From contig NZ_CP070304.1 of the NCBI RefSeq assembly GCF_016917355.1, positions 2,976,001 to 3,040,000 of the forward strand: a stretch of DNA of 64,000 nucleotides, in the 5' to 3' direction. Both the position numbers and the translations under genes were made by a program. Source of the stretch: Glaciimonas sp. PAMC28666 (GTDB taxonomy: Bacteria > Pseudomonadota > Gammaproteobacteria > Burkholderiales > Burkholderiaceae_D). How positions within the stretch are numbered: the first letter of the stretch is position 1; each line of letters begins with the position of its first letter. The notes under the pieces were generated by a model. The model was given only the letters and a program-made list of their open reading frames with translations, was not told the origin of the DNA and ran no database searches. This document shows positions 1 to 64,000 of this stretch, piece by piece.

Positions 1-71
1 GTGCAGGAAGCATAACCTATAACCTCGCCGTGTTCTGTTTGCACCCATTCTTTTTACTTTGAATCGAGATC

Positions 72-1229
72 ATGATGTCCTTGCGTGACAAGTCCTGTGT
101 AACCGGTGTTGGCGAAACGGTTTACATGCGCGGTTCTTCTAAAACTGCGTTTGAACTTCAGATCGAGGCATCGCTGAAAGCTATCGCTGACGCCGGTCTG
201 ACCCCAAAGGATATTGATGGGATCATTCCGGTCGGCATTGTCAGTGGCACCGCCGACGATTTCATAGAAAACTTTGGGATTCCGGATATGCGTTTTTCGG
301 CGATTATTCCCCACGGTGGTGCCAGTCCGGTGATGGCGTTGCAATGCGCCGCTGCTGCGGTCGCCGCTGGCGTATGCAATCACGTATTGATTACCTTTGG
401 ACGCAACGTCAGCGCTGCGTCCAACAAGGCCGGAGCACGCATCCATCAGATGCCGCAGTTCCATTTTGTGACCGAATTTGAATACCCGATCGGCGCGATC
501 GCACCGGCGCAGCTATACGCACCGATGGCGCGGCGCCACATGGCGTTGTACGGCACAACGGTTGAGCAGTTCGGGGAGGTCGCAGTGGCTTGCCGTAAGC
601 ACGCATTGCTCAATGACAATGCGTTGATGAAAAAACCGATCACGTTGGAGGATCATCGCAATTCGCGCATGATCGCCGATCCGTTTCGATTGCTGGATTG
701 CAGTCTGGAGAGCGACGGCGGTGCCGCTATTATCGTAAGCGCATCTGAGCGCGCCGGTGATTTACGCCAACCGCGTGTGTACATTTCAGGCGTGGCCGCC
801 GGTCATCCCGATTCACCGGGATCAATCACGCAGCGTCCGGATATGACCAGTCTAGGGATTGCGAAAGCCGCGCCACGTGCTTTTCAGATGGCTGGCGTCA
901 CCCACGACGATATTGACCTGACCCAAATCTATGACTGCTTTACGTATGCTGTCATTCGCCAGTTAGAAGACATCGGTTTCTGCGCAAAAGGCGAGGGTGG
1001 TCCGTTCGTGGAAAACGGTCGTTTACAACTGGGTGGCGCATTGCCGACCAATACCCATGGCGGCTTGTTATCGCAGGCACATGTCTGGGGCCTGAACCAT
1101 ATCGTTGAGTTGGTGCGGCAATTGCGTGGTCAAGGTGGACGGGCACAAGTTGAGAATGCTGAAGTCGGCCTGGTGTCCGGCTATGGTGATATGGGCGATG
1201 GCGCGTTAGCCATTCTGCGCAGAGGATAA
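72..1229 (+). CDS. Thiolase-fold lipid-transfer-type protein, probable retro-aldolase subunit
   Basis: The 385-residue protein has the length and fold signature of SCP-x/Ltp-type thiolases. The segment that carries the nucleophile in true thiolases (GGC-S-G) reads HGGASP here (residues 81-86), so the catalytic Cys is Ala84. A Tyr (Tyr371) lies in the C-terminal VSGYGDMGDG segment and others in IYDCFTY (287, 292). Loss of the Cys, retained tyrosines and an adjacent DUF35 gene are features of Ltp2-ChsH2 steroid side-chain retro-aldolases. By analogy this protein may split a beta-hydroxyacyl-CoA rather than thiolyse a ketoacyl-CoA. The stop is 3 nt before the DUF35 start, so the two are co-transcribed. 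ATG at 75 is an alternative start. Thiolase superfamily is secure; aldolase activity is inferred. Confidence 0.85.
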   Translation: MMSLRDKSCVTGVGETVYMRGSSKTAFELQIEASLKAIADAGLTPKDIDGIIPVGIVSGTADDFIENFGIPDMRFSAIIPHGGASPVMALQCAAAAVAAGVCNHVLITFGRNVSAASNKAGARIHQMPQFHFVTEFEYPIGAIAPAQLYAPMARRHMALYGTTVEQFGEVAVACRKHALLNDNALMKKPITLEDHRNSRMIADPFRLLDCSLESDGGAAIIVSASERAGDLRQPRVYISGVAAGHPDSPGSITQRPDMTSLGIAKAAPRAFQMAGVTHDDIDLTQIYDCFTYAVIRQLEDIGFCAKGEGGPFVENGRLQLGGALPTNTHGGLLSQAHVWGLNHIVELVRQLRGQGGRAQVENAEVGLVSGYGDMGDGALAILRRG

Positions 1230-1232
1230 AAA

Positions 1233-1637
1233 ATGACACTTCCAACCAAGCCAATTCCCCAAGCTACTCCGTTGTCGCGATCGTATTGGGAGGCTGCTGC
1301 AGAAGGTCGCCTGGTCATCCAGCATTGCGCCGCGTGCGGAAAAGCCCGCCATTACCCGCGTTTGTTGTGCGATGCCTGTTATTCAGACGCCGTGGAATGG
1401 AAACCTGCCACCGGTGCAGGCCGCGTGCATAGCTGGACGGTGGCGCACCATGCTTTTCACCCCGGTTTCGCCGGAGAACTGCCATACACATTAGTGACGG
1501 TCGACCTGGATGCGGGCGTTCGCGCACTTGGACAGTGGAAAAGTGTTGGCACTCCTTTCATCGGGCAATTAGTGCAGGGCCGTTTTATACCCCGCGACGA
1601 TACGGCTGATCTGATCTTTGAATCAGGTCAGGATTAA
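1233..1637 (+). CDS. Zn-ribbon OB-fold (DUF35) protein, partner of the upstream thiolase
   Basis: A 134-residue protein with an N-terminal rubredoxin-like zinc ribbon formed by Cys32, Cys35, Cys46 and Cys49 (CxxC-x10-CxxC), followed by an OB-fold segment starting around GRVHSWTVAHHAF. This is the DUF35 (OB_aCoA_assoc) architecture. Members bind acyl-CoA and pair with thiolase-like proteins, as ChsH2 does with Ltp2. It starts 3 nt after the thiolase-fold gene, which supports a two-subunit complex. It should be cytoplasmic: no signal peptide or membrane segment is seen. Confidence 0.85.
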   Translation: MTLPTKPIPQATPLSRSYWEAAAEGRLVIQHCAACGKARHYPRLLCDACYSDAVEWKPATGAGRVHSWTVAHHAFHPGFAGELPYTLVTVDLDAGVRALGQWKSVGTPFIGQLVQGRFIPRDDTADLIFESGQD

Positions 1638-1731
1638 ATTCCTGTGAGAAATGGTTTCTTAAAATGGCAGGTGGATTGATTCGCACTCTTTCTGCTGAGT
1701 TCTACACATTCGAAAAAATACAAAGTAGAAC

Positions 1732-2526
1732 ATGAAAAATAATTCCGACCATAAAAGCAATGACCCATTGGCGGTCGTCCAAATGTCCGCCGTGCCTGCG
1801 CAAGGGTTGACGGTTCGCCGCAAGGTTATTCCATTGGGCAGTCCAGGGGCGGATGTCTCTCCAAATATGAAGCGCAGAGCATCGGCTGATGTTGAAGATA
1901 TTCGTGACGCAGTTTCCAGACTCAAACGTGAACGTATCATTGCGGTGGCGGTTGAACTGTTTTATCACAATGGCTTTAACAACACGACCTTGGAGGCGGT
2001 TGCCGAAAAAATCAATGTCACCAAACCGTTCATCTATTCACACTTCAAATCCAAAAACGACCTGCTGGCAGAAATATGTTCGCGCGGCATTCGCGCTTCG
2101 CTCGAAGTCCTCAATCATGTCGTTGCCTCGGAGCTTTCTCCTACCGAAAAAGTAAGGTCACTGGTGCATGATTTTACGCTGGCGGTATTAGAGAACCAGG
2201 AAGCGATTGCAATCTACATGCGGGAACAAAAGCATTTATCCCCAAAAGACAGTGAAGTCATTGAGGAGATGCGTCGCGAGTTTGATCGGAAGTTATGCGG
2301 CTTGTTAGAAGATGGCATCGCAACCGGCGAATTTACGGTCGACGATGTTCGCATCACCTCGCTTGCGGTCGGCGGTATCGTAAGCTGGTCTTGCGTCTGG
2401 TTTCGACCTCATGGCCGTTTAAAGCAGGTCGAAACCGCTGAGCACGTTTCTGACCTGGTATTGGCCATGATTCAGGCCAGGTCCAAACGCCGCAAACGAG
2501 CGCGTGTCGTAGCGGAAGCGGCTTGA
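1732..2526 (+). CDS. TetR/AcrR-family transcriptional regulator with long N-terminal extension
   Basis: 264 residues. The TetR_N DNA-binding domain spans about residues 67-113 (ERIIAVAVELFYHNGF, then TTLEAVAEKINVTKPFIYSH, where the recognition helix lies) and is followed by an all-helical ligand domain. About 60 residues precede the HTH, unusual for the family; an in-frame ATG at 1867 would give a 219-residue protein of normal length, but neither start has a strong ribosome-binding site. It lies downstream of the thiolase/DUF35 pair and convergent with caiB. Family knowledge: such repressors often sense acyl-CoAs or the pathway substrate. It is the nearest candidate reader of the 10-bp-phased operators at 3877, 4005, 6284 and 24713; this link is inference. 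Confidence 0.88.
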   Translation: MKNNSDHKSNDPLAVVQMSAVPAQGLTVRRKVIPLGSPGADVSPNMKRRASADVEDIRDAVSRLKRERIIAVAVELFYHNGFNNTTLEAVAEKINVTKPFIYSHFKSKNDLLAEICSRGIRASLEVLNHVVASELSPTEKVRSLVHDFTLAVLENQEAIAIYMREQKHLSPKDSEVIEEMRREFDRKLCGLLEDGIATGEFTVDDVRITSLAVGGIVSWSCVWFRPHGRLKQVETAEHVSDLVLAMIQARSKRRKRARVVAEAA

Positions 2527-2738
2527 TTTTAGGTGGTATTTGCCAATTGGAACCAGCTCGCTGGCAAGCCTGTGATTAAAGGTTGGGCTTTCAAGCAAAG
2601 TCAGCCACAAAAGTAGCGCAGTTGGCGAGGACATGCCTGGCGATAGCCTGGTAAGAAAGGGAATCGCCAATCTAACAAAAAATTAACAGCGTAGTGACAT
2701 GAGCGCAGTGTCCGTCCTGGTTCGCGCTCACCTTAGTC

Positions 2739-3845
2739 TTATATTCCCAATATTTCGCTACTATGCTCGCCTAAACCCGGAGCGGGCCGAAGGATTGGAC
2801 CCATTTGTCCGTCGATAATCAGCGGTTGGCGGATGAAGCGTTCATTCTTTTGTGCATTTTTGTGTTCGCCTTCAATTTCCACCACCATGCGGCGCGCATT
2901 AACATGCGCATCCTGAACGACGTCTTCTGCTTTGAGTACCGGACCGAACGCGATGCGTGCAATTTCCAGATTTTGACACAGCCACTCGAAACTGCGACTT
3001 GCAATCGCCTTGCGCAAATGTGGATCAATTTCCCTGGCGCGTTGATTGCGTTCTAGCTCAGAGAGTGCGGCGAATTCTGACATTCCGATCAATTCGCACA
3101 AGGCACGCCACATATGATCTTCACCGGCAATGCTTAACGTGATCTGACGTCCGTCGGCAGTAGCAAATATGCCATATCCAGGATCTTCCGGCGGTAGTGG
3201 GCGGATGGGTTGCTGGTTCATCACAGGGACCAGAAACGGCGTCATCCAGCTGACCAGCGAGTCAAACATGGATACATCAATCTGGGCGCCCTGGCCTGAG
3301 CTTGATCGTGCGAATAGCGCGGTCACGACTCCCAACGCAGCAAACATCGCGGATGATATATCGGCTAGCGGCAAGACCGGCAAGGTTGCGGTAGCTTCCT
3401 GCCCTTGTGGAACATCAAGCATGCCGACCGAACCCTGAATGCTGATATCGTGGCCAGCCACGCCCGCCATCGGGCCATTCTGGCCAAACGACGAAATCGA
3501 GGTGAACACAAGCGAGGGTTTGCGCGCGCGCAGTGTCTCTGCATCCAGTTTTAAGCGGGCCATCACCCCGGGGCGGAACCCTTCTATGACAACGTCGGCA
3601 GTATCCACCAGTTTCAAGAACTGTTCCTTACCGGACGCCGATTTAAGATCAAGAGTCACTGAACGTTTGTTGCGGTTGAGAGATGAAAACAGTCCCGGGA
3701 AGCGACGAGAAGGGTCACCGCCGTCTGGTCGTTCGATCAGAATCACATCTGCACCGAGGTCCGCTAGGAGCATCGTGGCAAAGGGGCCAGGGTATTGTTC
3801 GGCCAGACTGAGAATGCGAATGCCGGCCAATGGAAGTGCTGCCAT
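2739..3845 (-). CDS. CaiB/BaiF-family (family III) CoA-transferase
   Basis: 368 residues, the usual length for family III CoA-transferases. It begins with the typical PLAGIRILSLAEQYPGPFA segment, has ADLGADVILIERP around residues 28-40, and carries the candidate catalytic aspartate in GHDISIQG (Asp133). These enzymes move CoA from a CoA-thioester to a carboxylic acid through an aspartyl-CoA intermediate. The gene is divergent from the crotonase/acyl-CoA dehydrogenase pair and the shared region holds two phased operators. ATG at 3845 is the natural start. It probably activates the pathway acid; the substrate cannot be read from sequence. Confidence 0.9.
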   Translation of the reverse strand: MAALPLAGIRILSLAEQYPGPFATMLLADLGADVILIERPDGGDPSRRFPGLFSSLNRNKRSVTLDLKSASGKEQFLKLVDTADVVIEGFRPGVMARLKLDAETLRARKPSLVFTSISSFGQNGPMAGVAGHDISIQGSVGMLDVPQGQEATATLPVLPLADISSAMFAALGVVTALFARSSSGQGAQIDVSMFDSLVSWMTPFLVPVMNQQPIRPLPPEDPGYGIFATADGRQITLSIAGEDHMWRALCELIGMSEFAALSELERNQRAREIDPHLRKAIASRSFEWLCQNLEIARIAFGPVLKAEDVVQDAHVNARRMVVEIEGEHKNAQKNERFIRQPLIIDGQMGPILRPAPGLGEHSSEILGI

Positions 3846-3876
3846 AAGTGGTTGCCTAACTAGAATGAATGCCTCA

Positions 3877-3911
3877 ATACCGAAGAGTATAGAACAAATA
3901 CTAGCAGGTAT
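3877..3911. promoter_or_regulatory. Phased ATAC/GTAT operator-like element, caiB side
   Basis: Tetramers ATAC (3877), GTAT (3887), ATAC (3898) and GTAT (3908) form two adjacent inverted repeats of the form ATAC-N6-GTAT, 11 bp apart. On the minus strand a TATACT -10-like hexamer lies between the repeats, 32-66 bp before the caiB start, so a bound protein would block caiB transcription. The element matches three other copies in the window. Confidence 0.55.
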
Positions 3912-4004
3912 GTGTGTTTCTGATCATGGAATTTCCGGACCCCTCCGGCAGAGCTGTGAGATCCGTGGTTTTTATGGAAATCCGGTCCGATTGTCTTCAA
4001 GTAT

Positions 4005-4038
4005 ATACTTGACCGTACTTAATAGTACCGTTTAGTAT
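4005..4038. promoter_or_regulatory. Phased ATAC/GTAC operator-like element, crotonase side
   Basis: ATAC (4005), GTAC (4015), GTAC (4025) and GTAT (4035) occur at exact 10 bp steps. Partly overlapping its left end is a perfect 14-bp palindrome, CAAGTATATACTTG (3998-4011). A possible promoter for the crotonase lies inside the element (-35 TTGACC at 4009, -10 TAGTAT at 4033, 18-nt spacer), as expected for a repressor site. Confidence 0.55.
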
Positions 4039-4106
4039 GACGACATAGCCGAGCGACACATCGAAAGCACCGCGGCGTGGCAAGCACAACTACAAGGATA
4101 CAAACC

Positions 4107-4871
4107 ATGACAGATGAAGTGTTGGTCGAACACGAAGATGGCCTGGTGATCATAACGATCAATCGGCCGCAGGCAAGAAATGCAGCGAATCGGGCGGTGT
4201 CTTTCGGCGTGTGCGAGGCCATGGACGAAATGGACCGGCGCGATGATTTACATCTGGCGATTCTTACAGGTGCCGGTGGCAATTTCTGCTCTGGTATGGA
4301 CCTCAAGGCATTCGCGCGCGGAGAAGTTACGCGGGTCGAAGGTAGAGGGATTCTGGGAATTACCGTGACACCGCCGCGCAAGCCGGTAATCGCCGCTGTT
4401 GAGGGTTTTGCATTGGCAGGGGGTTTCGAATCGGCATTGGCTTGCGATCTGTTGGTGGCCTCGCGCACGGCGATGTTCGGTCTGCCAGAAGTTAAACGCG
4501 GACTGGCCGCGGCGGCTGGCGGATTGTTGCGTTTGCCGCGGTTGATCCCGCAGCGCATCGCAATGGAAATAGCGCTCACGGGAGAAATGATATCGGCTGA
4601 GCGGTTGGAGCGCTACGGACTGATCAACAGGTTAGTCGAGCCGGGTGATGCATTGGCAGAAGCCAAGCGCCTGGCGCGCCTGATCCTTGCCAACGCACCG
4701 ATGTCGGTGGCGGCGAGTAAACGTGTGATAGTTGAGCAACGGGATTGGGCGCTGGATGAGATGTTCGCACGCCAGGAGGCGATCACGGGAGCGATTCTGC
4801 GCTCAAACGATGCGCGTGAGGGCGCGCTGGCATTCGCCGAAAAGCGCGCAGCGAAGTGGACATGCACCTGA
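4107..4871 (+). CDS. Enoyl-CoA hydratase/isomerase (crotonase family)
   Basis: 254 residues from the ATG at 4107, preceded by AAGGAT at 4094; an upstream in-frame GTG at 4077 has no better site. Crotonase fold: an oxyanion-hole segment (NFCSGMDLKAFA) and both catalytic glutamates of classical hydratases, Glu108 in GGFESALACD and Glu128 in LPEVKRGL. Their 20-residue spacing equals that of Glu144/Glu164 in rat enoyl-CoA hydratase, so hydration of an enoyl-CoA is likely. It is followed 97 nt later by the acyl-CoA dehydrogenase on the same strand, giving two consecutive beta-oxidation-type steps. Substrate unknown. Confidence 0.92.
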   Translation: MTDEVLVEHEDGLVIITINRPQARNAANRAVSFGVCEAMDEMDRRDDLHLAILTGAGGNFCSGMDLKAFARGEVTRVEGRGILGITVTPPRKPVIAAVEGFALAGGFESALACDLLVASRTAMFGLPEVKRGLAAAAGGLLRLPRLIPQRIAMEIALTGEMISAERLERYGLINRLVEPGDALAEAKRLARLILANAPMSVAASKRVIVEQRDWALDEMFARQEAITGAILRSNDAREGALAFAEKRAAKWTCT

Positions 4872-4968
4872 GAGTGACTTTGTGTGTGCTGAAAAAATAA
4901 AAATAATTTAAAAATGCCGGCAGCTTACTCAGTGTGTGCGTTTCAAACCTATAACCCAGAGTGTTCTC

Positions 4969-6135
4969 ATGATTCCACGTACCATTTTTAGTTCCGACTA
5001 TGAACTCTTTCGCGATACCGTACGTCGTTTTATCGCAGAACACATCGTGCCGTTCCACGCCGACTGGGAGAAAGCCGGTCAAGTGCCGCGCGAACTCTGG
5101 CTTAAAGCCGGCGAACTAGGCCTGCTATGCTGTAATGTTCCCGAGGAATACGGCGGCATGGGCGGGGACTTCTTGCATAGTGCCATCCTGATTGAGGAAA
5201 TGGCACGAGTTGGTGCCACCGGTCCAACCTTCTATCTGCAATCAGACATCATTGCGCCTTATCTGGTGGACTTCGGTACAGAAGAGCAGAAAAAAAAGTG
5301 GCTGCCAAAAATGGCAACGGGCGAAGTGGTTGTGGCGCTGGGGATGAGTGAGCCGTCGGGCGGTAGCGATGTACAAGCCATGCGCACACAAGCGTTACGT
5401 GAAGGCGATGAATACGTGATTAATGGACAGAAGGTCTTTATCACAAACGGCCACAGCGCTGATTTGTTGGTACTCGCTTGCAAGACGGATCCTAAGGCGC
5501 GAGGCAAGGGCGTGAGCTTGATTCTGGTCGAGACCGACAGATCAGGTTTTACACGTGGACGCAAGCTGGAAAAAATCGGCTGCAAAGCCCAGGATACTTC
5601 GGAATTATTTTTTTCCGATGTGCGCGTGCCTGTCAGCAATCTGCTCGGTCAAGAAGGTGGCGGATTCGTTATGTTGATGACGCAACTGGCACAAGAGCGT
5701 CTGGTCCAGGCCATTCGTGGCGTGTCGAGTTCCGAAGCAGCGTTGCAGTGGACGATAGATTACGTTACCGAGCGCCAGATGTTCGGCCAGACGCTGGGCG
5801 ATTTCCAGAATACGCGATTCAAGCTAGCCGAGTTGCATGCCGAAATATTGGCACAACGGGTATTTGTTGATCGTTGTATCGAGTTGCACCTGAAGGGCGA
5901 ACTGGACGCGACCGATGCCGCCGCGGCCAAATTGGTCACCACTGAACTGCAAGGAAAAGTCATGGATCAATGTCTGCAGTTTTTCGGTGGATGGGGCTAC
6001 ATGTGGGAATATCCAATCGCACGCGCATTCGCTGATGCCCGCATGTGTCGCCTGGGTGGCGGTACTGCCGAAGTCATGAAGCAAATTATCGGCAATGCAA
6101 TATTACCGAAAGTTCGGAAGCCGGTAATCGCGTAG
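4969..6135 (+). CDS. Acyl-CoA dehydrogenase, long-chain/isovaleryl type active site
   Basis: 388 residues from ATG 4969; an in-frame GTG at 4936 would add 11 residues. It has the full acyl-CoA dehydrogenase architecture: helical N-terminus, beta domain with ALGMSEPSGGSDV (substrate/FAD-binding signature), and helical C-terminus with QCLQFFGGWGYM. The catalytic base of medium-chain enzymes (YEGT) is replaced by LGGGT; instead a Glu sits in QLAQERL (Glu243), the position used by long-chain and isovaleryl-CoA dehydrogenases. It should be FAD-dependent and pass electrons to electron-transfer flavoprotein. It forms a unit with the crotonase and would introduce the double bond that enzyme hydrates. 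Confidence 0.93.
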   Translation: MIPRTIFSSDYELFRDTVRRFIAEHIVPFHADWEKAGQVPRELWLKAGELGLLCCNVPEEYGGMGGDFLHSAILIEEMARVGATGPTFYLQSDIIAPYLVDFGTEEQKKKWLPKMATGEVVVALGMSEPSGGSDVQAMRTQALREGDEYVINGQKVFITNGHSADLLVLACKTDPKARGKGVSLILVETDRSGFTRGRKLEKIGCKAQDTSELFFSDVRVPVSNLLGQEGGGFVMLMTQLAQERLVQAIRGVSSSEAALQWTIDYVTERQMFGQTLGDFQNTRFKLAELHAEILAQRVFVDRCIELHLKGELDATDAAAAKLVTTELQGKVMDQCLQFFGGWGYMWEYPIARAFADARMCRLGGGTAEVMKQIIGNAILPKVRKPVIA

Positions 6136-6276
6136 GTTTAATTTTTTGGCTAGTGGGTTGATGGTCAGGTCTGGTCGCATTCTCGTCGTGCAACGAACAT
6201 CTTGCCCTCGTAAGGAATGTGCCGTGAAGCTTTCGGTTGGGGGTATTGTTGTACGGTTACATCAACTTGTAAAGTT

Positions 6277-6305
6277 TTGGGTTATACCTTAAAGTACTTT
6301 ACAAT
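6277..6305 (+). promoter_or_regulatory. Predicted sigma-70 promoter for tctBA
   Basis: TTGGGT (-35, 6277-6282), a 17-nt spacer and TACAAT (-10, 6300-6305). The operator at 6284-6317 covers the spacer and the -10. Promoter called by eye only. Confidence 0.4.
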
Positions 6306-6317
6306 ACCAAATAGTAT
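6284..6317. promoter_or_regulatory. Phased ATAC/GTAC operator-like element ahead of tctBA
   Basis: ATAC (6284), GTAC (6294), ATAC (6304) and GTAT (6314) at exact 10 bp steps, the same layout as at 4005 and 24713. It overlaps the best predicted promoter, consistent with repression by occlusion. Confidence 0.55.
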
Positions 6318-6397
6318 AAAAATAAATTAAGCTAGTTGGAGTCGGGCCTGAAATTTCGTCGGCCTGTAAAAATACCAACAAAAGCTTTGGAGATACT

Positions 6398-6509
6398 CTA
6401 AAAACCACCTGTAAATATGCTTCCTGAAAAGGAGCACGCTGGACGCCCACTTGGGTCGCCAGACAATGTTTATCGAGCACTTTTAAGTGCCAGATACCAG
6501 GTGGTTTAG
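6398..6509 (+). ncRNA. Candidate structured leader RNA (three hairpins in a closing stem) upstream of tctBA
   Basis: A closing stem pairs AACCACCTG (6403-6411) with CAGGTGGTT (6498-6506), extendable past a small bulge to 6398/6509. Inside are three hairpins: GC-t-TCCT / AGGA-GC with a GAAA tetraloop (6419-6435); CTGG-a-CG-CCC / GGG-t-CG-CCAG (6439-6462); and GCACT / AGTGC with loop TTTA (6477-6490). The order gives a four-way junction. No T-run follows, so it is not a simple terminator. I do not recognise a known riboswitch class. Its place, between promoter and the tctB start 74 nt downstream, fits a cis-regulatory leader. Confidence 0.35.
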
Positions 6510-6582
6510 CGCAGAAGGCTTGAAATATGTCGCGCGAGAAATAAAGATAAAAATAAATTCAATGTAGCAATGGAGGATGACA

Positions 6583-7047
6583 ATGCGCAACTTAATCAAT
6601 AAATATAATAAAGATTATTACGGCGGTGGCTTAATGATGTTGTTGGGTTTGGGTGCCGTGGTGCAAGGGCGCACTTATAACATCGGCACGTTGAGCAAAA
6701 TGGGCCCGGGATTTTTCCCGGTCGCGCTCGGGACCTTGTTGATGTTAGTCGGCGCGGCAATCGCTCTTACCGCTAAGAATTCCGCATCCGCCGCGGAAGA
6801 GAAGTATGTGCGTCCAGAATGGCGCGGCTGGATCTGCATCGCTCTTTCCATCGTCGCGTTCGTGGTATTGGGCAAGTATGGGGGCCTGTTGCCGGCAACC
6901 TTTGCGATTGTTTTCATCGCCGCAATGGGTGACCGGAAAAATTCACTAAAGAGCGCGTTCCTACTATCGTCGGCGATGGTAGCGGTGTGCGTGGTGATAT
7001 TTTGGTGGGCCCTTAAATTGCAGTTTCCTTTGTTTCAGTGGGGTTAA
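6583..7047 (+). CDS. tctB: TctB-family small membrane subunit of tripartite tricarboxylate transporter
   Basis: 154 residues from ATG 6583, chosen because GGAGG at 6572-6576 is 6 nt upstream; the ATG at 6577 abuts the Shine-Dalgarno. Four hydrophobic segments in a short protein that begins with NKDYYGGGLMMLLGLGAVVQG, the pattern of TctB. TctB is the small inner-membrane partner of TctA in secondary solute uptake that depends on a periplasmic TctC binding protein. tctA starts 3 nt after its stop. No tctC gene lies in the window. Confidence 0.9.
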   Translation: MRNLINKYNKDYYGGGLMMLLGLGAVVQGRTYNIGTLSKMGPGFFPVALGTLLMLVGAAIALTAKNSASAAEEKYVRPEWRGWICIALSIVAFVVLGKYGGLLPATFAIVFIAAMGDRKNSLKSAFLLSSAMVAVCVVIFWWALKLQFPLFQWG

Positions 7048-7050
7048 GTC

Positions 7051-8604
7051 ATGATCGGACAGTCTTTAATGGATTTGTGGCAAGGCTTCGGCGTTGCGCT
7101 TCAGCCACACAATCTGATGTGGTCGTTTGTCGGTGTATTGATTGGTAATCTGATCGGAGTTTTGCCGGGTATGGGTGCGCTCTCGGCGATTTCCATGCTG
7201 CTGCCCCTGACGTACTCCTTGCATCCAATTCCTGCGATTTTGATGCTGGCCGGCATTTTCTATGGCTCGCAGTATGGTGGCGCCATCGGTGCAATTTTGC
7301 TTAACTTGCCGTGCCATCCGCCGCATGCAGTGACCTGCCTTGATGGTTACCCGCTGACTAAACAAGGCAAGGGTGGAACCGCGCTCGGTATCACGATGAT
7401 TTCATCATTTTTTGCCGCCTCGTTCGGTATTGTTGTGATGATTTTCGCATCGCCTCTTTTGGTGAGTGTTGCCTTCAAATTTGGGCCGACTGAAATATTT
7501 TCGATCATGCTACTTGGCCTGATTTGCGGCGGTACCATGTCAAAGGGCTCTCCGTTAAAAGGAATAGCGATGACCTTGGTAGGCCTGATGATCGGACTGG
7601 TAGGAACGGATGTGAATACTGGTACGGCCCGGTTCACCATGGGACTGATCGAGCTGTCCGATAAGGTTGAATTGGTGGCGTTAGCGCTGGGACTATTTGG
7701 TGTGACCGAATTTTTACGCAGCGTCAATCGGATGGAGGTTGTCGCCAAAGGCGTCAAAATGCGTTTGCGTGACATGCGACCCAGCAAGGCTGAGCTAAAG
7801 CAGTCTTTTTTTCCAATGGTGCGCGGCACGTTGATCGGGACTCTGTTTGGTGCCATGCCAGGTACCGGACCAACGATAACAACCTTTATTGCGTATGCAT
7901 TCGAACGCAAAATATCGAAAACGCCTGAACGTTTTGGTCATGGGGCGATTGAAGGTGTGGCTAGTCCAGAGGCCGCATCACACTCAAAAACCCAGGTGGA
8001 CTTTATTCCGACCATGAGTCTGGGTATTCCCGGCGACGCCGTAATGGCGCTGATCCTCGGCGCACTGTTGATTCAGGGAATTCAACCTGGACCGCAACTG
8101 ATCACGGAACATGCCGACCTTTTCTGGGGACTTATCGCGAGCTTCTGGATTGGCAACGTGTTGCTGGTGATATTGAATGTTCCGCTGATTGGTATCTGGG
8201 TAAAACTGCTTCAGGTTCCTTATCGTTACCTTTATCCGGCAGCGCTTTTCTTTATCGCTGTCGGCGTGTATAGCACCAATAACAGTCTGTTTGAAATTGG
8301 TGAAGTATTGATATTCGGTTTGATTGGTGCTGTTTTTGTCGCCCTGGATTTTTCAGTCGCACCCATTTTGCTGGGGTATGTGCTGGGACCGATGGTCGAG
8401 GAAAATTTCCGACGCGCATTGTTGCTTTCACGGGGCGACATGATGGTGTTCGTGCAGCGCCCAATTAGCGGTGGATTCCTTGCCGTGTGCGCCTTCCTGA
8501 TTCTCACGCAACTGTTTTTCGCGGTGCGGAGCGGTCAACGGAAAAAAATGGCAAAACTGCGGCCAGTGACGCCGACAGCAATTCCGGTTGTTGAGGAAGG
8601 CTGA
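7051..8604 (+). CDS. tctA: TctA-family large membrane subunit of tripartite tricarboxylate transporter
   Basis: 517 residues, normal TctA length, with about 11-12 hydrophobic helices and two TctA glycine/proline signatures: GVLPGMGALSAISMLLPL near residue 30 and GAMPGTGPTITTFIAYAFE near residue 270, the internal repeat of the family. It is the transport channel, driven by the ion gradient and fed by a periplasmic TctC-type receptor. Paired with tctB under the phased operator, so probably an uptake route for the pathway carboxylate rather than citrate itself (inference). Confidence 0.93.
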   Translation: MIGQSLMDLWQGFGVALQPHNLMWSFVGVLIGNLIGVLPGMGALSAISMLLPLTYSLHPIPAILMLAGIFYGSQYGGAIGAILLNLPCHPPHAVTCLDGYPLTKQGKGGTALGITMISSFFAASFGIVVMIFASPLLVSVAFKFGPTEIFSIMLLGLICGGTMSKGSPLKGIAMTLVGLMIGLVGTDVNTGTARFTMGLIELSDKVELVALALGLFGVTEFLRSVNRMEVVAKGVKMRLRDMRPSKAELKQSFFPMVRGTLIGTLFGAMPGTGPTITTFIAYAFERKISKTPERFGHGAIEGVASPEAASHSKTQVDFIPTMSLGIPGDAVMALILGALLIQGIQPGPQLITEHADLFWGLIASFWIGNVLLVILNVPLIGIWVKLLQVPYRYLYPAALFFIAVGVYSTNNSLFEIGEVLIFGLIGAVFVALDFSVAPILLGYVLGPMVEENFRRALLLSRGDMMVFVQRPISGGFLAVCAFLILTQLFFAVRSGQRKKMAKLRPVTPTAIPVVEEG

Positions 8605-8717
8605 TAGAGTTGCCATAGCGCGATATCGGGTTTGCCTTCCACCCTTGCCAGCATATTTGGGGCAGGGGGCGACACATCAGGCTGTATGCCTGGCAATCAA
8701 TATTGGTGGATATTGTA

Positions 8718-9542
8718 ATGACAAATGATGCACTAGCCATTAAAAAGCGCCCGACCCGCCAACGCCACATATGGATCAATTCTGATCGCGTCTTTTATTC
8801 GGGTTTGATGGGACAGCGGACCACGCGCGTGATGGGTAGCATCATCATTTTTGTATCGCTGTCCGACCCGATATTGATTAGCATAAACGATGGTGAATGG
8901 GTAAACACCGACCTGGCAGTTGTGCAGGCTTATACGCCGCACCGCATCGATTGTGGTAACCGCCTGGTGGCGGTGTTCCATATAGAGCCAGAAACGGTAG
9001 ACGCTGCGCAATTGCCGGATTATTTGAAAGCTGCATCCGGCAAACTTGTTGATGAAGCTTTGGTTCAACGGGTGCGCGACGCACACCTGAAAATTAATAG
9101 TCTTGGTGATATCGCCGACCCGCAGACAGAAGATTTCGACATGTTTTTTTTCGGGCAGTTATTGACCCTACCGCGTGCGTTTGAGCCACGTATCGCATCG
9201 TTGGTAGAGGCGATAAAACGGAACCCGTGCGGTCAGGCAACGGCGATCGATAGCGCCCGTGAAGCAGGCCTTTCGGTATCCAGATTCTTGCATCTCTTTC
9301 GTGAAAATGTGGGCGTACCATTCCGCAGTTTTCGGTCGTGGAAGCGCGGTCGGAGTTTGCTGTATCGTTTGATGGATTCGACCAATCTGGTGTATCTGGC
9401 TCTCAACACCGGCTATCCCGATTCGACCCATTTCAGCCACTCTGTGCGTCAGGTGTTTGGCATGACGCCTACGCTGTTATTTAAGAATTGCCAGAAGATC
9501 AGCATGTACGGGCAGACCATACACCCACCTGATGCAACTTGA
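8718..9542 (+). CDS. AraC-family transcriptional regulator
   Basis: 274 residues from ATG 8718; TTG 8703 is a possible longer start. The N-terminal part is a poorly conserved sensor-like domain. The last ~100 residues carry the double helix-turn-helix of AraC proteins: SAREAGLSVSRFLHLFRENVGVPF and NTGYPDSTHFSHSVRQVFGMTP. Same strand as tctBA and the downstream acyl-CoA ligase. Its targets cannot be told from the sequence; the ligase gene or tctBA are nearest. Confidence 0.85.
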   Translation: MTNDALAIKKRPTRQRHIWINSDRVFYSGLMGQRTTRVMGSIIIFVSLSDPILISINDGEWVNTDLAVVQAYTPHRIDCGNRLVAVFHIEPETVDAAQLPDYLKAASGKLVDEALVQRVRDAHLKINSLGDIADPQTEDFDMFFFGQLLTLPRAFEPRIASLVEAIKRNPCGQATAIDSAREAGLSVSRFLHLFRENVGVPFRSFRSWKRGRSLLYRLMDSTNLVYLALNTGYPDSTHFSHSVRQVFGMTPTLLFKNCQKISMYGQTIHPPDAT

Positions 9543-10033
9543 GTTTGCTGAAGGCTACCCAAGTCTGCTCAATAAGATCTGACCTCTTGAGCGTTAAAGA
9601 CGCAAGATGGAAAGACTAATAAATATCTACAATATTTTCTCGTTTGACGGCAACACGTGTGCGCACTACTGTTGGGTAAATAAAAATGACAAGATGTCGA
9701 CAGCATAGAGCTGATACGACAGGAGAAAGAAACAAGCGCTTGCTGGAAAACTTATGGGAACTTCGTTTGAATTTCTTATAAGAGTTTCTATCAACCAGCG
9801 CGGCGATGGAATGGTTTGCGCGAATAATCAGCACCAGAATTAATTGTCGAAGCGGCCAGGATGACTACTCTGGTGCAACGACTATCAGCGTAAATGCACG
9901 AGATCATCGCATCATCTGCCCTTTGGTAATCCTCCGGCATACGCCTGGTTGCCTTGTCTTTTTTTATTTCCCATACGAGATGCTTTCGAGGCACTCGAAT
10001 TTGTTATAACCATTGAAGAGACTTTAGCGATCT
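9543..10033. other. 491-nt intergenic region with inverted repeats, no gene supported
   Basis: Short frames on both strands lack protein features. Visible structure: the palindrome CAAGCGCTTG (9733-9742) and an 8-bp inverted repeat GCACCAGA (9831-9838) / TCTGGTGC (9869-9876) with a 30-nt loop. These may be operators for the AraC or LysR regulator, or RNA structure; the promoter of the acyl-CoA ligase must lie here. Confidence 0.4.
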
Positions 10034-11671
10034 ATGCGTGCACCTTACAGTAGAAATTTATTTGACCTTGTATGTGAAATGGCGGAGCGGTACACGGATC
10101 GCTCGGCCATCATTGCAGGAGATCAACGTGTCACTTATCCTGAGCTCGAATTACGCGTGAGACGGGTCGCTGCTGGCATGCGCGCCGCAGGGATAGTGCG
10201 TGGCGACAGGATCGGTATTTTAGTCAACAACCGTCCGGAGTGGGTCGAAGTCTGTATCGGTGCGGCGGCTCTTGGCGCGGTGGCGGTTCCTTTCAGCACC
10301 TGGTCGAAACGCGCAGAGCTGGATTTTTTGCTGGCCGATTCAAAAATAAAACAATTGTTCACACTTAAGAGTTTTGGTGAGCAGGATTATGCCGCCGACC
10401 TGATTGCGTTGATACCCGAATTGGGTTCCGCAGCACCGGGGCGGTGGCGCTCCGAGCGATTTCCGCAGTTAGAGGCAGTTATTGCGATCGGTGACAATGA
10501 CGCCGGTCATACGCCACTGGTCGGTGCCGTTGCTTATGAGGATTTTGTCAGTCTTCATACACCACTCGACGAGTCGCAGGCACCGGGTGGCGGCGGTCAG
10601 AATGGCGATGATGCAATGATTTTGTATACGTCAGGCTCAACCTCTTATCCAAAAGCAGTGCGCTTAACGCAGTGTGCAATGATTGAAAATGCATTCAACA
10701 TCGGCGAGCGGCAAGGTTATACACCGTACGAAAAAGTTCTTCTGGCGTTGCCTTTGTTCTGGTCCTACGGATCGGCAAATGCGATGTGCGCCACATTCAC
10801 GCACGGTGCTGCACTGGTATTGCAGACACGTTTCGAACCGGCTGGCGCGATTGATCTGATTGAGCAACATGCTTGTTCGGCGATATATACCTTGCCTGCG
10901 ATGACAACCAGTATCGTGACGCATCCGTCATTCCGTAGCGAGAGGACGCGCAGCCTGCGTACCGGCCTGACCATCGGCAGCGCACAAGATGTCGTCAATG
11001 CCGCCGAACTACTCGGTGCGACCGAGATTTGCAATGTGTACGGTCAAACTGAAAGTTATGGTAACTGTTGCGTCACCTGGCACCACTGGACACTGGAGCA
11101 GCGCAAGCAAATGCAAGGACAGCCTCTTCCCGGTGTGACGGTACGGATCGTGGATGCGGACTCTGGGGAAGAAATGCCACAAGGTGAAACCGGCATGATT
11201 GAGGTGTGCGGAAATGTGACGCCCGGATACACCGGTATTAGCATAGAGCTTAACGACTCCGCGTTCACATTGGACGGCTATTTCCCAACAGGTGATCTGG
11301 GACGGATGACCGCTGACGGTTGTTTGCAGTTTGTCGGACGTAACACTGAGATGATCAAGCGTGCAGGTATTAACGTGGCGCCCGCTGAAATTGAAGAGTT
11401 GCTCCAACAGCACAGCGCCGTGGCGCTGGCTGGCGTGACGGGCGCACCCGATGCTGACCGGGGCGAAATGATTGTCGCCTTTATCGTGCCGGTGCCGGGT
11501 ATGGAAGTCAGCTGTGCAGAGTTACAAGCCCATTGCCGTGCCATTGCATCCAGCTATAAAGTACCAAATCGTATTGAAATCTGCGAGGCCTTACCGGTGA
11601 CCCCGACCGGCAAAGTTTTGCGCCGGGAGTTGAAAGCGATGGCTACGGCATTGACTTCCCCCACAAAATAA
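10034..11671 (+). CDS. AMP-dependent acyl-CoA synthetase (ANL superfamily)
   Basis: 545 residues. Contains the phosphate-binding loop ILYTSGSTSYPKAV, the adenine-binding segment NVYGQTESYG, the hinge/ribose region FPTGDLGRMTADGCLQFVGR, and the C-terminal catalytic lysine in TPTGKVLRREL. It activates a carboxylic acid with ATP and ligates it to CoA. The P-loop lacks the common TTGxPKG ending (SYPKAV), a modest variation. It stands alone on its strand between two regulators; the acid is unknown, and aryl, terpenoid or medium-chain acids are all possible. Confidence 0.92.
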   Translation: MRAPYSRNLFDLVCEMAERYTDRSAIIAGDQRVTYPELELRVRRVAAGMRAAGIVRGDRIGILVNNRPEWVEVCIGAAALGAVAVPFSTWSKRAELDFLLADSKIKQLFTLKSFGEQDYAADLIALIPELGSAAPGRWRSERFPQLEAVIAIGDNDAGHTPLVGAVAYEDFVSLHTPLDESQAPGGGGQNGDDAMILYTSGSTSYPKAVRLTQCAMIENAFNIGERQGYTPYEKVLLALPLFWSYGSANAMCATFTHGAALVLQTRFEPAGAIDLIEQHACSAIYTLPAMTTSIVTHPSFRSERTRSLRTGLTIGSAQDVVNAAELLGATEICNVYGQTESYGNCCVTWHHWTLEQRKQMQGQPLPGVTVRIVDADSGEEMPQGETGMIEVCGNVTPGYTGISIELNDSAFTLDGYFPTGDLGRMTADGCLQFVGRNTEMIKRAGINVAPAEIEELLQQHSAVALAGVTGAPDADRGEMIVAFIVPVPGMEVSCAELQAHCRAIASSYKVPNRIEICEALPVTPTGKVLRRELKAMATALTSPTK

Positions 11672-11785
11672 TCGCGCCAACGATGCATCGGTGCGCCGTC
11701 GCGTCGGTGCGCCGGTGCATTGATGCACTAGCGTGCAGGCGAACCAGATGATCTGACCAAGTGATGTGGAGACTAGAATATTCCC

Positions 11786-12676
11786 ATGAACATTCAGCAA
11801 CTTGAAACCTTTTGCTGGATTTCCCGGCTCGGCACTTTTAGTGCGGCTGCCGAACGCTTGTACACGTCTCAGGCGAGTGTTTCGTCACGTATCCGCGAAC
11901 TCGAAATGGAACTCGACGTAGTCTTATTTGACCGTATAGGTCGGCATGTTCAGCTCACCCTTAAAGGGCGCGAATTACTGGTGCACGCAGAAAAAGTGGT
12001 GATCGACGCATCTCAGCTGCGACTGACAGCTGGCAAGCCTGAGATTACCAGCGGTGTGGTCAAGATCGGCTTGGGAGAAGTGATTGCCGCACGTTCTTTA
12101 GTCGCAATGATCAATGCATTGAAGCAGCGATATCCTGGGCTTGCGGTCGAGTTTGATATCGACTTGAATGCCAGCCTGTTGCAGAAACTGGGACGCGGTG
12201 CAATAGATGTCGCCATTGTGGGCGGTCCCATAAATAACGCTGAAATTAAAGCCGTGCCGATTGGTGCAATGAAGGTGGTGTGGGTCGGCGCACCCGCATT
12301 GCTTGGTGAGTTGAAAGTGGTCAGCCCACGTGAGATCGCGGCATTGCCCATCATTTCTCTCAGTCGCGACGCTCGCCTATTTACCCAGATGCAGGGTTGG
12401 TTTGCGGATGATGGAGTGGTGCCGGATTCAATCAGTTTTTGTAACAATATGTCGACAATGCTGTATGTCGCGCGTGGCGGCGTGTGTGTCTGCATGATGC
12501 CGCAAGAATTGATCAAAGACGATGTGGACAGCGGAATGCTAGTGGCGTTGGAATCACGGCCACCGATCCCTTCCATCACTTTTTTTGTGGCCACCCGGGT
12601 TGATAGTTTAGACCCGGCAATCGCCGATTTCGCCGCTATCGTGTCTGAAGTTTGCCGACTACCGCCGGTGACTTAG
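11786..12676 (+). CDS. LysR-family transcriptional regulator
   Basis: 296 residues, standard LTTR length. N-terminal winged HTH: NIQQLETFCWISRLGTFSAA, then RLYTSQASVSSRIRELEMEL, followed by the LysR substrate-binding domain from about residue 85. It lies just upstream of, and in the same direction as, the bicupin-to-porin gene series at 12.9-24.3 kb, so it is the likely local regulator of that series. The 114 nt before it hold a GC-rich repetitive stretch (GGTGCGCC repeated near 11690-11715) that may act as a terminator for the ligase gene. Confidence 0.9.
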   Translation: MNIQQLETFCWISRLGTFSAAAERLYTSQASVSSRIRELEMELDVVLFDRIGRHVQLTLKGRELLVHAEKVVIDASQLRLTAGKPEITSGVVKIGLGEVIAARSLVAMINALKQRYPGLAVEFDIDLNASLLQKLGRGAIDVAIVGGPINNAEIKAVPIGAMKVVWVGAPALLGELKVVSPREIAALPIISLSRDARLFTQMQGWFADDGVVPDSISFCNNMSTMLYVARGGVCVCMMPQELIKDDVDSGMLVALESRPPIPSITFFVATRVDSLDPAIADFAAIVSEVCRLPPVT

Positions 12677-12896
12677 TTGACCGCAATGACTTGATCAAAG
12701 CAATGAATCGGTATCGTTCAGCTGTGCAATGAAAGTAATTAATAATGTTGTTAATTGATGGTCTCAGTGATCGGTATCGACAAGAATTTCTCGTTTGACC
12801 CTAGTGGATGAGCGGCGTAACGTAAGACCCATAAAGATCGTTTCGATCCATCCCGTCTGGGAGGAAAAAACGGCGATAAAACGACAGGAGATCACC

Positions 12897-13844
12897 ATGC
12901 TTGAAGCAACGCGTCCCATGACAATTGCGGATTTACCAGTTCAGCTTGCCGCCGAACCAAAGACCAAGGCGCAGGCCTCGGCGCGGTACTTTAATACAGG
13001 CAATGCGTTCGACGTTAAATTACCTGCAGTTCCCGATCAAAGTTTTATCGATGAGCCAGCACGCGCCTTCCATGCCGATACGCCAACCGGCCTGATCGCC
13101 TGCGATGTGTCGGCACAGCTCGAAAGTCTGGTTCCGGCAACTACACCATTATCGTTGGCACGTTACGCCAAGATCAAAGCTGGCGAGACCTTAAACACGG
13201 AATTTATCGCCAGCGGCATTATCGTCTATGTCATTACCGGTAGCGGCACCACCGATTGTGAATCCGAGCAGATCGCCTGGAGCGCTGGTGACGTATTCGT
13301 CTTACCCGGTGGCGGTGTGCATTGCTACCAGGCGCATGGAGCCGATGCGATTCTGTGGATCGTCACTAATGAGCCGCAACTCGCCTTTGAACATTTGCGC
13401 GCGCCGGAACAGGGGAAGTCTCCAACGTGCGTCGTGCATTATCCGGCAGATGAAATAAGCAAACAGATCGACCTGCTATATAAAGTCGGGCGTGGAAAAG
13501 ACATTCCGGGTTCGGCCTTGATTTTGTCATCAACATCGCAATTGGCAATCCGTAATGTGTTGCCCACTCTGACGGTGGCGATGAATTCCCTGCAGCCCGG
13601 CGATGCCCAGCGTCCACATCGACACAATGCGATGGCGATGGCGCTGATTATTCAGGGCGAAGGATGTTATTCGATGGTCGACGGCAAACGCAAAGAATGG
13701 TCGCAATGGGCTACCACGGTGACGCCAGCGGTCTCGGTCCACTCGCATCATAACGAGGGTGAAAAGCGCGCCATGTTTTTGATTATTCAGGATGGCGGCA
13801 TCTACTATTACACCAGGGCAATGGGCTTTTCATTCGCCGATTAG
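12897..13844 (+). CDS. Bicupin protein, gentisate-dioxygenase-like
   Basis: 315 residues from ATG 12897, set by AGGAG at 12886-12890; an in-frame TTG at 12795 would add 34 residues. Two cupin barrels. The first (IIVYVITGSGT ... GDVFVLPGGGVHCYQ) keeps few metal ligands. The second holds PHRHNAMAMALIIQGEG and a later VHSHHNEG, which look like the metal site. Gentisate and salicylate 1,2-dioxygenases are also bicupins but mostly bind iron in the N-terminal barrel, so this is a divergent member. It is first in a co-directional catabolic series; ring cleavage is possible but not shown. Confidence 0.75.
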   Translation: MLEATRPMTIADLPVQLAAEPKTKAQASARYFNTGNAFDVKLPAVPDQSFIDEPARAFHADTPTGLIACDVSAQLESLVPATTPLSLARYAKIKAGETLNTEFIASGIIVYVITGSGTTDCESEQIAWSAGDVFVLPGGGVHCYQAHGADAILWIVTNEPQLAFEHLRAPEQGKSPTCVVHYPADEISKQIDLLYKVGRGKDIPGSALILSSTSQLAIRNVLPTLTVAMNSLQPGDAQRPHRHNAMAMALIIQGEGCYSMVDGKRKEWSQWATTVTPAVSVHSHHNEGEKRAMFLIIQDGGIYYYTRAMGFSFAD

Positions 13845-13876
13845 TTACCTCATGCAGCTGCGCCAAAGTTGACCAC

Positions 13877-13896
13877 GGCGGCACGCGAGTGCCGCC
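13877..13896 (+). other. Perfect hairpin with GCGA tetraloop between bicupin and TauD genes
   Basis: GGCGGCAC (13877-13884) pairs perfectly with GTGCCGCC (13889-13896) around the GNRA tetraloop GCGA. Only a weak T-stretch follows, so it may protect the upstream mRNA 3' end, or reduce read-through, rather than terminate fully. Confidence 0.5.
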
Positions 13897-13948
13897 TCTT
13901 GTGCTACCTAAAACCAATAATTCTTTTTCTAGATCTGGAGATATCTTT

Positions 13949-14845
13949 ATGTCGACTTACGTCAAAAATACGTCAAACGCATCACTGACAGTTCGCCCAT
14001 TAGGCGCGGCGCTGGGTGCTGAAGTGCTTGGTATCGATATGCGCCGGAAGCTGGATCAGGAAACGATGCGGTTGTTGAACGATATATGGATGGAGCATCT
14101 GGTGTTGGTTTTTCCGAATCAACACATTACCGATCTGGAGCACGTCGAGTTCACGCGCAATTTCGGCGAGCCGGAAATATTCCATCAAGACATCATTCGT
14201 TCAAAAAGCGTGCGTGAGATTTTCCGTGTATCAAACGTCGATGAAAATAACGTATTGATGCCCTTGTCTCATCCGACTGCGCGCCAGGTTTCTCTCGCGC
14301 AATTCTGGCATACCGATAGCAGCTACCGTGCGATACCTTGTACCGGATCTTTATTGCACGGGATTGAAGTGAGTCGCACTGGTGGCGAAACTCAATTTAC
14401 CAATATGTACGCTGTCTATGAAGCGCTGCCAGAAAGATTGAAACTTGAAGTGGCAGGCCGCCGCGCATTACATGATTTCGAGTTCTTGCAAAAGCAGAAC
14501 TCTTTGCGCCCATTGACAGATGAAGAGCGGGCCGCCATGCCGCCAGTATGGCAACCGCTGGTAAGGATTCATCCCGGAAGCGGACGCAAGTCGCTTTACA
14601 TCAGCCCGATTTATAACGAAGAAATAGAAGGCATGCCATCGGATGCCGGGCGCCGTCTGATTGCAGAGCTGACCGAATTTTCTGGCCAGCCGCAATTTGT
14701 GTATTCACATCGCTGGGAAACGGATGATGTCGTGTTGTGGGATAACCGTTGCACGATGCATCAGGTGACCAAGTTCGACGCAGATGAACGTCGCGTCATG
14801 CATCGGACCACGATTGTAGGCGACGCTGCGGTGGTTGCAGCTTAA
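13949..14845 (+). CDS. TauD/TfdA-family Fe(II)/2-oxoglutarate dioxygenase
   Basis: 298 residues from ATG 13949, preceded by GGAG at 13937-13940; an upstream GTG at 13889 lies inside the hairpin. Iron ligands: His121 and Asp123 in FWHTDSSY, and His271 in CTMHQVTKFD. The 2-oxoglutarate-binding arginine lies shortly after (RRVMHRTTIVG). It also has the family opening LGAALGAEVLGIDM. Such enzymes hydroxylate or cleave small acids, sulfonates and aryloxy-acids (TfdA). Its place between two other catabolic genes suggests an oxidative step on the imported compound. Confidence 0.92.
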   Translation: MSTYVKNTSNASLTVRPLGAALGAEVLGIDMRRKLDQETMRLLNDIWMEHLVLVFPNQHITDLEHVEFTRNFGEPEIFHQDIIRSKSVREIFRVSNVDENNVLMPLSHPTARQVSLAQFWHTDSSYRAIPCTGSLLHGIEVSRTGGETQFTNMYAVYEALPERLKLEVAGRRALHDFEFLQKQNSLRPLTDEERAAMPPVWQPLVRIHPGSGRKSLYISPIYNEEIEGMPSDAGRRLIAELTEFSGQPQFVYSHRWETDDVVLWDNRCTMHQVTKFDADERRVMHRTTIVGDAAVVAA

Positions 14846-14940
14846 ATAGCGATTGATGTTTTGGTCCGGACGCAAGCGTAAGCGCCTGGATCAGGAGCTT
14901 CAAATCGTTTCTGTTTTTACTGTTACCTGAAAGCTGTCTC

Positions 14941-15972
14941 ATGCCAAATACTTCTATTCCAGTCCTTCAGCATCTCCCGCTTGATCCAGCCTGGTTGCTC
15001 CGCTTGCAAGAGGAGATTATTGAACCGGACTTACCGATCATCGATCCGCATCATCATTTATGGGAACGGGCAGGGGGCTATTTCCTCGACGAAATTCTGG
15101 AGGATACCAATTCCGGTCACAACGTCGTGGCAACCGTTTTCTCCCAATGCGGTTACGCATATCGTACTGATGGACCGGAAGATTTACGTTCGGTAGGAGA
15201 AACCACCTTCGTTGCAGCAATTGCCGAAGAATGCGAGCGCCGCGGTGAAAAAACGCGTATTTGCGCGGGCATCGTCGGTGCAGGCGACCTGTTGCTTGGC
15301 GATAAGGTCGCCGTCTTGTTAGAGGCGCATATCGAAGAGGGCCATGGCCGTTTTAGGGGTATTCGTCATATCTCTGCGCGCCATGATGCGTTTTCTGCCA
15401 GTCTGCTGGGCCGTCCACAGCCGCATTTGCTGTCTGATGCGACATTTCGTACCGGGTTTGCCCGTTTACAGCCGCTGAACCTAACGTTTGATGCGTGGCT
15501 TTATCACACCCAAATTGATGAGCTGACTGCATTGGCACGCGCGTTTCCGGATACGCCGATAGTGCTCAATCATACCGGCGGCCCGCTTGGGGTTGGACCT
15601 TATGTCGGCAAGCGTGACGCCGTCTTTACGCATTGGCTGGCATCAATGAAAGTCTTGGCAACCTGTCCAAACGTGCGCGTCAAATTGGGCGGTCTGGCAA
15701 TGGCAGTGATCGGGTTCGAATTTCATAAAGAGCCGATTCCACCTTCGTCCGGAGAGCTTGCCACCGCCTGGCGTCCGTACATTGAAGCATGTATCGAAAA
15801 CTTTGGTGCGAATCGGTGCATGTTCGAGAGCAACTTCCCTGTGGATAAAGGCATGTGCAGCTATCCGGTCCTGTGGAATGCGTTTAAACGCATCGCCTCC
15901 GGTGCGTCGGCTGCTGAAAAAGCAGCTTTGTTTCACGATACCGCGAGTAGCTTTTATAGATTGGCGAAGTAA
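14941..15972 (+). CDS. Amidohydrolase-2 family metal-dependent hydrolase
   Basis: 343 residues. Starts the TIM barrel with LPIIDPHHHLWE, the HxH metal motif of amidohydrolases, and has the histidine of VLNHTGGP and the C-terminal FESNFPVDKG carrying the family's acid/metal region. Relatives include 2-pyrone-4,6-dicarboxylate lactonase, fuconolactonase-type lactonases and decarboxylases. It would hydrolyse a lactone, amide or similar intermediate. Cytoplasmic; no signal sequence. It follows the TauD-like gene after 95 nt and belongs to the same co-directional series. Confidence 0.88.
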   Translation: MPNTSIPVLQHLPLDPAWLLRLQEEIIEPDLPIIDPHHHLWERAGGYFLDEILEDTNSGHNVVATVFSQCGYAYRTDGPEDLRSVGETTFVAAIAEECERRGEKTRICAGIVGAGDLLLGDKVAVLLEAHIEEGHGRFRGIRHISARHDAFSASLLGRPQPHLLSDATFRTGFARLQPLNLTFDAWLYHTQIDELTALARAFPDTPIVLNHTGGPLGVGPYVGKRDAVFTHWLASMKVLATCPNVRVKLGGLAMAVIGFEFHKEPIPPSSGELATAWRPYIEACIENFGANRCMFESNFPVDKGMCSYPVLWNAFKRIASGASAAEKAALFHDTASSFYRLAK

Positions 15973-16062
15973 GCGCACGCAGCAGGCTCGAGCACGAAGT
16001 TTTCGAATCGGTTCTACTAATTATAAAAATAAATACCATGGCCTCAGGCCAGAGGAGACGTT

Positions 16063-16866
16063 ATGCCAGATGCTGATCCATTCGGACTGGCGCAACAGGT
16101 CTGCGTAGTAACCGGTGCCGGCAGCGGCATTGGACGCAGCATCGCCACCGCGTTTGGTAAATCCGGGGCACGGGTCGTTGTGCTTGACGTCAATGTCGAA
16201 GGAAGCGCCGAAACCGTTAGGAAAATTAACGAATCAGGTGGACAGGCCATCGCCATCCACTGCAACGTGGCAGAACCTGCTAGCGTTGAAGCAGCCGCAG
16301 AGCGCGCCTTCAGCGCCTTTGGTCCGTGTGATGTATTGGTCAACAATGCTGGCCTGATTCGAGCGGGCGGTCTCGATACGCTGTCTTTCGAGGCGTGGAA
16401 TTTGCTGCTATCGGTAAATTTGACTGGCTATTTTCTTTGCTCGCAAATTTTCGGTCGGCAGATGCGGGCCAAAGGCAAGGGCGCATTGGTCCACATTGCC
16501 TCGATCGCGGGGAGTAATCCGACGGCTTTTAGTGGCGCATACAGTGTCGCGAAAGCGGGCGTGAGCATGTTGTCGCAGCAGCTTGCAGTGGAATGGGGAC
16601 CGTCTGGAATTCGAAGCAATGCTGTGCATCCCGGCATGATTTTGACACCGCTGTCGGCGGCGATGTATGACCAGCCCGGCGTGTTGGAGCAGCGTAACAA
16701 GTCGATTCCCGCAGGGCGTATCGGCACACCCGAGGACGTAGCGCAAGCGGTGTTATTTTTGGCTAGCGATATGGCCTCTTACGTTAACGGTGATGCGTTG
16801 ACGGTTGACGGTGGCTTTACCAGCATGCTCCTAAGTCTGGTGCCACGTGCTGGTTATACGCAGTAA
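16063..16866 (+). CDS. Short-chain dehydrogenase/reductase (classical SDR)
   Basis: 267 residues. NAD(P)-binding TGAGSGIG near the N-terminus, an acidic residue after the second strand (VVVLDVN, suggesting NAD preference), NNAG, the catalytic Ser in HIASIAGS and the YxxxK pair in YSVAK. It ends with the family's DGGFTS segment. It interconverts an alcohol and ketone of the pathway intermediate. A small TGGCC-TCA-GGCCA hairpin (16039-16051) immediately precedes its AGAGGAG ribosome-binding site and could tune translation. Confidence 0.94.
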   Translation: MPDADPFGLAQQVCVVTGAGSGIGRSIATAFGKSGARVVVLDVNVEGSAETVRKINESGGQAIAIHCNVAEPASVEAAAERAFSAFGPCDVLVNNAGLIRAGGLDTLSFEAWNLLLSVNLTGYFLCSQIFGRQMRAKGKGALVHIASIAGSNPTAFSGAYSVAKAGVSMLSQQLAVEWGPSGIRSNAVHPGMILTPLSAAMYDQPGVLEQRNKSIPAGRIGTPEDVAQAVLFLASDMASYVNGDALTVDGGFTSMLLSLVPRAGYTQ

Positions 16867-16962
16867 GTGCCCTAGCAATTAATTGTTCGGATTGTTACTG
16901 AAACCCAGGATAAACCATGGTTTTCACTGCCACATAATATTTCAAAATAGGGAAAGTTTCAC

Positions 16963-17901
16963 ATGGCCGACTTGATTCTGCACCACTTCCTGATTTCGCC
17001 ATTCTCAGAAAAAATCCGACTGGTGCTGGGTTATAAAAACCTTGCCTGGAAATCAGTGATTGTTCCCGGTGTTTTGCCCAAGCCTGACGTCGTCGCCCTC
17101 ACGGGCGGCTATCGCAGGACGCCCTTCCTGCAAATTGGCGCGGACATTTATTGTGACAGCGCCCTGATCTGTGAAGTTCTGGAGCAGGTCCGGCCAACCC
17201 CGGCACTTTATCCATCATCAGTGAACGGTATGGCGCGCACATTGGCGCAGTGGGCGGATACCACGCTTTTCTGGAGCGTTTTGGCACCCCCAAGAGATAC
17301 CGTGTATATGTTCGCTGACTCACCGCCGGAGACTGTCAACTTGTTTGCGGCAGATCGGGATGCAATGAAGGGGACGATGCATAGATTGCGTGGATCCGAC
17401 GCAGCAGCGGCCTGCAAAATCTATTTTGACCGACTTTCGGAGATGTTAACCGATCAGCCTTTTTTGCTGGGACAAAAACCTTGTATCGCTGATTTTTCGG
17501 TTTATCACCCATTGTGGTTCAGTCTTCAATTTACACCGGTTGTCGCAGACATGCTGCGTACGATGCCGAAGCTGCTGGCATGGATGGGACGCATGCAGGT
17601 TTTGGGCCATGGCACGACGCAGCAAATTGATTCAGCGCAGGCTGTGATGGCTGCTGCACGGGTTGAGCCACTACCGATTGGTGAAGGCCCGTTAGCCGAC
17701 CTGCGTTTTCAGGACGAACATGGCATCCCACTTGGCAGTCGGGTGACGGTCACAGCAGAAAGTTTCGGGCCGGAAGCGACGGAAGGCGAACTGGTCGCTG
17801 CCACACGGTCGCATTTCACCTTACGCCGCCACGATCCTCGTGCGGGCACGGTGCACGTGCATTTTCCAAGAATTGGTTACGTCCTCGATAAAGTGGCGTA
17901 G
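16963..17901 (+). CDS. Glutathione S-transferase-like protein with C-terminal beta extension
   Basis: 312 residues. The first ~80 have the thioredoxin-like GST N-terminal domain (ILHHFLISPFSEKIRLVLG, with Ser in SPFSEK as a possible active-site residue, then TPFLQIGADIYCDSALICEVLE). A helical C-terminal domain runs to about residue 230. The last ~75 residues (from about EGPLADLRFQDEHG) exceed the usual 200-230 of GSTs and look beta-rich (GSRVTVTAESFG ... GTVHVHFPRIGYV). In catabolic clusters GSTs act as isomerases, lyases or dehalogenases. The added domain is unassigned. Confidence 0.82.
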   Translation: MADLILHHFLISPFSEKIRLVLGYKNLAWKSVIVPGVLPKPDVVALTGGYRRTPFLQIGADIYCDSALICEVLEQVRPTPALYPSSVNGMARTLAQWADTTLFWSVLAPPRDTVYMFADSPPETVNLFAADRDAMKGTMHRLRGSDAAAACKIYFDRLSEMLTDQPFLLGQKPCIADFSVYHPLWFSLQFTPVVADMLRTMPKLLAWMGRMQVLGHGTTQQIDSAQAVMAAARVEPLPIGEGPLADLRFQDEHGIPLGSRVTVTAESFGPEATEGELVAATRSHFTLRRHDPRAGTVHVHFPRIGYVLDKVA

Positions 17902-18011
17902 CCGGTATTGCGCCTCACCGCCAGGCAACGTCCATCTGGAACTTTGCTGATCGCTGGGGCGACTTTGTAGCACCGTATAAAAATAATAATTCTTTCCATC
18001 AGGAGATCAGT

Positions 18012-19247
18012 ATGAGCGCATTTAAATCCGTATTAAAACCCATTGTGAGCATCGCATTGTTGGCTGGTGCGGCAATGTTGCCCCATTTGGCAGTGGCCGC
18101 AGATCCGATCAAAATCGGCGCCATCAACCCTTTCAGCGGTCCGCTGGCCCTGTACGGTGTCGAAGTGACCCGCGGTTATGAGTTAGCGGTAGATCAGGCG
18201 AATGCAGCCGGTGGCATTCTTGGACGCAAGATCGACATCGTTCGCGGTGACGCGTCGACGCCGCAGCAAGGTATCGCTACCGTCGAGCAGCTGGTGGCGA
18301 AGGATAAGGTCGACCTGTTTGTTGGCACCTATACCAGCCCGGTTTCTAACGCGGCTAGCGATGCGGCTTCGCGCTATAACAAGTTGTATTGGGAAACCGG
18401 CGCATTGGCACAAAATCTGACCGAGCGCGGCTTGCCAAATTATATTCGTATGAGCCCGAATGGCGGCGATTTCGCGTTGTTGTCGGTCACGGCTGTGCGG
18501 GAGCTGGTCGCGCCAGCGCTTAAAAAGAATCTGAAAGACGTCAAGGTCTGGATTGAGCATGAAGACTCGCTGTATGGCACCTCGATTGCTCAGACCCAGA
18601 AGCGTCTGCTTGAAGCACTCGGTGCCAAAGTTGTCGGCGTGGGTGCGCACTCAATGCGCTCGATTGATTTGAACGACACGGTTCTGCGCGCCAAGCAAGC
18701 TAATCCAGACGTGTTGATCCAGACTGGTTATGTGCCGGACGGCAACCTGTTATTGCGTACGGCCCGCGATCAAGGTTTCAAGCCGGGTGCGATTCTGATG
18801 GTGGGAGTGGGCGACACGCCGGAGACACTCCAATCCGTGGGCGCTCCATCGATCGAAGGTGTGCTGGTGGTCAGCTATCCGCGTACCGATATTTCTGATA
18901 AATATGGTCCTGGCGCTAAAGGCTTCCTGGCTGCCTATCGCGCTAAATATAAATCTGATCCGATCGCATCGCAAAGCATGACTGCGTATGTCGGAATGCA
19001 AATGCTGTTCGACACGATTCGTGCCGCGGGTAGCCTGGATGTCGCAAAAATCCGAAGCGCCGCTGCAGCGATGGACAAGCCGAATGGTACTTATGCAACC
19101 GGTTACGGCCTCAAGTTTGATAAAAATTTCCAAAATGTCCGCGCCCTCCCTGTTACTGCGCAATGGCAGAGCGGCAAGATGGTCACAGTGTTTCCGATAG
19201 ACGCTTCTCCGGTGGGCGCGACACTTAAGCCTCTTACCCGGAACTAA
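18012..19247 (+). CDS. Liv-type ABC transporter periplasmic substrate-binding protein
   Basis: 411 residues. A Sec signal peptide with cleavage near AVA-A (residues 29-30) precedes a type-1 periplasmic binding fold beginning DPIKIGAINPFSGPLALYGVE and NAAGGILGRKIDIV, the Peripla_BP_6 pattern. It would capture the substrate in the periplasm for the permeases and ATPases downstream (19371-22840). A strong hairpin separates it from the permease gene, a layout known to favour higher amounts of binding protein. The ligand is unknown; these proteins also bind aromatic acids and amides. Confidence 0.92.
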   Translation: MSAFKSVLKPIVSIALLAGAAMLPHLAVAADPIKIGAINPFSGPLALYGVEVTRGYELAVDQANAAGGILGRKIDIVRGDASTPQQGIATVEQLVAKDKVDLFVGTYTSPVSNAASDAASRYNKLYWETGALAQNLTERGLPNYIRMSPNGGDFALLSVTAVRELVAPALKKNLKDVKVWIEHEDSLYGTSIAQTQKRLLEALGAKVVGVGAHSMRSIDLNDTVLRAKQANPDVLIQTGYVPDGNLLLRTARDQGFKPGAILMVGVGDTPETLQSVGAPSIEGVLVVSYPRTDISDKYGPGAKGFLAAYRAKYKSDPIASQSMTAYVGMQMLFDTIRAAGSLDVAKIRSAAAAMDKPNGTYATGYGLKFDKNFQNVRALPVTAQWQSGKMVTVFPIDASPVGATLKPLTRN

Positions 19248-19319
19248 GCCCGTAAGTAGCTGTAAGTCCGTATATCAACTTACGAAGAAGCGAGTCTTTG
19301 GTAATACGACTTGGGTATA

Positions 19320-19353
19320 GGGAGGCCGTTCGCAGTCTAAGCGACGGCTTCCC
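19320..19353 (+). other. Intercistronic hairpin between binding protein and permease genes
   Basis: The arms GGGAGGCCGT-T-CGC (19320-19333) and GCGACGGCTTCCC (19341-19353) form a 13-bp stem with one bulged T and one G-U pair around a 7-nt loop. No T-run follows. A second inverted repeat, CGTAAGT/ACTTACG, lies just upstream (about 19251-19285). The position suggests mRNA stabilisation or partial attenuation. Confidence 0.55.
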
Positions 19354-19370
19354 ATCATGGAAAGAAGGCA

Positions 19371-20261
19371 ATGGATCAAATTTTAAATGTGCTCGTGTTT
19401 GGCATTTTACTAGGCGGCATTTACGGCCTGGTAAGCATCGGGTTGAATCTGATTTTTGGCGTTGTGCGAATCGTCAATTTTGCACAGGGCGAACTGGTGA
19501 TGTTCGGAATGTACGGCAGTTACTATGCCTACACCTATCTGGGGCTCAATCCTTATCTGGCAGCGCTGCTGGTCGCACCATTGGTTGGCCTGATCGGTAT
19601 GGCGATTCAGCGCCTGGTGATTCAGCCTCTCCACAACGAACCGAATATGCAGATATTTGCGACCTTCGGCCTGTTGATGATGTTTCAGAACATTATGCTG
19701 GCAATCTCGCGCGGCGAGGCGGTCAGTATCGGTGGTGATGCGGGCGCAGCTGTGCTAGCGCTTGGTGATATGAAAATCAGTGTTGTCCGGCTGGTTACAT
19801 TTATCGCTACCACGCTCATTACGGTCGGATTGCATTTGTTTTTGTCCCGCACCATGGCAGGCAAGTCGATCCGCGCTGTGACGCAGGATAAACGTTCTGC
19901 GCGGGTGATGGGTATCAACGTCGAGCGTACTTTCCTGTACACCTTCGGCCTTGGTGCCGGCTTGGCTGGGCTGGCTGGTGTGCTGCTGACGCCAATCTAT
20001 TCGATCACGCCCACGGTCGGCGGTAACTTTATTCTTGCTGCTTTTGCTGTGGTCGTTCTAGGTGGCCTGGGGAGTGTCTGGGGCGCTTATATCGGCGGCC
20101 TGATCGTCGGCATCGTTGAAGCATTTGCTGGCTATTACATCGATCCTTCGTTGAAAAGTGCGATCTGGTTTGTCATTTTTCTTATCGTTTTAATCTTGCG
20201 TCCATCAGGCCTGTTCGGTCAGGTTGGCGCGGAAGAAGTGGGATTCCGTGAACAACATTGA
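19371..20261 (+). CDS. Liv-type ABC transporter permease (LivH family)
   Basis: 296 residues with about eight membrane segments; opens VFGILLGGIYGLVSIGLNLIFG and contains NFAQGELVMFGMY, the conserved LivH segment. The EAA-like loop is near RAVTQDKRSARVMGINV. It pairs with the overlapping LivM-type gene to form the channel of the first Liv-type importer in the window. Confidence 0.94.
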   Translation: MDQILNVLVFGILLGGIYGLVSIGLNLIFGVVRIVNFAQGELVMFGMYGSYYAYTYLGLNPYLAALLVAPLVGLIGMAIQRLVIQPLHNEPNMQIFATFGLLMMFQNIMLAISRGEAVSIGGDAGAAVLALGDMKISVVRLVTFIATTLITVGLHLFLSRTMAGKSIRAVTQDKRSARVMGINVERTFLYTFGLGAGLAGLAGVLLTPIYSITPTVGGNFILAAFAVVVLGGLGSVWGAYIGGLIVGIVEAFAGYYIDPSLKSAIWFVIFLIVLILRPSGLFGQVGAEEVGFREQH

Positions 20262-21351
20262 AACAAGTACGCTTGATAAAGAGATGCCTTTAGCCCCACC
20301 TCAGGTGCGGTCCAATGCAGAGTCTGAGCTGGAACATTACGGCGCCATCCATCGCGATTGCGGAATCGATGGCAGAAAGCAGACGCTGCTGAAATATCTC
20401 GGCGGGATAGCGATCGCGTTCTTGCCGTTCATCCTGATGGTAAATGATCCGTATTGGCTCAACATCATCGCGTTCACCTATTTGATGGGTGGCCTGGCGG
20501 CAGCGTGGAACATCATCGGCGGGTTTGCCGGCCAGTTCTCGCTCGGTCATGGTGTGTTTTTTGGCATTGGCGCATATGTCACGGCGCGGTTCTATACGCT
20601 GTTTGATGTCTCGCCATGGCTCAGCATGATTCCGGCAGCCCTGTTCGCGGCGCTGATTGCGGTGTTGATCTCATGGCCGACGTTTCGTTTGCGTGGGCCA
20701 TTTTTTGCCATTGCAACAATGGCGTTCAATGAAGTTGCGTTTGTGATCGCAAACCACTTTGATTCGCTGACGAATGGCCCTAGCGGTATTTTGATTCCTT
20801 TTAAGCCAGGCTTTGCCAACATGATTTTCGTTGAGCGTTGGCAGTACGGCTTACTGATGTTTGTGTTCGCGGCGCTGGTGATTGGGATCACTGTGCTGTT
20901 GCGCCGAAGTCGGCTTGGTTATTACCTGCTGGCAGTGCGCGAGGATGAGGATGCGGCGCGGGCTGCCGGTATTAACGTGCTAAGTGTCAAATTGCGCGGC
21001 ATGGCGTTGAGCGCTGGCCTGACATCGATAGGCGGCACTTTGTTTGCGATGTATTTACGCTATATCGATCCGCCTACACTTTTTACGATGACCGATGTCG
21101 GTGTGAAATTTGCCTTGATAACATTGATCGGTGGAATCGGAACGATTGCTGGCCCATTACTGGGCGCGGCACTGATTATTCCGTTTGAAAATTTCCTGCG
21201 TGCCGAACTCGCTAGCGCGCTGCCCGGCATTAATTTAGCGATCCTTGGATTCCTGATGGTGCTGGCGGCTTTATTCATGAAGCGCGGTTTGGTTGGCGCA
21301 CTGACCGACCTGTGGCGCAAGCTGGAACTCATGTGGATGGCAAGAAAATGA
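20248..21351 (+). CDS. Liv-type ABC transporter permease (LivM family)
   Basis: 367 residues from GTG 20248, which overlaps the end of the LivH gene; ATG 20284 is also possible. It has about nine membrane segments, the LivM hallmark GFAGQFSLGHGVFFGIGAYV, and the cytoplasmic ATPase-contact loop RLGYYLLAVREDEDAARAAG. The first ~45 residues are hydrophilic and longer than usual. Its stop overlaps the start of the LivG gene (ATGA at 21348). Confidence 0.93.
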   Translation: MNNIETSTLDKEMPLAPPQVRSNAESELEHYGAIHRDCGIDGRKQTLLKYLGGIAIAFLPFILMVNDPYWLNIIAFTYLMGGLAAAWNIIGGFAGQFSLGHGVFFGIGAYVTARFYTLFDVSPWLSMIPAALFAALIAVLISWPTFRLRGPFFAIATMAFNEVAFVIANHFDSLTNGPSGILIPFKPGFANMIFVERWQYGLLMFVFAALVIGITVLLRRSRLGYYLLAVREDEDAARAAGINVLSVKLRGMALSAGLTSIGGTLFAMYLRYIDPPTLFTMTDVGVKFALITLIGGIGTIAGPLLGAALIIPFENFLRAELASALPGINLAILGFLMVLAALFMKRGLVGALTDLWRKLELMWMARK

Positions 21352-22124
21352 CGCAAACAATGACGAAAGAAATGTCCCAAGTAAAGCCCGGCGCGATGCA
21401 GCCAATGCCGGATCTGCTCGCGGTCAAGGGTGTCAGCAAGCAGTTCCTTGGATTGCGCGCCGTCGATAACGTCACGTTGTCGGTAAAAAAAGGTGAGATC
21501 ATTAGCATCATCGGGCCTAATGGCGCTGGTAAAACTACTTTTTTCAACTTGCTCTCCGGTCAGTTATCGCCCAGCGAGGGTGAAGTGCATCTGCGCGGAG
21601 ACGTCATTAACCGGCTCGCACCGCACGCACGTGCCCAACTCGGCATCGGCCGCACCTTTCAGATCGCCAAGCCGCTGATCACATTGAGCGCGCTGGAGAA
21701 CGTCATGATCGGCGCATTCATGCGCCATGCGCGTTTAACGACTGCGCGCGACAAAGCGATGGAGGTACTGCAACGTGTCGGGTTGGCGCGCCACGCATTG
21801 CGACGGGCTGGTGATTTAACGTTGAGTGAACGACGTCGGCTGGAGGTGGCGCGGGCGCTTGCGCTTGAGCCTGAATTGGTCTTGCTTGATGAAGTCATGG
21901 CTGGCCTGAATCAGAGCGAAGTGGGACAAGTCATCGAATTACTGCAGGACTTACACGCCAACGGCCTGACCTTTTTGATTATTGAACACAACCTCAAGGT
22001 AGTCCGTGCCTTCTCGGATCGGGTGGTGGTGCTGGATCGCGGTCGCATGATCGCAGAAGGTAGTGCTGAGCAGATTCTGAGCTCACCGGAAGTCATTAAA
22101 GCGTATCTTGGAGATCAACAATGA
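21348..22124 (+). CDS. Liv-type ABC transporter ATP-binding protein (LivG family)
   Basis: 258 residues from ATG 21348, in the ATGA overlap with the permease; a GTG at 21312 is an alternative. Walker A GPNGAGKTT, Walker B ELVLLDEVMAGL and H-loop IIEHN are present. The expected LSGGQ-type signature reads LTLSERRRLEVARAL, the relaxed form common in LivG. It drives import together with the LivF-type subunit at 22121. Confidence 0.94.
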   Translation: MTQTMTKEMSQVKPGAMQPMPDLLAVKGVSKQFLGLRAVDNVTLSVKKGEIISIIGPNGAGKTTFFNLLSGQLSPSEGEVHLRGDVINRLAPHARAQLGIGRTFQIAKPLITLSALENVMIGAFMRHARLTTARDKAMEVLQRVGLARHALRRAGDLTLSERRRLEVARALALEPELVLLDEVMAGLNQSEVGQVIELLQDLHANGLTFLIIEHNLKVVRAFSDRVVVLDRGRMIAEGSAEQILSSPEVIKAYLGDQQ

Positions 22125-22840
22125 CGAACGCTATTTTACGGGTTGAGGCGCTCTGCTCCGGGTATTCGGAACTACCTGTTTTGCATGGCATGACGCTCGA
22201 CGTCGGACAAGGTGAATTTGTGTCGGTAGTGGGTGCGAACGGCGCGGGTAAAACCACGTTGCTACTGACGATCACTGGCCATTTGAAGACGCATTCTGGC
22301 CGCGTAATGTTCGATGGGCAAGATATCACCAATTTGCCCGCGCATGCTGCGGCGGAACGTGGGCTGGTCATGGTGCCTGAAGGCGGCCGTCTGTTTCCAT
22401 TCATGAGCGTGTTGGAAAATCTCCAGCTTGGTGCTTACCATGCGAAAGCTCGGGAACGGATGGCGGAGTCGCTGGACGAAGTAATGACGTTATTTCCATT
22501 GCTTGCAGAAAGACGCACACAGCTGGCCGGTCGCCTGTCCGGCGGTGAACGTCAGATGTGCGCCGTCGCTCGCGCAATGATGGCGCTACCGAAACTGTTG
22601 ATGCTGGATGAGCCGTCACTCGGCCTCGCGCCGATCATGGTTGATAAAGTGTTTGAGATTGTCAGCCAGTTGGTTGCATCAAAGGGCATTTCGGTATTGT
22701 TGGTGGAACAGAACGTTGGCAACGCGCTGCGCATGTGTCAACGTGGTTGCATCATCGAGCACGGTCGTATTCTCAAGATCGCAAGTGGCAAAGATCTGTT
22801 GCAAGACCCTGACATTCAACGCTCGTATATGGGGCTTTAA
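22121..22840 (+). CDS. Liv-type ABC transporter ATP-binding protein (LivF family)
   Basis: 239 residues, overlapping the LivG gene by ATGA. Walker A GANGAGKTT, signature LSGGERQM, Walker B LLMLDEPSLGLAP and H-loop LLVEQNV are all intact. It completes a five-gene importer (binding protein, H, M, G, F). The region past its stop holds degenerate repeats of CTTTAAAC (about 22832-22885). Confidence 0.95.
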   Translation: MTNAILRVEALCSGYSELPVLHGMTLDVGQGEFVSVVGANGAGKTTLLLTITGHLKTHSGRVMFDGQDITNLPAHAAAERGLVMVPEGGRLFPFMSVLENLQLGAYHAKARERMAESLDEVMTLFPLLAERRTQLAGRLSGGERQMCAVARAMMALPKLLMLDEPSLGLAPIMVDKVFEIVSQLVASKGISVLLVEQNVGNALRMCQRGCIIEHGRILKIASGKDLLQDPDIQRSYMGL

Positions 22841-23155
22841 ACGCGGGACTTTAAACCCCGAACTTAAACCGCTGGGCTTTAAATACGGGATCCGGTTTCC
22901 TGGAAAATTGCTGGCTGTTTCGGGTGAGCAATGATGGGGAAACTATCGGTTCGGATCAAAGTTTCCCAAGCTAAATTAAAGTGTAAAAGCCTTGTTCAAA
23001 AAAACTACACATTGTGCAAAGTTAGCCGCCTTTTCCCCGCTTTAGCTAGTTTACGCAAGCAGCACAGAAGTGAGTATGAAATCATCAAATTGAGTGTGAT
23101 CTGTAAGAGATATCACTATTAACTATAAAAATGAAACGATCAGGGGACATCACAA
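22841..23155. other. 315-nt gap between livF-type gene and porin
   Basis: No gene is supported. The left end holds four imperfect copies of a unit around CTTTAAAC spaced 13-15 nt. The right end carries the porin promoter region, including the imperfect inverted repeat GTGAT/ATCAC (about 23096-23116), and the ribosome-binding site AGGGGA. No clear terminator follows the importer, so read-through into the porin is possible. Confidence 0.4.
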
Positions 23156-24340
23156 ATGAAAAAATTAGTTGCTGCAATCGCCATACTGGCTCCTTTCGGC
23201 GTAGCACAAGCCGACTCCAGCGTTACCATTTACGGTAATGTGGATGCAGCTATCGTATCGGTTAATACGATCGGTGGTACGACAAAACCGGGCGGTACCG
23301 TCGGCGTCAATTCAGCACACATTATTCGTGAAGATTCTGGTGTTGGTCCGGCAAGTCGTCTTGGCTTTCGCGGTAACGAAGATCTTGGCGGTGGACTGAG
23401 CGCGAACTTCGTCCTTGAGGCAGGCTTCGGTGCCGATAATGGCGCGAGCCAGCAGGGCGGTGTATTTTTTGGTCGTCAATCATGGGTTGGTTTGACCGGA
23501 ACTAACTGGACTGTTTCCATGGGTCGTCAATATGCGCCGATCGACGTCATCTTTGCGATGATCGATCCAATGTATGGTCTGTACTTCGGTAACGCAACCA
23601 CTGCGACCAACCACGCTATTTATCCAACCATTGGCGCAACTGCAACCAGCGGCACATGGCAGTCGACTTCACGGGTGAATAACTCGTTGTTGGGAACATT
23701 CAAAACGTCGGGTCTGACGTTCAAGTTGATGTTGGCAGCCGGCGACGAAAACACCCGTGGCACAGGTCAGTTGATCAACCCAAGTGTTAACTACGACAAT
23801 GGTCCTTTGTCGTTGAGCTTATCGGCTACCCGTCTGCGTCAGGCGCAAGATAGCATTCTTGCGACCGTTAAGCCAGAGTGGGTGAGTGAGCAAATTGCCG
23901 GTGGTTCTTATACATTTGACTTCGCCAAGGTGTTCGTCGGCGCTTATCAATTTATCGGACCGAGCAATTTTGCTAACCTAAGCCCAGCCGCAACGGTTGG
24001 TAATCCTGCTGCAGCTGCTTATGCTTATACCTGGAGCCGTCAACGTTCATACTGGTTCGGCGCACGTATTCCGGTCGGCACGGGTACTTTCATTCCGTCT
24101 ATCGACAGAATCGATTATCTGTATAAAAATAGCCCGAACGGCCGCGGCACTGTTGTCGGCCTGACGTATGAGTATCCGTTCTCGAAGTCGACCGTGTTGT
24201 ATGCTAACTACGGACAGACCAAGAACAATTCATATGCAAACGGTCCTTTGGTTTCGACGATCACTTCTGCGACAGTTGGCGTTGTTCCTTACGGTTCAAC
24301 CATTCGTGCAGCGGCAATCGGCATGCGCCACTCCTTCTGA
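23156..24340 (+). CDS. Gram-negative trimeric porin (OmpC/Omp32-like)
   Basis: 394 residues. The signal peptide ends AQA-D (cleavage after residue 19) and the mature part begins SSVTIYGNVDAAIV, the start of betaproteobacterial 16-stranded porins. SRLGFRGNEDLGGGLSANFVLE and GRQSWVGL follow, and the chain ends with the outer-membrane targeting Phe (MRHSF). It forms an outer-membrane channel. Placed directly after the importer, it probably admits the same substrate into the periplasm (inference). Confidence 0.95.
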   Translation: MKKLVAAIAILAPFGVAQADSSVTIYGNVDAAIVSVNTIGGTTKPGGTVGVNSAHIIREDSGVGPASRLGFRGNEDLGGGLSANFVLEAGFGADNGASQQGGVFFGRQSWVGLTGTNWTVSMGRQYAPIDVIFAMIDPMYGLYFGNATTATNHAIYPTIGATATSGTWQSTSRVNNSLLGTFKTSGLTFKLMLAAGDENTRGTGQLINPSVNYDNGPLSLSLSATRLRQAQDSILATVKPEWVSEQIAGGSYTFDFAKVFVGAYQFIGPSNFANLSPAATVGNPAAAAYAYTWSRQRSYWFGARIPVGTGTFIPSIDRIDYLYKNSPNGRGTVVGLTYEYPFSKSTVLYANYGQTKNNSYANGPLVSTITSATVGVVPYGSTIRAAAIGMRHSF

Positions 24341-24491
24341 CCCGGATCGACGTAAAAGTCGCCCCAGCGGCGTCGTGCTCTCCTTGCCACCTACGCGGCT
24401 CGGTCTTTCGTACTGTCTGCGTCGGCACGCCTTGCTGGGACGATTTTGCGTCAATCCTGGACTTAAGATCTGCATCCTGATACACCATTGA

Positions 24492-24528
24492 TGGCCCTCC
24501 TCAAAATGAGCAGGGCCACTTTGTTTTA
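24492..24528 (+). terminator. Probable porin terminator
   Basis: TGGCCCT (24492-24498) pairs with AGGGCCA (24512-24518), with an inner CTC/GAG pair, followed by a T-rich tail (CTTTGTTTT). Confidence 0.6.
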
Positions 24529-24690
24529 AGCCTCTGTTTTCTTCTACGTTGACATAATTTTACGGCTGCTTTACGCAGATTCATTGTGCAATCGCTATTT
24601 TATGTACGTACTTTTTTACGTCCATTTCAGTCGAAATTTAGTCTCCAATTTTGCCGCATTGGGGCGTGTTTATTGTCTCGATCAAAATTG

Positions 24691-24719
24691 TTGCGACCTC
24701 GGGAAAAATACGATACCAT
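24691..24719 (+). promoter_or_regulatory. Predicted promoter of the ten-gene catabolic operon
   Basis: TTGCGA (-35, 24691-24696), 17-nt spacer, TACCAT (-10, 24714-24719). The -10 overlaps the first inverted repeat of the phased operator. Called by eye. Confidence 0.35.
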
Positions 24720-24746
24720 CGGGTATATAACAATTCTATAAAGTAT
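24713..24746. promoter_or_regulatory. Phased ATAC/GTAT operator-like element ahead of the ten-gene operon
   Basis: ATAC (24713), GTAT (24723), ATTC (24733, one mismatch from ATAC) and GTAT (24743) at exact 10 bp steps. Same geometry as the copies at 4005 and 6284, and it overlaps the -10 of the predicted promoter. Confidence 0.5.
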
Positions 24747-24829
24747 ATATCAGCTTGTGAGACGTTAAAAATCGTTTGGATATTTCGTGATTTTGGCGCT
24801 CAGCGGGGTGGTAAACCGGGGAGATAAAA

Positions 24830-26059
24830 ATGGTGAATCGTCGTACCGTGGTGGCGGGATTATCAGCGCTGGCATTCGCGCCCATGATCGCAAGAGCGCA
24901 GTCTAAACCCTTGATTCGTATTGGCATGTTGCAAGATGCATCAGGTCCTTATAGTTATCTGGGCGGGACTGGTTCGATTATTTGCGCGCGTCAGGCGATT
25001 GCTGAAATCGCGAGTGCGCGTGGGTTGAACGTCGAAATCCTCACGGCCGATCACCAGAATAAACCCGATATCGGCGCGGCTATTGCTCGTCAGTGGCTCG
25101 ATCAGGGCGTTGATGCGCTGATGGAGTTTAATAATTCTGCCATTGCGTTAGCCGTCAATAATCTGGTGCGGGAACGCGACAAAGTGATGTTGGCCAATAA
25201 CGTCGGTTCTGCTTCGCTGAGCGGCAAAGAATGCACGCCGAATATGACTCATTGGACCTTCGACACCGCTATGCTGGCCACTAGCATGGGTAACGGGATG
25301 ATCGAAAAGGGTACTGGAGAAAGTTGGTTCTTTATTCGTGCCGACTATGTGTTTGGCAAGGCCCTGCGAGACGATACCGCGGCGGTAGTCATCGCCAAAG
25401 GTGGCAAAGTGGTAGGCGAAGTTGCGGTGCCGGTCGGCACCACCGACTTTGCTTCAGCCTTGCTGCAGGCGCAAGCTTCGGGCGCCAAAGTCGTGGCGTT
25501 GGCATTGGCCGGGAATGACTTGCTCAACTGCCTGAAACAAGCCAATGAATTCGGTCTGACCAAGGGCGGCCAGCGTATGGCGGCGCTGATTATTTATCTG
25601 CAAGATATTAAAGCGCTCGGTTTGCCGGTGACCAAAGGTTTGATATTGACCGAATCGTTCTATTGGGACTTGAACGACAAGTCGCGTGCTTTTGCCAAAC
25701 GCATCACACCTCAAACCAAAGGCGTGCCACCGAACATGGGGCAGGCAGGAGCCTATTCCGCGGTGACACATTATCTGAAAGCAGTTGCCGACGTGGGCGC
25801 TGCCGAAGCCAAACGTTCGGGACGCGTAGTGGTCGAGCGGATGAAGCAACTGCCGATCAGTGATGACGTGTTGACCAATGCGCGGATTCGCGCGGATGGT
25901 CGGGTTGTCAGCGATGTTTATTTGTTTGAAGTCAAAGCACCTGAAGAGAGCAAGGGCGAGTGGGACCTGTACAAGATCAAACGGAAACTTGGGCCGGACC
26001 AGGCCTGGCGTCCGATGGCAGCGGGCAATTGCCCTTTAGTCAAACCAGGGAGCATTTGA
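24830..26059 (+). CDS. Liv-type ABC transporter substrate-binding protein, possible Tat signal
   Basis: 409 residues. It begins NRRTVVAGLSALAFAP with cleavage near ARA-Q (residue 23-24); the twin arginine plus hydrophobic core suggests Tat export, though Sec is not excluded. The mature part opens LIRIGMLQDASGPYSYLGG, a type-1 periplasmic binding protein of the branched-chain amino acid/amide group. It is the first gene of the operon and directly abuts the cupin gene (start 1 nt after its stop). It should deliver the substrate to the permeases at 29496-31480. Confidence 0.92.
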   Translation: MVNRRTVVAGLSALAFAPMIARAQSKPLIRIGMLQDASGPYSYLGGTGSIICARQAIAEIASARGLNVEILTADHQNKPDIGAAIARQWLDQGVDALMEFNNSAIALAVNNLVRERDKVMLANNVGSASLSGKECTPNMTHWTFDTAMLATSMGNGMIEKGTGESWFFIRADYVFGKALRDDTAAVVIAKGGKVVGEVAVPVGTTDFASALLQAQASGAKVVALALAGNDLLNCLKQANEFGLTKGGQRMAALIIYLQDIKALGLPVTKGLILTESFYWDLNDKSRAFAKRITPQTKGVPPNMGQAGAYSAVTHYLKAVADVGAAEAKRSGRVVVERMKQLPISDDVLTNARIRADGRVVSDVYLFEVKAPEESKGEWDLYKIKRKLGPDQAWRPMAAGNCPLVKPGSI

Positions 26060-26572
26060 ATGAGCGATATTCCCATGAAGGCACCTATTAATATTCCAGA
26101 GTCACCTTTTACGCGTCCGGAAATGTTTTCACCGGATGTCATGGTCGAGGATAACAAATGGTATCCATTAGGTAAATTGGGCAAGGTTCGACCGATTCTG
26201 TTTGATGTCTCAAACGGTGGCTGGATCAGCATCCTGAAGGCCGAGGGTCAAGGCACGATTCAACGTCATCGCCACGCATCGCCGGTGACCGGTTGGACGC
26301 TTGATGGGGCCTGGGGTTATCGCGAATATGACTGGGTTGCACGTGCGGGCAGCTTCGTCTACGAGCCTCCCGGCCATATCCATACACTCTACATCGATCC
26401 GGAAGCAGGCAAGATGACCGCATTGTTCCACGTCCATGGACCGCTTGTGTATCTGGATGAAGAAGGTAATGCGACCGACTATGACGACGTTTTTTTACGT
26501 CTGGATCGGTATGCCAAGTATTGCCGTGAAGTGGGCCTGGGCGACGATTATCTGCAATCGTTGATTCGATAA
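26060..26572 (+). CDS. Cupin dioxygenase, 2,4'-dihydroxyacetophenone dioxygenase-like
   Basis: 170 residues, close to the 2,4'-dihydroxyacetophenone dioxygenase family length. Metal-binding candidates are His70 and His72 in QRHRHASPVTGWTL, His106/His108 in EPPGHIHTL and His124/His126 in FHVHGPLVY. The founding enzyme cleaves a hydroxyketone C-C bond with O2 to give 4-hydroxybenzoate and formate. The gene sits inside the operon between the binding protein and the flavin monooxygenase, so it probably acts on an oxygenated intermediate. A perfect ATTCTGC/GCAGAAT hairpin (26593-26611) follows it. Confidence 0.8.
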   Translation: MSDIPMKAPINIPESPFTRPEMFSPDVMVEDNKWYPLGKLGKVRPILFDVSNGGWISILKAEGQGTIQRHRHASPVTGWTLDGAWGYREYDWVARAGSFVYEPPGHIHTLYIDPEAGKMTALFHVHGPLVYLDEEGNATDYDDVFLRLDRYAKYCREVGLGDDYLQSLIR

Positions 26573-26592
26573 TCAGACCCTTTATTTTGCTA

Positions 26593-26611
26593 ATTCTGCC
26601 CATTGCAGAAT
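26593..26611 (+). other. Intercistronic hairpin after the cupin gene
   Basis: ATTCTGC (26593-26599) and GCAGAAT (26605-26611) form a perfect 7-bp stem around a 5-nt loop, with no T-run. Probably affects mRNA stability rather than termination. Confidence 0.4.
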
Positions 26612-26647
26612 AACCCGATTTAATTCTTGTTCTTAGGATGGCACCCA

Positions 26648-27955
26648 ATGTCTTCAAAAATGCACTTGATGCAGATGCTGATTCACAGTGCCAGCACGCA
26701 TACCCTGCTTAGTTGGACCGATCCTAAAGATGGCCAGCTGGATGGCCTGCAAGATTTTGCCTATTGGCAGAATCTGGCCCAGACGCTTGAGCGCGGTTGC
26801 TTTGATGGTGTGTTTTTTGCGGATAGTCCGGCGACCCATGCTGTCTATAAAAATAGCGTTAAGCCTTCAGTGGAATATGGCGCGTCATGGCCGAACCACG
26901 ATCCGATGCCATTGGTGGCGGTGATGGCTGCGGCGACTAAACATCTCGGTATCGGTGTGACGCTGTCGACTACCGGCACGACGCCGTATCTGGCGACCCG
27001 TCGCATATCGACTTTAAATTACTTGAGTCGTGGCCGCGTAGGTTGGAATATCGTGTCGGGTTTCAGTGCGGCTGAGCATCAGGCCAATGGTCTTGGCGCA
27101 TTGGGCCATGACGAGCGTTATGACCAGGCGGATGAATTCATGGACATTTGCTATCGTTTATGGGATTGCGTTCCGGATGCGGCGATATTGAAAGACCGTG
27201 TGAGCGGCAAGTTCGCTGACCCGGAACAAATCAACGTGGTGGATTTTCAGGGACGGTTCCTCAACTGCAAGGCGGTAGCGCCGACGCTACCGTCGCCATA
27301 CGGTCGTCCATTGTTATTTCAGGCTGGTTCATCGGGACGCGGTTTGAAGTTTGCGATGGAACACGCTGAAGTGATCTTCGCCATTCAGTCGCATGTGACA
27401 GGTATGAAGAAAAGCATGTTGCAACTGAAAGCTGCTGCGGCCGAGCAAGGTAAAGGCCAAGAATGCAAGGTCCTGTTTGGACTGCAACCGATCGTACGCA
27501 GCACAGAACTGGAAGCACGCCAGCGCGCCGAAGAGTTGGCTGAACGAATTCCACTCGATGCGATTCTGGCGCGGCTCTCCGGTGTGTTTGGGATGGATTT
27601 GAGTCAACTTGACCCTGATTGTCCAATGGCGGAGATGGAGACACAGGCTTCGCGGGGCCTGATGGCCGCAACTGTGACCGGTGCCGATGGACGAGCGGTC
27701 ACGTTACGGCAGGCGGCAACCACATGGGCATTGTCGGTTGCGATCCCGCAAGTGATCGGGACACCGGAGCAGGTGGCCGATGAAATGGAGCGTACCTGGC
27801 GCGAAACCGGTTGTTATGGCTTTAATTTGAGCCCAACCACCAATCCGGATAGCGCGGAAGATTTTGTCGATCAGGTCGTGCCGATCTTGCAAAGCCGTGG
27901 CGTATTTCGCACCGCTTATGAAGGTGATAGTTTCCGTGACAACCTGATGGCTTGA
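26648..27955 (+). CDS. FMNH2-dependent monooxygenase, NtaA/SnaA/DszA luciferase-like family
   Basis: 435 residues from ATG 26648 with AGGAT at 26634; TTG 26627 is in frame but less likely. Family signatures: WTDPKDGQLDGLQDFAYW, the GVFFADSPATHAVY loop, GVTLSTTGTTPYLATRRIST and NYLSRGRVGWNIVSGFS. These enzymes are the oxygenase half of two-component systems (nitrilotriacetate, dibenzothiophene sulfone, pristinamycin) and use reduced FMN from a separate reductase. The likely reductase is the fused protein at 31461, five genes downstream. It would hydroxylate or cleave the imported compound; the target bond is unknown. Confidence 0.93.
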   Translation: MSSKMHLMQMLIHSASTHTLLSWTDPKDGQLDGLQDFAYWQNLAQTLERGCFDGVFFADSPATHAVYKNSVKPSVEYGASWPNHDPMPLVAVMAAATKHLGIGVTLSTTGTTPYLATRRISTLNYLSRGRVGWNIVSGFSAAEHQANGLGALGHDERYDQADEFMDICYRLWDCVPDAAILKDRVSGKFADPEQINVVDFQGRFLNCKAVAPTLPSPYGRPLLFQAGSSGRGLKFAMEHAEVIFAIQSHVTGMKKSMLQLKAAAAEQGKGQECKVLFGLQPIVRSTELEARQRAEELAERIPLDAILARLSGVFGMDLSQLDPDCPMAEMETQASRGLMAATVTGADGRAVTLRQAATTWALSVAIPQVIGTPEQVADEMERTWRETGCYGFNLSPTTNPDSAEDFVDQVVPILQSRGVFRTAYEGDSFRDNLMA

Positions 27956-27967
27956 TGATTTGGCGAG

Positions 27968-28729
27968 GTGGAAAAATTGACTGATACGATCATCGAAACA
28001 CGCGGCTTGACTAAGGACTTCCGCGGCTTCGTCGCGGTAGGTGGCATTGATTTAAAGGTGCGCAAAGGTGCTATCCATGCGCTGATCGGTCCTAACGGCG
28101 CGGGTAAGTCAACTGTCTTCAATTTGCTGACCCGCTTCCTGCCAGCCAGCGGCGGCCAAATCTTCTTTAAAGGAGAAGATATCACGCGGCGTGACCCGGC
28201 ATTAGTGGCACAGGGCGGCATGGTGCGTTCGTTTCAGATTTCCTCGACTTTCCCTGCTTTCAGTGTGCGCGACAATGTGCGAATCGCACTCCAACGTCCG
28301 TTGCAGGTCAGCTATCAGTTCTGGCGCTCTGACAAGACACTGGCCGCATTGAACGAACGTGCCGACGAATTACTCGACGCGGTGGGACTCACGCGCTGGC
28401 GCAATGTGCGTGCAGCCGATCTGTCATATGGGCGCAAGCGCGCGCTGGAATTGGCGACCACATTGGCGCTTGATCCTGAAGTTATGTTACTGGACGAGCC
28501 AATGGCAGGCCTCGGCCACGAAGATATAGAACGAATCGCTAGTCTGATTCGCAAGGTTGCGGTCGGGCGCACGGTACTGATGGTGGAGCATAATTTAAAG
28601 GTCGTCGCCGATTTGTCAGACACCATCACGGTGCTGGCGCGCGGTAAAGTGCTGGCTGAAGGGCCGTATGCAGTCGTGTCTGCCAACCCGCTGGTACGCA
28701 GTGCTTATATGGGATCTGCTCATGCTTGA
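27968..28729 (+). CDS. Liv-type ABC transporter ATP-binding protein (LivG family), second importer
   Basis: 253 residues from GTG 27968; TTG 27977 is also in frame and has GAGG 8 nt upstream, so it may be the true start. Walker A GPNGAGKST, relaxed signature LSYGRKRALELAT, Walker B EVMLLDEPMAGLG and H-loop MVEHNL are present. It follows the monooxygenase by 12 nt, and its 3' end overlaps the LivF-type gene. Confidence 0.94.
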   Translation: MEKLTDTIIETRGLTKDFRGFVAVGGIDLKVRKGAIHALIGPNGAGKSTVFNLLTRFLPASGGQIFFKGEDITRRDPALVAQGGMVRSFQISSTFPAFSVRDNVRIALQRPLQVSYQFWRSDKTLAALNERADELLDAVGLTRWRNVRAADLSYGRKRALELATTLALDPEVMLLDEPMAGLGHEDIERIASLIRKVAVGRTVLMVEHNLKVVADLSDTITVLARGKVLAEGPYAVVSANPLVRSAYMGSAHA

Positions 28730-29495
28730 TTCAGTTAGCGTATCTCAAGGTCAGTTTCGACCTCAAGCTGAAAGCGTGGCTGGTGCCCAACCGGACTTGC
28801 TAGTCATTGAAGATCTATGTGCCTGGTATGGAGAATCCCAAGCTTTGCACGGCGTTGACCTTAGCGTAAAGCGCGGCGAAATCGTCACTCTGTTAGGGCG
28901 CAACGGTGCTGGAAAGACCAGTACCTTACGTTCCATTATGGGATTGATGCGGCACCGCGAAGGCACGATCAGATTCGCTGGGAGCGAGTTAATTTTCGCG
29001 TCACCGGATCAGATTGCACGTCAGGGCATTGGCTATTGTCCAGAAGAGCGCGGTATCTTTGCTGGCTTGACGGTGCAAGAAAATTTGATGTTGCCACCGA
29101 TCATCAAGCCAGGCGGCATGACTCTCGCGGAAATCCATCAGTTGTTTCCTAATCTGGCTGAGCGCAGCGCCAGCCCGGGAACCAAACTGTCAGGTGGCGA
29201 GCAGCAAATGCTGGCCATTGCACGCATCTTGCGGACCGGTGCTGACTTGCTGCTACTTGACGAGCCGACCGAAGGTTTGGCGCCGGTTATTATTGAGCAA
29301 ATTGGTCATGCCATCCAGAAGCTCAAAGAGCGCGGTTACACCATCGTTTTGGTCGAGCAAAATTTCAATTTCGCTGCCAGCGTGTCGGAGCGATTTTACG
29401 TGATAGAAGATGGCCGCGTAGTCGACCACATTGCCGCCGCCGAGATCGCCGATGCAACCACAGTCGCCAATATTCATAATTACCTGAGCATGTAA
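28722..29495 (+). CDS. Liv-type ABC transporter ATP-binding protein (LivF family), second importer
   Basis: 257 residues from ATG 28722, overlapping the previous stop by 8 nt; a start at 28668 would overlap by 62 nt. Walker A GRNGAGKTS, signature LSGGEQQM, Walker B LLLLDEPTEGLAP and H-loop VLVEQNF are intact. About 25 hydrophilic residues precede the ATPase domain. It is followed directly by the permease genes. Confidence 0.94.
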   Translation: MLDSVSVSQGQFRPQAESVAGAQPDLLVIEDLCAWYGESQALHGVDLSVKRGEIVTLLGRNGAGKTSTLRSIMGLMRHREGTIRFAGSELIFASPDQIARQGIGYCPEERGIFAGLTVQENLMLPPIIKPGGMTLAEIHQLFPNLAERSASPGTKLSGGEQQMLAIARILRTGADLLLLDEPTEGLAPVIIEQIGHAIQKLKERGYTIVLVEQNFNFAASVSERFYVIEDGRVVDHIAAAEIADATTVANIHNYLSM

Positions 29496-30386
29496 ATGAT
29501 GACAGAATTTTTTGGCGTTTCCGTGCAAGCGCTATCCGGGCAATTGATGATCGGCGCTATCAATGGCGCTTTTTATGCCATGCTCAGTCTTGGTCTGGCG
29601 ATCATCTTTGGTTTGCTGAACATCATCAACTTTGCCCACGGTGCGCAATACATGATGGGTGCGTTTTGTGCGTGGCTGTTACTCAACTTCCTCGGAATGA
29701 ATTATTGGATAGCGCTGGTACTGACGCCGTTGATCGTCGGTGCGAGCGGCATGTTAATTGAACGGTATTTATTACGCCATATCCAGCAGCTCGACCATGT
29801 TTATGGCTTGCTCCTGACGTTTGGCGCGGCACTTCTGATCGAAGGCGCATTCCGTCAACTATTCGGTGCGGCTGGTCTGCCGTATGCCACGCCCGCGCTA
29901 TTGCAGGGTGGGCATCATTTAGGCTTCATGTATTTGCCTACTTATCGCGCCTGGGTATTTATTTTTTCTCTGGTGGTATGTGGTGCGACCTGGTTAATGA
30001 TCGAAAAAACCAAGTTGGGTTCTTACCTCCGCGCCGCGACCGAAAATCCAACGCTGGTACAAGCTTTCGGTGTACGGGTTCCGCGCATGATGATGCTGAC
30101 CTATGGCTTTGGCGTAGCATTAGCGGCGTTGGGCGGCGTATTGGCCGCACCGATTTATCAAGTCAGTCCCATGATGGGAACCAGCACCATTATTGTGGTA
30201 TTCGCAGTGGTGGTCATTGGCGGCATGGGCTCCATCGGTGGCGCTATCTTTAGCGGCTTTGCGCTCGGTTTGGCGGAAGGGTTGACCAAGGTTTTTTATC
30301 CGCAAGCATCCAGCACGGTGATCTTCGTGATTATGGCACTCGTATTGCTGGTCAAGCCTGCTGGCTTGTTCGGAAGGACTGCATAA
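29496..30386 (+). CDS. Liv-type ABC transporter permease (LivH family), second importer
   Basis: 296 residues starting immediately after the LivF-type stop (ATG 29496 or 29499). About eight membrane segments; contains MLSLGLAIIFGLLNIINFAHGA, the LivH hallmark, and a cytoplasmic loop near RAATENPTLVQAFGV. Its stop overlaps the next start by 1 nt (TAATG). Confidence 0.94.
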   Translation: MMTEFFGVSVQALSGQLMIGAINGAFYAMLSLGLAIIFGLLNIINFAHGAQYMMGAFCAWLLLNFLGMNYWIALVLTPLIVGASGMLIERYLLRHIQQLDHVYGLLLTFGAALLIEGAFRQLFGAAGLPYATPALLQGGHHLGFMYLPTYRAWVFIFSLVVCGATWLMIEKTKLGSYLRAATENPTLVQAFGVRVPRMMMLTYGFGVALAALGGVLAAPIYQVSPMMGTSTIIVVFAVVVIGGMGSIGGAIFSGFALGLAEGLTKVFYPQASSTVIFVIMALVLLVKPAGLFGRTA

Positions 30387-31480
30387 TGGGAGCCAACGCA
30401 ACAACCCTGCTGCAAAAAAATAATATGCATCAAACCTTGCGCCAGAATGCACAACTGATAATCGCTGCCTTAATGCTGTTGATTGGGCTAGCGGCACCCT
30501 TTATCGGGCTATATCCGATTTTCATGATGAAAGCACTGTGTTTTGCGCTGCTTGCTTCGGCTTTTAACTTACTCTTCGGGTATGGTGGCTTACTCTCTTT
30601 TGGGCATGCTTCGTTCTTTGGTACCGCGGCCTATGTAACCGGTTATACGATGAAATATTGGGGCATCTCGCCCGAAATCGGGATCCTGCTCGGTACGCTG
30701 GCGGCCGCAGCGCTAGGCGTCGTATTTGGGTGGCTGTCGATCCGGCGTCAGGGTATTTATTTTGCGATGGTAACGTTGGCGCTGGCGCAGATGCTATATT
30801 TTTTCTACTTGCAAGCGGATGGCTTCACTGGCGGCGAAGACGGCATTCAGGCGATTCCGCGTGGTCATCTGTTCGGCCTGATCAACCTTGATCAACCGCT
30901 CGCGATGTATTACACCGTCCTGGCGATTTGCGGCGGCGGCTTTGCGCTGATTTATCGGGTTGTACATTCTCCGTTCGGGCAGGTGCTTAAAGCTATTCGG
31001 GAAAACGAGCCGCGTGCCATTTCGCTGGGGTACCGGGTTGAGCGGATTAAGTTGCTGGTGTTCGTATTATCGGCAGCGCTGGCCGGCCTGGCGGGTGCGA
31101 CCAAGACGTTAGTGTTCCAGCTCGCCACGCTTAACGACGTCAACTGGTCGGTGTCTGGTGATGTCATCCTGATGACACTGGTGGGTGGGGTAGGCACGTT
31201 GTTTGGTCCGATTGTCGGTGCCTTCGTGTTGGTGATCATCACCACCTATCTGGCCGGTTTTGGCTCTTGGGTCACGATGATTGAAGGAACGATCTTTATC
31301 ATTTGCGTGATGTCTTTCCGGCGCGGCTTGTGCGGTTGGCTGGCCGACCGATTCCAGACTGCCAGTCCAGTTCTGAGTGAGAGCGAGCCATTGGTAGCAA
31401 CCGATGCGGCAAAAGCCGGCTTTCGTCGTACTCTTTCCACACCTTCCATTCCACTGAAAGATGCCAGTCTCCATGAGTAA
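30386..31480 (+). CDS. Liv-type ABC transporter permease (LivM family), second importer
   Basis: 364 residues. LivM hallmark FGYGGLLSFGHASFFGTAAYV and coupling loop PFGQVLKAIRENEPRAISLG are present. About 40 hydrophilic residues extend beyond the last membrane helix, and the gene overlaps the reductase gene by up to 20 nt. It completes the second importer: binding protein at 24830, ATPases at 27968 and 28722, permeases at 29496 and 30386, interrupted by catabolic genes. Confidence 0.93.
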   Translation: MGANATTLLQKNNMHQTLRQNAQLIIAALMLLIGLAAPFIGLYPIFMMKALCFALLASAFNLLFGYGGLLSFGHASFFGTAAYVTGYTMKYWGISPEIGILLGTLAAAALGVVFGWLSIRRQGIYFAMVTLALAQMLYFFYLQADGFTGGEDGIQAIPRGHLFGLINLDQPLAMYYTVLAICGGGFALIYRVVHSPFGQVLKAIRENEPRAISLGYRVERIKLLVFVLSAALAGLAGATKTLVFQLATLNDVNWSVSGDVILMTLVGGVGTLFGPIVGAFVLVIITTYLAGFGSWVTMIEGTIFIICVMSFRRGLCGWLADRFQTASPVLSESEPLVATDAAKAGFRRTLSTPSIPLKDASLHE

Positions 31481-32561
31481 TCCTTCGATAGAGTCGCCGC
31501 GCATGCCAGTGATTGATCCGACCGAGTTGCGGCGCTGCCTTGGTGCGTTTGTTACTGGGGTGACCGTTATCACCGCCCTGGATGAAGAGGGTGCGCCCAT
31601 TGGGATGACAGTCAATTCGTTCAATTCGGTCTCGCTTGATCCGCCGCTGATCGTTTGGAGTGTGCGCACCAATGCGACCAGTTTCCCGGTGTACAGCAAG
31701 GCAAAGCGGTTTGTCGTCAATATATTATCGGAGGAGCAGGTTGATATCTCCAATCGCTTCGCTAAATCCGGCCCCGGCCGGTTCGAAGGAATCGCTGTCA
31801 CAGCGGGCCTCGATGGGTTGCCGCTAATCGACGGCTGCGCAGCGTATCTTGAATGCAGCACTGAAGCTACTTATCCTGGTGGTGACCATTTACTGTTTCT
31901 TGGCCGGGTTGATCGGATTCTGGGCACTTCGCGCAAGCCGCTGGCTTTTGGTGCCGGGAAATACATGGTGGTGCATCCGCACGCGCCCAATGCCGACCTT
32001 GGCTCCGGTAATGTCGCCACCTTGAACGCCGTACAATTAGCGCGTCCTTGTCTGGAAGAATTGAACCGTGAAACGGATAAAACAGTCGGTTTGGGCGTAT
32101 GGGGAAACATGGGCCCGACTCTCATCTGGTGGGTAGAGGCGCGCCAACCGCTGGACGTGCGCTTGCGCTGCGGCATGGTATTACCGCTGTTGGGTTCGGC
32201 TACCGGCAAAGTGTTTGCCGCATTTTCAGCGCCACAGTTGACGGCGCGCTATCTGGATGCAGAGATTGCCGCAGTTCAACATATTCCCGCTGCACCGTTT
32301 AACACGCGTGCAGCGGTCGAATCACATCTGGCACTGGTGCGCGAACGTCAACTCGGTGCGATAGATGATGCGATCATGACCGACATTAACGAGTTAGGCG
32401 TAAACGCTGTCAGCGCGCCCGTGTTCGATGCTTCGGGCGCGATTGTGCTGGCGCTCACGATGATGGGCGCAGCAGTCAGTTTTACGCCAGATGATCCCGC
32501 CGTAGCGCGTTTAAGCGATGCGGCACGGCGCTTGTCGGCTCGCCTCGGCCACCGGCCTTAA
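31461..32561 (+). CDS. Flavin reductase fused to an IclR-type effector-binding domain
   Basis: 366 residues. Residues about 20-175 are a flavin reductase-like (RutF/HpaC type) domain: FVTGVTVITALDEEGAPIGM, SFNSVSLDPPLIVWS, and a C-terminal GDHLLFLGRVDRI. Residues about 190-362 resemble the IclR C-terminal ligand domain, with LPLLGSATGKVFAAF and GVNAVSAPVFDASG. No helix-turn-helix lies between or before, so it is not a standard regulator. A precedent for effector control is the 4-hydroxyphenylacetate hydroxylase reductase C1, whose extra C-terminal domain is MarR-like. Probable role: supply FMNH2 to the monooxygenase at 26648 only when the ligand is present. ATG 31473 is an alternative start. 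Confidence 0.85.
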   Translation: MPVSMSNPSIESPRMPVIDPTELRRCLGAFVTGVTVITALDEEGAPIGMTVNSFNSVSLDPPLIVWSVRTNATSFPVYSKAKRFVVNILSEEQVDISNRFAKSGPGRFEGIAVTAGLDGLPLIDGCAAYLECSTEATYPGGDHLLFLGRVDRILGTSRKPLAFGAGKYMVVHPHAPNADLGSGNVATLNAVQLARPCLEELNRETDKTVGLGVWGNMGPTLIWWVEARQPLDVRLRCGMVLPLLGSATGKVFAAFSAPQLTARYLDAEIAAVQHIPAAPFNTRAAVESHLALVRERQLGAIDDAIMTDINELGVNAVSAPVFDASGAIVLALTMMGAAVSFTPDDPAVARLSDAARRLSARLGHRP

Positions 32562-32613
32562 CGAATTGCAGGGGCGCGTTACGCCAATAACCCTCACTTA
32601 GAGAAAGAATACG

Positions 32614-33489
32614 ATGATTGAAAATACATGGAAACGCTGGGGCGAGGACGATGAACGCGGCGCGTTGAATTTTATCGGACCTGATCAGGTTCGCCGCGCC
32701 ACGGGTCTGGTGCAGACTGGTGAAGTATTGCGTCTGGCACAATTGCTGTCGTCCAAGACCCCGGTGCCAGCCCACCGTTGCGGTCTGCAACATTTCATGG
32801 GCCGCGATGGCGGTGATTACGCTGCCGGTGCCGGTCGTCCAGAGGGTTTTCAGTTCGCCGAGGATTCAGTGATCATGCCGTTGCATATCGGTACCCATGT
32901 GGATGCCTTGTGTCACGCCTGGTATGACGACACGCTGTACAACGGTTTCTCGGGCGACACTATTCGCAGTACCACTGGTGCCTCCAGACTTGGCGTCGAA
33001 AAGATGCCGCCTATCGTCACCCGCGGAGTGTTGCTTGATCTGGTCCGCTTGAAGGGACGCGTGTTGGTTCCGGGCGAAGTGATCAGTCGCGCCGACCTTG
33101 AGGCTGCTGCAGCGATGGCTGACCTGAAGATAGAGCGAGGCGATGCGGTATTGCTGCGCACAGGTTGGCTGGAATCACAAAAAGGCGTGAAGAACGTGTC
33201 ATTCGATGTGGAACCGGGTATCGATGTAGAAGCTGCGCGCTGGTTGGCTGAGTGCGAAGTCGCCGTGGTGGGTGCTGATAACTTCGCTGTTGAAGTACTG
33301 CCATTTGCAAAAGGCACGGTATTTCCGGTACATCAACTACTGATCCGCGATTTTGGGGTGCCGTTGCTGGAAGGTCTGATGCTCGATCCGCTGGTCGCCA
33401 GCGGTCGTTATACATTTCTATTCGTTGCCAGCGCGCTGCCTATCGTTGGTGCGACCGGTAGCCCTCTCGCGCCTGTTGCTGTATTGTAA
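32614..33489 (+). CDS. Cyclase-family metal-dependent hydrolase (kynurenine formamidase-like fold)
   Basis: 291 residues. The family metal motif HxGTHxDxxxH is complete: His91, His95, Asp97, His101 (HIGTHVDALCH). The N-terminus TWKRWGEDDERGALNFI is typical of a large uncharacterised branch of cyclase-family proteins found in aromatic and terpenoid catabolic operons. Known relatives hydrolyse N-formylkynurenine, isatin or cyclic imides. It could open a ring or hydrolyse the product of the upstream oxygenases. The next gene starts 3 nt later. Confidence 0.9.
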   Translation: MIENTWKRWGEDDERGALNFIGPDQVRRATGLVQTGEVLRLAQLLSSKTPVPAHRCGLQHFMGRDGGDYAAGAGRPEGFQFAEDSVIMPLHIGTHVDALCHAWYDDTLYNGFSGDTIRSTTGASRLGVEKMPPIVTRGVLLDLVRLKGRVLVPGEVISRADLEAAAAMADLKIERGDAVLLRTGWLESQKGVKNVSFDVEPGIDVEAARWLAECEVAVVGADNFAVEVLPFAKGTVFPVHQLLIRDFGVPLLEGLMLDPLVASGRYTFLFVASALPIVGATGSPLAPVAVL

Positions 33490-33492
33490 AAC

Positions 33493-34707
33493 ATGAAAAA
33501 CTCCCCTAAGAAGCGGCCACTGGACGGTATCCGCGTCCTCGAAATTGCATCGATGGTGTTTGGTCCGGTAGCCGGTCAATACCTGGGTGACATGGGGGCC
33601 GATGTGATCAAACTGGAGCCGCCCGAAGGTGACCTGACCCGCTCAATCGGCCCGCGCCGCTCGCCACGCATGGGCGCTTTTTTCCTCACCAGCAATCGCA
33701 GCAAGCGTAGCATTGTGGTTGATCTGAAGCGCCCCGAAGGCCGTGAAATCCTGCAGCGCTTGCTGGCCAAGACCGATGTGCTGCTGCACTCGATGCGTAC
33801 GCCTGCCGCCGCACGTCTCGGCCTCGATTACGCGACGCTTGCAAAAACCCATCCCGGTCTGGTGTATTGCCACGTTACCGGCTACGGCGACGATGGAGAG
33901 TACGGCGGACGTCCCGCTTACGATGACATTATTCAGGCCGCCTCAGGTCTCGCCATGTTGCAGGAAGTGGTGGCTGGACAGCCGCGCTACATCCCGACTA
34001 TTGTGGCCGACAAGATCAGCGGCGTACATGCAGCTTACGCTATCGTATTAGCGATGATGCATCGCTTGCGTACGGGCGAAGGCCAAGAGGTCGAAGTGCC
34101 GATGTTTGAGACCATGGCCTCGTTCAATATGATCGAACATCAATGGGGTCATATTTTTGAGCCGCCAATCGGTGACATGGGTTATGCGCCGGTTGTGGCG
34201 GCAGCCCGCAGACCCTATAAGACGCTGGATGGCTATTTATCCCTGTTGCCGTATTCAGATTCTCACTGGCGACGATTTTTTGAATTGGCTGGTGCGCCGG
34301 AAATCATGGATGATCCGCGCTTTACCCTGTTCTCCTCGCGCCAGGTACATTTCCGTGCGGTATGGGATGAAATCGAGCGTCAGATCGGGCTCAAGACCAA
34401 TGCAGAATGGTTACGCCTGCTAACGCCGGAAGATATTCCATTCTCGCCAGTCAACGATATCGAAGATTTGCGCGAAGATCCGCATCTGAAGAGTGTCGAT
34501 TTCTGGAGCGTGCAAGAGCATCCGACCGAAGGTAAATTATTGATCGGGCGGAATCCTTTACGGATGAGTGCTTCGCCACCGGATATCACCCGTTTGCCAC
34601 CCGGCCTGGGACAGCATAGCGCAGAGATTTTGCGTGAGTACGATTACGATGAAGAAAGTACGCAACGCCTGCTGGCACCTGGTGGTGTGTGCGCTTCAAA
34701 TTCATAA
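33493..34707 (+). CDS. CaiB/BaiF-family (family III) CoA-transferase, second copy
   Basis: 404 residues, a typical formyl-CoA-transferase-like length. Contains GDMGADVIKLEPPEGDLTR and the catalytic-aspartate segment PAYDDIIQAASG (Asp144 most likely). It is last in the ten-gene operon, so it would convert the freed acid to its CoA thioester and hand it to CoA-dependent steps such as the crotonase and dehydrogenase at 4.1-6.1 kb. It is only distantly similar to the CaiB protein at 2739. Confidence 0.92.
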   Translation: MKNSPKKRPLDGIRVLEIASMVFGPVAGQYLGDMGADVIKLEPPEGDLTRSIGPRRSPRMGAFFLTSNRSKRSIVVDLKRPEGREILQRLLAKTDVLLHSMRTPAAARLGLDYATLAKTHPGLVYCHVTGYGDDGEYGGRPAYDDIIQAASGLAMLQEVVAGQPRYIPTIVADKISGVHAAYAIVLAMMHRLRTGEGQEVEVPMFETMASFNMIEHQWGHIFEPPIGDMGYAPVVAAARRPYKTLDGYLSLLPYSDSHWRRFFELAGAPEIMDDPRFTLFSSRQVHFRAVWDEIERQIGLKTNAEWLRLLTPEDIPFSPVNDIEDLREDPHLKSVDFWSVQEHPTEGKLLIGRNPLRMSASPPDITRLPPGLGQHSAEILREYDYDEESTQRLLAPGGVCASNS

Positions 34708-34742
34708 CAATAAAAATAGGTAGTTGTCACTAATTGTTCGCG

Positions 34743-34791
34743 GCAATGTGCGTCAGAATGGCTTTATCTTGGCGGCATTGCTGTTTTTTTT
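34743..34791 (+). terminator. Possible terminator of the ten-gene operon
   Basis: GCAATG (34743-34748) pairs with CATTGC (34776-34781), closing a partly structured loop, and is followed by T-G-T8. Confidence 0.4.
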
Positions 34792-35131
34792 GCGTTTAAA
34801 TTCTTTTTTTTAAAACAATACAAATCGGCACACAACTGGTCGATAGCGAATGTCCTACTCCGCCTTTACCTTTCTCCTACCTGAATATCAGTGTTTGACT
34901 GATAGTTATCATAACTGGTTCAATTATCATCGGTAACTACTAATAGTGTTGCGGTGCTGTTCGCAGCGCGCGCGATATTTGGGATTCATACGCGCCGCAT
35001 CAATGTGAACGCTTTATTTTAAGCGTAAACGTAAATTGCAAACTCCTGGAGCACATTACGGCGTCATGCAGGGTGAACTGCCATGCCGTCCGTTTTAATA
35101 AGCCAACCTGAATGTTTTAGGCCGATTCGTT

Positions 35132-35156
35132 CCATGAATTTTTTCGTGGCTTTTTT
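35132..35156 (+). terminator. Rho-independent terminator upstream of the DUF883-like gene
   Basis: CCATGAA (35132-35138) pairs with TTCGTGG (35143-35149) with one G-U, loop TTTT, then C and six Ts. Confidence 0.6.
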
Positions 35157-35198
35157 GTGAGACCGATGTCATTTCTTTCCTTAAAAATGGAGTAGACC

Positions 35199-35555
35199 AT
35201 GGACACAAACTCAGAAATTAACAAGGCTGGAGATCGCTCCCTGGAAGGCGTGAGTAGCCTGATTAAAGATAAAAGCGCCGATCTTCACGGCGCCATCGAT
35301 AAAGCGTCCGACTTAACTCGCCCAGCTGTAGAACGCGCGGTGAATGGCGCGCACGCTGGTGTAGATCAAGTATCGACCGCACTGTCGGATGCCACCGCTA
35401 CACTCGCAGAACGGACGCGTGAGCTCACCGCTGCCTATCAACGATATGCCGAGACCGGCCGTCGTTACGTCCGCACCAGTCCGGTTTTATCAATTAGCGT
35501 GGCCTTAGCCGCTGGCTATTTGTTTTCAAAGTTATTCAGCAGTAGAGACCGCTGA
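35199..35555 (+). CDS. Small tail-anchored DUF883 (ElaB/YqjD)-like protein
   Basis: 118 residues. A long amphipathic, helix-prone part (rich in Ala, Asp, Thr; repeated heptad-like spacing) is followed by a single C-terminal hydrophobic segment SISVALAAGYLFSKLF and a charged tail. That is the build of ElaB/YqjD-type proteins, which sit in the inner membrane and, in E. coli, bind stationary-phase ribosomes. The start has GGAG (35190-35193) upstream. Family assignment rests on architecture, so function is tentative. Confidence 0.7.
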   Translation: MDTNSEINKAGDRSLEGVSSLIKDKSADLHGAIDKASDLTRPAVERAVNGAHAGVDQVSTALSDATATLAERTRELTAAYQRYAETGRRYVRTSPVLSISVALAAGYLFSKLFSSRDR

Positions 35556-35747
35556 CAAATGGGTGAAATGGGTGTTTCAAAGCCTGTTTTAAAACCGCAA
35601 TATTCAATGGTCTTATGCCGTTGCGAGCAGCGCGGTATGGTGTAGTTGTGTGCAGTTGAAGAATCCACTTTTTCGGTGAAACACAATATTAATGATTCTC
35701 CGACGGTTTGCACCTCGTAGCGTGCATTTTATATATTGGAGCGATAA

Positions 35748-35993
35748 ATGAAAAAATATCTACTGAGCTTGGCCGTCTTGATGGCAATTGGTTCCGGCGT
35801 AGCATCGGCACAAACGAACGCAACAATGCCAAGCGGCACTTCGGGCACTGATGCGTCCTCCACCGGGGCGATGGATAACGGTGCGATGTCATCTCCTACC
35901 AAGAAGACCACGAAGAAAAAAATGAAAAAAAGCTCGACCAGTTCGGGCACTATGAACAAAGATGGAATGGATAAACCTGATATGAAGCATTGA
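35748..35993 (+). CDS. Small secreted Thr/Ser/Lys/Met-rich protein
   Basis: 81 residues. A clear Sec signal peptide (MKKYLLSLAVLMAIGSGVASA-Q, cleavage after about residue 21) is followed by a low-complexity mature part with a lysine block (KKTTKKKMKK) and a Met/Asp/Lys tail (MNKDGMDKPDMKH). The tail recalls MxKDx pentapeptide-repeat proteins common in Burkholderiales, but the repeat is not regular here. GGAG lies 7 nt before the ATG. Periplasmic; function unknown. Confidence 0.65.
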   Translation: MKKYLLSLAVLMAIGSGVASAQTNATMPSGTSGTDASSTGAMDNGAMSSPTKKTTKKKMKKSSTSSGTMNKDGMDKPDMKH

Positions 35994-36317
35994 TTAAGGG
36001 CATTCCTTAGTCGGTATTTGCAGATTGTTTCGGTGTATGCGTTAGCAGAAATTCTGTGTCAGGTCGCATATATGATCGACGGCAATCTTGCAGATATTGC
36101 GGAAGTAAGCTTACTCGGCCCTTTCCTCATTGACGACCTATCGACTTTCTAGTCGATAGGTCGCTTTTGCGTTTACGGTGTAAATAAGTTTTGCTGAGTG
36201 AGAGTCGAGCATTGGACGTTTTTGGCAATAGAATGTGCGCGTAAAAAGCCAACAGTAGTAATTGAACAGAACTCAGAAATGGACCTAAAGGAAGCGTCCA
36301 TTCGAGGAAGAATCCAC
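35994..36317. other. 324-nt convergent intergenic region
   Basis: Only one structure stands out, the 13-bp hairpin at 36134-36163. No gene is supported on either strand. Confidence 0.4.
36134..36168. terminator. Strong hairpin terminator between convergent genes
   Basis: CGACCTATCGACT (36134-36146) pairs perfectly with AGTCGATAGGTCG (36151-36163) around TTCT, followed on the plus strand by C and four Ts. It may serve the small secreted protein gene and also stop transcription from the opposite side. Confidence 0.55.
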
Positions 36318-37610
36318 TCAGATAACGGCATGCATTCGGATAGGCTTGACGTAATGCATATCGCGCTCGGGTTTGATCAGTGTCACGGCGATCGCTCCTA
36401 TCACTAAAAAGACACACGATGCAATAAACGGCAGACTCCAGTTGCCAGTCAGGTCCACCACCGCGCCGAACACCACAGGAGAAATAATAGTGGCCAACGC
36501 CGCACCAGTATTGAGCATCCCGCTGGCAGTACCAGCATGGAGGGGAGCGATGTCCATAGGCACAGCCCAAATTGGTCCTATGGTCAGTTCCAGCATGAAG
36601 AAAGCCCCAGACAAACACCATACAACTACACCGATGTCTTTACTGATCATGACAGGAATCAAGAAACACATCGCGCCCAGAAAACTGAGCACGATGACGC
36701 TCTGCCTGGCCAGACGGAGATTGCCGGTACGCTTAAGCACCTGGTCGCTGATCAAGCCACCGGTTACATCGCCGACCACGCCAGCAAAAAATACGCCGGA
36801 GGCAAAGATGGCGGACTTCTTGAGATCAAGGTGATAGGCATTCATAAAGAAAATCGGCACCCAGCTGAAGAACAGCGTATTGGTCCAGACCTGGCAAAAA
36901 TAGACAAAAATAGTCGGTGCCATACGACTAAAGATTTTTTTCCAAGGTGTTTTGGCATGGCGTTCGGCATCACTGACCGGTTCCGGCAAACGTGCCAGTT
37001 CCGCTTCATTGATCGCGGCATGTTCTCGCGGATTGTCTTTGTAATAAAAGATCCATGCAATTATCCACAGTGAAGTCATGGCACCGACGATCACGAACGC
37101 TGCTCGCCAGGAATGCAGGATAATCAGCAACGCCACGATCGGGGGAGCCACAGCATTACCGAGCCGGGAACAAGAGTGGGTAATGCCTTGTACAAAGCCA
37201 CGATCCTTGCGCTGAAACCAGTTTGCAATGGCGCGGCTCTGGGCCGGAAGTGCCGCACCTTCGCCTATCCCGAGCAACAGACGCGCCAGGATGAGCGATA
37301 CCAGACCGGTGATGAAACCAGTCGCTATAGTAGCAATTACCCAGATAACGCCACACACGATCAAGGTTTTTTTTGCACCGATACGATCCGCAAACCAGCC
37401 ACCAATGATCTGGAACAGAGCGTAGGTATAGCCGAATGCAGAAAACGCTAGCCCCAAGGTAATATTCGATAAGCCAAGCTCGTCCTTAATCGGTCCTGCT
37501 GCTGCGGCCAGATTGACGCGGTCCAGGTAGAGGATGAACGACATGGCGCAGAATAGCGCCAGCATGTATTTCTGGACGTGCGTGGCACGCCCTGATTGAG
37601 CAATTTGCAT
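36318..37610 (-). CDS. MFS transporter, anion:cation symporter (ACS) family
   Basis: 430 residues from the ATG at 37610, chosen because AGGAGA lies just upstream inside the longer frame that begins at 37625. Twelve membrane segments. It has ILYLDRVNLAAAAGPIKDELG and GGWFADRIGAKKTLIV, the ACS signature of hexuronate, glucarate and aromatic-acid carriers. It follows the PdxA-like and LysR genes on the same strand and probably imports the acid that the PdxA-like enzyme oxidises. Confidence 0.9.
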   Translation of the reverse strand: MQIAQSGRATHVQKYMLALFCAMSFILYLDRVNLAAAAGPIKDELGLSNITLGLAFSAFGYTYALFQIIGGWFADRIGAKKTLIVCGVIWVIATIATGFITGLVSLILARLLLGIGEGAALPAQSRAIANWFQRKDRGFVQGITHSCSRLGNAVAPPIVALLIILHSWRAAFVIVGAMTSLWIIAWIFYYKDNPREHAAINEAELARLPEPVSDAERHAKTPWKKIFSRMAPTIFVYFCQVWTNTLFFSWVPIFFMNAYHLDLKKSAIFASGVFFAGVVGDVTGGLISDQVLKRTGNLRLARQSVIVLSFLGAMCFLIPVMISKDIGVVVWCLSGAFFMLELTIGPIWAVPMDIAPLHAGTASGMLNTGAALATIISPVVFGAVVDLTGNWSLPFIASCVFLVIGAIAVTLIKPERDMHYVKPIRMHAVI

Positions 37611-37702
37611 CGAGTCTCCTTGCATGAGGTTGGCCCCTTAAGGGTGCTCTAATTAACTATAAACGGACTAAACGCTACACATCCGAGGGGGGGCAGCCGG
37701 AC

Positions 37703-38701
37703 TCAGGACTGGCGCCGCCCCTGCGCCATTTTGCAGGCCAATTCGAAGGCGTTTTCCATGGCTGTGATTTTGGCGAGACCTTGCCCGACAATGTCGTAGG
37801 CAGTACCGTGGGCCGGGGTAGTGATCGGAATCGGGAGACCGCCTTCGACGGTCACGCCAATATCGAAGCCCAGTAATTTTGTAGCGATCTGTCCTTGATC
37901 GTGATACATCGTGACGATGCCATCGAGCTGACCGTTCCTGGCGCGCAGAAAAATAGTGTCTGCCGGAAACGGACCGCTGGAAGGATAGCCTTGCTCTGCT
38001 GCCAGTACCATGCCAGGCGCGATGACATCACCTTCCTCGGTGCCGTAGTTGCCGTTATCGCCATTATGAGGATTGAAGCCGCATACACCTATACGTGGAT
38101 GGGCTTTGCCAGCGCTGCGAAAAGCTTCGGTTAGCGTACGGATACCTTCACACACGCCTTCGGGCGTCAGCATGGCGGAAACGTTTTTTAAGGCAACGTG
38201 TGACGTGACGCGCGCAGTCCAAAGATTGTCCAATATATTGAGTTCGCCACAGGGGCCGTGATAATTCAGCAGGTTGGCGAACCAGCGCATTTCATCCTCT
38301 TCCTGCATTCCCCCCAGACGCATGGCACCTTTGTTAAGCGGCGCAAAGCACAAGGCATCAGCTTGACCGCTGGTGACCAGTCTGGTCCCCAATGTCAGCG
38401 ATTCAAGGATGAAATTGCCGTTTTCTTTTGCCGCCACGCCCGGCGTAAAGTCTTGCTCCATGCGATCCCACTGAGCTATGTGGAGCCAGTCCGACGCGAC
38501 CAGTGGTGGTAGGCCAGTCACTGCCGCCGCACGCAGCAATGCTGGATGGTTGCCGATAAGGGTGACTTGCGCGCGTGCCGCTATAGCGGGTGTAGAGAGC
38601 ATGCGCAGTACGAGTTCAGGACCGATGCCGGCCGGGTCGCCGATGGTTAGAACGATATGCGGTTTGACAGTTTTTCCGAGGGAGATATTTGCTACTTGCA
38701 T
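37703..38701 (-). CDS. PdxA-family NAD-dependent dehydrogenase (4-hydroxythreonine-4-phosphate dehydrogenase-like)
   Basis: 332 residues from the ATG at 38701, which has AGGA 7 nt upstream. It contains the family start PHIVLTIGDPAGIGPELVLR and the metal-binding histidines of TSHVALKN, NPHNGDNG and YHDQGQ, and ends with GLPIPITTPAHGTAYDIVG. The family includes true PdxA (vitamin B6), PdxA2 (threonate/erythronate 4-phosphate) and TphB (terephthalate diol dehydrogenase). The MFS and LysR neighbours favour a catabolic role. No DUF1537 kinase is present, so the threonate route is not clearly supported. Confidence 0.87.
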   Translation of the reverse strand: MQVANISLGKTVKPHIVLTIGDPAGIGPELVLRMLSTPAIAARAQVTLIGNHPALLRAAAVTGLPPLVASDWLHIAQWDRMEQDFTPGVAAKENGNFILESLTLGTRLVTSGQADALCFAPLNKGAMRLGGMQEEDEMRWFANLLNYHGPCGELNILDNLWTARVTSHVALKNVSAMLTPEGVCEGIRTLTEAFRSAGKAHPRIGVCGFNPHNGDNGNYGTEEGDVIAPGMVLAAEQGYPSSGPFPADTIFLRARNGQLDGIVTMYHDQGQIATKLLGFDIGVTVEGGLPIPITTPAHGTAYDIVGQGLAKITAMENAFELACKMAQGRRQS

Positions 38702-38839
38702 AGAGGATCCTGTGAAATTCAAGCGGAGGATTTTTTTGCGAAAGCCCATGCACCAGAAATTCAGCCAGGAGATTTTTTACGCAAAAAACGATGGGTAACT
38801 ATAGCGGCGAGGCGGGCCGCGAATCCATCGTTATTTTGC

Positions 38840-39787
38840 TTATGCAGGATTCGCATTTTGCGAAACCGATGTGGTCAGTGCTTGCAGAATGGTTGTCGCA
38901 GCGAGGGACATGGCGTGGGCTGGTTGATGGCAGAGAATAAAACTGCGGGTAGCCCAATGTTCGGCCACCGGTATGCAGCAGAATTGTGGACTGCCGGCCA
39001 ATTGGGCGGCAATTTTAGTTGGCATCAAACCGATGCCGATTTCTTCGGCAATCATCGCCACCATGCTTTGGAAACTGCGCACCATCATGCGCATATGCAG
39101 TATGCGATTCTTTTCTGCGGCCAGGCGACCCAGAGTAAGAGAAATAGCAGCGCCTTCGCTCAGACCAATAAGGTTGTGCGGCAGAATATCTTCGAGGGTG
39201 ACACTAAGCAGGGCCGCCAGTGGATGCGCGGCAGGCGTTACCAGCACCAAACGGTCTTCGCGGTAAAGCTGATTCGGTAACGTGCTGGCACCTAGCGTAC
39301 TTTCATAAATGCCAATGTCGGCCAAACCGCGCGTCACCATCTCCAGCACTGCCTGGCTGTTGAGTTCAATCAGGTCTATCTTGATCCCAGGAAACTGCAA
39401 GTGACAACGACGGATATCGGCCGCCAGGAATTGCAAGACCATGGAAGTGCAGGCAGCCACCCGCACCACACCCATGGTGCCGTGACGGAATGCGCCAGCG
39501 TCGTCCTGCATGCGGGTCACGGTATGTATCATGCTGCGGACATGCCGCAATAGTGTTCTTCCGGCATCGGTCAGCGCCATGCCATGCGGAAGGCGATCGA
39601 ATAGCGTTATTCCGAATTGCGCCTCGAATTCTTGAATGCGCCGGGAAGCAGCCGCCGGAGCCAGATGGATACTCTCGGCCGCTTTGGTGACAGCACCAAG
39701 CTCTGCGGTAGCCACGAACAGGCGCAGCGTGGTCAAGTCGAAATGAACGTGCTTCAAACTCGGCTCAGGAACAGAAGTCAATGACAT
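38840..39787 (-). CDS. LysR-family transcriptional regulator
   Basis: 315 residues. Winged HTH: FDLTTLRLFVATAELGAVTK, AAESIHLAPAAASRRIQEFE and LFDRLPHGMALTDAG. The effector domain runs from about residue 100. It lies upstream of the PdxA-like and MFS genes in the same direction, so it probably controls them. Confidence 0.9.
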   Translation of the reverse strand: MSLTSVPEPSLKHVHFDLTTLRLFVATAELGAVTKAAESIHLAPAAASRRIQEFEAQFGITLFDRLPHGMALTDAGRTLLRHVRSMIHTVTRMQDDAGAFRHGTMGVVRVAACTSMVLQFLAADIRRCHLQFPGIKIDLIELNSQAVLEMVTRGLADIGIYESTLGASTLPNQLYREDRLVLVTPAAHPLAALLSVTLEDILPHNLIGLSEGAAISLTLGRLAAEKNRILHMRMMVRSFQSMVAMIAEEIGIGLMPTKIAAQLAGSPQFCCIPVAEHWATRSFILCHQPAHAMSLAATTILQALTTSVSQNANPA

Positions 39788-39932
39788 AAAAAGAAGCTCT
39801 CAATGCAGTTAGTCATGAATAGTGGGGTTATTTAACCACTTAAAGAGTAGGCGATCAATCAGCCACATCTGTTGGGGATAATTTGATGTATGCATGGGCC
39901 CGGCTCACTGGCTGTCAAAGACCTGAGACAAC

Positions 39933-39966
39933 AAAAAACCCGTTAGCCTGTGAAGGTAACGGGTTT
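39933..39966 (-). terminator. Rho-independent terminator of tRNA-Leu
   Basis: A perfect 10-bp stem pairs AAACCCGTTA (39936-39945) with TAACGGGTTT (39957-39966). On the minus strand it is followed by six Ts, 34 nt past the tRNA 3' end. Confidence 0.8.
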
Positions 39967-39999
39967 CTGGACTTCTTAATACTTTGTAATACGTGTTCT

Positions 40000-40084
40000 T
40001 GGTGCCGAGAGCCGGAATCGAACCGGCACGCCTTACAGCGCGGGATTTTGAGTCCCGTGCGTCTACCTATTCCGCCATCTCGGC
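40000..40084 (-). tRNA. tRNA-Leu (anticodon CAA)
   Basis: 85 nt including an encoded CCA. The acceptor stem GCCGAGA pairs with TCTCGGC. The anticodon loop reads CTCAAAA between GGGA and TCCC, giving anticodon CAA for codon UUG. A long variable arm, as in class II tRNAs, precedes the T arm with GGTTCGATTCC. Confidence 0.95.
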
Positions 40085-40096
40085 AACGCGTGCAGC

Positions 40097-40125
40097 ATTA
40101 TGGCGTATTTGATGCGTCAGATCAA
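40097..40125 (-). promoter_or_regulatory. Promoter of tRNA-Leu
   Basis: On the minus strand TTGATC (-35, 40125-40120), a 17-nt spacer and CATAAT (-10, 40102-40097), about 13 nt before the tRNA 5' end. Confidence 0.55.
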
Positions 40126-40201
40126 TAGCTTTGAGCAATCAAATGGTATTTTTATCGGATAAATGATTAGCCCGACAGTTTTTTCATGACGGCTGGTTAA
40201 A

Positions 40202-41677
40202 TTAGAGCCGTTGCCGTTTGGCACGGCGTTGTACGGTGTGCAAATAAATGAGCAGACTAACGGCGACCAACGCAATGCTGGCGCTGTTTCCCATCCAGAA
40301 TCCGGACGCGCCATGCAAGGCTGGTGGACTTATCCCGAACGGATTCAGACCCAGAATGTAGCCGGATACCAAACCAACTCCCCATAGCGAAACGGCGTAG
40401 ATGATGGTCGGAATAATGGCAACTTTATAAGCGCGTAAAACGAAAGCAGTGCTGCACTGGATGGCATCGAATAGTTGATAGAAGCCGATGAATATAAATA
40501 GCGGCATCGCTGCGGCGATGATGGTTTCGTTTGGCGTGTAGGCGCGAATAATGGTCGCGCGCAAAAGCCAGATTGCTACGCCGAGACTTGCCGAGCAGGT
40601 GGCTGCCAGGCGGATGCCGGAATAGCCTATGCGTTGCGCGGAATCGAGTTCCTTCGCGCCGATCGCTTGGGCTACCAGTATTCCTGTAGCAATCGCTATG
40701 GACAACGGGAGCATATAAAGCACCGTCGCAAAATTGGCGGTAATTTGATGACCCGCGACCGCGGTCTCTCCCAGTCGCGCGATGAAAATCGCCATGAAGG
40801 TGAATGCGGTGACTTCAATGAAGTAGCTCAGGCCGGTCGGAATACCGAGTTTTAACAAAGCGCGTTGCGCGCGCCAATGTGGTCTGACGAAACCACTATG
40901 AAACAGCGCGAACTGTTTGTAAAAACCATTATGGCGCAGGATCAGCCAGCCGATCAATAACATCACCCATGCGATGAGAGTCGTCGCAATCGCACAGCCG
41001 GGGCCGCCGAGCGCTGGAATGCCGAAACCACCGAAAATAAATAGGGCGTTCAGCGGAAATTTGAGCAGCACGCCGACGAGTTTAATGGCCATCACCATCT
41101 TGGGCCGCGACACGGCGGTGTTGAGTGCCGAGTAGACATTGAAACCGAGCGTTGCCGGGAGCGCTAACGCCAGAATTTGAAGATACAGAGTCGCTTTCGC
41201 GCTGAGTAATGGTGATGCGTGAGCGATTGACAAAAATGGTTGCGGGAAGAGCAGTACGATACAACCGAACAGCGAGAGGAATAACGCTAACCAGGTGCCT
41301 TGTTTAACCTGATAGCCGATGTCTGTCATCCGTTGGCCGCCATATAACTGACCGATAATCGGCGAAAGCGCTTGGAGGACTCCGCTGAGACCGACAAATA
41401 CACTGACATAGATTGCGCCGCCTAAGGCCAATGCGGCGAGATCCGTTGCAGAATAGCGCGATGTCATTGCGGTATCGATGACACCGTTCAATACCAACGC
41501 CAGTTGCCCGACAAGGATGGGCCACGCAAGTTTGGCAATACGGATCGTGTTAGAACGGCCGAGTCGAATTTTGGCTTGGTGAAAGAATGAAAGTGTAATG
41601 TTCGGCTCGTAGTTGGTGGAATGAATGGTTGGTTTTAAAGGATTAGTGGACGGTGAGAGTCCATTAATTACCGACAC
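40202..41677 (-). CDS. MATE-family multidrug/Na+ efflux protein
   Basis: About 491 residues if it starts at the GTG at 41677. The open frame extends to an ATG at 41758, but that would overlap the upstream gene by 95 nt and add an atypical tail. Twelve membrane segments in two related halves: KLAWPILVGQLALVLNGVIDTAM and KLGIPTGLSYFIEVTAFTFMA, the MATE entry motifs. It exports cationic drugs or metabolites by H+ or Na+ antiport. The exact start is not resolved; no good ribosome-binding site is visible, so translational coupling to the upstream stop (41664) is likely. Confidence 0.88.
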   Translation of the reverse strand: MSVINGLSPSTNPLKPTIHSTNYEPNITLSFFHQAKIRLGRSNTIRIAKLAWPILVGQLALVLNGVIDTAMTSRYSATDLAALALGGAIYVSVFVGLSGVLQALSPIIGQLYGGQRMTDIGYQVKQGTWLALFLSLFGCIVLLFPQPFLSIAHASPLLSAKATLYLQILALALPATLGFNVYSALNTAVSRPKMVMAIKLVGVLLKFPLNALFIFGGFGIPALGGPGCAIATTLIAWVMLLIGWLILRHNGFYKQFALFHSGFVRPHWRAQRALLKLGIPTGLSYFIEVTAFTFMAIFIARLGETAVAGHQITANFATVLYMLPLSIAIATGILVAQAIGAKELDSAQRIGYSGIRLAATCSASLGVAIWLLRATIIRAYTPNETIIAAAMPLFIFIGFYQLFDAIQCSTAFVLRAYKVAIIPTIIYAVSLWGVGLVSGYILGLNPFGISPPALHGASGFWMGNSASIALVAVSLLIYLHTVQRRAKRQRL

Positions 41678-43427
41678 GCTGATATAAACGGAAACGTTCG
41701 TCTCTATCAGAAGGACGTCGACCGGTCCAAAGTAATTTCCAGCGCCCGCTAAACGCACGTTTGAGCGCTGCGTCGTCCGATTTGGTGTTGTTATTGTCTT
41801 GATATAGCAATATATCGCAACGTTCCTGGCTCAACTGGGAAAATGGTACGTTACCAAAATAGGCGAATGAAGCGCGCTGTGCAGGGCCGACATTGGTGTC
41901 GACACATTGTTTCACCGTCGGTAAATGGTCGTTAATTTGTTCGGCAACGCCAGCGTAACTTTTACCGTAATTGATCCACGGTAACCAGAGCGTCATCAGG
42001 AGCAACCAGCACAGTACAACACCGCCTGAAGATAAAACAACGGCACGCCAGAGCACTGCAGGCCGTCTGGAAAGGCGCCAGTTAACCAGCAATATCCAGC
42101 AGATGGAACCGAGAATGGCGAGGACCACTGCGGTCATATTAAAGCCTGGTTTGAAACCGGGTGCCAGCTTGTAGGCGTTTTTGGCGATTTGGGCGGGCCA
42201 GCCGGTTTCCTTGGCGATCCAGCCGATCCAGATGAACGCTGCGCACGTGCTGAGCGTCATTACTGCGAACCAGTCAACTGCGTTGATCGCGCCGCGCTTC
42301 ATCGTCGGCAGGCCAAACGCGGCCAGAATAACCAGCGCCGGTAACAGTGGCAATAACACGCCTTCATCCGGTCTTGGTATGAGCAAAATCATGACGCTCA
42401 AGCTGATTAAAAATGCCAGAGGTAACGCAATATGGAGCGCATGCCGTTGTTGACGCCAGGCGTAAATAGCCCAACCAGCGTAAGGCCATGCCGGCCATGC
42501 AAACCAGATGCCATATTTAATGAAATAGGCGAACGCATGCAGGGTCGGCCAGCCGAATTGTTTGAGATTTTGAGCCTGCCAAAAAGCGAAATCATTCCCC
42601 TCTGGAAGCATAAAATATCCAGCCGCGAACCAGGCGCCGCTAACAATGATGGCGGCGGGAAGGGTCACTAATAATAAATGTGTTGCGAGAGACTTTTGAC
42701 GTAGCAGGGCAAAGCTAATTAAACCCAGGAAGATGGCGACCGGTACGCCCCAACCCCGTGTCAGTGTCAATAATCCTAGCGCTATGCCAAGTAATGCGGC
42801 GCTATGAATGGGGGAGTAAGTCTTATTTGAGGCGTTATTTTCCGCACCGGAAGGCGGGGTATCGAACAGGCGGACGGCGAGGTAGATCGCGTAGGCGACC
42901 AGCGACATCTGTAAACTTTTTGCGGTGGTTTCGTGACTGTGGAGCAGCAAGCCGAGACAGCCGAGATAGATGAGAAAAGCGCCATCTGCTAGTGTGCGGC
43001 CGAAGTCTCGGGGTTCTGGTTGACCGCCAAACGCCAGACGCAGCGGCTGCGCTTCGTTCCTGCGGCCGAGCAGATACGTGGCGTACCACACCGACAGCGA
43101 GCCAACCAAAAAGAAAATGATGGTAGAAAAACGTGCGGCCAGCGGATCACCCAGCAACCACCCAAATAACTTGATGCAGATAGCCCCAACCCAGTAGGTT
43201 AAAGGGCTTTCTCCTGGCATTGGCAAACCGGCGATTTGCGGCGCCAGCCACGTGCTGAGGCTGCCGTGCGCCATGGTCCACATGATGCCGAAACTCGACG
43301 CATCGTCATTTTTCCACGGGTCGCGACCGAACAAGCCCGGCAATATATAGAGAAGGCCAAGCGCCCATAATCCCCAACGCGGCAATGCACTGGTAGCAGA
43401 AGCGGGAAGACGGACTGGCTTCATCAC
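41664..43427 (-). CDS. ArnT/PMT-like membrane glycosyltransferase (GT-C fold)
   Basis: 587 residues. The N-terminus GLWALGLLYILPGLFGRDPWKNDDA has the first periplasmic loop acidic pair (DD) of GT-C enzymes, and GESPLTYWVGAICIKLFG follows. About 11-12 membrane segments, then a C-terminal soluble domain from about residue 500. Relatives such as ArnT move an aminoarabinose or other sugar from undecaprenyl phosphate to lipid A or protein. The acceptor here is not known. Its last codons overlap the MATE gene. Confidence 0.8.
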   Translation of the reverse strand: MMKPVRLPASATSALPRWGLWALGLLYILPGLFGRDPWKNDDASSFGIMWTMAHGSLSTWLAPQIAGLPMPGESPLTYWVGAICIKLFGWLLGDPLAARFSTIIFFLVGSLSVWYATYLLGRRNEAQPLRLAFGGQPEPRDFGRTLADGAFLIYLGCLGLLLHSHETTAKSLQMSLVAYAIYLAVRLFDTPPSGAENNASNKTYSPIHSAALLGIALGLLTLTRGWGVPVAIFLGLISFALLRQKSLATHLLLVTLPAAIIVSGAWFAAGYFMLPEGNDFAFWQAQNLKQFGWPTLHAFAYFIKYGIWFAWPAWPYAGWAIYAWRQQRHALHIALPLAFLISLSVMILLIPRPDEGVLLPLLPALVILAAFGLPTMKRGAINAVDWFAVMTLSTCAAFIWIGWIAKETGWPAQIAKNAYKLAPGFKPGFNMTAVVLAILGSICWILLVNWRLSRRPAVLWRAVVLSSGGVVLCWLLLMTLWLPWINYGKSYAGVAEQINDHLPTVKQCVDTNVGPAQRASFAYFGNVPFSQLSQERCDILLYQDNNNTKSDDAALKRAFSGRWKLLWTGRRPSDRDERFRLYQRVGN

Positions 43428-43732
43428 GATATGGCTTTATGAGAATAGTAAGTTGGGGGGAGTATTGTGCCGCAAAAACGCCACAGGGCACAGAGTATCA
43501 GGCACAAAGTCTTTAGCAATTATAACGATTCAACCGCTTGGTGACGGTTCACTTACGATCGCTTACGTTTAGCCAGACACCGCACAGTCTTAGTCAAGGC
43601 GTCCTGATATCGCCGAGGCATTTCCCGGTTTGGTGACAGAGAGCGCGTACATGGAACTGAAAATCCGGGGCCAAAAATTGAAAAAGGCAGCTATGGCTGC
43701 CTTTTTTTAAACTTCGAATGCGCTGATGGGAA
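43428..43732. other. 305-nt gap holding the rpmE2 terminator
   Basis: Besides the terminator at 43681-43706 and the expected arnT-like promoter on the minus strand, I see no gene or repeat. Confidence 0.4.
43681..43706 (-). terminator. Bidirectional-looking terminator after rpmE2
   Basis: AAAAAGGCAGC (43681-43691) pairs with GCTGCCTTTTT (43696-43706) around TATG. It lies 27 nt past the rpmE2 stop and has T-runs on both strands. Confidence 0.85.
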
Positions 43733-44002
43733 TTAACCTGCAGCGACCGATGTTTTCGAACCAACGGTACCGAATTTCTTACGGAATTTATCAACGCGAC
43801 CAGCTGTATCAACGATTTTATGTTGACCAGTGTAGAACGGGTGCGATTCCGAAGAAACTTCAATCTTCACTAAAGGATAGTCTTTACCTTCGAAGTTTGC
43901 TGTTTCGCGTGTTTGAATTGTAGAACGTGTGACGAATTTGAAATCGCAAGACATGTCCTGGAACAAAACTTCACGATAATTTGGGTGAATGCCGTCTTTC
44001 AT
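43733..44002 (-). CDS. rpmE2: 50S ribosomal protein L31, type B
   Basis: 89 residues, beginning [20 protein letters not shown], with [21 protein letters not shown] near the C-terminus. It lacks the zinc-binding cysteines of type A L31 (only one Cys), so it is the zinc-independent form, a component of the large ribosomal subunit. Family knowledge: such paralogues can be Zur-controlled, but I see no clear Zur box. Position downstream of rho is common in Burkholderiales, here with a symporter gene between. Confidence 0.95.
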
Positions 44003-44214
44003 TGTTGCCTCTTAAAATTCGGTAGCCAATCGTCACTTCGTCGGTCGCCATGCTTCTTGACCCGATTGTCGATCACTTGCCAAGGTGGAAAACACGCGAT
44101 TATACAGTAAAACTGTAAGTTATCAGTGGATTCTGTCGCTGAAGGGATTTGCAGGGCCAACTTGCAACAAAATGCCGCCAGCCCTGCAGTGCTAAAAACC
44201 GTACTGTTTTTGGA

Positions 44215-45513
44215 TTAAGCCGATGCTTTTACTGCAGCAGTTTGTTGATTCCCGCTTTTCCGGTATAGGACCAGCGTGGCGATCAAGCCACACACGGCGG
44301 CAAAGCTCATCCATAGACCGGGCGCGGCTTTGTTACCGGTCATTTGGATCAAGCCGGTTGCAATCGCGGGTGTAAATCCACCAAAAATCGCGGTGGCGAG
44401 ACTATACGCCAGAGAGAACCCAACAGTTCGCACGTCCACCGGCATAACTTCGGTCAGGGCTACAACCATCGCGCCGTTGTAACTTGCATACAAGAACGAC
44501 AACCATAGTTCAACGATCAACATCCGTTCGAAGCTCGGTGCTGCCACCAACCAGGATAATGTCGGATACGCAGTGAGGATGGTCAAAACAGTGAACACCA
44601 GCAGCAATGGGCGACGACCAACGCGATCAGATAATGCGCCCATGATTGGGAGCCAGATAAAATTGGATATGCCAACGCAGAACGTGACGATCAATGCGTC
44701 TGTCGTGCTAAGTTTCAAGACTGATTTACCGAACGTCGGGGTGTAGATCGTGATCAGATAGAACGAGACCGTTGTCATTGAAACTAACATCATGCCCGCC
44801 ACGACGATGCCCCAGTTGTCGCCCATAGAGCGCAAAATTTCGCGCATATTCGGCTTCTTCTTGCGGGCCAAAAACTCTTCTGTTTCTTGCAAAGAACGGC
44901 GTATCACAAACAACACCGGCACAATCATGCAGCCGACGAAGAACGGAATGCGCCAGCCCCAGGCAGCGATTTGTGCTGGCTCAAGCCATACTTGAAGACC
45001 ATAACCCAGTGCCGCAGCGACGATGATAGCGACTTGTTGGCTGGCTGATTGCCAGCTGACATAGAAACCCTTGCGACCGGGCGTTGCCATTTCCGACAGA
45101 TAGACAGAGACTCCGCCAAGCTCAACGCCAGCCGAAAAACCCTGCAGCAGACGTCCAACCAATACCAGAAACGGTGCCAGATAGCCGATAGTAGCGTAGC
45201 CGGGGACGAAGGCAATTAGCATGGTGCCGACTGCCATAAATGCCAAGGTGACGATCAGGCCCTTGCGGCGACCAATGCGGTCAACATAGGCACCCAGAAC
45301 GATTGCGCCCAATGGACGCATTAAAAACCCTGCGCCAAAGGTCATGAAGGTGAGCATCAGCGACGCGAATTCATCACTCGCTGGGAAGAACGTCTTTGCG
45401 ATGTGTGTTGCGTAGAACCCAAAAAGGAAAAAATCGAACATTTCCATGAAATTACCGCTGGTAACGCGCAAGACGGTACCGAATTTCGATGGACTGGACT
45501 GGTTGGTTGTCAT
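44215..45513 (-). CDS. citA: Citrate-proton symporter, MHS family of MFS
   Basis: 432 residues from the ATG at 45513, which has GGCGGA upstream; the frame extends to 45588 but that tail is not family-like. It closely follows the CitA pattern: [59 protein letters not shown] and [19 protein letters not shown]. Twelve membrane segments; H+-coupled uptake of citrate or a similar tricarboxylate. It stands between rho and rpmE2 with its own long upstream region. Confidence 0.9.
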
Positions 45514-45942
45514 GTTTTTCCGCCAGAAAAATAAAATTTGAAGAATAGAATTGTCGTTTCGCCCGAGATGAGGGTTTAGCCGAGGCACAAAAATGTGCGT
45601 TCTCGATCTACGATGTTCAAGATGTTGTCACATTACTATCTCTAGACTGGATCGAAAAGGTGGTTGCGAATTTTTTGAGTGCCTAAAGTTGTATATTTGT
45701 TAATTATTATAAGGGTGGTGATACTCGCCACAATTCTGTTCTTATCGGATGATTATGTCTAGAGCCAATCGAAAAATTGCGCGGGTAAAAAGACGAAATC
45801 TCATTCCCCGCTAATCTTTCGCCGCCTCGAAAACAAAATCCATTTGTGACCGCCAGGTACAAAGAAGGTCTGACACGCTTGCACGGGTCAGACCTTCTTT
45901 TTTAAAATTCAACAACGGCTTCGGATTAGCTAATCGGCTTGA
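45514..45942. other. 429-nt gap between rho and citA
   Basis: Contains the hairpin terminator at 45861-45900 next to rho and an AT-rich stretch (45680-45720) that may hold the citA promoter on the minus strand. No gene is supported. Confidence 0.4.
45861..45906. terminator. Terminator hairpin downstream of rho
   Basis: A 14-bp perfect stem, AAAGAAGGTCTGAC (45861-45874) with GTCAGACCTTCTTT (45887-45900). The T-run is longer on the plus strand, but the hairpin sits 43 nt past the rho stop and should end its transcript. Confidence 0.75.
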
Positions 45943-47205
45943 TTAATTGCCGCGACGCATCATGTCAAAGAATTCCAGATTGGTCTTGGTCGACTTGATT
46001 TTGTCGAGAATAAATTCCATCGCTTCGATTTCATCCATGCTGTAGAGCAACTTGCGCAAGACCCAGATTTTTTGCAGCTGATCTGGCTTGATCAATAATT
46101 CTTCGCGGCGAGTACCCGATTTGTTCAAGTTGATCGACGGATAAACGCGCTTCTCGGCAAGGCGGCGTTCAAGGTGGACTTCCATATTGCCGGTACCTTT
46201 GAACTCCTCATAAATCACATCGTCCATGCGGCTACCGGTCTCGATAAGCGCCGTCGCGATGATGGTCAGCGATCCGCCTTCCTCGATGTTACGGGCTGCG
46301 CCAAAAAAGCGCTTCGGACGTTGCAACGCATTCGCATCCACACCACCGGTCAGCACCTTGCCGGAGGCAGGGATCACGGTATTGTAGGCACGTGCCAGTC
46401 GGGTGATCGAATCCAGCAAAATCACCACGTCTTTTTTCATTTCGACCAGGCGCTTGGCTTTTTCCAGCACCATTTCAGCAACCTGAACGTGCCGTGTGGC
46501 AGGCTCGTCGAATGTCGAGGCAACGACTTCGCCGCGCACTGACCGTTGCATTTCGGTCACTTCTTCCGGACGTTCGTCGATCAGCAAGACGATCATCACA
46601 GTGTCAGGATGATTGGTTGTAATCGCATGTGCGATGTGTTGCAGCATGACCGATTTACCGGACTTTGGCGAAGCCACCAGCAGACCGCGCTGACCCTTGC
46701 CGATCGGCGCTATCATATCGATGATGCGGCCCGTAATATTTTCTTCACCGCGCATGTCGCGCTCTAGTGGAAGAGGTTTATTCGGGTGCAGCGGTGTCAG
46801 GTTTTCAAACAGAATACGGTGCTTGGAGGCTTCTGGTGATTCGCCGTTGACCTTGTCAACCTTGACCAGAGCGAAATAGCGTTCGCCATCTTTCGGAGTG
46901 CGGACTTCGCCTTCAATCGAGTCACCGGTGTGCAGATTGAAACGTCGAATTTGTGAGGGCGAAATATAAATGTCGTCGGTGGACGCCATGTAACTGGCGT
47001 CGGGCGAGCGCAGAAAGCCAAAACCATCAGGCAGGACTTCAAGAGCGCCGTCGCCAAAAATTTGTTCTCCTGATTTCGCACGTTTTTTCAAAATAGCGAA
47101 CATCAGTTCTTGTTTGCGCAAGCGCGCTGCGTTATCGATGTCTAAGCCAATTGCCATTTCTAGCAGTGCTGAGACGTGTAGCGCCTTTAATTCGGATAAA
47201 TGCAT
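45943..47205 (-). CDS. rho: Transcription termination factor Rho
   Basis: 420 residues, standard length. N-terminal Rho helical segment ([18 protein letters not shown]), RNA-binding cold-shock-like domain with [23 protein letters not shown], then the RecA-type ATPase with P-loop ASPKSGKS (residues 178-185) and [11 protein letters not shown]. It is a hexameric RNA helicase that releases transcripts. trxA lies upstream on the same strand, an arrangement conserved in proteobacteria. Confidence 0.98.
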
Positions 47206-47337
47206 AGTATATGAGTATCCCGGGGTGGGAATTGTCTGGTGGGGGAGGGAACTTCGTGGTGTGAGTAGTATCTTGCTTGTACTGTGTCTCTACTTTACGC
47301 GTACTTTAATTGTACTTTGTCTCTGAAAATATAAGCG

Positions 47338-47355
47338 GCGGTGCGGGCGCACCGC
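47338..47355 (-). terminator. Possible trxA terminator or processing hairpin
   Basis: GCGGTGC (47338-47344) pairs with GCACCGC (47349-47355) around GGGC. On the minus strand the following bases are T-rich but interrupted, so termination strength is uncertain. Confidence 0.45.
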
Positions 47356-47376
47356 TGCCATGACATACAGTTTACA

Positions 47377-47703
47377 TCAAATATTGCTATCGATGAACGA
47401 TGTTAGCTGACCTTTTGCTAACGCACCGACTTTTTGAGCTGCCGCAACACCGTTTTTGAACAGAATCAGGGTTGGAATACCGCGGATTCCGAACTTTGCA
47501 GGGACTGCCTGATTTGAATCTACGTCCATCTTTGCAATCAGGATTTTGCCGTCGTATTCCTTGGCGACTTCTTCCAGAATTGGTGCAATCATTTTGCAGG
47601 GACCACACCATTCGGCCCAGAAATCGACCAATACAGGTTTGTCTGATTTAAGAACATCTAGTTCAAAGGATGCATCGGTAATGTGTTTAATGTTTTCGCT
47701 CAT
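47377..47703 (-). CDS. trxA: Thioredoxin 1
   Basis: 108 residues, the classic length, with the redox site WCGPC (Cys33 and Cys36) in [12 protein letters not shown] and the cis-proline loop [11 protein letters not shown]. Cytoplasmic disulfide reductase. Divergent from addB, upstream of rho. Confidence 0.98.
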
Positions 47704-48147
47704 GGTTTCCTCTGGAAGAGGGAAAAAGAATTAATGTGTGCCAAGTCAACTGATCTAATTCACCTGGATGGCTGCCTGCGTTGGATCCCGCATTGGAACC
47801 CTATTCTAATGAATAAGTGGGGATGCCGTGCGAGACTTCAAGTTTTAAGGGTGCGATTAGAGGTGTTGCGGCGGGAAGTGTAATAAATCATAACCGATTT
47901 TAATGATGAGAGGAGATTGTGATCTTATTTTTTGCTTTATTTTTACGTAAATTTGCCGATTGCTCGCATAAAATGCAAAACAGTTGTTGCAAAAAGAAGC
48001 TGCGCGGCAGATTTATTGCTCTGGCCGGGACGCTGCCTGAATTTGCGATTAGCGCAGAAAAGCGACCAAGCCAGTCGTTTTATCGCCGGTCTTCTCTCAT
48101 TCCGACAGCCTTTCAGGTTTCCTTCATCCCCTTATTTTGTGAGTCTA
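47704..48147. other. 444-nt divergent region between trxA and addB
   Basis: The addB frame stays open through much of this stretch (from 47932) but the extra 72 residues look unlike the family, so I place the start at 48148. Promoters for trxA and addB should lie here; none is obvious. Confidence 0.35.
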
Positions 48148-50925
48148 ATGTTGTCTAGCTCCTTTTTGCAGTCCCGTTTGACGCAGCACGCTATTCCACC
48201 TTCGAACGGATTTTGGCCGGAGGTGGCGCGGGTTTTATCGACAGCCTCACGTGAAACCGGTTGCGAAAATAATCGTGATCTGTCTGGTTGGCGAGTGATA
48301 GTTCCAGCATTTGCACACGCGCATTTATTAAAGGGCGCGTTGGGGGCGATGCTGCCGGGTGCATTTATACCTCCGCGCATCAATACCCTTTCAGCGCTGC
48401 TGGACACCTTGCCACCGGCGCAGAATGCACCCACCGCGAGTTCTGGCAGTGAACGCTTGATGCGTTTGTATTCGGAATTACGTCAGCACGCATGGTTGAA
48501 AAAAATATTTACCGCACGCAGGAATACCGATCTGTTACCGCTGGCCCAAACGCTGCTTTCCCTGTCTGACGAATTGACCCAGGCATTACTGCCATCGATG
48601 CAGAATGCCAGCGACGCTGCGGCGCGGTGGCAGGCGGCACTTGAGCAGTTGACACCAAGTTCGCGCCAGCTTCTTTCCGACGAGACGCAACTGGTGTGGT
48701 CGATCTGGAAAAGTCAGCTTGACGGCGATGACGCGCTTGCAGTGCGTTTTGAACAGATGCTGCAATTTGCGGCACAGGCGAACGCGCCGCTAGCATGGAT
48801 CAGTTCTGTCGAACCGGAACCAATGGAGCGTGCGTTCCTGCATGCCTATGCGCAACGTCAGCCAGTTTTGCTCATAACGCTGGACTGGCAGGCTGGTGCC
48901 CTTGCTTCGGCCTATGCCATAGCGTGGCCGGAGTTAATTGAGGCCGCCGCAGAAGATGAGAATTCGGTCAGCGCGCCTCCCGACGATCTCTTTGCTTCGC
49001 CTGAGTTCAATGTGACGCTGCCGTCCGGTATCGCCCTGTGTCCGACCCAAAGCATCGAAGATGAGGCAGTACAAGGCGCGCAAACGGTACTGGACTGGTT
49101 GCAGGCAGGAAAAATGCAACTGGCAATTGTGGCGCAAGATCGCGTTGTTGCGCGCCGAATACGTGCGTTGCTGGAGCGGGCGCAGGTTCACGTTGCCGAC
49201 GAGACCGGCTGGAAATTGTCGACGACCCGCGCCGCATCGGCCATCGCAGCCTGGTTTGATCTGGTGACTCAGCGCGGTGAAACAACTGCTTTGCTGGATT
49301 TTTTGAAATCACCTTTTGTGCTGACTGATCTTGGCGATAAGCCGGCGCAGGTGATGGCAATCGAAGTTGCGCTGCGACGCGCCAATGTTCTCGGCGAATG
49401 GAATAGTGTCATTCATGCGCTGACTGATCTTCCTGAGGCGCAGAACACTGTCGCCCGGCTGGCGCAGCAGGCCAACCTATACGCTGGTCGTAAAACGTTG
49501 CGCGGCTGGATCAATACAGGCGCTGCGCTGGACGCGCTCGGTATGACCGCTGCGCTGACCGCCGACCCCGCCGGTCAGCAAGTGTTATTGATGTTGCATA
49601 ATATCGCTGGCGAGGAGGCACCGGAGCGTGGCGACGAAAGTGCAGATACGTTATTTTCATTCCCGGAGTGGCGCGCCCTGGTTAACCTGCAAATGGATGA
49701 GACCAGCTTCATCAGTCCCGCCAGCGACCGCCGTGTGGTCATGTTGCCGCTGAATGGCGCTCGCTTGCGTCACTTTGATGCTGTATTGCTGGTAGGAGCG
49801 GACAGCAGTCATCTTCCGTCGCAGCCCCAAGAAACGCTGTTCTTTGCGAATACGGTACGACGCGAGCTGGATCTGGCGACCCGTGAGAGCCGTCAACGTC
49901 AGCAAATGCGCGATGTAGCGGAACTGCTGGCAATGAATCCGCTGGTGGTATTGTCCTGGCAAGCCCATCAAGATGGCGAACCTAATCCCGCCAGTCCCTG
50001 GATTGAGCGCCTGCAACTGACACTCGCGCAATCGGGAGCAGCCGCGTTACCACGCCATCGTGCAATGATCGCCGAGCGCAATCTGATGGCGATACCGGCA
50101 GCCATGCCAGCGCCGGTTGCGGGCGGTTTGCGACCGGCGCGTCTGTCGTCCAGTGGCTACAATAGTTTCGTCTCTTGTCCCTATCAATTTTTTGCCCAGC
50201 GGATGCTGCGCCTGACTTCGTTAGACGAGCTATCGGACATGCCGGAGAAGCGCGACTACGGAGGCTGGCTCCACGAAATCCTGGAGACTTATCACGAAAC
50301 CATTCGCGATCAGTCCAGCTCGAATCAAGATGACGCGTATGATCAGCGCGTGGCAATATTGGTGGACATCTCTAAACAATTATTTGACAAAGTCATCGCC
50401 AAAAATGCGGCTGCGCTAGGGTTTTATGCCCGTTGGCAAAAAGTGATTTCAGCTTATGTAGTATGGGCCAATGAACGCGAAGCGAATGGTTGGCACTTCG
50501 TCTTTGGTGAACAGGCTTATGAAAAACTGATCCAGTTGCGAAGCGGCGAACTGACGTTACATGGGCGCATTGACAGAATTGATGAAAACGAAGCGGGTGA
50601 GCGCGCGGTGCTGGATTACAAGTCCAACAGTGTGGTGGTGTTAAACAAGAAATTGAAAGACCACGAAGATCACCAATTGGCCTTTTACGGCCTTTTATCA
50701 GACGTGCCGGTAGACGCAGCACATTACGTGGCGCTGGAAACCACCAAGGACAAAATCGGCGACGTCGCTGCGCAAGATTATGAAGAGGCGAAACGAATGT
50801 TGGAAGTGCACATCAAGGACACAATGCAGGCAATTTCCGATGGCGCTCCCTTGGTTGCCAATGGCACCGAATCAGTGTGCCAATATTGTGATGTGCGTGG
50901 CTTATGCCGTAAGGGAGCGTGGTAA
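48148..50925 (+). CDS. addB: AddB-like subunit of a double-strand break repair helicase-nuclease
   Basis: 925 residues from ATG 48148. The N-terminal helicase-like part has no Walker A motif, as in many proteobacterial AddB proteins. The C-terminal PD-(D/E)XK nuclease shows GRIDRIDEN (Asp809/Asp812) and LDYKS (Asp823, Lys825). Four cysteines, Cys677 (SCPYQFF) and Cys911, Cys914, Cys920 (CQYCDVRGLC), match the C...CxxCx5C iron-sulfur staple of AddB. It works with AddA to process DNA ends for RecA loading. Its stop overlaps the addA start. Confidence 0.9.
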   Translation: MLSSSFLQSRLTQHAIPPSNGFWPEVARVLSTASRETGCENNRDLSGWRVIVPAFAHAHLLKGALGAMLPGAFIPPRINTLSALLDTLPPAQNAPTASSGSERLMRLYSELRQHAWLKKIFTARRNTDLLPLAQTLLSLSDELTQALLPSMQNASDAAARWQAALEQLTPSSRQLLSDETQLVWSIWKSQLDGDDALAVRFEQMLQFAAQANAPLAWISSVEPEPMERAFLHAYAQRQPVLLITLDWQAGALASAYAIAWPELIEAAAEDENSVSAPPDDLFASPEFNVTLPSGIALCPTQSIEDEAVQGAQTVLDWLQAGKMQLAIVAQDRVVARRIRALLERAQVHVADETGWKLSTTRAASAIAAWFDLVTQRGETTALLDFLKSPFVLTDLGDKPAQVMAIEVALRRANVLGEWNSVIHALTDLPEAQNTVARLAQQANLYAGRKTLRGWINTGAALDALGMTAALTADPAGQQVLLMLHNIAGEEAPERGDESADTLFSFPEWRALVNLQMDETSFISPASDRRVVMLPLNGARLRHFDAVLLVGADSSHLPSQPQETLFFANTVRRELDLATRESRQRQQMRDVAELLAMNPLVVLSWQAHQDGEPNPASPWIERLQLTLAQSGAAALPRHRAMIAERNLMAIPAAMPAPVAGGLRPARLSSSGYNSFVSCPYQFFAQRMLRLTSLDELSDMPEKRDYGGWLHEILETYHETIRDQSSSNQDDAYDQRVAILVDISKQLFDKVIAKNAAALGFYARWQKVISAYVVWANEREANGWHFVFGEQAYEKLIQLRSGELTLHGRIDRIDENEAGERAVLDYKSNSVVVLNKKLKDHEDHQLAFYGLLSDVPVDAAHYVALETTKDKIGDVAAQDYEEAKRMLEVHIKDTMQAISDGAPLVANGTESVCQYCDVRGLCRKGAW

Positions 50926-53900
50926 TGGATGACCTCACACCCGGGCCGGACCGCCGCACTGATGAAGCCGGTAGCGTGACCGCACATCCGTACCAAATGA
51001 ATGGCGAGCCGGTGGAAGCTCAGCGTTTCGTCAACGCCGCCTGTGACCCGCATCATTCTGTTGTGGTGGAAGCCTGCGCCGGTAGTGGAAAAACCTGGCT
51101 GTTGGTGGCGCGGATGTTGCGCTTGCTCCTGGCCGGCGCTGCGCCGTCGGAACTGCTAGCGATTACATTCACGCGTAAGGCAGCGCAGGAAATGCGCGAA
51201 CGCTTGCTTGAATTGTTGCAAGAGCTGGCGTTGCAGCCGGATGAGCAAGTGCGCTCCTTGCTTCTGGAGCGCGGGATCTTGCAGAAGGATTTGAGGCAGA
51301 CCATGCCTGCCGCCCGCAGCTTGTACGAACGTGTATTGTCGAGTCCCCAAAGCCTTTCCATCGATACTTTTCATAGCTGGTTTGCACGCTTGCTGCAAAT
51401 CGCACCGTTGAATTCCGGCGTGCCGCATGGCTACACCCTGACCGACAAAACCGGTGAATTGCTTGCCGATGCGTATCGGCGGTTTATGCAATCGCTGAAC
51501 GATAAAGACAATGCAGACACCAAGCAATCTCTACTCGATTTATATCAGTTGGTCGGCGACGGGAATGCACGCAAGCTGCTAAATGCGTTCGTTAGCAAGC
51601 GGGCGGAGTGGTGGGCCAGCAGCATGTCTCCGCGTGATCTCGATGCGCCACTAGGCTGGCTGACCGAATTGTGCGGGGACGATGTTGAAGTCGATGCCCG
51701 CTTGTCATTGTGGGACGACCAGCAGCTGACCGCCAAAATAAAAAGCATTGCGTGGTTACTCGGACAGGGTACCGCGACTAATCAAAAACGTGCAACGGCG
51801 ATTGAAACGTCATTGACACGAGGTTCCGGTTTAGAAAATTTTGACGCTCTGTGCCATGAATTTTTTGATGACAATGGAAAATCGCGGAGCAACGCCAAGA
51901 CCAATAATTTAAAGAAAGCCCTGGAGAATAATTTTGGGGCCGATGGTGCCAGCGCTTTTGATGAAGAATTTTCGAACGTGGGATCAGCACTTAAATTGTT
52001 GCGGCGCCGAAGCGGTGAACGCGGCGTCCTGGCGCTGAACCGCGCTTTGTTCGTCGTTGGAAATGCGCAAGTAGAAATTTATCAGGCCATTAAAGCCGAG
52101 CAGAGGGTTTTCGATTTTGCCGATCTGGAATGGCAGGCCTATCGATTATTAACCAATCCTGAGAGCGCGGCGTATATTCAAAGCCGGCTGGATACCCGCT
52201 ATAAGCATATCCTGCTGGACGAGTTCCAGGATACCAATCCGCTACAGTGGAGTATTGTGCGGGCATGGCTGAATGCCTATGGTGAGGACGCCGGTCAACC
52301 CAGTGTGTTCGTAGTTGGAGACCCAAAACAATCGATTTATCGTTTCAGACGGGCTGAGCCACGCGTGTTTGTCGCAGCACGAGATCTGTTGCAGCGACAA
52401 GGTGCAACGGTGCTGCAAGCCAACCAGACGCGTCGCAACGCGACAGCAATTATTGATGTTTTGAATGCCAGTTTTTATGCCAATCCGCTATTTTCCGCGC
52501 AATCCACATTGGGCGAAGAGGGTGGGGCGGTGTGGCGTTTGCCGTTGATCCAACAGAGCATCGCCGCGCCATCCGACTTCTCATCCGATTTGTCATCCGA
52601 TCTATCTTCGGTGCCGCAGGGTTTGCGTAATCCGTTGTTGATCGCGCGTGAGGTATCGGAGGATGCCAGGCGGCGCGACGAGGGTGCCAGCGTGGCGCAG
52701 TCATTAATCGCAGCGCGTCGGCAGGTGGTTATTAAGACCGGTACCAGTCTCCGCAAAGTACGCTGGTCCGACGTCATGCTATTGGTAAAAAAACGTACAC
52801 ATCTGGGCGCATATGAACACGCGCTGCGGGCGGCCGGCATTCCGTATCTGTCTGATCGGCGCGGTGGCTTGCTGGAATCGCTGGAAATTTCTGACCTGAT
52901 TGCGTTGCTTACTTTTTTGATTACGCCCGATGACAGCCGTGCACTGGCGCATGTGCTGAAGTCGCCCATTTTTGGCGCAGCCGATAACGATTTAATCGGA
53001 TTGGCACAACGGAGTGAAAAGAACTGGTGGCCGCGCCTTTTGGCGGCTGTGCAAGAGGGGGAAGTAGCCCCAGCTTCTGATGCATTGCAGCGGGCTGCGC
53101 GACTGTTGACGTCCTGGTTGGAAGTTTCGCCACGGTTATCGGTACATGATTTGCTGGATGTGATTTTGCATCAAGGGCAATTGATCGAACGCTATGCGCA
53201 GGCGGCGACACCGTTGACACGCAGTCAGGCGATAGGCAACATTGAAGCCTTTATTGCTTTGGCGTTGAACATGGATGCCGGACGCTATCCAAGTTTGCCC
53301 AAATTTATCGATGCATTGCGCGTGCTACAAAACACCGCTGAAAGTGACGCACCGGATGAGGCTAGTATCGATGCCTCGATTGATGCGGTACGCATACTTA
53401 CCGTGCACAGCGCAAAAGGTCTGGAAGCGCCGATTGTGGTGCTGCTGGACGCAAATCACAGTGACCCGGCACGCGATGATATCGGTATTTTATGTGACTG
53501 GCCGCAAGACGAAGACGCGCCGGTGCATTTTTCAGCGTTTGGTCGTGCCGCTGACCGTGGTGCCGCACGTGACCTTTTATTTGCGGCCGAGGAGGGCTTC
53601 AAGACGCAAGAAGATTGGAATTTGCTGTACGTGGCGACCACCCGCGCCAAGCAGTTACTGATCATCAGTGGCGTTGCCGGGGCACGGAATAGCGCGCCGG
53701 GTGGAGTGACGCAAGGAAGTTGGTATGCACGTCTTGAGTGGGTGCCGGAAACCTCATTGGATTCTTTGCAATCGATTAGCAACACTAACGATGATCCCGT
53801 CGCTGTCGCCGACGCAGACTCAGATGCCAGATTTATCTTGCCGATATTCGATCCGACCGCATTGCCGTTGAAGCAGGCACTTACTGCTCTTCCAACGGCG

Positions 53901-54407
53901 TCGTCTCTAACGTCATTGTTTATTGAAGAGATGACAGTGGAAGAAGCGGCTAGCGTCAGCAATGAAGCTATCGAAGAAGGGATTGCACTGCATGCCTTAT
54001 TGGAGCGCTTGACCCAGCATGGGCATTGGCCGATCAATGTGCCGGACGCCGCGACGATTGCGCTCTGGCTGCCGTGTTCACCCGCGTTGGCTTCGATTGT
54101 GGCGCAACAAGCCAGGACCATCCTGGCGCAACCATCGCTGACCCATTTCTTTAATCCGGGATTGCACATTGCGGCCCGGAATGAAATGGAAGTGATGACG
54201 GATGTTTTATTGCGTTTCGACCGGGTGGTCATGTTTGAAGAGGAAGTCTGGATACTGGATTACAAACGTCAGTTGCTGGACAGTGAACGTGCGGGATATC
54301 AGGCGCAGTTGGTGGCTTATCGCGTCGCCGCAGCGCAAGTATTCGTAGGTAAGACGCTGAGGACAGCGGTCATCACGACCGATGGCCAAATGTGGGAAGT
54401 CGCTTAA
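50925..54407 (+). CDS. addA: AddA-like UvrD-family helicase-nuclease subunit
   Basis: 1160 residues from ATG 50925, in a TAATG overlap with addB and with AAGGGAG 7 nt upstream. Superfamily 1 helicase motifs: Walker A EACAGSGKT (49-57), ITFTRKAAQEM, Walker B HILLDEFQDT, VFVVGDPKQSIYRFR and TVHSAKGLE. A C-terminal PD-(D/E)XK nuclease follows with ALHALLE, LRFDRVV and WILDYKRQ. It unwinds and degrades broken DNA ends with AddB. A short SSDL-type tandem repeat lies near residue 550 (52570-52605). Confidence 0.93.
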   Translation: MDDLTPGPDRRTDEAGSVTAHPYQMNGEPVEAQRFVNAACDPHHSVVVEACAGSGKTWLLVARMLRLLLAGAAPSELLAITFTRKAAQEMRERLLELLQELALQPDEQVRSLLLERGILQKDLRQTMPAARSLYERVLSSPQSLSIDTFHSWFARLLQIAPLNSGVPHGYTLTDKTGELLADAYRRFMQSLNDKDNADTKQSLLDLYQLVGDGNARKLLNAFVSKRAEWWASSMSPRDLDAPLGWLTELCGDDVEVDARLSLWDDQQLTAKIKSIAWLLGQGTATNQKRATAIETSLTRGSGLENFDALCHEFFDDNGKSRSNAKTNNLKKALENNFGADGASAFDEEFSNVGSALKLLRRRSGERGVLALNRALFVVGNAQVEIYQAIKAEQRVFDFADLEWQAYRLLTNPESAAYIQSRLDTRYKHILLDEFQDTNPLQWSIVRAWLNAYGEDAGQPSVFVVGDPKQSIYRFRRAEPRVFVAARDLLQRQGATVLQANQTRRNATAIIDVLNASFYANPLFSAQSTLGEEGGAVWRLPLIQQSIAAPSDFSSDLSSDLSSVPQGLRNPLLIAREVSEDARRRDEGASVAQSLIAARRQVVIKTGTSLRKVRWSDVMLLVKKRTHLGAYEHALRAAGIPYLSDRRGGLLESLEISDLIALLTFLITPDDSRALAHVLKSPIFGAADNDLIGLAQRSEKNWWPRLLAAVQEGEVAPASDALQRAARLLTSWLEVSPRLSVHDLLDVILHQGQLIERYAQAATPLTRSQAIGNIEAFIALALNMDAGRYPSLPKFIDALRVLQNTAESDAPDEASIDASIDAVRILTVHSAKGLEAPIVVLLDANHSDPARDDIGILCDWPQDEDAPVHFSAFGRAADRGAARDLLFAAEEGFKTQEDWNLLYVATTRAKQLLIISGVAGARNSAPGGVTQGSWYARLEWVPETSLDSLQSISNTNDDPVAVADADSDARFILPIFDPTALPLKQALTALPTASSLTSLFIEEMTVEEAASVSNEAIEEGIALHALLERLTQHGHWPINVPDAATIALWLPCSPALASIVAQQARTILAQPSLTHFFNPGLHIAARNEMEVMTDVLLRFDRVVMFEEEVWILDYKRQLLDSERAGYQAQLVAYRVAAAQVFVGKTLRTAVITTDGQMWEVA

Positions 54408-54515
54408 GCAGGAGTGCGAACGTGCAGAAGTACTGCCGGGTTGCCGTATTGCCATAGACAAAAGGGCAAAAGTGATTTTACTCACGCTTGCCGAGTCGCT
54501 TAATCCTTACTTTGG

Positions 54516-55259
54516 CTAATGACGCCCGGGCGCGGCGTATTTACGTTCCAGCTGTGAAACAAGTGTAGCAAGACAGATCGTCATGGTGAAATACACTACG
54601 GAAACCGTTATGTAAGGCTCCCAGTAGCGAGAGTAAGCACCCGCTACTGTGCGAGCTGCGTAGGCCAGTTCTGCCAAACCTATCGCCGATACCAGTGACG
54701 AGTCTTTGAGCAGGGTAATGGCCTCGTTGCCTAGTGGCGGCAACATGCGGCGAAACGCCTGCGGTAGCACCACGTAACGCATCGTGGTCCTGTATCCCAT
54801 TCCCAGGCTGGATGCGGCGTAGGTTTGTCCTCGGTCGATGGACTTGATTCCCGCCCTAAAAATTTCAGAAATGTAAGCGCCCGCATTCAAGGATAGCGCC
54901 GTCACGCCTGAAATGTATGCACCGTAATTTTGTTTGATGGTCCGGGCCAGTTCGCCTGAAATCAGCAAACCACCGTCCTGATGGATCAAGAGCGGCATGA
55001 CTGCAAAGTGGATCAGCAAAATCTGTACAAATAGCGGTGTACCGCGGAAAAAAGCAACGTAAAAACTGGCTAGGGCTTTTACCAGAAGAAACGGCCATTT
55101 CCATGGTCCGCGTTTGACTTCAGCAACCCGCAACATACCTAGGAAAAGACCGAGGAAGGTGCCGATAATGATGCTGATGACCGCAACCTGCACAGTCATG
55201 AAAAAGCCCTGAACGAACAGTGGCGCGTAATCCTCGACGATGTCCCAGTGAAAATCCAT
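54516..55259 (-). CDS. Polar amino-acid ABC transporter permease (His/Glu/Gln/Arg family)
   Basis: 247 residues with about five membrane segments. Starts MDFHWDIVEDYAPLFVQGFF and has the EAA loop AASSLGMGYRTTMRYVVLPQAFRRMLPPLGNE, the HisM/GlnP pattern. It lies 331 nt downstream of the binding lipoprotein on the same strand. No ATPase gene is adjacent, so the ATP-binding subunit must come from elsewhere. Convergent with addA, with no clear terminator in the 108-nt gap. Confidence 0.93.
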   Translation of the reverse strand: MDFHWDIVEDYAPLFVQGFFMTVQVAVISIIIGTFLGLFLGMLRVAEVKRGPWKWPFLLVKALASFYVAFFRGTPLFVQILLIHFAVMPLLIHQDGGLLISGELARTIKQNYGAYISGVTALSLNAGAYISEIFRAGIKSIDRGQTYAASSLGMGYRTTMRYVVLPQAFRRMLPPLGNEAITLLKDSSLVSAIGLAELAYAARTVAGAYSRYWEPYITVSVVYFTMTICLATLVSQLERKYAAPGRH

Positions 55260-55590
55260 ATTTTTTTGAAAAGAAAACGATGCGGCGGAATGAATAAAAA
55301 ATGCGTGGACCGCTAGTCTGTCTCGAAAGCAGCAGTCCTGACGACTGCTACCTTTTCATCCGAAAGACTGTGAAGCGACACGCATTGTGGCGCGTAAAAA
55401 TTAGGCGAAAAAATTATACCGTATTCGTTGGCGCTGACCCACATTCATTTACGCTATCGTTGGCATTGAGATAATTCGGCCAAATGATTCTAAGCTTTAT
55501 TCGAAAAATACTTCGCATAAATTTTGTCAACAGTGTCGTTCACCGGACTGCCGCTAAGAACTGCCGCTAAGAACTGCCATTAAGCTGTCA
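55260..55590. other. 331-nt gap between binding protein and permease, with 13-bp tandem repeats
   Basis: Right after the binding-protein stop lie three tandem copies of a 13-bp unit, ACTGCCGCTAAGA (55547-55559 and 55560-55572) and a diverged third (55573-55584). No gene is seen. The spacing is large for an operon, so a separate promoter for the permease is possible. Confidence 0.45.
55547..55584. repeat. 13-bp tandem repeat, about three copies
   Basis: Two identical 13-bp units ACTGCCGCTAAGA followed by ACTGCCATTAAG. Located 7 nt past the binding-protein stop codon. Confidence 0.8.
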
Positions 55591-56373
55591 TTACTTCGCG
55601 TCTTCAGAAAAATACTTCTTGAATATCTTGTCGTAGGTGCCGTCGGCTTTGATCGCGGCTAGTCCCTGATTCACTTTGGCGAGTAAAGCGGTGTTGCCTT
55701 TTTTGACCGCAATTCCGTAATATTCTTTCGGGAAATCCGGGTCGGAAATAAAGTGGAAACCCAACGTGGGGTTATTTTTGACGTAATTTTTTACCGGACC
55801 AGTATCCAGAACTACCGCGTCAACGCCGCCACCCTCCAGCTCTTTTAACGCTAAAGTCGCCGATTCCAGACGCTTGATTTTGGGATTACTTTTTCCTAGT
55901 AATTTTTGAACCTGTTCATCGCCAGTAGTGGCGCTTTGTACCCCAACCGTCAGTTTTTCCAAATCTCTGAATTTTGTCACGGTAGAGCCCTTGGGAACAA
56001 CAATCAACTGCGTTGACTCGTAATAGGGATCAGAAAAATCGACTGTCTGTTTACGTTCATCGGTGATCGTAATTGCGGACACAAGCAGGTCGCGGTCACC
56101 TTGCGCGAGAAAATTAAAGATGCCTTCGAAAGGTGTATTGACAAACTTGACTTTGAAACCAGCTTTATCGGCCACGGCATTGATCAGATCGACATCAAAG
56201 CCGACGATCTGATTTTGGGCGTTCTGATACTCAAAGGGTGCAAAGGTCGCCTCTGCGCCGACCACATAGACCGGTGCCCCGGTCTGTGCCTCTTTGCTCT
56301 CCTGTTTGCCGCATGCAGCTAAAAGAACAACACTTGAAGCTACGCATAGCAACGCCTTAGATAATTTTTTCAT
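55591..56373 (-). CDS. Family 3 amino-acid ABC transporter substrate-binding lipoprotein
   Basis: 260 residues. Lipoprotein signal with lipobox LAAC (Cys21), so anchored to a membrane. The mature domain has EATFAPFEYQNAQNQIVGFDVDLINAV, the family 3 solute-binding signature, and SAITITDERKQTVDFSDPYYES. It should bind a polar amino acid such as glutamine, arginine or histidine. It pairs with the permease at 54516. Confidence 0.94.
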   Translation of the reverse strand: MKKLSKALLCVASSVVLLAACGKQESKEAQTGAPVYVVGAEATFAPFEYQNAQNQIVGFDVDLINAVADKAGFKVKFVNTPFEGIFNFLAQGDRDLLVSAITITDERKQTVDFSDPYYESTQLIVVPKGSTVTKFRDLEKLTVGVQSATTGDEQVQKLLGKSNPKIKRLESATLALKELEGGGVDAVVLDTGPVKNYVKNNPTLGFHFISDPDFPKEYYGIAVKKGNTALLAKVNQGLAAIKADGTYDKIFKKYFSEDAK

Positions 56374-56518
56374 CGATATTCTCCGGGAGGTCCACCAATT
56401 GCGGACAGCCCGCCATTTTAAAGTGTGGATCGCTAAAATGACCGATTTAGAATATTTTAGAGGTTTTACTTAGCTATTGATATTTTTATAATAGTTGCTT
56501 AGAAATGGTAGCCCGCAA

Positions 56519-57595
56519 TCAGCGCAGATACGCAAAAGCATCCTGCAGGGTGAGAATGTCGCCAGTCGCGCTGCCGTCATATCCCGCTAATTGGTTCACC
56601 ACTTCTCGGAAAGTATCGGTTTGAATTGTCGTAATAAGTTGCTGCATCAGCGGATCTTGCATGGCTGAGATGGGTAGTGCAAAAAAATAGCGCTCGCGCA
56701 CCAATGGAATGAATTCAAGGCCGAAACGTGCTGCAGCGGTTTGCACGCCAAATCCCACATCTGCCATGCCACTGGCAATAAAGGCCGCTACTGCAGAATG
56801 GGTAAATTCGGTGCTCTCAAATCCGTCGATCGTTTGCGACTCGACAGCGGCTTTGGTGAGCAACATCTCTAACAATACGCGGGTGCCCGAACCGGTCTGA
56901 CGATTAACGAACAAGACACCATCAGCAGACAAATCGGGCAGAGTGCGTATGTTTTTCGGATTGCCCGCTGCGACCATCAGACCCTGATCGCGCACCGCCA
57001 AATGAATCAGACAATGCGTTTTCTTGTTGAGCCAGCGTGCATACAAGGCAATGATGGCGTCTTCAAATTCGCCGAACGGCACGTGGAAACCTGCCAGATC
57101 ACATTCGCCGCGGGAGAGCGCGGCGACCGCATCGATGCTACTGCGATAGCGTAGATCCACGGGTAGATGGATGGCATTTAATTGATTCAATAGCGCCGCA
57201 ACCGCGAATCCATGGCTCGCATTGAGTCGAATGGTTTTATTGGAGCCGGCGACCGCCTTGCTAAGCTCGCCTTCCAATTCTGACGCCAGGCTATCTAAGG
57301 TCGGCGACAGGCGAGCGGCAATCCGACGGTCGGCCCAGATTAATTTTTCTGCGAGCGGGGTAAGAACGCTGCCGCGACCGCGCTCCGTTATCACCAGCGG
57401 GTGACTGAAGAGCTGTTCGGCCGCCCGCAACATTCCCCAGACATGCCGATAAGACTGATTCGTTTCTTTGGCCGCGTTTGAAATCGAACCGGTTTCTCTG
57501 ATCGAAGTCAATAATATCAATAAGGCCGACGTATCGAGGACAGCGTCAGACCCTTGTCCAATTTCCCAGTGCGGTTTGATGGTGACTTTATACAT
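56519..57595 (-). CDS. ModE-like HTH regulator with periplasmic-binding-protein-like (PBP_like) domain
   Basis: 358 residues. N-terminal ModE/LysR-type winged HTH (ILLTSIRETGSISNAAKETNQ, then YRHVWGMLRAAEQLF, and VLTPLAEKLIWADRRI). From about residue 115 it has a PBP-like domain of the molybdate/tungstate-binding type (GSNKTIRLNASHGFAV, CDLAGFHVPFGEF, FVNRQTGSGTRVLLEMLL). It lacks the TOBE domains of true ModE. Divergent from the transporter and fds genes, it probably links formate dehydrogenase expression to molybdate or formate. Two inverted repeats in the shared region are candidate operators. Confidence 0.85.
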   Translation of the reverse strand: MYKVTIKPHWEIGQGSDAVLDTSALLILLTSIRETGSISNAAKETNQSYRHVWGMLRAAEQLFSHPLVITERGRGSVLTPLAEKLIWADRRIAARLSPTLDSLASELEGELSKAVAGSNKTIRLNASHGFAVAALLNQLNAIHLPVDLRYRSSIDAVAALSRGECDLAGFHVPFGEFEDAIIALYARWLNKKTHCLIHLAVRDQGLMVAAGNPKNIRTLPDLSADGVLFVNRQTGSGTRVLLEMLLTKAAVESQTIDGFESTEFTHSAVAAFIASGMADVGFGVQTAAARFGLEFIPLVRERYFFALPISAMQDPLMQQLITTIQTDTFREVVNQLAGYDGSATGDILTLQDAFAYLR

Positions 57596-57742
57596 TTGGT
57601 TTTTTCATCAGTGCCCTGCCAAAAACCACGTCTTGTTCTCTATTTACGGTGTTGGGACTATGGCGCGACTTCGTTTCGGACTCAGGTCCGGAGAATAGCC
57701 CTAAGAATACAATAATTCTTGAAAACTCAGGCTCTTAAATAT

Positions 57743-57761
57743 GTAATATATTGCATATTAC
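57743..57761. promoter_or_regulatory. Inverted repeat in the regulator/fds divergent region, copy 1
   Basis: GTAATAT and ATATTAC are perfect inverted arms separated by 5 nt. The 9-mer ATATGTAAT that overlaps it (57739) recurs exactly 100 bp downstream at 57839. Confidence 0.45.
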
Positions 57762-57838
57762 AGGTTCTGGTGGTTGGTGGTATTCTTAGTGTAAGCTATA
57801 AGTAAAATAGTAAAATAAAATCAATCTCCGGTGACATC

Positions 57839-57858
57839 ATATGTAATTAAATACATAT
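57839..57858. promoter_or_regulatory. Inverted repeat in the regulator/fds divergent region, copy 2
   Basis: ATATGTA and TACATAT are perfect arms separated by 6 nt, 31 nt before the transporter start. Together with the site at 57743 it may bind the ModE-like protein on one face of the helix with looping. Confidence 0.45.
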
Positions 57859-57888
57859 AACGGGATATCTAAAAAAATAGGGGGAGAT

Positions 57889-59526
57889 ATGGGCCTTTTA
57901 TCAAAAGAACGGACGATAGCTGGGGTTGGATTCAACCGATGGCTTGTACCACCCGCAGCGCTGGCGATTCACTTGTGCATCGGAATGGCCTATGGTTTTT
58001 CGGTGTTCTGGTTGCCATTGTCGAAGGCAATCGGGATCAAGGAATCATTAGCCTGCGGCAAGGATATTGGATTTTTTGCAGAGATATTCGCCAGCACTTG
58101 CGATTGGAAGATCTCGATGCTGGGCTGGATTTTCACCATGTTCTTCGTCATTTTGGGAACATCCGCCGCAGTGTGGGGTAGCTGGCTGGAGCGGGTTGGG
58201 CCGCGCAAAGCGGGTTTCGTTGCCGCATTGTGCTGGTGCGGCGGTTTACTTATTTCGGCGCTCGGCGTGTATCTGCATCAAATCTGGTTGATGTGGCTGG
58301 GCTCAGGCGTCATTGGCGGCATAGGTTTGGGCTTAGGTTACATCTCGCCGGTTTCAACACTTATTAAATGGTTCCCCGATCGGCGCGGAATGGCGACCGG
58401 CATGGCGATTATGGGTTTCGGCGGTGGCGCATTGATCGGCAGTCCGCTAGCGTTCAAGCTGATGCAATATTTTGCCAGCGACACCGACGTCGGCGTCTGG
58501 CAGACTTTTGTGGTGCTGGCCTTGGGTTATTTTGTATTCATGATGGCAGGTGCGTTTGGCTACAGAATTCCGCCATCGGGCTGGAAACCGGCGGGCTGGT
58601 CGCCACCTGCACCGTCTAGCAACACCATGATTACGCAGAAGCATGTGCATGTCAGCCGAATTTGGGGCATCCCTCAATTCTGGTTGGTCTGGTTGGTGTT
58701 GTGTTTGAATGTTTCGGCAGGAATCGGCGTGATCGGTATGGCTTCGCCGATGTTGCAGGAAGTTTTTGGCGGCCGCTTGCTTGGGGGTGCGACGACGTTT
58801 TCCAATCTATCATTGGAACAGAAGAGTGCCATTGCGGCCATCGCAGCAGGATTTACCGGTCTCATCAGCCTGTTTAATATTGGCGGTCGGTTTGTATGGG
58901 CATCATGTTCCGACTTCCTGGGGCGCAAGAAGACCTACATGATATTTTTTGTGCTCGGCTTCATTCTTTTTGTCTCACTTCCATGGTCAGGAGCGGCTGG
59001 TAGCATGGCGTTGTTCGTGACGGCGGTATGTCTGATCGTATCGATGTATGGTGGCGGTTTTGCGACTGCACCTGCGTATCTGGCCGATCTGTTCGGAACG
59101 CAAATGGTCGGCGCAATCCATGGCCGTTTGTTGACGGCATGGGCCACAGCGGGAATTCTGGGACCGGTCGTCGTTAATTACATGCGCGAATATCAATTGT
59201 CCCTGGGGATAGCGCGGGAAGCGGTTTACAACACGACGATGTACATCCTTGCAGGCATGCTTGTAGTCGGTCTGATATGCAATCTGATGATTCGTCCCGT
59301 GGCGGAAAAGTATTTCATGACGCCGGAAGAGCTGGAACGTGAGAAGCATCGTGCGCACGAGAAAATAGCAACGACCGACACCCGAGCACCGGTTGTGGTC
59401 GATATGTCGCGCATTGGCAGCGGCGGTAGTCCGGCACTGTTGATGCTGGCCTGGGCTGCGGTGGCGATTCCATTGGTATGGGGTATCGCGACGACATTAC
59501 AAAAAGCAGCGGTGCTATTCAAATAA
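57889..59526 (+). CDS. OFA (oxalate/formate antiporter) family MFS transporter with extra C-terminal helix
   Basis: 545 residues; OFA members are usually about 400-450. Starts after GGGGGAG. Opens RWLVPPAALAIHLCIGMAYGFSVFW and contains KWFPDRRGMATGMAIMGFGGGALI and FATAPAYLADLFGTQMVGAIHGRLLTAW, hallmark OFA segments. The last ~35 residues (PALLMLAWAAVAIPLVWG and following) form an additional hydrophobic helix after a ~60-residue linker; it resembles the short stand-alone proteins encoded next to some OFA genes. Placed ahead of fds, it probably handles formate or oxalate. Confidence 0.9.
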   Translation: MGLLSKERTIAGVGFNRWLVPPAALAIHLCIGMAYGFSVFWLPLSKAIGIKESLACGKDIGFFAEIFASTCDWKISMLGWIFTMFFVILGTSAAVWGSWLERVGPRKAGFVAALCWCGGLLISALGVYLHQIWLMWLGSGVIGGIGLGLGYISPVSTLIKWFPDRRGMATGMAIMGFGGGALIGSPLAFKLMQYFASDTDVGVWQTFVVLALGYFVFMMAGAFGYRIPPSGWKPAGWSPPAPSSNTMITQKHVHVSRIWGIPQFWLVWLVLCLNVSAGIGVIGMASPMLQEVFGGRLLGGATTFSNLSLEQKSAIAAIAAGFTGLISLFNIGGRFVWASCSDFLGRKKTYMIFFVLGFILFVSLPWSGAAGSMALFVTAVCLIVSMYGGGFATAPAYLADLFGTQMVGAIHGRLLTAWATAGILGPVVVNYMREYQLSLGIAREAVYNTTMYILAGMLVVGLICNLMIRPVAEKYFMTPEELEREKHRAHEKIATTDTRAPVVVDMSRIGSGGSPALLMLAWAAVAIPLVWGIATTLQKAAVLFK

Positions 59527-59680
59527 ATGGGTCACTGCGATCGGGAACACGCAGCACGCGTGGACCCGACGCAGAACATGCAGCAGAACGTGCAACAGAA
59601 GCGCATAAACAAATTCAACGCGAGGGCGTTACGATATTTCAGCCCGGCGCGCCATTCGACGTATTGGTAGGAGATTGCCT

Positions 59681-60235
59681 GTGAGCACGCAAAATATAAC
59701 AGAAAAGACGTTTCCGCTGCATCTGGTGAACGCGAAGACGGGCGCCAAAATTGACTTAAAACCTGCGATTTCGGCAGCAGTAAAAGCCCAGGTCGCCGCC
59801 ATCATTGGCGAGTTAAAGGGACTGCCGGGCGCAATGCTGCCAATTTTGCACGCGATCCAGGATGCAGTCGGTTACGTTCCTTCCGACGTAGTGCCAATGA
59901 TCGCAGATCAACTCAATTTGTCGCGCGCTGAAGTGCATGGCGTGATTAGTTATTATCACCATTTCCGTCAACACCCGGCTGGCAAACACGTAGTGCAGAT
60001 TTGCCGTGCTGAAGCCTGTCAGTCACGTGGTTCGGAGCGCCTTGAGGTCCACGCAAAAGCAGCATTAGGTTGCGATTATCACGGTACCACCACCGACAAG
60101 CAGTTCACGCTCGAGGCGGTGTATTGCCTCGGCCAATGTGCGTCGGGTCCGAATATCATGATTGGCGATGACTTGTATGCACGCGTTTCGACTGACAAAT
60201 TCAATCGATTGGTACAAGCCCGGAGAGACCTCTGA
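59681..60235 (+). CDS. fdsG: NAD-dependent formate dehydrogenase gamma subunit (NuoE-like)
   Basis: 184 residues from GTG 59681, which has AGGAGA 6 nt upstream; the TTG at 59675 abuts that site. Thioredoxin-like [2Fe-2S] protein with ligands Cys108, Cys113, Cys149 and Cys153 (QICRAEAC and CLGQC), spaced as in NuoE. It relays electrons between the molybdenum subunit and the NAD-reducing FdsB. Overlaps fdsB by 1 nt (TGATG). Confidence 0.95.
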   Translation: MSTQNITEKTFPLHLVNAKTGAKIDLKPAISAAVKAQVAAIIGELKGLPGAMLPILHAIQDAVGYVPSDVVPMIADQLNLSRAEVHGVISYYHHFRQHPAGKHVVQICRAEACQSRGSERLEVHAKAALGCDYHGTTTDKQFTLEAVYCLGQCASGPNIMIGDDLYARVSTDKFNRLVQARRDL

Positions 60236-61860
60236 TGGCCATCACCCTGGAATCCCCTATGAATATTAACGCAAACGCTGTGCGTGCCACCGCAGTGACG
60301 ATTTATGTGCCGCGCGATTCCACCGCGATTGCACTCGGTGCTAATGAAATTGCAGCCGCTATTGTGGCGGAAGCTGCACGACGTGGTGTGGCGATCCAAT
60401 TAATCCGTAACGGTTCGCGCGGGATGTTCTGGCTTGAACCGCTGGTAGAAGTCGCCACTGAGGCCGGTCGCATTGGTTATGGTCCGGTCGAGCCAGAGGA
60501 TGTCGCTGCCTTATTCGATGCCGATTTTCTTAACGGTGGCAGCCATGCGCTAGCACTGGGTCTGGTTGATCAGATTCCCTATTTACAAAAACAGGAGCGG
60601 CTCACGTTTGCCCGCGTTGGTATTACCGACCCGGTCTCGCTTGACGATTACCTGGCGCATGAAGGGTACGTCGGCCTGCAAAAAGCGCTGGCGATGACGC
60701 CTGAGGCGGTGGTGCAGGAGGTTTTCGATTCCGGTCTGCGTGGAAGGGGTGGTGCCGCTTTTCCTACCGGTATCAAATGGAAGACGGTCGCCAACGCACG
60801 GGCGGGACAAAAGTACATTGTCTGTAACGCTGATGAAGGTGACTCCGGCACGTTCTCGGATCGTATGGTGATGGAAGACGATCCCTTTGTATTGATAGAA
60901 GGCATGACGATTGCAGCTCTGGCCGTGGGTGCAACGCAAGGATACATCTATGTCCGTTCTGAGTATCCGCATGCCATCGCAGCATTGAACGAAGCGATTG
61001 CGGTTGCCAACACCCGTCATTATCTCGGCCAGAATATTTGTGATTCAGGGAAAACGTTCCATTTGGAAGTCCGCAAAGGTGCTGGTGCTTACGTCTGCGG
61101 TGAAGAAACCGCTTTACTCGAAAGCCTGGAAGGCAAACGCGGCATCGTCCGTGCCAAACCACCGCTGCCAGCGCTGGAAGGTCTGTTCGGCAAACCGACG
61201 GTGATCAATAATGTCATTTCCCTGGCCTCCGTACCGATTATTCTTTCCCGTGGCGGGGCGTTTTATAAAAACTACGGCATTGGACGCTCGTACGGTACGT
61301 TGCCCATGCAACTGGCTGGCAATATCAAATTCGGCGGCCTGGTAGAGAAAGCTTTCGGTGTGACCTTGCGCGAATTGTTGTTTGATTTTGGCGGAGGAAC
61401 CGCCAGTGGTCGTGCGATACGCGCGGTGCAGGTTGGTGGACCTCTGGGGCCGTATTTACCGGAATCGCTATTCGATACCAAGATTGATTACGAGAGTTTT
61501 AGTGCGGTTGGCGGCACCGTCGGACACGGCGGCATCGTGGTATTCGACGACAGTGTCGACATGGCAAAACAGGCGCGTTATGCGATGGAATTTTGTGCCG
61601 TCGAATCGTGCGGAAAGTGTACTCCTTGCCGTATCGGCTCGACCCGCGGTGTGGAAGTGATCGACAAAATAGTGGCTGGATCAAGCGGCGGATTTGACCG
61701 CCCACGAGAGGTCCATCTGCTGCGTGATTTATGTGACACGATGATCAATGGTTCATTGTGTGCAATGGGAAATATGACACCGCTTCCGGTGTTGTCTGCA
61801 TTGAATAATTTCCCCGAAGATTTTGGTATCGAAGTTGAACAAGAGGTTGCTGAACAATAA
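60235..61860 (+). CDS. fdsB: NAD-dependent formate dehydrogenase beta subunit (NuoF-like diaphorase)
   Basis: 541 residues. An N-terminal thioredoxin-like region (about 1-110) is followed by a NuoF-type FMN/NADH domain with GRGGAAFPTGIKW (170-182) and NADEGDSGTFSDR, then the [4Fe-4S] site ESCGKCTPCR (Cys459, Cys462, Cys465) plus Cys509. It carries FMN and reduces NAD+ with electrons from formate. Soluble and cytoplasmic. Confidence 0.96.
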   Translation: MAITLESPMNINANAVRATAVTIYVPRDSTAIALGANEIAAAIVAEAARRGVAIQLIRNGSRGMFWLEPLVEVATEAGRIGYGPVEPEDVAALFDADFLNGGSHALALGLVDQIPYLQKQERLTFARVGITDPVSLDDYLAHEGYVGLQKALAMTPEAVVQEVFDSGLRGRGGAAFPTGIKWKTVANARAGQKYIVCNADEGDSGTFSDRMVMEDDPFVLIEGMTIAALAVGATQGYIYVRSEYPHAIAALNEAIAVANTRHYLGQNICDSGKTFHLEVRKGAGAYVCGEETALLESLEGKRGIVRAKPPLPALEGLFGKPTVINNVISLASVPIILSRGGAFYKNYGIGRSYGTLPMQLAGNIKFGGLVEKAFGVTLRELLFDFGGGTASGRAIRAVQVGGPLGPYLPESLFDTKIDYESFSAVGGTVGHGGIVVFDDSVDMAKQARYAMEFCAVESCGKCTPCRIGSTRGVEVIDKIVAGSSGGFDRPREVHLLRDLCDTMINGSLCAMGNMTPLPVLSALNNFPEDFGIEVEQEVAEQ

Positions 61861-62007
61861 GTTACTGCTTGAACCGCATTGCGGGGTGGGTCGCACTGAT
61901 GCATCCATCCCTGGCTGTTTTGCAATCTTGCAGTAACAGTCTTCATTGATAATTACATACAGTGACCTTAGGTCATTCCACCTTCCCGGGTGTTAAAGGA
62001 TGCAGCC
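61861..62007 (+). other. 147-nt fdsB-fdsA gap with foldable intercistronic sequence
   Basis: GTTACTGC (61861-61868) and GCAGTAAC (61930-61937) are perfect inverted arms; within them GGGTGG (61884-61889) can pair with CCATCC (61905-61910) with one G-U. The fdsA ribosome-binding site AAAGGA follows at 61995. Probably an mRNA processing, stability or translation-control element. Confidence 0.4.
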
Positions 62008-64000
62008 ATGAACCAGATGAATGAACTTGATTACGGCACGCCAGAAAAAGTCTCCGCGCAATTAGTAATGCTCGAGATTGACGGCGTCACGGTGGAGGTC
62101 GCCGCAGGCACTTCCGTCATGCGGGCGGCGGTCGAAGCCGGCGTGAACGTACCAAAATTGTGTGCTACTGATAGTCTGGAACCGTTCGGTTCCTGCCGTT
62201 TGTGTCTGGTGGAAATCGACGGCAAAAGAGGTTATCCGGCATCCTGCACAACCCCTTGCGAACCGGGCATGAAAGTCAGAACGCAAACGCCTAAGCTGGC
62301 GGATATACGTCGTGGCGTGATGGAATTGTATATATCGGATCACCCGCTGGATTGCCTCACCTGCCCAACCAATGGGAACTGCGAATTGCAGGATATGGCT
62401 GGTGTAGTTGGCCTGCGTGATGTGCGTTACGGCTATGAAGGTGCCAATCATCTGAAGCTGAAAAAAGACGAATCGAATCCGTATTTTACTTACGATCCTT
62501 CCAAGTGTATCGTCTGCAACCGTTGTGTCCGTGCCTGCGAGGAAACCCAGGGTACTTTTGCGTTGACCATTGACGGACGGGGGTTTGAGTCACGCGTCTC
62601 GGCTGGACAGCTGGACAGTTTCATGGAATCGGAATGCGTCTCCTGCGGCGCTTGCGTGCAAGCCTGTCCGACTGCAACGTTGACCGAGAAAACCGTCATC
62701 ATGATGGGCCAGGCCGAACATAGTGCGATCACTACGTGCGCGTATTGCGGCGTCGGCTGTTCGTTCAAGGCTGAAATGAAAGGCAACGAAGTAGTGCGCA
62801 TGGTGCCGCATAAAGACGGCAAGGCCAACCATGGCCACTCGTGTGTGAAGGGACGTTTTGCGTGGGGCTATGCGACGCATAAAGACCGCATGACCAAGCC
62901 GATGATTCGCAGCAAGATTACCGATCCATGGCGCGAAGTGTCGTGGGATGAAGCGTTAGGGTATGCAGCCAGCGAATTCCGTCGAATCCAGGCCAAGCAC
63001 GGTAAAGATTCTATCGGCGGGATAACTTCCTCCCGTTGCACCAACGAAGAAACCTATCTGGTCCAGAAGCTGGTCCGTGCGGCTTTCGGTAATAATAATG
63101 TGGATACCTGCGCCCGCGTGTGCCATTCACCGACCGGTTACGGCTTGAAGCAAACGTTAGGTGAAGCAGCTGGTACGCAGACATTTGATTCGGTCATGCA
63201 GTCTGATGTCATCATGATCATCGGCGCCAATCCAGCCGCCGCGCATCCGGTCTTTGCTTCGCAAATGAAGCGCCGTCTGCGCCAGGGGGCCAAGTTGATC
63301 GTGGTCGATCCTCGCACCACCGAAATGGTTAAATCACCACATGTGGAGGCGAATTATCATTTGAAATTACGCCCAGGTACGAACGTCGCGCTCATTACTG
63401 CGCTGGCGCACGTCATCGTTTCGGAAGGCCTTGAAGATGTTGCTTTCGTGGCTGAACGCTGCGATACCACGTCCTATGCAGAATGGCGTGAGTTTGTTTT
63501 GCGTCCAGAAAATTCGCCGGAAGCAATGGCGGAAGTAACCGGCGTTTCTGCCGAAGAGCTACGCGGTGCAGCACGTCTGTTTGCGACCGGCGGTAACGGC
63601 GCAATCTATTACGGTCTCGGCGTCACTGAGCACGCACAAGGTTCGACCATGGTGATTGGCATCGCCAACCTGGCGATGGCGACCGGTAACGTTGGTCGTG
63701 ATGGCGTGGGTGTGAATCCATTGCGTGGTCAGAATAACGTCCAGGGTTCTTGCGATATGGGTTCGTTCCCGCATGAACTGCCGGGTTACAGGCACGTGTC
63801 CGACACAACAGTGCGCACCGAATTTGAGGAAGCCTGGGGCGTCCCGTTGAGTCCGGAGCCAGGTCTGCGAATTCCTAATATGTTCGATGCAGCACTGGAT
63901 GGCAGCTTTATGGGTCTGTACTGTGAGGGTGAAGATATTGTCCAGTCAGATCCCGATACGCAGCATGTGATTGCCGCGATGATGGCGATGGAATGCATCG
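62008..64000 (+). CDS. fdsA: NAD-dependent formate dehydrogenase alpha (molybdenum) subunit, cut by window end
   Basis: At least 664 residues are visible with no stop before the edge. N-terminal [2Fe-2S] ferredoxin domain (Cys52, Cys63, Cys66, Cys80), the His112/Cys116/Cys119/Cys125 cluster, two ferredoxin-type [4Fe-4S] clusters (Cys167-177 and Cys210-220), and the Mo-domain cluster (Cys244, Cys247, Cys251, Cys279). The predicted molybdenum ligand is Cys372 in RVCHSPTGYG, next to His373, so a cysteine and not selenocysteine form. No Tat signal; cytoplasmic. It oxidises formate to CO2. fdsC and fdsD are expected beyond the window. Confidence 0.97.
   Translation, partial: MNQMNELDYGTPEKVSAQLVMLEIDGVTVEVAAGTSVMRAAVEAGVNVPKLCATDSLEPFGSCRLCLVEIDGKRGYPASCTTPCEPGMKVRTQTPKLADIRRGVMELYISDHPLDCLTCPTNGNCELQDMAGVVGLRDVRYGYEGANHLKLKKDESNPYFTYDPSKCIVCNRCVRACEETQGTFALTIDGRGFESRVSAGQLDSFMESECVSCGACVQACPTATLTEKTVIMMGQAEHSAITTCAYCGVGCSFKAEMKGNEVVRMVPHKDGKANHGHSCVKGRFAWGYATHKDRMTKPMIRSKITDPWREVSWDEALGYAASEFRRIQAKHGKDSIGGITSSRCTNEETYLVQKLVRAAFGNNNVDTCARVCHSPTGYGLKQTLGEAAGTQTFDSVMQSDVIMIIGANPAAAHPVFASQMKRRLRQGAKLIVVDPRTTEMVKSPHVEANYHLKLRPGTNVALITALAHVIVSEGLEDVAFVAERCDTTSYAEWREFVLRPENSPEAMAEVTGVSAEELRGAARLFATGGNGAIYYGLGVTEHAQGSTMVIGIANLAMATGNVGRDGVGVNPLRGQNNVQGSCDMGSFPHELPGYRHVSDTTVRTEFEEAWGVPLSPEPGLRIPNMFDAALDGSFMGLYCEGEDIVQSDPDTQHVIAAMMAMECI

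Follow-up and report, generated by a model that had tools for sequence, protein, structure and literature searches.

Several TetR-type repressors of known function can be compared with the locus analysed here, as far as the consulted parts of the published accounts go. MbdR of Azoarcus sp. CIB (PDB 4uds) is the repressor of a β-proteobacterial catabolic cluster; it controls several promoters, including those of a CoA ligase, an ABC transporter and its own gene, responds to the first acyl-CoA of the pathway and has a published operator of ATAC-N10-GTAT (PMC4424350). FadP and LiuQ are further TetR regulators of β-proteobacteria (PMC5343134). FadRSa of Sulfolobus acidocaldarius binds only four genomic sites and represses a single 30-kb cluster; one or two dimers occupy each operator, the second in the manner of QacR, on overlapping repeats and on opposite sides of the DNA (PMC6449355). 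QacR itself is described in the same paper as binding overlapping inverted repeats as two dimers on opposite DNA sides (PMC6449355). DarR, whose ligand is c-di-AMP, contacts an ATAC-N6-GTAT operator core through Thr43, Lys44 and Tyr48, and a second dimer binds an overlapping palindrome within the 20-bp operator (PMC10636190; PDB 8sva).

The window, a stretch of 64,000 nucleotides corresponding to bases 2976001–3040000 of the single 5.23 Mb contig of Glaciimonas sp. PAMC28666, had been reported in an earlier note to carry four phased ATAC/GTAY sites at 3877, 4005, 6284 and 24713, and all four are present at these positions. The pattern ATAC-N6-GTAY-N6-RTAC-N6-GTAT is exact at 4005–4038 (operator 2) and 6284–6317 (operator 3), has a single mismatch (ATTC as third tetramer) at 24713–24746 (operator 4) and is matched exactly, with one 11-bp step, in the 35-bp form at 3877–3911 (operator 1). 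No strand is assigned to these sites. The set of four was real but incomplete, since the cluster has a fifth copy (operator 5, genome 2969016–2969050, L007:8016–8050), which lies outside the window, 7 kb upstream, and heads a gene run ending in the TetR gene. With up to three mismatches allowed, the 34-bp form gives four matches in the window against 0.18 expected, a number reached by none of 100 shuffles. The match at 3857, one of the four, is the 3877 site read in a shifted register. The 35-bp form with three mismatches gives one match against 0.24 expected and is not significant by count (19 of 100 shuffles give at least one). That sole match has zero mismatches.

Each site lies upstream of genes for transport or CoA metabolism. 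The two palindromes of operator 1, 21 bp apart, are placed 31 bp upstream of a CaiB-type CoA transferase gene (2739..3845, minus strand). In operators 2, 3 and 4 the two palindromes are 20 bp apart. Operator 2 precedes genes for an enoyl-CoA hydratase/isomerase of the crotonase type (4107..4871, plus strand) and, downstream of it, an acyl-CoA dehydrogenase (4969..6135, plus strand); both starts were chosen, the ORF list giving 4077 and 4936, respectively. Operator 3 lies 259 bp upstream of tctB in the tctB-tctA pair (6577..8604, plus strand), which encodes the membrane parts of a tripartite tricarboxylate transporter. Operator 4 lies 83 bp upstream of a run of ten genes (24830..34707, plus strand) for a substrate-binding protein, a cupin, an LLM-type FMN monooxygenase, four Liv-type transporter proteins, a flavin reductase-IclR fusion, a cyclase-like hydrolase and a CaiB-type transferase. 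Operator 5 lies 101 bp before the receptor gene tctC, which is followed on the same strand by genes for a CoA ligase, two thiolase-like proteins, an OB protein, a flavin-binding monooxygenase, a third thiolase-like protein (72..1229, plus strand), a ChsH2-like zinc-ribbon/OB protein (1233..1637, plus strand; L007:16233–16637) and the TetR repressor, here termed TetR1 (1732..2526, plus strand). The four Liv-type genes and the second thiolase-like gene were named by reading, without a domain scan, and transcription units were taken from gene order. Operator 5 stands before a run that ends in the repressor gene, so tetR1 probably closes a unit that starts with an operator for its own product. Upstream of the genes at 10034–22840 no chain of palindromes was found, and the regulon therefore does not cover the whole window.

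The earlier note had also placed each copy over or next to a predicted promoter. This holds for operator 2, which contains the σ70-like match TTGACC-18-TAGTAT (4009–4038); scans at the other sites gave weak matches, none of them convincing in the direction of the gene.

A slightly relaxed pattern, allowed no mismatches, matches five places in the whole 5.23 Mb genome, as compared with one for the reversed-pattern control, and the five are exactly the four window sites and operator 5, spanning no more than 31.7 kb. Rather than falling at random positions, the outcome that the earlier note took as counting against a regulon, the places found in the scan are clustered, and they are kept in relatives. 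When three mismatches are allowed, the two forms of the pattern give 31 and 25 places against 30 and 54 for their controls, so that no further sites rise above control. Weak three-mismatch matches at 1353645–1354988 flank the gene of a second TetR protein, TetR2. For each genome, 150 first-look candidates were scored with a sequence-only model that drew on 19 sites (five from this genome, four from locus L033 and ten from other relatives). The five sites rank first (E 8e-6 to 4e-4), as expected of sites from which the model was built; the informative part of the ranking is the next place, 1353690 (E 0.03), which adjoins the TetR2 gene. The stretches L006, L067 and L069 contain no site that scores comparably to the five, with best values of 6.5, below 6.6 and 13.8.

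The five sites recur in synteny in the two congeners that carry the repressor, G445 and G466. In G466, whose sites are outside the model, all five are found (E 2e-5 to 2e-3), with unchanged order and unchanged downstream genes. A further model match (E 0.007) lies beside the second TetR of G466, and this locus repeats the palindrome layout of TetR2 with one array member below threshold. The number of pattern places is five in G000, seven in G445, five in G466 and zero in both G409 and G483. In the last two, both congeners, neither the TetR (at E 1e-45) nor the monooxygenase (at E 1e-60) nor the pattern is matched, and the best model E values are 1.9 and 0.42. Since the monooxygenase is missing as well, repressor, sites and pathway travel together, and this joint absence does not separate the TetR from the pathway. 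Four g184 genomes, whose TetR is more distant, have two, one, one and zero places, which is at control level. In G445, a PQQ-dehydrogenase ORF between livF and tctC has an array of its own, 43 bp upstream of the listed start. Another G445 match (C31:220329), between a sugar-kinase-like ORF and another ORF, has a model E of 1.47 and was treated as chance.

The spacing of the palindromes was analysed with a single-palindrome matrix made from nine sites and scanned over 34 sources. Chains with steps of 20 or 21 bp number 43 (34 of two palindromes, eight of three and one of four), whereas eleven other spacings give zero to two chains each; 40/41 bp gives 11, as two steps would. Five of the 43 represent the same place in two loci, which leaves 38, nine of them training sites, and some of the remainder come from closely related genomes. 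With column-permuted matrices as the control, 11 of 28 loci reach a score of 20 for the observed matrix, whereas the 200 permutations average 0.15 such loci and give at most six, a result that is support rather than proof because the 28 include loci without sites (e.g., L040, L041 and L050). A chance or composition effect of AT-rich intergenic DNA would be in keeping with the three-mismatch counts, which do not exceed their controls, and with the few permuted matrices that reach the observed score in single loci (3 of 200 in L038, for example). Such an effect is nonetheless extremely improbable, being contradicted by the five mismatch-free places in one short stretch, by their conservation in relatives and by the strong preference for steps of 20/21 bp. 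The sites are real, conserved and near-unique in the genome.

Each operator thus consists of phased palindromes of the form NTACY-N4-RGTAN, two or sometimes three or four in number, which stand 20 or 21 bp, or two helical turns, apart. A separate count of palindrome offsets gave 0 at 3 bp, 2 at 6 bp, 19 at 10 bp, 50 at 20 bp and 24 at 21 bp, and overlapping palindromes of the QacR or DarR type are essentially missing from it. The 19 counts at 10 bp reflect the inner tetramers, which can pass for an additional palindrome, and for this reason the sequence does not settle which palindrome pair a dimer uses. QacR, which the earlier note had offered as a model, shares the predicted use of two dimers per operator, but it is a poor model of the geometry, since its inverted repeats overlap and those found here are adjacent, two turns apart. 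As far as the consulted sources describe them, the same distinction applies to DarR, whose core ATAC-N6-GTAT is identical to the single palindrome found here, although the next palindrome here is 20–21 bp away, and to the archaeal FadRSa, whose repeats overlap. MbdR has in common with the present system the ATAC/GTAT tetramers and, by gene order, operators before CoA ligase and transporter genes and before the repressor gene of the cluster; unlike the N10 of its published operator, the five sites have N6 within each palindrome and occur as phased pairs. MbdR and TetR1 are distant relatives (phmmer E 1.7e-6, profile E 2.7e-13), and their pathway genes differ.

TetR1 has the domains TetR_N (E 9e-16) and TetR_C_24 (E 1.5e-30). 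Its AlphaFold model has a mean pLDDT of 80.9, with residues 1–47 below 50, and its best Foldseek matches are TetR proteins. The nearest folds include PfmR, AibR, KstR2, DarR and Bacillus FadR; PfmR, AibR, KstR2 and FadR are 22%–25% identical to TetR1 in fold alignments, and DarR is recovered as a relative by both sequence and fold. The spacing of Thr43, Lys44 and Tyr48 of DarR equals that of T97, K98 and Y102 of TetR1, residues that were matched by offset and not by alignment to the published contacts. The segment K98–F105 is invariant in 25 TetR homologues. The TetR1 counterparts of the two congeners have N-terminal tails of similar length, and the second TetRs have tails rich in Lys, Pro and Ala. 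Besides TetR1 and TetR2, the genome has a third TetR_C_24 match, a weaker one, at 731415.

TetR2 (genome 1354150–1354890) is 67% identical to TetR1. The start codon of its gene lies within a palindrome pair, and upstream of the adjacent livH-like gene stands a four-palindrome array (steps 20, 21 and 20; one member weak), while tblastn finds only distant Liv-type matches to the cluster at this locus. A reading in which the TetR2 gene stops inside was rejected, the stop being the end of the match and the ORF intact. The recognition segment is identical in the two proteins and the TetR2 locus has the same palindromes, so that cross-binding is plausible. That TetR2, or both proteins with a shared specificity, controls the five sites is nevertheless unlikely: G445 retains all five with a single TetR detected at E 1e-45, the TetR1 counterpart, and in relatives the cluster-linked gene is that of TetR1.

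The palindromes also accompany more distant TetR proteins. We considered 25 loci with TetR relatives (L033–L057) and set aside four weak matches (L058–L061). A 20/21-bp chain is present in 14 of the 25, and in 11 a palindrome stands no more than 260 bp upstream of the matched TetR; the latter pattern is a loose one, for which we would expect about 0.14 occurrences per locus. One or the other is present in 21 of the 25, and neither is found in L045, L050, L051 and L057. In six loci (L035, L040–L042, L049 and L056) the palindrome runs into an in-frame ATG as GTATGAAAAA. In L036, L037 and L039, genes for a cyclase, CaiB, acyl-CoA dehydrogenase, TctC, ligase, monooxygenase, thiolase, ChsH2-like protein and TetR form one run headed by an array; in the present genome they are split among units. 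A strict motif search of 245 genomes of the family matched seven, two of Glaciimonas and five others; among the matches listed, the reversed control gave a single match in each of two genomes. For G558, G500 and G569, three of the five others, the site lies between a CoA ligase gene and the gene of a TetR 29%–32% identical to TetR1, which in G558 is a TetR_C_24 protein by domain scan. The stretches read in G517 and G607 (20.0 and 14.9 kb) yielded no TetR relative; the G607 site is a run with a 10-bp period and is unconvincing.

These comparisons support the view that the motif goes with the TetR and not with the pathway. The link between the sites and the TetR at 1732, proposed in the earlier note, is supported by synteny, by the joint absence in two congeners and, above all, by the paralogue and homologues in which the palindromes persist although the pathway genes are lacking. 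Binding by another regulator of the cluster (LysR at 11786, AraC at 8703, LysR at L007:973–1899 or the IclR-like domain at 31461) has in its favor that such proteins sit in the cluster and that some are conserved in G. immobilis. It is very unlikely, because the palindromes are likewise present at TetR2 and beside TetR homologues, in loci where those regulators went undetected, and because the palindrome is the operator core of a TetR protein, DarR.

With a probability of roughly 0.87, by far the favored reading on comparative sequence grounds, each site is an operator for TetR1, the TetR_C_24 repressor encoded at 1732–2526, which would bind as side-by-side dimers and be released by an acyl-CoA of the pathway. 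One TetR1 dimer would occupy each palindrome, and neighboring dimers, lying on the same face of the DNA, would aid each other's binding. Together they would shut the promoters of five units: the tctC-CoA ligase-thiolases-flavin monooxygenase-tetR run, caiB, crotonase-acyl-CoA dehydrogenase, tctBA and the ten-gene run. An acyl-CoA formed early in the pathway would bind the C-terminal domain and cause the dimers to leave; uptake, oxygenation, CoA activation and β-oxidation would then be induced together. The repressor would be induced as well, which would provide negative feedback. The ligand is proposed because the entry titles of AibR and FadR name bound acyl-CoAs, which by analogy suggests an acyl-CoA signal for TetR1, as do the genes present in the cluster. 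We infer that a single compound may induce all units. Most likely, a carboxylic-acid breakdown pathway is switched as a unit by one TetR-type repressor.

A broader proposal is more tentative and somewhat short of even odds. The TetR_C_24 clade may use open-ended operators, in which two to four phased palindromes per promoter hold a cooperative row of dimers on one DNA face, perhaps helped by the unstructured N-terminal tail, and the length of the array sets the strength of repression at each promoter. This code may be common to the wider TetR/CoA-ligase/transporter loci of Burkholderiales and some Alphaproteobacteria. At the level of listings and abstracts, the literature returned no TetR operator with two dimers, adjacent dimers or tandem palindromes at 20/21-bp spacing, a weak negative since subscription journals fall mostly outside it, and, by title and the start of the abstract, nothing on such a regulon in Glaciimonas. 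The proposed regulon is a new one of a familiar kind, like those of MbdR and FadRSa, with a distinct operator spacing.

The operators supply a candidate regulator and a readable operator code for transport, oxygenase and CoA genes that are otherwise scattered, and they argue for one pathway, which narrows the search for its substrate. They may also be used to find this clade of regulators and its targets in other genomes, as was done here in three. With the phased arrays it would be simple to test how TetR dimers might cooperate when their palindromes adjoin instead of overlapping.

The second TetR, TetR2, a paralogue of TetR1 (67% identity), is encoded elsewhere in the genome as an intact ORF with an N-terminal tail rich in Lys, Pro and Ala (gene and palindromes: genome 1354150-1354890; L068:2162-2956, minus strand, and L068:1645-1719). 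Palindromes overlay its start codon, and an array of four precedes a livH-like gene at the same locus.

In the congener G445, livF and tctC flank a PQQ-dehydrogenase ORF, and a separate putative operator array lies 43 bp upstream of this ORF (L105:5825-7617). The gene is absent from the corresponding livF/tctC position in the window's genome. The ten-gene run in G445 is preceded, at a distance of ∼1.8 kb, by a weak palindrome pair (L103:10597-10631; matrix score 16.6), which was left out of the chain count. In the window, a single ORF (31461-32561) joins a flavin reductase domain to an IclR-type C-terminal domain; a Pfam scan of this fusion gave no DNA-binding domain.

In G517, a non-Glaciimonas genome found by motif alone, three strong palindromes in 20-bp steps (L118:10110-10163) precede a Glu/Leu-dehydrogenase-like gene, and no TetR relative was found in the 20 kb read. 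Upstream of the TetR homologue of L051, GTAGA..TCTAC-type repeats (L051:9700-9960) occupy the place that TAC/GTA palindromes have at other loci; this homologue perhaps has an altered specificity.
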